Shown one piece after another: positions 1-22,727 of a DNA stretch of 22,727 nt. The notes beneath the pieces were generated by a model that ran no database searches, was not told where the DNA came from, and worked only from the letters and a program-made list of their open reading frames with translations. Source of the DNA: a virus. The stretch covers positions 1 through 22,727 of IMG/VR virus record IMGVR_UViG_3300032284_002533. The stretch is one strand, 5' to 3'. Numbering within the stretch: the first letter of the stretch is position 1; each line of letters opens with the position of its first letter. The position numbers and the translations under genes were made by a program.

Positions 1-741
1 CCTGCTAATCAAGGGTTACAATACAGTTTGGAGTTTAGTGCCACCAGCACATTGACCTATGCCTATGCCAGTCAGCGCATAGAAAGTGCCAACTGCCAGG
101 ATCTGGTTAGTTCACAGGTGACCCTGAGCTTCTGGGCACTTAATGTCACAGGCCCAGCTAACTTTTATGTGGAATTTCAGACTGCTAACAGCATAGACAA
201 TTTTAGCAGCACAACGCAGCTGGCAGCGCTGGCCGGCGGTTACTTTGCTATACCAGCTCTGGGTGTCTGGAATCGCTATGTGGTCACCGTCCCGGCCAGT
301 GCCATGGTGGCTAGCATAGCCAATGGTTTGGAAATCCGTTTTGTACGAGACAACACTGGTGTTAGCACAACCCGTATCACAGGTGTTCAGCTCGAAGCCG
401 GACCTGTAGCTACACCGTTTGAACGATTGCCCCTTGGACAGATACTTCAATTATGTCAGAGATACTTTGAAATAAGTGGTTATACAGGAATTGCTTCTAC
501 TACGTTCTCAGGTAATGTATCTAATGGGTCTATATATTATGCTCAGGGTAAATTTCAAGTAGCAAAACGAACTAACAACGTAATTATTACAAATACTCAT
601 CAGGGCGGGTCAGGGTTTCCTTCATCTGCCTCTACTGCTAATAATTATGATGCTTATGGTTTTTCTAATTATAGAACAGCTAATAATACAGTAAATGGCG
701 GTTACTTTCAAGATTCTTGGACAGCCTCGGCTGAAGTATAA
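1..741 (+). CDS. Tail fibre / adhesion protein, 5' end missing
   Basis: The reading frame is open from base 1 (no stop or convincing start), so the gene begins outside the window; 246 residues are visible. Residues about 1-140 look like a beta-sandwich carbohydrate-binding-type domain of phage fibres: serine/threonine- and aromatic-rich strands (LSFWALNV, VWNRYVVTVP) ending in the recurrent fibre motif TGVQLEAGPVATPFE followed by LGQILQLCQRYFE. This motif is known from many phage tail-fibre and receptor-binding proteins. The remaining C-terminal ~100 residues are Asn/Ser/Gly-rich and match nothing I recognise; they may form the receptor-contacting tip. Base composition changes sharply near base 450: the upstream part is about half G+C and the downstream part about one third. 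The stop codon overlaps the next ATG (TAATG), indicating translational coupling. Role in virion adhesion is inferred from the motif and the location beside other structural genes. Confidence 0.7.
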   Translation, partial: PANQGLQYSLEFSATSTLTYAYASQRIESANCQDLVSSQVTLSFWALNVTGPANFYVEFQTANSIDNFSSTTQLAALAGGYFAIPALGVWNRYVVTVPASAMVASIANGLEIRFVRDNTGVSTTRITGVQLEAGPVATPFERLPLGQILQLCQRYFEISGYTGIASTTFSGNVSNGSIYYAQGKFQVAKRTNNVIITNTHQGGSGFPSSASTANNYDAYGFSNYRTANNTVNGGYFQDSWTASAEV

Positions 742-1154
742 TGGCTACCATCTACGCAAAATTATTGGTTCTTGACAGTAGTGGAAATGATACATATGTA
801 GGTAATAGCAGTAACAGTCTCAGTGCCTGGGGAGCTCAGCTAGAGTTCGAACAGAACTACGAGGCTGCTCGTCAGAATTTCTATAATTTTAGATACATTC
901 GTACCACAGGGGCTAGTGCCAGCTTCATAGGAACCCGGCTCGGTCTGGACAATACAGCCGATGCTACCCCCATATCAGACACAATTACCCTGCTCAGAGG
1001 CATCCGCCTGGGCACCTATAACGATGGCAGTGTCAAGGATGCGACCGATATAAATATAGTATACAATCAGGGATTACTGCGCATGACTAGTTATCTGAGT
1101 TTTGACTATATCGCAGAAGACTATGTTGGTGAATCAAGAGCAATAACTTATTAA
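741..1154 (+). CDS. Small virion-associated protein, function unknown
   Basis: 137 residues. The start ATG shares one base with the stop of the upstream fibre gene (TAATG), so translation is probably coupled and the two proteins are likely made together. No signal peptide, membrane segment or catalytic motif is visible. The stretch SLSAWGAQLEFEQ (residues about 28-40) resembles the (W)GAQLE motif at the end of carbohydrate-binding-type beta-sandwich domains in phage fibres, so this may be a small fibre-associated or capping protein. The rest is Asn/Thr/Asp-rich with predicted beta character. A candidate late promoter for the next gene lies inside its 3' part. A structural role is inferred from context only. 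Confidence 0.6.
   Translation: MATIYAKLLVLDSSGNDTYVGNSSNSLSAWGAQLEFEQNYEAARQNFYNFRYIRTTGASASFIGTRLGLDNTADATPISDTITLLRGIRLGTYNDGSVKDATDINIVYNQGLLRMTSYLSFDYIAEDYVGESRAITY
1049..1056 (+). promoter_or_regulatory. Candidate late promoter TATAAATA (inside upstream gene)
   Basis: Exact match to the T4 late-promoter element TATAAATA, which in T4 is read by the phage sigma factor gp55 with the clamp gp45 and needs no -35 box. It lies within the 3' part of the preceding small gene, 111 bases before the ATG at 1168, which carries a strong Shine-Dalgarno. Because the site is in coding sequence it could be chance; the parallel with the other five sites in the window raises its credibility. Confidence 0.5.
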
Positions 1155-1167
1155 AGGAGCATTATAA

Positions 1168-1707
1168 ATGTTTAACACCGAAGAAAATTTAAAACTTCGC
1201 GGTAGTGTTGACATCAAGGTCGTAGGATCTGATGGCATCGTCAAGGAAAACCGTTTTATCCCGAACCTCGTAGTTCAAAGCGGTAAAAACTACATTGCAA
1301 CCCGCATGATTGGTACAGCAACCTCAGTTACAGCTGTTTATACCACAGCTAGTGCAACCAGCTGCATGACCTACATGGGCCTGGGAACTTCAACTACAAC
1401 AGCTTCAGTAAATGATACTACTCTGAATACCGAAGTAACAGTTGCTGGTGACATTGCAGCTTATAACCGAGCACCAATTGCATCAACCACACAAAGCACT
1501 GGTGTTGTAACCTATGTAGCAGTATTTGGTCCTAATAATCCACAAAGAACCAATACATCAAATACAACAGCGATTACCGAAGCAAGTATCTTCAATAGCT
1601 CAACAGCAGCTCTAGCAGGTACTATGTTATGCCGCACTACATTCAATGCGGTAAACAAAGGTAACGACGACACATTACAAATTACCTGGACTATTACAGT
1701 CAGTTAA
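1168..1707 (+). CDS. Virion structural protein, tail/fibre type, unknown
   Basis: 179 residues, started at an ATG preceded by a strong AAAGGAG ribosome-binding site. The N-terminus is charged (LKLRGSVDIKVVGSDGIVKE), followed by NLVVQSGKNYIATRM and a Thr/Ser/Ala-rich section. MGLGTSTTTASVNDTTLNTEV (residues about 68-88, given here only as its pattern: a G-G-T run, then D-T-x-L and E) is a motif seen in many phage tail-tip and fibre proteins, where a loop with a GTGT-like run precedes an acidic strand. There are no membrane segments. The C-terminus is beta-like (LQITWTITVS). It is probably a tail-tip or baseplate-associated protein; the exact role is unknown. A TATAAATA element lies 111 bases upstream. 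Confidence 0.65.
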   Translation: MFNTEENLKLRGSVDIKVVGSDGIVKENRFIPNLVVQSGKNYIATRMIGTATSVTAVYTTASATSCMTYMGLGTSTTTASVNDTTLNTEVTVAGDIAAYNRAPIASTTQSTGVVTYVAVFGPNNPQRTNTSNTTAITEASIFNSSTAALAGTMLCRTTFNAVNKGNDDTLQITWTITVS

Positions 1708-1726
1708 TTAAACTAAGGTTAAAGAC

Positions 1727-2341
1727 ATGGCAGCCCTAACGCTCAGACGGCTTAAAGGGTTGCCCTTAACCAATAATGAAGTTGATGACAACTTCAGTAA
1801 CCTTGATAACAACAAGGTTCAGTTAGGTGGCGATCTAGGCGGTAGTACTAGCACTCCGGTAGTCACAAGACTGCAGGGGTTTGCGGTATCTAACGCAACT
1901 CCAGTTAGTGGTAATACCCTGATCTGGACAGGATCAGCCTGGGCTCCTCAGTACGTAACAGTTACTGGCATAACCCAGCTGGTAAACACCGTAGTCAATG
2001 ACATTAGTCATCAGTTTAACAACCTGCAACAGGTGTTTACACTTAGAACCAATTATACAGCTTTGACTGGCAGTGAATTCACTGACAGCAAAGACCTAGA
2101 TGTGATATTAGACGGCCGATACCTGGCAGCTGACATCACAGAATTTAACAGATACTGGCCCTGGCAGAGTGAATTTGATGCGGGCCGTAGTAATAGTTTT
2201 CGCATGCGTGGAGCAAAAATTCTGTTCTACAAGCAACCGCAGACGAAAACCACAGTTTTTATAAAGATAAATACTAAGTCAGCATCAAAACAGTACAGGA
2301 AATACCCCCTGGCACCTATTAATATAGCTTTTGGAGATTAA
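1727..2341 (+). CDS. Virion structural protein with N-terminal docking-type module
   Basis: 204 residues; ATG with a modest upstream AAGG. The N-terminus (LRRLKGLPLTNNEVDDNFSN) is the short module found at the start of many fibre and baseplate-associated proteins of T4-like marine phages: a basic/hydrophobic start, LT, then an acidic stretch ending in DDNF. It is commonly followed by a GGDLGGS-type linker, present here at residues about 33-42. The centre includes a possible helical or coiled segment (ITQLVNTVVNDISHQFNNLQQ) that could trimerise. The C-terminus is basic (KSASKQYRKYPLAP). The gene sits three bases upstream of the 997-residue structural gene, so the two are probably cotranscribed and may assemble together. 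Function is inferred. Confidence 0.65.
   Translation: MAALTLRRLKGLPLTNNEVDDNFSNLDNNKVQLGGDLGGSTSTPVVTRLQGFAVSNATPVSGNTLIWTGSAWAPQYVTVTGITQLVNTVVNDISHQFNNLQQVFTLRTNYTALTGSEFTDSKDLDVILDGRYLAADITEFNRYWPWQSEFDAGRSNSFRMRGAKILFYKQPQTKTTVFIKINTKSASKQYRKYPLAPINIAFGD
2266..2273 (+). promoter_or_regulatory. Possible late promoter variant GATAAATA
   Basis: GATAAATA differs at one base from the T4 late consensus. It lies in the 3' end of the preceding gene, 70 bases before the ATG of the 997-residue structural protein. Support comes mainly from the same 8-mer occurring before the genes at 7872 and 20441. It could be chance, since it is within coding sequence. Confidence 0.35.
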
Positions 2342-2343
2342 AA

Positions 2344-5337
2344 ATGGCTAAACGCATTATACCTGATTATTATAGTTTTAACCCTGCAACGAAAACTATA
2401 ACAATCCCTAACCGTATCATTCAACGTCAGAACATGCTTCTGATTACGAATGAACAAACCAATACGGTTATTTTCAATTTCAGTGATCCTGATCTATACA
2501 TTACCAGTTACACAGCTCCTTTTAGTAGCTCAGCAACCAGTATTGGTACTCAGTTCACACTTAACTACAATACTGCTAGCATGGGCACCAGCGATACATT
2601 GGCTATCCTGGTAGACGAAAACGCAGAGTTCTTTACACCAAGTGAAGTTTTAACTGACGACACCAACAAGTTAAGAACATCAAGCCCACAAGCTTTAATG
2701 GATACGGACTTTGAGTTCGGCCTACAACCAATCAAATGGGAAGCCTATACTCAACAACATAACTATCCAAGCTATTACCTCAAAGGCGGTGGTAATGCTC
2801 TTAATGTTGTTAGACTTTATGCAGATAATAGCAGTCCTAGATCTACAGCTACCATTATTACAGCTACTACAGCTCCACACGGTCTAGTTACCGGTGACCT
2901 GGTTCAGGTCATATTCTCAGGTGACTATAGACTGAACGGTGTATTCCCAGTTCTATCAGTTCCATCATCTGGTGCTATTACATTCCAGGCTAAAGGTCAG
3001 GTTTCAGGCGATCAATTATCTTCATACACCATCATCAACGGTGGTACAGTATTTGATAGCAACAATCAGACTTCTAAGATTGCACTTAGCTCCAATGCTG
3101 CCATGTACTACCTGGACACAGTAACAGCAGGTGCAGGTACTGGTCAGACCATCATTGTTAACACAGCTTACAAACATGGTTTAATGCCAGGCGCTCCAAT
3201 CCTGGTCAACAGCTCATTGACCAACAGTGCCAACGGTGTTTGGTTTGTCTATGACGTTCCAAGCCCAACACAATTCCGCTACCAAACTCCAGGTTTTGCG
3301 TCTGGTTCTTCTAGCGCAATCATTGATACAGCCAACGTGGTTGTGACTCTGAGACCTGAAGCAACCTATACGCATAGAAGTACCGACGGTGGCGTCAACG
3401 TGTCAATCCAAAATATCTACACAGGTATTCAGGCCATCCGTCAGACTCGCAGATACTTCCGATACCAATCAGGTAAAGGTATCCAGATGTCCACAGGTAC
3501 TAAGTTTGCACCTAGCTACGAAATTCAAGGTGTCAGCTCCGTTGGTACTACTGCAGTCATCACAACTTCACAGGCAGCTAACCTGTTATCAGGTTCAGTA
3601 ATTCGTGTTGAAGGTGTGCGTGTAAATGCTGGTACAACCAACTATTACAACGGTGACTTCATTGTACAGGACGTGTTCTATTCTAGCAACATTGTTACCT
3701 ATACCATGAGTGGTACACCAACTGACAAGTTACCTGGTTCAGATCCTACTCCATACATGACAGTTAAAAACTGGGTAGGTTCATCCATGCGCGTGGGTAT
3801 GTTTGATGGCCAAAACGGTTTCTTCTTCGAATACGACGGTCAAAACTGGTATGCAGTTCGCCGCTCCAGTGTTCGTGAAGTATTTGGTTTAGTCAACGTA
3901 ACCAACGGTTCAGGTATCATCACTGGTTCAACCATTGGTACAGTTGCTCCAACCCGATTCAGCAAACAGCTAATCCCTGGTCAATATGTGGTTATCCGTG
4001 GTCAATCATACCAAATTCAGGCTATTGATTCAGACTCACAGATCCAAGTTACTCCAGCTTATCGTGGTCCTACCCTAAACAACACTCGCATGAACATGAC
4101 TCAGGATCTAAGAGTTCCACAAAGTGCCTGGAACCTGGATCGATGCGACGGTACTGGCCCAACTGGTTTCAATTTAGATGTAACCAAGATGCAAATGATC
4201 TACATGGACTATACCTGGTACGGCGCTGGCTTTATTCGCTGGGGCTTCAGAGGTGTAGACGGCAATGTGTTCTATTGCCATAAGATGGCAAACAGTAACG
4301 TTAACAACTTAGCCTACATGAGATCTGGTAACCTTCCATCTCGATACGAGGGTGCAAACGTTGGTCCAGTTACTCAGTTAGCAGGTAACAACACAACCTC
4401 AGTTGGTGGTACGTTCCTGGCTGCTCAGACCGATACATTGCTGGTTCAGGATGCTATTCGTTTCCCTAGCTCAGGTCAGGTTGTTCTTAGTCAATTAACC
4501 AGCACCGAAGTTTTAGCCTACACAGGTAAAACATCAGCAACTATTGGTGGTGTTCTTTACCATGCATTGACTGGTTTGACTCGTCGCCAATTAGGTGGTA
4601 CTACAAGTAACATGACATTCTTCCCAACCGAATACTTTGGCGGTACAGCGGGCTTTAGCTCAGTTTGTGCAGTACAGTATTTAAGCTGTAATGCTGCTCC
4701 AACATTTATGCACTGGGGTTCAAGCGTTATCATGGACGGTGGTTTCCAAGACGACAACAGCATCCAGTTTGCTTATGTTAAACAAACTTCAGCAATTACC
4801 CTGCAAGCAGGTACAAGTATTGCTGCAATTAGTATCCGTTTATCTCCAAGCGTTGATAACGGTACTGTTGGTGCCTATGGTGTCAAAGACGTTGTAAACC
4901 GCATGCAATTAAGAACACGAAGCCTGGGTATTGCAACCAATACTTCCATACAGGTTCTGGGTATCTTGAACGGAACATTCCCAGCTAATACCAGCACATC
5001 ACCAAGACCAGTTCTTCCAGGTGATTGGGCAACTACTTCCATTGTTGCCAACATTGGTGTAGCCAGCCTGGCTCAGATCATTGACCACACAGGTAACGGT
5101 ACATTGTTAACCGGTGGTGAACAGATCTTTGGTTTTGTTACAGGTAACACTGCAGACAACTATGATATTAGCGTTGTTCGTGATCTGGGTACAAGTATTG
5201 TTTCAGGTGACGGTAGTAACAAGACTCCTGGCTTCCCAGTAGGTCCAGATGTCCTTACCATCGTGCTGAAGAATGCTAACCCAAGCGTGGCAATTGCTTC
5301 AAACGTTCGATTAAGCTGGTCAGAAGCTCAAGCTTAA
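2344..5337 (+). CDS. Large virion structural protein (997 aa), baseplate/fibre associated
   Basis: A 997-residue protein resembling the large conserved structural protein of marine T4-like phages. Residues about 100-135 hold a signature beginning LTDDTNKLRTSSPQALMDTD and ending LQPIKWE. Two or three beta-domain repeats follow (APHGLVTGDLVQV ... NGVFPV; YKHGLMPGAPILV ... NGVWFV; a weaker one near residue 400). Residues about 486-509 contain FDGQNGFFFEYDGQNWYAVR. Residues about 544-575 hold PGQYVVIRGQ through AYRG. Residues about 595-637 contain WNLDRCDGTGPTGFN and MDYTWYGAGFIRWGFRG. A later domain has an LTGLTRRQLGG motif. No enzyme motif or membrane segment is seen. Codon use resembles gp23 more than the neck genes (few ATA codons), hinting at high expression. 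I favour a baseplate or fibre-attachment role, not proven here. The name and partner are uncertain. Confidence 0.75.
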   Translation: MAKRIIPDYYSFNPATKTITIPNRIIQRQNMLLITNEQTNTVIFNFSDPDLYITSYTAPFSSSATSIGTQFTLNYNTASMGTSDTLAILVDENAEFFTPSEVLTDDTNKLRTSSPQALMDTDFEFGLQPIKWEAYTQQHNYPSYYLKGGGNALNVVRLYADNSSPRSTATIITATTAPHGLVTGDLVQVIFSGDYRLNGVFPVLSVPSSGAITFQAKGQVSGDQLSSYTIINGGTVFDSNNQTSKIALSSNAAMYYLDTVTAGAGTGQTIIVNTAYKHGLMPGAPILVNSSLTNSANGVWFVYDVPSPTQFRYQTPGFASGSSSAIIDTANVVVTLRPEATYTHRSTDGGVNVSIQNIYTGIQAIRQTRRYFRYQSGKGIQMSTGTKFAPSYEIQGVSSVGTTAVITTSQAANLLSGSVIRVEGVRVNAGTTNYYNGDFIVQDVFYSSNIVTYTMSGTPTDKLPGSDPTPYMTVKNWVGSSMRVGMFDGQNGFFFEYDGQNWYAVRRSSVREVFGLVNVTNGSGIITGSTIGTVAPTRFSKQLIPGQYVVIRGQSYQIQAIDSDSQIQVTPAYRGPTLNNTRMNMTQDLRVPQSAWNLDRCDGTGPTGFNLDVTKMQMIYMDYTWYGAGFIRWGFRGVDGNVFYCHKMANSNVNNLAYMRSGNLPSRYEGANVGPVTQLAGNNTTSVGGTFLAAQTDTLLVQDAIRFPSSGQVVLSQLTSTEVLAYTGKTSATIGGVLYHALTGLTRRQLGGTTSNMTFFPTEYFGGTAGFSSVCAVQYLSCNAAPTFMHWGSSVIMDGGFQDDNSIQFAYVKQTSAITLQAGTSIAAISIRLSPSVDNGTVGAYGVKDVVNRMQLRTRSLGIATNTSIQVLGILNGTFPANTSTSPRPVLPGDWATTSIVANIGVASLAQIIDHTGNGTLLTGGEQIFGFVTGNTADNYDISVVRDLGTSIVSGDGSNKTPGFPVGPDVLTIVLKNANPSVAIASNVRLSWSEAQA

Positions 5338-5354
5338 TTATTTAAGGAGACGCT

Positions 5355-6335
5355 ATGTCGGCTCCGGCCAGTAGACAAGCCCTAATCGATTATTGTTTAC
5401 GTCGATTAGGGCATCCGGTTACAGAGATCAACGTCGATGACGATCAGTTAAGCGATCGTCTCGATGATGCTCTCCAATACTTCCAAGACTATCATTATGA
5501 TGGTGTAGAGCGCATTTACCTGAAACACAAGGTAACGGCCAGCTCTATTACGCTTAATGAAAGCAATGCAGTAGCCTATCAGAAAGGTGAAACCGTAGTG
5601 GGATCCACTTCGGGCGCCAAGGCAACTGTATATTCCTGGGATGACGTCTACAATGTTACCAGCAGCTATGGCACCAGTTTGGTTGTTACGGGCATTAGTG
5701 GAACCTTTGTCACAGGTGAAACCATAGTTGGTCAGACAACAGCACATTCCAGTACAGTAAATCAGTATATCATTGGTGACGTAGACAACGGTTACATAGA
5801 TGTCGACGACAGCATCATTGGTGTAGTTAGAATTCTTCCGTTCAGTGCCACCAACACAGGCCTGGACTACATGTTTGATCTGCGCTATCAGCTCAGGTTA
5901 AACGATCTATTCGATCTCATGAACACCAGCATAATCTATTATCAACAGGTCAAGGCTCATCTGGACCTCATAGACATGCTTTTAGTGGGACAAAAAAGCT
6001 TTAGATACCAGCGTCATCAGAATCGCGTGTTCATAGACATGAGCTGGGGCAGCGATGTTCGCATTGGCGAAATACTTTTAATTGAATGCTTCAAGATTCT
6101 GAATCCAGATCAATGGAACGATGTATACAACGATCGTTTCTTAAAACGCTATACCACAGCACTGATCAAACGTCAGTGGGGTGAAAATCTTAAAAAATTC
6201 GAAGGCATACAGATGCCTGGCGGTGTGACTCTTAATGGTCAAAAAATCTTTGATGAAGCCGTGGCTGAAATCTACCAGCTAGAAAACGAAATGATGACAA
6301 CCTACGTAGAGCCACCTGACTTCTTGGTGGGCTAA
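5355..6335 (+). CDS. gp13: Neck protein gp13 (head completion) with inserted repeat domain
   Basis: 326 residues. In T4, gp13 with gp14 forms the neck that closes the filled head and accepts the tail. The N-terminus carries the family signature (LIDYCLRRLGHPV, INVDDDQLSDRLDDALQYFQ, residues about 10-45), and the family continues with DVDNGYIDVDDSIIGVVRIL (residues about 142-161) and a C-terminal half rich in conserved aromatic/basic residues (MSWGSDVRIGEILLIECF). Between about 62 and 138 an extra segment is present with two related motifs, GETVVGSTSGAKATV (78-92) and GETIVGQTTAHSSTV (121-135); this type of repeat is common in phage surface proteins and is not part of the T4 gp13 core as I know it. 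The start has a strong AAGGAG. gp14 follows after two bases. An inverted repeat overlaps the first codons. Confidence 0.9.
   Translation: MSAPASRQALIDYCLRRLGHPVTEINVDDDQLSDRLDDALQYFQDYHYDGVERIYLKHKVTASSITLNESNAVAYQKGETVVGSTSGAKATVYSWDDVYNVTSSYGTSLVVTGISGTFVTGETIVGQTTAHSSTVNQYIIGDVDNGYIDVDDSIIGVVRILPFSATNTGLDYMFDLRYQLRLNDLFDLMNTSIIYYQQVKAHLDLIDMLLVGQKSFRYQRHQNRVFIDMSWGSDVRIGEILLIECFKILNPDQWNDVYNDRFLKRYTTALIKRQWGENLKKFEGIQMPGGVTLNGQKIFDEAVAEIYQLENEMMTTYVEPPDFLVG
5379..5412 (+). repeat. 11-bp perfect inverted repeat, hairpin at start of gp13
   Basis: GCCCTAATCGA (5379-5389) and its exact reverse complement TCGATTAGGGC (5402-5412) flank a 12-base loop. It begins 24 bases after the gp13 start codon, inside sequence encoding the conserved ALIDYCLRRLGH region. 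In mRNA it would form a stable 11-bp stem, possibly extended by a U-G pair. No T-run follows, so it is not a simple intrinsic terminator. It could tune gp13 translation, set an RNase processing site between the abundant upstream protein and the neck genes, or be chance. Confidence 0.7.
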
Positions 6336-6337
6336 TC

Positions 6338-7114
6338 ATGGCCACCAATTTTTATTTTCAAAGTGGCATTCCTGGTGGTCGCACCAGCGAACAAAGACTC
6401 ATAGAAAGCCTAATCATTGAAGCCATTAAGGTCTATGGCTTTGATGTATTCTACATGCCCAGAACTCAGGTCAACAAGGACAACATATTCCTGGATGACG
6501 CTCTGGCTACCTTTGACAATGCCATACCCATAGAATGCTATCTGGAAAATGTCAATGGCTATGGTGGCGATGGCGAGCTCATGAGTAAGTTTGGCATTGA
6601 GTTCCGAGACACTGCTACCTTTGTCATGGTGCGCAGTCGCTGGGAAGACACCGTGGCAGCTGGTCGCAGCAATGTGCTGACCCTACCCAACAGACCGGCC
6701 GAGGGTGATTTATTGTACATGCCCCTGACCAAGAGCTATTTTGAAATTAAAAAAGTCGAAGCCAAGGATCCATTCTTCCAGCTAGGCAAATTATACGTGT
6801 ACAAACTGCAGTGTGAACTCTGGCAATACAACAGCGAAGAGCTCAACACCAATGTCAGTGAAATTGACAGCATTGAACAGCTCAATAGTCTGGGCATCAA
6901 CAACTTTGAATTCCTACTAGAAGACGGTGGTAGATTGCGCACCGAAACCAATGACTATCTGGACGAAGACAAAGGCTTCCTGCTCTGGGAAGGTTTTGAT
7001 TTGCCCTCGCAGGACAACCTGGCAGACAATGTTAACTTTAGAAACGAAGCTCTGGACATACTGGACTTTAGTGAAACCAATCCTTTTGGCGAGGTGGTAA
7101 GAAATAATGTTTGA
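6338..7114 (+). CDS. gp14: Neck protein gp14
   Basis: 258 residues, close to the 256 of T4 gp14. gp14 joins gp13 in the neck complex that stabilises packaged DNA and connects to the tail terminator. Recognisable parts: the N-terminus FYFQSGIPGGRTSEQRLIE, then IEAIKVYGFDVFYMPRT followed by DNIFLDD (residues about 27-56), a central FGIEFRDTATFVMVRSRW, and the C-terminal conserved run NEALDILDFSETNPFGEV. It starts two bases after the gp13 stop and its 3' end overlaps the gp15 start by 8 bases, so gp13, gp14 and gp15 form a coupled translational unit, matching the gene order 13-14-15 of T4. Confidence 0.9.
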   Translation: MATNFYFQSGIPGGRTSEQRLIESLIIEAIKVYGFDVFYMPRTQVNKDNIFLDDALATFDNAIPIECYLENVNGYGGDGELMSKFGIEFRDTATFVMVRSRWEDTVAAGRSNVLTLPNRPAEGDLLYMPLTKSYFEIKKVEAKDPFFQLGKLYVYKLQCELWQYNSEELNTNVSEIDSIEQLNSLGINNFEFLLEDGGRLRTETNDYLDEDKGFLLWEGFDLPSQDNLADNVNFRNEALDILDFSETNPFGEVVRNNV

Positions 7115-7856
7115 AGATAAAGTCTTTTACCACGGCATAACACGCAAAGCCATAGTAAGCTTTGGAGTAATGTTCAACAACATCAACATACGCAGACGCG
7201 ATGCTGCTGGCGAAATTAGTCAGGTAATTCGTGTACCACTGAGCTATGGCCCTAAGAATAAAATGCTTAGCCGCATTCAGCGACTGCCTGTGGCTGAGGA
7301 AGCCAAGACAGAAATTACAGTACCTCGCATGAGCTTTGAAGTAGTTAATTTTGAATATGATCCAGCCCGAAAAATTAACCTGCAGAATCAACTAAAGACT
7401 GTAATTAGTCAGACTCAGGCCAAGCGCACCTATGGCCCAGTTCCCTACAACATAACCATGAATCTCTATGCCTATGTTAAAAATCAGGATGATGGACTAC
7501 AGATATTCGAACAGATTGTTCCAGCCTTTAATCCGGACTTTAATGTTACTGTAAACTATGTGCCTGAAATGGGCATCAAACACGACCTGCCCATAATCAT
7601 CAACAATGTAACCTATGATGATAACTACGAAGGTGATACTGCTGCTCAGCGCATGATCATCTGGACCTATACCTTTACACTTAAAGTATACTACTATGGC
7701 CCAACCGAGACACAAGAGATCATACGCGAAGCCATTGCCAATGTATTTAATGATCCAAACCTGAGCAACCAGATAAATAAATACAGTGTAAGCACTGATC
7801 CGACGACAGCAACACCAACGGATACGTACAAATTCCTTGAAACTTTTGAAGAATAA
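7107..7856 (+). CDS. gp15: Tail sheath stabiliser / tail terminator gp15
   Basis: 249 residues (T4 gp15 has 272). gp15 forms the hexameric ring at the head-proximal tail end; it caps the tube and sheath and docks the tail to the neck. The N-terminus is the family signature (FEDKVFYHGITRKAIVSFGV then FNNINIRRRD), followed by IRVPLSYGPKNKML and the central PYNITMNLYAYVKNQDDGLQ with FNPDFNVTVNYVPEMG. The ATG overlaps the gp14 stop by 8 bases, which fixes the start well. Its 3' end contains a GATAAATA element that may promote the following gene. Order and length both support the assignment. Confidence 0.9.
   Translation: MFEDKVFYHGITRKAIVSFGVMFNNINIRRRDAAGEISQVIRVPLSYGPKNKMLSRIQRLPVAEEAKTEITVPRMSFEVVNFEYDPARKINLQNQLKTVISQTQAKRTYGPVPYNITMNLYAYVKNQDDGLQIFEQIVPAFNPDFNVTVNYVPEMGIKHDLPIIINNVTYDDNYEGDTAAQRMIIWTYTFTLKVYYYGPTETQEIIREAIANVFNDPNLSNQINKYSVSTDPTTATPTDTYKFLETFEE
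7772..7779 (+). promoter_or_regulatory. Possible late promoter variant GATAAATA
   Basis: GATAAATA, one base from the T4 late consensus, inside the gp15 3' end and 92 bases before the ATG of the 613-residue fibre-like gene. A second overlapping AATAAATA follows 4 bases on. Support is the recurrence of this 8-mer before other virion genes in the window; activity is unproven. Confidence 0.35.
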
Positions 7857-7871
7857 TAACCGGGATAGACC

Positions 7872-9713
7872 ATGACATACCAGCCCATAAACCTAGGAAC
7901 ACCTAACAACAACGACGGTGATTCGTTGTTCATTGGTGGACAAAAAATCAATGCTAACTTTGCTGACCTTTATACTAACCTGGCCGGTTCTAGTAGCAAT
8001 GCTTTAAAAATTAACATACCTAATCAGGCCTCGGCGGCTGGTAGTGTATTAGCCTGGAATACAGTTTCTCAAACATTTATTCCCAGCTCTAGTAACAGTC
8101 TTAGATCAGCCGGCAGCATAAACACCAATAGCCTGTTTATTACCAATAGCGCAGGCGCTTCTGGCAACAGTGATGCTGATTTAACCGGCGATGTAAATGC
8201 CCTAATTAACCGACTAGATGGCAGTAACATGTTTTTCTTGCGAAGCCGCAACAATACCAGCGTAGGTACTGTGCGTGGCACCCTGGACATCAACCTGGGC
8301 AACCAGAATGTAACATCTTTGAGCGTGTACACTACGGGTACAGTTATTCGTGGACTAAATGGTCTGACCATTTACAAGGCTCTGGGCGAAGACAATGCAA
8401 CCTATACAAAACTTCTAGACTATACATCTAGTAACACAGGTGTTACACTTTATCAAACTCCAAGCCTGGACATTGCCAGCCTTAGCTCAGGTGTAAGAAC
8501 AGGTAATGATAGCAGTAATGCACTGGCTCATACCGGATATGTTCAGGTCAATCTACAGAAATATGCTCCCAGTTCCGTGGCCATTGTTGGTCGCCGAGGC
8601 ATCATCAGCACCAATGCCAATCAGAACCTAACTGGTGATAGCTATTTTAACATAGACGGCATCTACCATCCTAAACACATGGAAGGGCTGATCTATAACT
8701 ATAACACCATTAGCAATAAAATTACCCTGGTTACAGGCGCAGCTGCTCATTGGAGCTACAGCACCTCTGGCGTAGCTGGACTGTTACCAACCAGTGCCAT
8801 AGCCATTGTAGCAAGTTACAATCCAATTATTCGAACATTTATTACTGGTTGGGTTCCTCAATACAAAACCGATGGTTCAACACCAGCAATCATTGACGGA
8901 TCTATTAGTCCTAATACCTGGTACTACCTATACTACGTGGGCTGTTTGGTCTATACCAGCAGCTATGGCGTTGGCGTAGGCAATGAATTCTGGCCAGGAT
9001 CCAGCAACGTGGTCATTAGCTCAAACCGCGATATTGCATCCGTGGATGCTCAGTTAGCCGCAGCGGGCTTTGGCGGTGTCTGGCAAACAGTACGACGCAT
9101 TGGTCCAGTAAAATCCAACAACACCGGCACAGGCATTGTTCCATTCAACGTCAAACGTATTGACCATGGCGCATTTGAATATTATTGGGGACTACAACCC
9201 AATGCTTCTGGAGCAGCGCTGGGTGCTGATACTTCTTATACCATTAGTGCTAACCTGTCTCAGGTGCCTATCTATGGTTCAAGCGATTCAGTAGTACTAA
9301 GCAACTATGCTAGCTCAGTCATGACAGTGATACCGCCCATACCTGGTATTACTGCGTTCATTACGGTTAGACATCAGCCTGCAGCTGGTGGTAGCCTACC
9401 ACAGCTGTATCTGTATGGCGATAGCTGGACAGTAAACAGCTCAATTAGTGCCCTTTATCCACCGTTTGAAATCCTAAGATCTGTGGCTACATCGGTCACG
9501 AACCTGCACAACATACAGGTGCCCATGATTCCTGACGGCTGTTACATACCAGACGGAACCTATAATGGCGCAGGTATTCTAAGTGTAACAACCAGTACAG
9601 GTCTTAAACTGCGATATGCCTTCCAGAATCTGCCCAACGAAGGTCTTGGTCAGGCTCGTGTAACTTCTACATTATTACAATTCACCGTGACTGGCTTTAG
9701 GTATGCAAGATAA
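7872..9713 (+). CDS. Fibre-like virion protein (613 aa) between gp15 and terminase
   Basis: 613 residues; ATG after a GGGA ribosome-binding site. The N-terminus (INLGTPNNNDGDSLFIGGQK then INANFADLY) is a module recurrent at the start of structural proteins in marine T4-like phages and related in style to the N-terminus of the 204-residue protein at 1727. A Ser/Asn/Gly/Thr-rich body follows, with many short beta strands. No coiled coil, membrane segment or enzyme motif is obvious. The C-terminal ~200 residues (from about YYWGLQPNASG to VTGFRYAR) look like a compact beta domain and could bind a receptor or glycan. It replaces the direct gp15-gp16 adjacency of T4 and ends overlapping terS by 11 bases. 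A neck or whisker-type fibre is possible from position, but a tail or head fibre is equally open. Confidence 0.65.
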   Translation: MTYQPINLGTPNNNDGDSLFIGGQKINANFADLYTNLAGSSSNALKINIPNQASAAGSVLAWNTVSQTFIPSSSNSLRSAGSINTNSLFITNSAGASGNSDADLTGDVNALINRLDGSNMFFLRSRNNTSVGTVRGTLDINLGNQNVTSLSVYTTGTVIRGLNGLTIYKALGEDNATYTKLLDYTSSNTGVTLYQTPSLDIASLSSGVRTGNDSSNALAHTGYVQVNLQKYAPSSVAIVGRRGIISTNANQNLTGDSYFNIDGIYHPKHMEGLIYNYNTISNKITLVTGAAAHWSYSTSGVAGLLPTSAIAIVASYNPIIRTFITGWVPQYKTDGSTPAIIDGSISPNTWYYLYYVGCLVYTSSYGVGVGNEFWPGSSNVVISSNRDIASVDAQLAAAGFGGVWQTVRRIGPVKSNNTGTGIVPFNVKRIDHGAFEYYWGLQPNASGAALGADTSYTISANLSQVPIYGSSDSVVLSNYASSVMTVIPPIPGITAFITVRHQPAAGGSLPQLYLYGDSWTVNSSISALYPPFEILRSVATSVTNLHNIQVPMIPDGCYIPDGTYNGAGILSVTTSTGLKLRYAFQNLPNEGLGQARVTSTLLQFTVTGFRYAR

Positions 9714-10173
9714 ACATGTATTTGCTGCATTGGATTCAAAATTTGAGACAGCACCTACCACAGTAGCAGCTCCTCAGATGGCAACTCCTCCTGTGGTCAA
9801 AAAAGACAAACAGGAAGACATGATTGATGATGATTTTGAACAGGCTCGCACTGCCCTAAAGGACATGGTTCACAAGGGTCAGTTGGCCGTGGACAACATC
9901 ATGGACATAGCTCGTCAGAGCGATCATCCACGCGCCTTCGAAGTTACCGGCCAGTTAATCAAGACCGTGGCTGAGACAGCCAAGGATCTATTGGATCTAC
10001 AAAAGCAAAAGAAAGCTTTAAGTGCACCTGCGGCTGGCGAAACGCCCAAGCAGATTGGCACACAGAACAACATAGTATTTTCTGGCAATACCAATGACCT
10101 ACTTAAATTATTACGCAAACAGGATGAAAAAGTCATAGATGGCCAATCCACTGACACGACTCATCAAGAGTAG
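9703..10173 (+). CDS. gp16: Terminase small subunit (TerS, gp16-like)
   Basis: 156 residues (T4 gp16 164). TerS recognises the replicated concatemer and regulates TerL at packaging initiation. The N-terminal ~40 residues are low-complexity (Ala/Pro/Thr, then KKDKQED). The central region DFEQARTALKDMVHKGQLAV then DNIMDIARQSDHPRAFEVTG and VAETAKDLLDLQKQKKAL (residues about 45-106) is the helical oligomerisation core typical of T4-like gp16. A C-terminal tail (NNIVFSGNTNDLLKLLRKQ) likely contacts TerL. The gene overlaps the preceding fibre-like gene by 11 bases and the following terL by 35 bases. The upstream ribosome-binding site is weak, consistent with coupling to the preceding gene. Confidence 0.85.
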   Translation: MQDKHVFAALDSKFETAPTTVAAPQMATPPVVKKDKQEDMIDDDFEQARTALKDMVHKGQLAVDNIMDIARQSDHPRAFEVTGQLIKTVAETAKDLLDLQKQKKALSAPAAGETPKQIGTQNNIVFSGNTNDLLKLLRKQDEKVIDGQSTDTTHQE

Positions 10174-11830
10174 TTACCTAGGTAACAGCAGACTCAAACA
10201 GATTGGTTTCCAGATTGACTATACTCCGGAGCAGGTTCAGGAGCTATTAAAATGTCAGAGCGATGCCATCTACTTCATAGAGAACTATTGCAAGATTGTT
10301 TCTCTAGATCGTGGTCTGGTTCCTTTTAAACTCTATGACTGTCAGAAAGAAAAAGTAAAGGTTATCTTAGAAAATCGTAAAGTCATACTCATGGAAGGAC
10401 GCCAACAAGGTAAGACCATTACCAGTGCGGCCTGCATACTCTGGTATACATTATTTAATGAAACCAAGACCGTAGCCATCCTGGCCAACAAGGCCGCAGC
10501 GGCTCGCGAGGTTTTAAACCGATATCAGGGCATGTATGAGAATCTGCCCATATGGATGCAACAGGGTGTGCGAGAATGGAACAAGGGTAGCCTAGAGCTG
10601 GAGAATGGCAGCAAGGTATTTTGTGCAGCTACAGCTGCATCTGGTATCCGAGGCAAGTCAGTTAACTGGTTATACATAGACGAAGCCGCCATCATACCCA
10701 ACAATGTAGCCGAAGAGTTCTTTACCAGTACATATCCAACCATCATGGCGGGTGAAACAACCAAGGTATTGATGAGTTCAACTCCACTAGGTTACAATCA
10801 CTTTTGGAAGTTTTGGAACGATGCCAAAGAAGGCATCAATGATTTTAAGACTTTATTCATACCCTATACAACCATACCTGGACGTGATGAAAAATGGGCT
10901 CTGGAACAAAAGGGTGTATTAGGTGATGTTAAGTTTGCTCAAGAGGTTTTATGTAGTTTCCTGGGATCCAGTTATACACTCATAGATGCCGACACTCTGA
11001 GTCGCATGAGTCCCAACAAGTTTATCTATAGCAAAGATAACCTGGATGTGCTGGAAGAACCAGTGCGAGACATCAGAGATGCTGCCAACAAGGTCATAGT
11101 TCCAGGTCATAGCTATGTAATAGTTGTTGATACAGCGCGGGGCGTAGGTGGAGATTATAGTGCTTTTGTAGTCATAGACATTAGCTCCAATCCCTATAGA
11201 ATTGTGGCCAAGTTCATGGACAATAAAATAGCACCCCTGTTATTCCCCAGTGTGATTCACACTGTGGCGCGCAACTACAACAATGCCTGGTGTTTGATTG
11301 AGATCAATGATAATGGTCAGCAGGTAGCTGACATCATGCACTATGAGCTAGAATATGAGCAGATGCTCTATGTTAACAATCATAGCAAACACGGTCAGGT
11401 TGTTAGTGGGGGTTTTGGTGGCGGAGCCAGCAAAAGTGGTGTTCGCACCGATAAGAAAGTAAAAAGAGTAGGCTGTAGTCAGCTTAAAACTCTGGTAGAA
11501 GAAAATCGTTTACTGGTGCAGGATCGGGATATCATAGCCGAATTTAGCACTTTTATACAGGTCAAGGATAGCTATGCTGCTGACGAAGGCTATCATGACG
11601 ATCTAGTAATGCCTCTGGTATTGTTTGGGTGGTTGACCACCAATCCATACTTTAAAGAATTAACCAATGTTAATCTCCGAACCAGTATATTTGAGCATCA
11701 GATTCAGCAGATTGAAGACGAATTAACACCCTTTGGTTTCATAGAAGATGGCCGCGAAAGCGAGGAGCCCGAGCAGTTTGTCGAGGGTGGAGACCTTTGG
11801 AACGTGGCTAAAAACACCAATTGGCTTTAA
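10139..11830 (+). CDS. gp17: Terminase large subunit (TerL, gp17)
   Basis: 563 residues (T4 gp17 610). TerL is the ATP-driven packaging motor and the nuclease that cuts concatemeric DNA. N-terminal ATPase domain: Walker A EGRQQGKT (86-93), Walker B WLYIDEA with D181 and catalytic E182, coupling motif SSTP (213-216). C-terminal RNase H-like nuclease domain: VVDTARGVGGDYSAFV with D331, an acidic LIEINDNG strand, and YHDD (485-488), giving the expected three acidic positions. The start is inside terS (35-base overlap); MANPLTRLIKSSYLGNSRLK is the expected N-terminus. It is the last gene before a promoter-containing gap, so it probably closes the transcription unit beginning upstream. Confidence 0.95.
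   Translation: MANPLTRLIKSSYLGNSRLKQIGFQIDYTPEQVQELLKCQSDAIYFIENYCKIVSLDRGLVPFKLYDCQKEKVKVILENRKVILMEGRQQGKTITSAACILWYTLFNETKTVAILANKAAAAREVLNRYQGMYENLPIWMQQGVREWNKGSLELENGSKVFCAATAASGIRGKSVNWLYIDEAAIIPNNVAEEFFTSTYPTIMAGETTKVLMSSTPLGYNHFWKFWNDAKEGINDFKTLFIPYTTIPGRDEKWALEQKGVLGDVKFAQEVLCSFLGSSYTLIDADTLSRMSPNKFIYSKDNLDVLEEPVRDIRDAANKVIVPGHSYVIVVDTARGVGGDYSAFVVIDISSNPYRIVAKFMDNKIAPLLFPSVIHTVARNYNNAWCLIEINDNGQQVADIMHYELEYEQMLYVNNHSKHGQVVSGGFGGGASKSGVRTDKKVKRVGCSQLKTLVEENRLLVQDRDIIAEFSTFIQVKDSYAADEGYHDDLVMPLVLFGWLTTNPYFKELTNVNLRTSIFEHQIQQIEDELTPFGFIEDGRESEEPEQFVEGGDLWNVAKNTNWL
10173..10186 (+). repeat. 14-bp perfect palindrome at TerS stop / TerL start
   Basis: GTTACCTAGGTAAC is a perfect palindrome with no loop. 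It starts at the last base of the terS stop codon and lies in terL codons 12-16. In T4, a preferred packaging-initiation site has been reported near the 3' end of gene 16, so the place is suggestive; however, roughly one such palindrome is expected by chance in a window this size. Confidence 0.4.
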
Positions 11831-11841
11831 TTCTAGAATTT

Positions 11842-11849
11842 TATAAATA
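11842..11849 (+). promoter_or_regulatory. Late promoter TATAAATA for tail sheath operon
   Basis: Exact T4 late-promoter element in an 80-base intergenic gap between terL and the sheath gene, 61 bases before the gp18 ATG. The gap is otherwise AT-rich and includes a TTCTAGAA palindrome at 11831-11838. In T4, gene 18 is likewise strongly late-expressed. The Shine-Dalgarno AAGGAG (11899-11904) fits the downstream start. This is one of the two best supported late promoters in the window because it is intergenic. Confidence 0.85.
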
Positions 11850-11910
11850 TACGGATAAACAAGAAGATTCAATTCTGCAATAGTGAATGAATTAAAATAA
11901 GGAGAATAAA

Positions 11911-13836
11911 ATGGCTTTCCAAGTTTCGCCTAATGTATTAGTCCAGGAACGCGACGTTAGCCTGTTCGTACCACAAGTTTCAACCACCGCAGGAGCATTT
12001 GTAGGTAGTTTTAACTGGGGTCCAGCCGAGCAGTTCGTAACGATTGATAGCGAAAAAACCCTGTATAACACTTTTGGTAAACCAGATGACAATAGCTACA
12101 AGTACTGGTTTGTCGCAGCTAACTTTTTAGCATATGGCAATAATCTACAAGTAAATCGAATTGCTGATGCAGCTAGCCGCAACGCTACAGCTACTGGTGT
12201 ATCATCAGTTTTAGTAAAAAATCTAAGCAACTACAATGGCGATATTGGTTATAGTGCGCCAACCCTAACTGGCACAGAATTTGTAGCCAAGTATCCAGGT
12301 ACTTTGGGCAATAGCCTAAAGGTTTCAATCTGTGATTACAACTCATATACCTTTGTTGCTACACTGAGCAGTGTTACAACTACTGGCGCAACCTGCGCAG
12401 CTCTTAGCCGTCTAGTTCCAACAGGCAGTTGGGTAGAAGTTGTTTTAAATAGTACAACCTATAGATTCCAAACTACAGCTGATGCAGCTCTAAGTGCTAC
12501 CACGCTGGTGTTTAATAATACAACTGGAGCTAGTGCAGCTACCAGCACCAGTGCTAACGTTCTCTGGGAATTCTGGAACCTGGTTGCTAGCCGTCCAGGC
12601 AATACTAGATTTGCTCTTAGTGTAAACAATCTTAGTTCTACTGCAACCATCTATGATGAAGTTCATGTAGTTGTAGTTGATTATTTAGGTAAATTTACAG
12701 GTACTGCTGGTACAGTGCTGGAAAAATGGGAAGGCCTAAGCAAAGCAACCGATGGCTTAACCACAGACGGATTGACCGGTTACTATAAAAACTACCTGAA
12801 TACCAACAGCCAATACATCTGGTGGGGTAGTCATACAGCATTAACTACTAGCCCAGCTGGCAACACCATTAGCTGGGGTAACACAGTTACAGGTGCAACC
12901 ACTGGCTTTACACTTTTAAGTCAGGTTGACACTCGCATCTTTACACAGGGTGTAGATGTTACACCTACCGATGGTTTATTACAAACCGAGTATGCTAAAT
13001 TGGCCAATGCTGAACAATATGACGTAAGTCTTATTCCTGTAGTTGGTATTGCAGCCGACAATGCAACAGGTAGATTTGTCAGCGATAACGTAACCGATGT
13101 ACGCAGAGACTGCATAGTATTTGTTAGCCCAACAGCTCAAAGCATCAATACAGCAACTGCAGTAGTAAATGATCGAACCACAAACTTTAACAAAGACACC
13201 AGCTATGCTGTCATGGACTCAGGTTGGAAATACCAATATGACCGTTACAATGACGTATATCGTTGGTTACCACTGTGCGGCGACACTGCTGGACTTTGCG
13301 TAAGAACCGACACTGTTGCTGATCCATGGTATAGCCCAGGTGGTTATAACCGCGGTCAGATTAAAAATCTGGTTAAATTAAACTGGACTCCTAACAAAAC
13401 CGATCGCGATAATCTCTATAGATATCAGATCAATCCAATTGTTACACAACCTGGATTAGGTACAGTATTATTTGGCGACAAAACAGTTACACAAAAACCA
13501 AGTGCATTTGATCGCATCAATGTACGACGCTTGTTCATTGTCTTAGAAAAGGCCATTTCTACAGCATCTAAATTCCAGTTATTTGAATTCAATGATGCAT
13601 TTACCCGTAGCCAATTCGTAAGTCTGGTAGAGCCATTCTTGCGCGATGTACAGGGACGCAGAGGTATTATTGATTTCCGTGTAGTCTGCGATGACACCAA
13701 TAATACAGCTCAGGTCATTGACTCTAACCAATTCGTAGCTGACATCTATATCAAACCAGCTAAGAGCATCAATTACATTACACTGAACTTTGTTGCAACA
13801 CCAACTGGTGTAGCATTTAACGAAGTTGGTGCTTAA
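11911..13836 (+). CDS. gp18: Tail sheath protein gp18
   Basis: 641 residues (T4 gp18 659). The sheath is the contractile outer tube that drives the inner tube through the host envelope. The N-terminus (FQVSPNVLVQERDVSLFVPQ, FVGSFNWGPAEQ, LYNTFGKPDD) is a classical gp18 signature. The middle (residues about 100-400) is Ser/Thr/Ala-rich and corresponds to the variable protruding domains. The C-terminal core (RRLFIVLEKAISTASKFQLF, FNDAFTRSQFVSLVEPFLRD, then GIIDFRVVCDD) is the conserved sheath-forming part. A strong AAGGAG ribosome-binding site and an intergenic TATAAATA point to heavy late expression. The gene for gp19 starts 11 bases after its stop. Confidence 0.95.
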   Translation: MAFQVSPNVLVQERDVSLFVPQVSTTAGAFVGSFNWGPAEQFVTIDSEKTLYNTFGKPDDNSYKYWFVAANFLAYGNNLQVNRIADAASRNATATGVSSVLVKNLSNYNGDIGYSAPTLTGTEFVAKYPGTLGNSLKVSICDYNSYTFVATLSSVTTTGATCAALSRLVPTGSWVEVVLNSTTYRFQTTADAALSATTLVFNNTTGASAATSTSANVLWEFWNLVASRPGNTRFALSVNNLSSTATIYDEVHVVVVDYLGKFTGTAGTVLEKWEGLSKATDGLTTDGLTGYYKNYLNTNSQYIWWGSHTALTTSPAGNTISWGNTVTGATTGFTLLSQVDTRIFTQGVDVTPTDGLLQTEYAKLANAEQYDVSLIPVVGIAADNATGRFVSDNVTDVRRDCIVFVSPTAQSINTATAVVNDRTTNFNKDTSYAVMDSGWKYQYDRYNDVYRWLPLCGDTAGLCVRTDTVADPWYSPGGYNRGQIKNLVKLNWTPNKTDRDNLYRYQINPIVTQPGLGTVLFGDKTVTQKPSAFDRINVRRLFIVLEKAISTASKFQLFEFNDAFTRSQFVSLVEPFLRDVQGRRGIIDFRVVCDDTNNTAQVIDSNQFVADIYIKPAKSINYITLNFVATPTGVAFNEVGA

Positions 13837-13847
13837 GGAGATAGAAA

Positions 13848-14456
13848 ATGGCAGAAAGATCAATATTTAACGTAGACCAGTTTAAAGCCGCAATGATTGG
13901 TGGTGGCGCTCGTGCCAACCAGTTCTTCGTGGCTCTGAGCTTCCCTAGTTTCGTAACACTGGGTGGAGCAGCTACGGCTCAGGGTGCATTTTTAGTAAAT
14001 GCAGCAACCCTGCCAGGCAGCATTGTAACTCCAACCATTGTTCCATATCGTGGTCGTGAAGTTAAGTTTGCTGGCGAAAGAGTTTTCCAACCCTGGACCA
14101 TTACAGTTATGAATGATGTTAGCTTTAACATTCGTAACAGTTTAGAAAAATGGATGGCTGGCATGAACGGTTTGGCAAATAATTCTGGTCGTACTAATCC
14201 CAGAGATTATCAAACCAATCTAAGCGTTACACAGTTAGACAGAAATAATAATCCACTTAAGATCTATACGCTAAATAGTGCGTTCCCAGTAGATCTAGGT
14301 GACATTACTTTAAATTACGGTGACAATGACACAATTGAACAATATACCGTGACCTTCCAATATCAACATTACACAACTAGCTTTGACACTGCTCTTAGCG
14401 TTGGTAACATTGTTAATAACACCATTGGTTCAGGTCAGGGCGTATTTGGCATCTAG
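13848..14456 (+). CDS. gp19: Tail tube protein gp19
   Basis: 202 residues (T4 gp19 163). It stacks as hexamers to build the rigid inner tube enclosed by gp18. Recognisable parts: an N-terminal FNVDQFKAAMIGGGARANQF, LVNAATLPGSIVTPTIVPYR then GREVKFAGERVFQPWTITV (the beta-sandwich core), a helix FNIRNSLEKWMAGMNG, and the C-terminal EQYTVTFQYQHYTTSF. The start is supported by AAGGAG and by its placement directly behind the sheath gene, matching the T4 order 18-19. It shares an overall fold family with the gp3-like protein encoded at 20823. The extra ~40 residues relative to T4 are mainly at the C-terminus. Confidence 0.92.
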   Translation: MAERSIFNVDQFKAAMIGGGARANQFFVALSFPSFVTLGGAATAQGAFLVNAATLPGSIVTPTIVPYRGREVKFAGERVFQPWTITVMNDVSFNIRNSLEKWMAGMNGLANNSGRTNPRDYQTNLSVTQLDRNNNPLKIYTLNSAFPVDLGDITLNYGDNDTIEQYTVTFQYQHYTTSFDTALSVGNIVNNTIGSGQGVFGI

Positions 14457-14485
14457 TAGTATTTTATAATTTTTAGAGAATTATC

Positions 14486-16099
14486 ATGGCTGAAATAAAT
14501 TTATTTGGATACACCTTTACTAAAAAGAAACCTGAGCCCAAAGGGGCTCAGAGTTTCGTTGTCCCTCAGGACGATGACGGTGCAACCAGCATAAATGCCA
14601 CGGGGTTTTATGGAACCTACCTGGACATTGATGCAGCAGCAAAGAGTGAAAACGATTTAATAAACCGATACAGAGATATTGCTCTATATCCAGACTGCGA
14701 CCAGGCCATAGAGGACATAGTGTCCGAAGCTGTAGCAGCCGAAGATGACGAACCTGTTGTTAGAATTAACCTGGACAAAACCGAGTTAAGTGCCAACATC
14801 AAAAAAGCCATTGAAGAAGAATTTGACAATGTATTAACATTGTTGGACTTTAATAGCAAGAGTCATGACATATTTAAACGCTGGTACATAGACGGCAGAG
14901 TTTATTACCACAAGATTGTTGATGTAACCAAGGCCAAGCAAGGCATACAGGAACTGCGCTACATAGATCCTAGAAAGATCAAAAAGGTTCGCAAGGTTCA
15001 GAAAGAAAAAGATGCAGCTACAGGCGTAGAGTTCATTAAAAAGATCGAAGAGTTCTTTGTATTCAATGACAAAGGATTAATTGCGCAGGTGCCAAATACT
15101 GCCAGTGCTACCCAGGGCATTAAAATTTCCGTGGACAGCATAGCACTTTGCACCAGTGGACTAATTGACATGGATGCCAACATGGTGTTAGGTCACCTAC
15201 ACAAGGCCATCAAGGTAGTCAATCAGTTGCGCATGGTAGAGGATGCCCTGGTCATTTATAGAATGACTCGAGCACCTGAAAGACGTATATTTTACATAGA
15301 CGTAGGTAACTTGCCCAAGGCCAAGGCCGAGCAATATGTCAAGTCCATCATGGACAAGTATCGCAACAAGATTACCTATGATGCCAGCACCGGCGAAGTG
15401 CGCGACGAAAAACGCACACTGAGCATGCTGGAAGATTTTTGGATGCCACGCCGTGAAGGTGGTAAAGGCACAGAGATTACCACGCTAGAAGGTGGTGCTA
15501 ACCTGGGTGAAATTAACGATGTTAATTACTTCCAGAACAAACTGTATCAGAGTCTTAATGTACCACTGAGTAGATTAAAACCTGACACAGGTATGAATTT
15601 TGGTCGTCAGGCAGAAATTACGCGCGACGAACTTAAATTTAGTAAATTTGTAAGCAGACTCAGAAAGAAATTTGGTGAGCTGTTTGACGATTTACTCAAG
15701 ACACAGTTAATATTAAAAGGTGTCATGAGTGATCAGGACTGGGAAGTCATCAAAGAAAGCATCTATTATGACTTTACCAAAGATGCCTACATGGCCGAAG
15801 CCAAAGAAGCTGAAATACTTCGAAACCGTGTAGATTTACTAAATCAGGTCATACCCTATGTTGGCACATATTTTAGTCGTGAATTTGTATACGAAAAAAT
15901 CCTTCGTTTAGAAGACGAAGATGTTGATGAAATGAAGAAACAGATCGATGACGATCCAGAACTTCAACAACAGATGCAACAACAGGCTCAGATGCAAACG
16001 CAACAGCCTGGTCAACAACAGACACAGCAACCTGGGACACCGCAACCCTATAATCCCAGCAACCCTGTGGTAGAAACATTTAAAATTAGTGGAGCTTAA
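14486..16099 (+). CDS. gp20: Portal protein gp20
   Basis: 537 residues (T4 gp20 524). It forms the dodecameric head portal through which DNA enters and leaves, initiates prohead assembly and docks terminase. Signatures: LINRYRDIALYPDCDQAIED then IVSEAV (residues about 39-64), MVEDALVIYRMTRAPERRIF then YIDVGNLPKAKAEQYV (about 250-285), LEDFWMPRREGGKGTEITTL (about 315-335) and NKLYQSLNVPLSRLKP (about 350-368), the most conserved portal regions. The C-terminal ~50 residues are unusually glutamine- and proline-rich (QQMQQQAQMQTQQ...). The upstream ribosome-binding site is weak (AGAGA) and sits in an AT-rich hairpin-prone leader. The next gene starts two bases after the stop. Confidence 0.95.
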   Translation: MAEINLFGYTFTKKKPEPKGAQSFVVPQDDDGATSINATGFYGTYLDIDAAAKSENDLINRYRDIALYPDCDQAIEDIVSEAVAAEDDEPVVRINLDKTELSANIKKAIEEEFDNVLTLLDFNSKSHDIFKRWYIDGRVYYHKIVDVTKAKQGIQELRYIDPRKIKKVRKVQKEKDAATGVEFIKKIEEFFVFNDKGLIAQVPNTASATQGIKISVDSIALCTSGLIDMDANMVLGHLHKAIKVVNQLRMVEDALVIYRMTRAPERRIFYIDVGNLPKAKAEQYVKSIMDKYRNKITYDASTGEVRDEKRTLSMLEDFWMPRREGGKGTEITTLEGGANLGEINDVNYFQNKLYQSLNVPLSRLKPDTGMNFGRQAEITRDELKFSKFVSRLRKKFGELFDDLLKTQLILKGVMSDQDWEVIKESIYYDFTKDAYMAEAKEAEILRNRVDLLNQVIPYVGTYFSREFVYEKILRLEDEDVDEMKKQIDDDPELQQQMQQQAQMQTQQPGQQQTQQPGTPQPYNPSNPVVETFKISGA

Positions 16100-16101
16100 T
16101 C

Positions 16102-16275
16102 ATGAGTGAACAAGTAAGAGACATGTTAGATAATATCATAGACGGAAACCAAGCAGCTGCTCAGGAAAACTTTGCGGATATACTGAGTCAAAAAGTAACA
16201 GATGCCTTGGATGCTCGTAAAGTAGAAATCGCACGATCCCTAGGAGCTAATAATGGCGAAGTTCAAGCAAGTTAG
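16102..16275 (+). CDS. Small prohead-core-like protein (57 aa)
   Basis: 57 residues. The ATG begins two bases after the gp20 stop; the frame runs MSEQVRDMLDNIIDGN..., ends at TAG 16273-16275 and overlaps the next gene by 23 bases. It is helical and acidic at the N-terminus (VRDMLDNIIDGNQAAAQENF) with an amphipathic DILSQKVTDALDARKVEIAR segment; this last motif (LDARK-E-A) recurs in small internal/prohead core proteins encoded after the portal in T4-like phages. In T4, genes 67 and 68 occupy this place and encode internal core proteins needed for head length and shape. I infer the same role. It could be a homologue of either; the sequence alone does not decide. Confidence 0.65.
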   Translation: MSEQVRDMLDNIIDGNQAAAQENFADILSQKVTDALDARKVEIARSLGANNGEVQAS

Positions 16276-16603
16276 AGAAGCAACAAAATACAATCCTTAT
16301 GCCATTGGCATGAGTGTGGTTAAAAAGAAAATGGGTCTGGGACCTGAACATGCACATGGTTTGCCTAAAGCAGCCATTGTCAAGGCTCATGATATTGCTA
16401 AAAAGATCAAGGCCAACGAAGAGTTTGATTCAGATCTGGAAGAAGCCATTAGCCTGCCAGATAATCCAGATTATAGCAAATACGACAAGGCTACATTTTT
16501 AAGAAACAAACCCATGGAGACACCTAAACAGGCTCCAAAATGGGTAGGCAAGAATACCGATAAACCAGCTTACAAACGCAAAGCTGAAGCCGAGGGCAAA
16601 TAA
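16253..16603 (+). CDS. Small basic protein in head module, candidate core protein
   Basis: 116 residues; starts 23 bases inside the previous gene, so translation is coupled. It is highly Lys-rich (MAKFKQVREATKYNPYAIGM, HGLPKAAIVKAHDIAKKIKA) with a C-terminal RKAEAEGK tail; no membrane segment or catalytic motif. LPKAAIVKAHDIAKKI looks like a helical motif repeatedly found in small T4-like phage head proteins. By position it matches gp68 or gp67 (prohead core) in T4. Being basic it may bind DNA or the acidic scaffold. Assignment is positional, so function is tentative. Confidence 0.6.
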   Translation: MAKFKQVREATKYNPYAIGMSVVKKKMGLGPEHAHGLPKAAIVKAHDIAKKIKANEEFDSDLEEAISLPDNPDYSKYDKATFLRNKPMETPKQAPKWVGKNTDKPAYKRKAEAEGK

Positions 16604-16605
16604 CC

Positions 16606-17001
16606 ATGGCCATTACATCCAGTGTTTTAACCAGTCGCCGCAAGACGCATACCATTAGTTTGATTGCCAGTGCAGCTGGCGATAGTATTACCATACCTTT
16701 AACCAGTACTTTAATTAGCGATCAGACCAGCAGCTCTAGCATCAGCCTGGCAGTTAATATTTCTGCTTTCTATGCCAATGTTGGCTCAGGTAGCGTAACA
16801 GTTGCTCGCAGTGGTAACACCATAATTTTTGCCTCTGGCTCAGCAACCTATCCAACTGCAGCTGAAAAATTGCCGGCATTTGCACAAAACAATACAACTG
16901 CTATCTCAGTTACTTTTACTACACCAGGACAGGTGGTCCTAGAACTACACAAGGTTGCAGGTACTGTTGATCCTAATTATAACGTAGGAGACTACCATTA
17001 A
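16606..17001 (+). CDS. Beta-rich protein between core genes and protease, unknown
   Basis: 131 residues, starting two bases after the previous stop and ending in TAATG shared with the gp21 start. Composition is Ser/Thr/Ala/Val-rich with no charged scaffold-like stretches and no membrane segment: strands such as HTISLIASAAGDSITIPLTS, SISLAVNISAFYANV, SVTVARSGNTIIFAS and AISVTFTTPGQVVLELHKV suggest an Ig-like or jelly-roll beta sandwich. Nothing comparable occupies this position in T4. A head-decoration or capsid-stabilising protein is one possibility; an alternative is an accessory neck/tail protein. Only its reality as a gene and its operon position are well supported. Confidence 0.6.
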   Translation: MAITSSVLTSRRKTHTISLIASAAGDSITIPLTSTLISDQTSSSSISLAVNISAFYANVGSGSVTVARSGNTIIFASGSATYPTAAEKLPAFAQNNTTAISVTFTTPGQVVLELHKVAGTVDPNYNVGDYH

Positions 17002-17660
17002 TGAAACTCATTACTGAACACGTAGAAGAAATTCAATACATCAAAGAAGCCAAGGAAGACGGCGGTAAAGCCTACTTTATCGAGGGTCCTTTTCTTCAAA
17101 CCGAAATTGCTAATCGTAACGGCCGTGTATATCGCAAAAACATCATGGAAAAAGAAGTACAACGTTACATCAAAGAATATGTAAACACTAAACGAGCTTT
17201 TGGTGAACTAGGCCATCCCGATGGTCCAAGCATCAATCTTGATCGTGTTAGTCATATGATTACCAGCCTCAAGGCAGAGGGTAATAATTACATCGGTCGT
17301 GCCAAGATCATGACTGAAACGCCCATGGGTCGCATTGTTAAAAATCTTATCGATGAAGGTGCTCAGCTGGGTGTAAGTTCTCGTGGAATGGGTAGCTTGA
17401 AATTGAATAAAGAAGGTGTTAATGAAGTTCAGGACGATTTTTATCTGGCTACAGCTGCAGACATTGTAGCTGATCCAAGTGCTCCAGACGCGTTTGTTCG
17501 CGGTATCATGGAAGGCAAAGAATGGATGATGGTAGAAGGTCGCTTTGTTGAACGTCACTACGACTTTGTTCGTGGTCAGATTCAAAACGCCAGAAGCAGA
17601 GATCTTGACGCTGTAAAGATACAGGTATTTGAAGATTTTATCAGACAAATATCAAAATAG
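17001..17660 (+). CDS. gp21: Prohead maturation protease gp21
   Basis: 219 residues (T4 gp21 212). A serine protease that degrades the scaffold and trims capsid proteins during head maturation. Catalytic features: FGELGHPDGPSINLDRV with His72 and GAQLGVSSRGMGSLK with Ser126/Ser127, the pattern expected of the herpesvirus-assemblin-like phage protease family; N-terminal YFIEGPFLQTEIANRNGRVY is also typical. The start codon overlaps the previous stop by one base. Cleavage in T4 follows (I/L)-x-E, and such motifs appear in the N-termini of gp22 and gp23 here. It lies next to its substrates gp22 and gp23, separated from them by a late promoter. Confidence 0.93.
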   Translation: MKLITEHVEEIQYIKEAKEDGGKAYFIEGPFLQTEIANRNGRVYRKNIMEKEVQRYIKEYVNTKRAFGELGHPDGPSINLDRVSHMITSLKAEGNNYIGRAKIMTETPMGRIVKNLIDEGAQLGVSSRGMGSLKLNKEGVNEVQDDFYLATAADIVADPSAPDAFVRGIMEGKEWMMVEGRFVERHYDFVRGQIQNARSRDLDAVKIQVFEDFIRQISK

Positions 17661-17667
17661 CATTTAA

Positions 17668-17675
17668 TATAAATA
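17668..17675 (+). promoter_or_regulatory. Late promoter TATAAATA for scaffold-capsid operon
   Basis: Exact T4 late element in the 43-base gap between gp21 and gp22, 28 bases before the gp22 ATG, giving a predicted leader of about 20 bases that carries AGGAG (17691-17695). It is embedded in a TAATAT-AA-ATATTA inverted repeat (17665-17678). As an intergenic site with good geometry it is one of the two best supported late promoters. It should supply most gp22 and gp23 mRNA; no further promoter was seen before gp23. Confidence 0.85.
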
Positions 17676-17703
17676 TTAGAAACCCGTTTTAGGAGACCTT
17701 AAA

Positions 17704-19002
17704 ATGTCATTAGAAACAAAAATTCGCCAATTGCTTGAAAGCAAAAAAGCAGGTGCGAAATCAATTAACGAAGCTACCGAAGCTGGTATGAATGCTCCGC
17801 ATGAGCCACAACACCATCAAGGCAGCAGCAAAAAAGCTGAGTATGATACCATGAATCCAAGCATGGGCATGGCTCGTCGTAATCTTGACAAATATCAAGA
17901 AGATGAAAAAGAAGACGACACACTTAAAAAAGGACCAGCTGAAGCTCAGGCTAAACAAGGCGATTCAGAAGTTGCTAATTACAAGGATGTCGATCCTTTC
18001 AACACTGAAGTTGATTTAAATTCAGATGGTTCTATCAAGAAAGGCATTGGCGAGCCACAACATCACCAAGGTGATAGCCGTCATGCTAAGTATTCAGAAA
18101 TGGATCCATTCCAACCTCATGCAATGAGTTCTGATAATCCAGAAGCATTTGTAAGAGAAGCCAAAGAAGGTGAAGATTTATCTGCTGAAAACGGTGAAGA
18201 CGAAAAATCAGAAAAATCTGAGAAGAAAGCTAAAAAAGATAAAGAAGTTAAAGAATCATTACGCAAAGACATTGAAAATTTATTTGCTGCTGATACATCT
18301 TTATCAGAAGAATTTAAAACACAAGCAGGCAGCATTTTTGAAGCTGCAGTTATTGCTCGTGTAAATCACGAAGTTGAAACTATTGCTGAAGAATTAGCAG
18401 AGCAAAATGTACGTGATTTTGAAGAACTCAAAGAAGGTCTTGTAGAGAAGATTGATTCATATCTAAATTATGTTACAGAACAATGGATGAAAGACAATGA
18501 ACTCGAAGTGGAATTAGGTCTACGCACAGAAGTTGCTGAAGACTTTATGCTTGGTTTAAAGAATCTTTTCCAAGAGCATTACTTTGAAGTACCAAACGAC
18601 AAGGTTGACGTATTAGAAGATATGGGAGCCAAAGTCGATGAAGTTACAGCTCGTCTTGATGAAACTATTCAAGTTAACGTTGCTCTCAAAGAAGAGTTAG
18701 ACGGTATTAAACGCGAAAGAATCATTGAACAAGCATGCAAAGACCTTACAGCAACAGACGCTGAAAAAATGTCCAAGCTGTTAGAAGGTGTAGAGTTTGA
18801 CAACGAAAAACTTTTTGAAGAAAAAGTATTACTTGTTAAAGAAAATTACTTCCCTGGCAACACTCCTAATAGTCCAGAAAAATTATTAGAAGAAGATGTA
18901 CAGGTAGCTGGTGCAGCTGATAAAAAGGCTACAGTTCCAGCACATATGAAACCATATGTAGAAGCACTTTCAAGAACAGCAAGAGTTAAACATTTTAATT
19001 AA
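17704..19002 (+). CDS. gp22: Scaffolding (prohead core) protein gp22, enlarged
   Basis: 432 residues, much longer than T4 gp22 (269). It forms the transient internal core around which gp23 polymerises and is later degraded by gp21. The family part starts near residue 190 (ENLFAADTSLSEEFKTQAGS, then IFEAAVIARVNHEVETIAEE) and is largely helical and acidic, ending in a basic C-terminus (LSRTARVKHFN). The first ~185 residues are an additional hydrophilic segment with a three-copy repeat and a highly charged linker (EDEKSEKSEKKAKKDKE, about 165-185). A gp21-type site LLE occurs at residue 12. A strong ribosome-binding site and TATAAATA precede it. Its codon use is AT-ending and differs from the neck genes. 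Confidence 0.88.
   Translation: MSLETKIRQLLESKKAGAKSINEATEAGMNAPHEPQHHQGSSKKAEYDTMNPSMGMARRNLDKYQEDEKEDDTLKKGPAEAQAKQGDSEVANYKDVDPFNTEVDLNSDGSIKKGIGEPQHHQGDSRHAKYSEMDPFQPHAMSSDNPEAFVREAKEGEDLSAENGEDEKSEKSEKKAKKDKEVKESLRKDIENLFAADTSLSEEFKTQAGSIFEAAVIARVNHEVETIAEELAEQNVRDFEELKEGLVEKIDSYLNYVTEQWMKDNELEVELGLRTEVAEDFMLGLKNLFQEHYFEVPNDKVDVLEDMGAKVDEVTARLDETIQVNVALKEELDGIKRERIIEQACKDLTATDAEKMSKLLEGVEFDNEKLFEEKVLLVKENYFPGNTPNSPEKLLEEDVQVAGAADKKATVPAHMKPYVEALSRTARVKHFN
17803..17859 (+). repeat. Scaffold repeat copy 1
   Basis: Encodes EPQHHQGSSKKAEYDTMNP (gp22 residues 34-52), first of three copies of a pattern Q-x-x-QG-(D/S)S-x-x-A-x-Y-x-x-(M/V)-(D/N)P. Copy 3 is nearly identical in its first six residues. 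Confidence 0.85.
17941..17997 (+). repeat. Scaffold repeat copy 2
   Basis: Encodes EAQAKQGDSEVANYKDVDP (gp22 residues 80-98). It is the most diverged copy, keeping QGDS, A-x-Y and DP; the following residue is F, as in copy 3. Confidence 0.8.
18052..18108 (+). repeat. Scaffold repeat copy 3
   Basis: Encodes EPQHHQGDSRHAKYSEMDP (gp22 residues 117-135), preceded by KKGIG much as copy 2 is preceded by KKGP, so the repeat unit probably includes these upstream residues. Confidence 0.85.
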
Positions 19003-19033
19003 TTTTAGTAACAAATCCTTCAGGAGAACTTAA

Positions 19034-20341
19034 ATGTCACAAATGTTACAAGAAAAATGGGATGCAGTGGTATCACACCCTGAGCTCCCAGAAATCAAAG
19101 ACAGTTACAAAAAATATGTAACGTCAGTTCTGTTAGAGAACCAAGAAAAAGCTCTAATGGAAGAAAAACAAGCACTTTGGGAAACAGTTCCAGCTAACTC
19201 AATGGGTGGCGGTTTCTCAGGTCAAGTTAACGGTACAAACGCTAATGCTAACTTAGCTGGTTATGATCCAATCTTAATCAGTCTGGTTCGCCGTGCAATG
19301 CCTAACTTAATGGCATACGACGTTTGCGGTGTGCAACCAATGACTGGCCCAACAGGTTTGATTTTCGCAATGAAATCAAAATACTCAACACAAGGTGGTA
19401 CAGAAGCTTTATTCAATGAAGCAGACACAGCATTTGGTGGTAGTTCAATTACTGCTCAAGCTGGTACTAACCCTGCGCTATTCCCACCAACAAGTGGCTA
19501 TTACACAACATCATATGCAACTGGTGTAGGTATTGCTACTGGTGACGCTGAAAAATTAGGCGACACATATGCATTTGGTGAAATGGCATTCAGCATCGAA
19601 AAAACATCTGTAACTGCTAAAACTCGTGGCTTGAAAGCTCAATACACAGTTGAATTAGCACAAGACTTAAAAGCAGTTCATGGTCTTGACGCAGAAGGCG
19701 AATTAGCTAATATCTTATCACAAGAAATTTTATTCGAAATTAACCGTGAAGTTATTAGAACTATTTACGTAGCTGCACAACCAGGTGCTTCAACAGGTGC
19801 TACAACAACATTTGGTACTTTTGACTTAGACACAGACTCAAACGGTCGTTGGTCAGTTGAAAGATTCAAAGGTTTGCTGTTCCAAATCGAACGTGATGCA
19901 AACAACATTGCACAAACAACACGTAGAGGTAAAGGTAATGTTCTTATCGTTTCTTCTGATGTTGCTTCTGCTCTGTCAATGGCTGGTATCTTAGATTACA
20001 CTCCAGCTTTAAGCACATCATTAAACGTAGATGACACAGGCAATACATTTGCTGGTGTATTAAACGGTAAGATCAAAGTTTATGTTGATCCATATTCAGC
20101 TAACTTGAACGTAGCTAACCAATTCTATGTAGTTGGTTACAAAGGTACAAGTCCATATGACGCTGGTATGTTCTATTGCCCATACGTTCCATTACAAATG
20201 GTTCGTGCAGTAGATCCTGCAACATTCCAACCTAAGATCGGCTTCAAGACACGTTATGGTTTAGTTACTAACCCATTTACTAGCTTGACACAAGGTCAAA
20301 ATACATACTACAGACGCGTTAACGTTGTTAACTTAATGTAA
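19034..20341 (+). CDS. gp23: Major capsid protein gp23
   Basis: 435 residues (T4 gp23 521; the shorter length is common in marine relatives). It builds the icosahedral head shell with an HK97-type fold. Signatures: YDPILISLVRRAMPNLMAYD then VCGVQPMTGPTGLIFAMKSK (about 76-118), KTRGLKAQYTVELAQDLKAV, GRWSVERFKGLLFQIERDA, and the C-terminal GTSPYDAGMFYCPYVPLQMV with FQPKIGFKTRYGLVTNPF. The N-terminal ~50 residues are a scaffold-like helical extension with LxE motifs (for example LWE at 48-50) that suit gp21 cleavage. None of its 18 isoleucine codons is ATA, unlike uvsW or the portal, as expected for very high expression. A ribosome-binding site AGGAG precedes it and an intrinsic terminator follows. 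Confidence 0.97.
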   Translation: MSQMLQEKWDAVVSHPELPEIKDSYKKYVTSVLLENQEKALMEEKQALWETVPANSMGGGFSGQVNGTNANANLAGYDPILISLVRRAMPNLMAYDVCGVQPMTGPTGLIFAMKSKYSTQGGTEALFNEADTAFGGSSITAQAGTNPALFPPTSGYYTTSYATGVGIATGDAEKLGDTYAFGEMAFSIEKTSVTAKTRGLKAQYTVELAQDLKAVHGLDAEGELANILSQEILFEINREVIRTIYVAAQPGASTGATTTFGTFDLDTDSNGRWSVERFKGLLFQIERDANNIAQTTRRGKGNVLIVSSDVASALSMAGILDYTPALSTSLNVDDTGNTFAGVLNGKIKVYVDPYSANLNVANQFYVVGYKGTSPYDAGMFYCPYVPLQMVRAVDPATFQPKIGFKTRYGLVTNPFTSLTQGQNTYYRRVNVVNLM

Positions 20342-20370
20342 TTGTATTAGGTTAGAGCTTAAAAAAGGAT

Positions 20371-20397
20371 AGGGAGATTTAGGTCTCCCTTTTCTTT
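20371..20397 (+). terminator. Intrinsic terminator after gp23
   Basis: AGGGAGA (20371-20377) pairs perfectly with TCTCCCT (20384-20390) across a 6-base loop and is followed by TTTCTTT. An A-run precedes it. It closes the gp22-gp23 transcription unit 30 bases after the gp23 stop and would separate abundant capsid mRNA from the next gene. Confidence 0.85.
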
Positions 20398-20401
20398 ACT
20401 T

Positions 20402-20409
20402 GATAAATA
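20402..20409 (+). promoter_or_regulatory. Probable late promoter variant GATAAATA
   Basis: GATAAATA, one base from the T4 late consensus, immediately after the gp23 terminator and 31 bases before the ATG at 20441. Initiation 6-8 bases downstream would begin beyond an in-frame ATG at 20411, making 20441 the real start. Its intergenic place after a terminator makes a promoter here plausible. Confidence 0.65.
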
Positions 20410-20440
20410 CATGGTAAGCCAAATAACCAAGGAGAACATC

Positions 20441-20761
20441 ATGGCAGATTTAGATACATCAATAACTGCAACTGCGACTACACCCCCAGTTGTTGAAACA
20501 CCAGCACCAACAGTACATGCAGCATTGGCCAATCAATCTGATTCCGTATTAGACTATATCAATACCGAATTAGCCAAGCACAAAGAACTACTGACCATAG
20601 TAGATGCTTTAAAGAGCAATGTAGATACCGTACATGCAGAATTAAATGAAGCTGGTAAAAAGATTTTACAGCAACAAAAATTACCTATACACCATAAAGC
20701 CATAGTAGCTGTGTGTGGAGCCATAGTAATTGCTTTGATTGCTAGTAGTTTCTTTATCTAG
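20441..20761 (+). CDS. Small C-terminally anchored membrane protein, unknown
   Basis: 106 residues. The start at 20441 is chosen over an in-frame ATG at 20411 because AAGGAG (20429-20434) lies six bases before 20441 and the earlier ATG abuts the promoter. Residues 1-30 are Thr/Pro/Ala-rich and probably disordered; 34-80 form a helical, coiled-coil-like stretch (DSVLDYINTELAKHKELLTI, HAELNEAGKKILQQQK); 87-106 are a single hydrophobic segment (AIVAVCGAIVIALIASSFFI) at the extreme C-terminus. This is a tail-anchored topology with the bulk in the cytoplasm. It has its own probable promoter behind the gp23 terminator and may share mRNA with the gp3-like gene. Roles such as a membrane anchor for head assembly, lysis timing or superinfection exclusion are possible but unsupported; I recognise no family. 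Confidence 0.7.
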   Translation: MADLDTSITATATTPPVVETPAPTVHAALANQSDSVLDYINTELAKHKELLTIVDALKSNVDTVHAELNEAGKKILQQQKLPIHHKAIVAVCGAIVIALIASSFFI

Positions 20762-20776
20762 AATACATAACCCCCA

Positions 20777-20799
20777 ACACGCCCATATTAAGGGAGTGT
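20777..20799 (+). other. Imperfect hairpin between membrane-protein gene and gp3-like gene
   Basis: ACAC-G-CCC (20777-20784) can pair with GGG-A-GTGT (20792-20799) across the loop ATATTAA, giving seven pairs with one mismatch. No T-run follows, so it is not a convincing terminator. It occupies most of the 61-base gap; no promoter element is seen there. Confidence 0.3.
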
Positions 20800-20822
20800 C
20801 AATAGAAAGTCAATAGGAAATC

Positions 20823-21449
20823 ATGACATTTGTTCCAAGTTTAACAACTAGTCTTTATACAGACCCTACCAGTGGTAATGTCAGTAGTGTGCTGGCTGCA
20901 ACGCCCAGTATTAACTATCTAAGACCCAATAGTTTTAGGTTTCAGATTGCTAAATTGCCCAATGTGACATATACTTGTCAAAGTGCCAATTTACCCACCA
21001 TGCAACTGGGTGTAGCCAATCAGGAAACACCATTTGTTGATATACCGCATCCAGGTGATAAAGTAGTATTTGGAGAGTTTACCATACGTTTTCTGATCAA
21101 CGAAGACATGAGCAACTACAAGGAACTCTATGACTGGATTGACAGCATTGGTGTATCACGATCTGGTGCAGACTATAATAAACTGACCAGCCGAGCTCAG
21201 GTCTGGGATGCTATACTAAAAGCTGACCAGTATAACTATAACAGTGTATTTTCTGATGCTGCACTGCTAGTAGTAGACAGCAACAATAATCCCATAGTCA
21301 GATTAAACTTCCAGGATCTGTTTCCCATAAGCATCGAAGGACTGGATTTTGATATCACAACAGCTGGCATGGAATACTTTGTGGGTGTGGCTACATTTAG
21401 ATACAAGGTATTTACCATAGAAAAATTAAACGTCCCATTGACACAATAA
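20823..21449 (+). CDS. gp3: Tail completion / sheath stabiliser gp3-like protein
   Basis: 208 residues (T4 gp3 176). In T4, gp3 forms the ring that terminates the tail tube before gp15 binds. The protein has the tube-fold pattern also seen in gp19: SINYLRPNSFRFQIAKLPNV, TCQSANLPTMQLGVANQETP, FVDIPHPGDKVVFGEFTIRF, a helix NYKELYDWIDSIGV, and paired strands VVDSNNNPIVRLNFQDLFPI and TAGMEYFVGVATFRYKV. Placement between gp23 and uvsY fits the order I recall for gp3 in cyanophage-type T4-like genomes. Alternative: another tube-fold baseplate protein such as gp54. An AGGA ribosome-binding site precedes the ATG. The last codons contain the -35 box of the next gene's promoter. Confidence 0.65.
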   Translation: MTFVPSLTTSLYTDPTSGNVSSVLAATPSINYLRPNSFRFQIAKLPNVTYTCQSANLPTMQLGVANQETPFVDIPHPGDKVVFGEFTIRFLINEDMSNYKELYDWIDSIGVSRSGADYNKLTSRAQVWDAILKADQYNYNSVFSDAALLVVDSNNNPIVRLNFQDLFPISIEGLDFDITTAGMEYFVGVATFRYKVFTIEKLNVPLTQ

Positions 21450-21466
21450 TACTATTACTATATAAT
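21438..21466 (+). promoter_or_regulatory. Consensus sigma70 (early) promoter for uvsY-uvsW
   Basis: TTGACA (21438-21443), a 17-base spacer and TATAAT (21461-21466): a perfect match to the bacterial housekeeping promoter. The -35 lies within the final codons of the gp3-like gene and the -10 just after its stop. Predicted initiation near 21473 gives a ~20-base leader with AGAGGA (21481-21486) before the uvsY ATG. It would be read by unmodified host RNA polymerase early in infection. Confidence 0.9.
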
Positions 21467-21492
21467 GACTCTATCTGAATAGAGGACTGAAT

Positions 21493-21933
21493 ATGAAATT
21501 AAATGAAATACAAGAAATGTGGATCAAAGATTCTGCCATAGACGAAACCGATCTGGGCCGTGCTAGCGCAGGAACACCAAAACTTCACGCCAAATATCTG
21601 CAGCTTCTCACCAATCAAAGACTCAATACGCGCAAGGCCGAAAGCGATTATCTGCGCATGCGTCGCACCAAATGGCGCTACTATCGTGGCGAAATGACTC
21701 AGGCCGAACTGGATGAACTAAACTGGAATCAATGGCAGGGTGTTAAACCCTTGAAGAATGAATTGGATGAATTCCTCAACACCGATAGTGATCTAATTCA
21801 GTTACAGGATCGATTGGAATATCACAGAGCAGTATTTTCATTGCTCGAAGGCATCTTAAAATCAATTCATAGTCGCACCTGGGACATCAAAAATAGCATT
21901 GAATGGACCAAATTTACCAACGGAATGATTTAA
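21493..21933 (+). CDS. uvsY: Recombination mediator UvsY
   Basis: 146 residues (T4 UvsY 137). UvsY loads the RecA-like UvsX recombinase onto single-stranded DNA covered by gp32 in recombination-dependent replication and repair. It is helical throughout with the family pattern: N-terminal KLNEIQEMWIKDSAIDETDL, LHAKYLQLLTNQRLNTRKAE, a basic RMRRTKWRYYRGEMTQAEL, acidic DEFLNTDSDLIQLQDRLEYH and C-terminal LLEGILKSIHSRTWDIKNSI then EWTKFTNGMI. It is the first gene of the early unit, with a consensus promoter and AGAGGA upstream; uvsW follows with no gap. UvsX is not in the window. Identification rests on length, helical pattern, the C-terminal SIHSRTWDIKN motif and the uvsW neighbour. Confidence 0.85.
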   Translation: MKLNEIQEMWIKDSAIDETDLGRASAGTPKLHAKYLQLLTNQRLNTRKAESDYLRMRRTKWRYYRGEMTQAELDELNWNQWQGVKPLKNELDEFLNTDSDLIQLQDRLEYHRAVFSLLEGILKSIHSRTWDIKNSIEWTKFTNGMI

Positions 21934-22727
21934 TTGGCCAACATAACCATCAAACCCAAGGATCACGTACACTGTAAGGTAGATGCCGATGTTGGCATCA
22001 TGCAGGAGCTCAGTGATTACTTTACATTCGAACAACCTGGCGCTCGTTTCATGCCACAATACCGAGCCAAGCTCTGGGACGGCAAGGTTCGACTATACAG
22101 CATGTTTACCCAGGAGCTGTATACGGGTTTGATTCCCTATGTGAAAGCATTTGCATCCCTGAACAGCTATACGGTAGAAAATACCATACCACCTGGACCC
22201 GACCTATATTTAGATGTCAAACAGTATCTGGAAGATCTAAAGCTCATGGGTCATGGTAAACCCATAGACATTCGAGACTATCAGGTAGATGCCATACAGC
22301 ATGCTCTTTATCATGAACGAGCCTTATTATTGAGCCCAACTGGATCAGGTAAGAGTCTGATCATTTATGGACTAATGCGACATCATCTCAAAGAAGGACG
22401 TCGCCAGCTCATACTAGTACCCACAACCAGTCTGGTAGAGCAGTTATATGCTGATTTCCAGGATTATAGCAGTGCCAATGGCTGGCGTACCACAGAGCAT
22501 GTACATAGGATCTATGGTGGCCACGAAAAGCTCAACGACTGGCCAGTGGTCATCAGTACCTGGCAAAGTCTCTATCAGTTACCTAAGAAGTTCTTTGAAA
22601 ACTTTGATGTGGTGTATGGAGATGAAGCTCATTTGTTCAAGGCCAAGAGTCTGACCAGCATATTAAACAAAATGCCTCATTGTCGCTATCGCATAGGAAC
22701 AACGGGTACATTAGATGGACTACAGAC
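21934..22727 (+). CDS. uvsW: DNA/RNA helicase UvsW, TTG start, 3' end missing
   Basis: 264 residues are visible before the window ends (T4 UvsW 502). UvsW is a superfamily 2 helicase that branch-migrates recombination intermediates and unwinds R-loops, shifting T4 from origin- to recombination-dependent replication. The start is TTG directly after the uvsY TAA, giving the expected N-terminus ANITIKPKDHVHCKVDADVG; the next ATG in frame (near codon 23) would remove conserved residues. Domain order: a small N-terminal domain with FEQPGARFMPQYRAKLWDGK (about 32-51), Q-motif-like IDIRDYQVDAI, Walker A SPTGSGKS (134-141), motif Ia LILVPTTSLVEQ, motif II DEAH (230-233) and motif III TGT near the end of the visible part. 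Confidence 0.92.
   Translation, partial: MANITIKPKDHVHCKVDADVGIMQELSDYFTFEQPGARFMPQYRAKLWDGKVRLYSMFTQELYTGLIPYVKAFASLNSYTVENTIPPGPDLYLDVKQYLEDLKLMGHGKPIDIRDYQVDAIQHALYHERALLLSPTGSGKSLIIYGLMRHHLKEGRRQLILVPTTSLVEQLYADFQDYSSANGWRTTEHVHRIYGGHEKLNDWPVVISTWQSLYQLPKKFFENFDVVYGDEAHLFKAKSLTSILNKMPHCRYRIGTTGTLDGLQ

Follow-up and report, generated by a model that had tools for sequence, protein, structure and literature searches.

The gp55-gp33-gp45 late promoters of phage T4 consist of the octamer NATAAATA without a conserved -35 element, are followed by bases that lean to A/T, and are located before virion genes. The first base of the octamer is T at most of the 50 listed T4 late sites and A at nine (PMC2988020), and other T4-like phages have A or T at this position (PMC1524935). 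In the cyanophages S-PM2 and Syn9 and in other cyanomyoviruses, the motif is found upstream of T4-like late genes, and the late motif of S-PM2 has been published with an unconstrained first base N, NATAAATA (PMC2984593). A loose first base is thus already reported for T4-like phages. A further type is the late promoter of Aeh1, where CTAAATA is preceded by A or G (PMC1524935, PMC2988020).

Here we analysed a virus record of 22,727 bases (the window). It is a fragment that contains a T4-like virion module with genes for neck, tail-sheath stabiliser, terminase, sheath, tube, portal, protease, scaffold and capsid. These are succeeded by uvsY and then by uvsW, of which only the start is present, as the window ends inside it. 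The order of gp18-gp23, tail completion, uvsY and uvsW is shared with Pelagibacter phage HTVC008M, which has a late sigma gene just downstream, although its proteins have low identity to those of the window (48% for the tail sheath). All named phages that are nearest to the window are distant, with 43-52% tail sheath identity.

The module contains six elements of the form KATAAATA, and we consider it very probable that these are T4-type late promoters, because of their placement, their conservation at orthologous sites, their sense bias and the occurrence of gp55, gp33 and gp45 in close relatives. As in T4, the octamer lies before virion genes, lacks a conserved -35 and is followed by A/T-leaning bases. 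The first position differs, as it is T or G in the window and mostly T in T4 (PMC2988020); furthermore, no element precedes the major capsid gene in the window or in its relative G001. The locus also shares the free first base with the cyanomyoviruses, whereas the clade of the window leans to T or G. An uncultured T4-like clade would thereby keep the T4 late switch. The switch itself is already known, and what is gained is a promoter map for a virion module that has been tested by conservation.

Positions of the six elements

An earlier note on this DNA had listed six KATAAATA octamers on the + strand and none on the - strand. Searching both strands of the window gave exactly this result, with octamers at 1049, 2266, 7772, 11842, 17668 and 20402 that precede the next gene start by 111, 70, 92, 61, 28 and 31 bases, respectively, as the note had also given. 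The core ATAAATA is exact at all sites and is preceded by T or G, or by A in an additional overlapping copy at 7776.

Three of the elements are embedded in the 3'-terminal part of the preceding coding sequence. The element at 1049..1056 (TATAAATA, + strand) is located within ORF 741-1154 before gene 1168, with a predicted +1 near 1062. The element at 2266..2273 (GATAAATA, + strand; predicted +1 near 2279) is located within ORF 1727-2341 before a virion structural protein gene (2344..5337, + strand; phrog_5838, E 2e-220). At 7772..7783 (+ strand), within a gp15-like ORF, two overlapping copies form GATAAATAAATA, that is GATAAATA at 7772 and AATAAATA at 7776, the latter of which corresponds in alignments to GATAAATA in most relatives. 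They precede a baseplate wedge or tail fibre connector-like gene (7872..9713, + strand; phrog_677, E 1e-10, N-terminal match), with a predicted +1 near 7785-7789. Thus, half of the elements lie inside the preceding gene, and deep enough within it that the intergenic-only filter of a published cyanophage survey (10-bp overlap; PMC3037559) would remove them.

Only the other three elements are intergenic. The one at 11842..11849 (TATAAATA, + strand; predicted +1 near 11855) precedes the tail sheath gene gp18 (11911..13836, + strand), identified by its tblastn matches to genes annotated as tail sheath, and the one at 17668..17675 (TATAAATA, + strand; predicted +1 near 17681) precedes the head scaffolding gene gp22 (17704..19002, + strand; phrog_237, E 8e-68). 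The last one, at 20402..20409 (GATAAATA, + strand), directly follows the terminator of gp23 and precedes a gene for a 106-aa protein without known function (20441..20761, + strand). Its predicted +1 near 20415 excludes the ATG at 20411 on that transcript and thus supports 20441 as the start. Each element had been said to precede a virion gene. This is supported for 2344, 7872 and 17704 by PHROGs and for 11911 by tblastn, and it does not extend to 1168 and 20441, whose products are without known function. An unlisted ORF of 57 aa (MSEQVRDMLDNIIDGNQ..., 16102-16275) fills the apparent gap of 153 bases after the portal gene and overlaps gene 16253; it may perhaps encode a gp67/68-like prohead core protein.

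By analogy to T4, (T/G)ATAAATA would be read at about -13 to -6 by the host RNA polymerase core together with the phage late sigma factor gp55, with gp33 as co-activator and gp45 as the sliding clamp loaded on DNA. Counted from the first base of the element, transcripts would start about 13 bases further downstream, a distance taken from T4, and transcription of the virion module would thereby be tied to phage DNA replication. The start points would lie before gene 1168, gene 2344, gene 7872, gp18, gp22 and gene 20441. The earlier note had divided the module into six late units. There are indeed six predicted starts, but the window contains a single convincing + strand terminator (20371-20390), and no clear terminator lies ahead of the other five elements. 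Most transcripts therefore probably overlap, and the module is better viewed as one with six start points than as six units.

The raw number of KATAAATA octamers in the window, six compared to 2.5 expected and reached in 3 of 100 shuffles, is a modest excess that is too small to settle anything. Their placement is more distinct. Positions up to 111 bases before a start make up 10.8% of the window and yet contain all six sites (0.108^6 = 1.6e-6). As the K at the first position is an after-the-fact choice, enrichment before starts, which had been proposed as a check, was retested with the core ATAAATA alone. Here, 7/7 copies lie in the 111-base upstream zones (P 1.8e-7; corrected, about 0.002), and no other of the 9,893 distinct 7-mers in the window is as concentrated before starts. 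When one mismatch is allowed in the octamer, 29 sites are found in the window compared to 33 expected, and the signal is absent.

Conservation in related phages and rival explanations

To assess conservation, we used 194 related loci (1.96 Mb) and compared three long relatives (G001, G002 and G009) side by side. Over the 1.96 Mb, ATAAATA occurs 772 times in sense and 72 times in antisense orientation, which is a tenfold asymmetry, and opposite-strand copies are rare in the upstream regions that were examined. ATAAATA is present in 90 of the 94 distinct upstream regions that are homologous to that of gp18 and in all 10 that are homologous to that of gp22, while it is almost never found upstream of gp14, gp15, gp16 and gp17 in the related loci. 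At the 7772 site, the core is present in 9 of 10 homologous regions of the locus set and also in G001 and G002. The equivalent sites of G009 (81690-81825, reverse-complement coordinates) and L167 lack ATAAATA and read GCTAAATA, which fits the Aeh1-type promoter; unlike in Aeh1, this variant occurs only at one site of two relatives, and ATAAATA is used elsewhere in the clade. The 1049 element is found within coding sequence in L165, L167 and G009.

All six sites of the window recur at orthologous places in the 65.6-kb relative G002. In the colinear stretch (39556-58311), they match the window one for one, with the sole extra site located before gp23. Across G002, 18 of 23 ATAAATA sites lie at most 120 bases before a start, compared to 4.7 on average for scrambles. 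These observations agree with the reading as T4 late promoters that the earlier note had put forward.

Three other explanations of the octamers were considered. The elements might have no regulatory role and reflect the composition of AT-rich spacers, and the raw count, which is only moderately above shuffles, would agree with this. However, 20 scrambles of ATAAATA with the same composition are not concentrated before starts, with a maximum of 3 copies there, and this explanation is refuted by the conservation and the strand bias; we give it almost no weight. Alternatively, only the intergenic elements at 11842, 17668 and 20402 might be promoters, whereas the three in-gene elements would be chance Ile-Asn (ATA AAT A) or Asp-Lys-Tyr (GAT AAA TA) codons. 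Indeed, the number of in-gene octamers is not enriched over synonymous codon shuffling (4 compared to 3.8), and Asp-Lys-Tyr is encoded at 7776 in most relatives, such that protein constraint could hold the octamer. As the number of in-gene octamers is uninformative in this respect, conservation was used as the test, and for these octamers only placement and conservation count as support. All in-gene copies lie no more than 130 nt from the end of their gene, where 1.3 would be expected. The equivalents of the 1049 and 2266 elements in G002 have a different surrounding sequence, and their distance to the start is similar or smaller: the first lies within unrelated sequence (90 bases before the start) and the second, TATAAATA, in a gap between genes. 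These two elements are thus not explained by constraint on the protein encoded upstream. Furthermore, L008 retains ATAAATA at 7772 via other codons (CGC ATA AAT AGA), where others use GAT AAA TA, and ATA is kept at 2266 in L005, L165, L167 and G009 even though it makes up only 24% of the Ile codons in the window. We therefore regard chance codons as unlikely.

The octamers could also be AT-rich -10 boxes read by sigma70 or a different sigma factor of the host, as KATAAATA resembles a -10 box and perfect sigma70 promoters are used elsewhere in the phage. Against this, no conserved -35 hexamer is present over 55 aligned sites, where the only columns that stand out are isolated ones at -37 and -28, and TTGACA at 16-18 bases before TATAAT is not found at any of the six elements. 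The real sigma70 promoters show the full 12/12 consensus and are located mostly elsewhere in the genomes of G002 and G009, and gp55 is conserved in the clade. Recognition by a host sigma factor is thus very unlikely, and we retain the interpretation as T4-type late promoters.

First base and the capsid gene

Among 55 near-start sites of the clade, which include orthologues and are thus not independent, the first base is T in 23, G in 21, A in 8 and C in 3 cases. Near starts in the three long relatives, G is as frequent as T, and its preference near compared to far from starts is only suggestive (Fisher P 0.056). At the gp18 site, T prevails across relatives (T 76, A 9, C 3, G 2). G is kept at the 2266 element in L005, L165, L167 and G009, and at the site after gp23 it is common to five phages, with GATAAATA following the hairpin in the window, L023, G001, G002 and G009 and TATAAATA in L085 and L042. 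The G at the first position is thus real, tolerated, as had been claimed before, and kept at particular genes; given the loose first base of other T4-like phages, it is not wholly new.

It is conceivable, though we find it doubtful, that GATAAATA and TATAAATA represent two lasting promoter classes in the clade, in which each gene would retain its first base over long divergence, with G after gp23 and before gene 2344 and T before gp18 and gp22. They would set different levels of late expression via gp55, with the capsid gene on the gp22 promoter.

The major capsid gene gp23 is a classic late gene, and no element precedes it in the window (18990-19033), where the stretch before it reads TTTTAATTAATTTTAG. 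An element before gp23 is present in L023, L084, L085, G002 and G009. A loss of the capsid-gene promoter that is unique to the window was considered and rejected, as G001 also lacks the element; the gp23 site thus varies within the clade. In the window, the capsid gene probably depends on the gp22 promoter.

Boundary of the late module and the late regulators

The intrinsic terminator after gp23 (20371..20397, + strand) consists of an 8-pair stem followed by a T-rich tail (-17.3 kcal/mol, z -3.2). Relatives have a hairpin with a T-rich tail at the same place, and the order of hairpin and element is the same in L023, G001, G002 and G009. Further downstream, a perfect sigma70 promoter (TTGACA-N17-TATAAT, 21438..21466, + strand) is located before uvsY. 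It is the sole 12/12 match in the window, where 0.02 would be expected, and it is retained in most close relatives. This promoter marks the start of an early-type unit and the end of the late module; the late module would stop here, and the host-type promoter would drive uvsY-uvsW early. Late and sigma70 sites lie mostly in separate parts of the genome in two of the three long relatives, G002 and G009. For instance, G002 has 18 late sites in a row, followed by sigma70 sites. The partition is not clear in G001 (P 0.36).

As the window stops before gp55, gp33 and gp45, we searched relatives for these late regulators, which had been suggested as a further check. All three were found. Of 18 related records, 11 encode gp55, among them those whose uvsW is 85-87% identical; gp33 was found in four (G002, G009, G011 and G015) and gp45 in five (G001, G009, G010, G011 and G016). 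The gp55 of G002 matches T4 gp55 of PDB 7d7c (E 3e-19), and the gp33 of G002 has no match among solved structures. In close relatives, gp55 is located just past uvsW, about 2 kb beyond the uvsW start. The gp55 gene itself is preceded by a perfect sigma70 promoter in G001 and G002, which would fit the logic of T4, where gp55 is made ahead of the late virion genes.

Two smaller observations concern the uvsY-uvsW region. Inside distal uvsW, TATAAATA occurs in all three long relatives (G001 15309, G002 60696 and G009 96470, reverse-complement coordinates), and the start of the next called gene follows after 238-241 bases; its equivalent would fall just beyond the end of the window. Furthermore, a conserved TATCTGAAT follows the -10 box of the uvsY promoter by about 5-6 bases in most close relatives, and it could be a start-site or operator signal.
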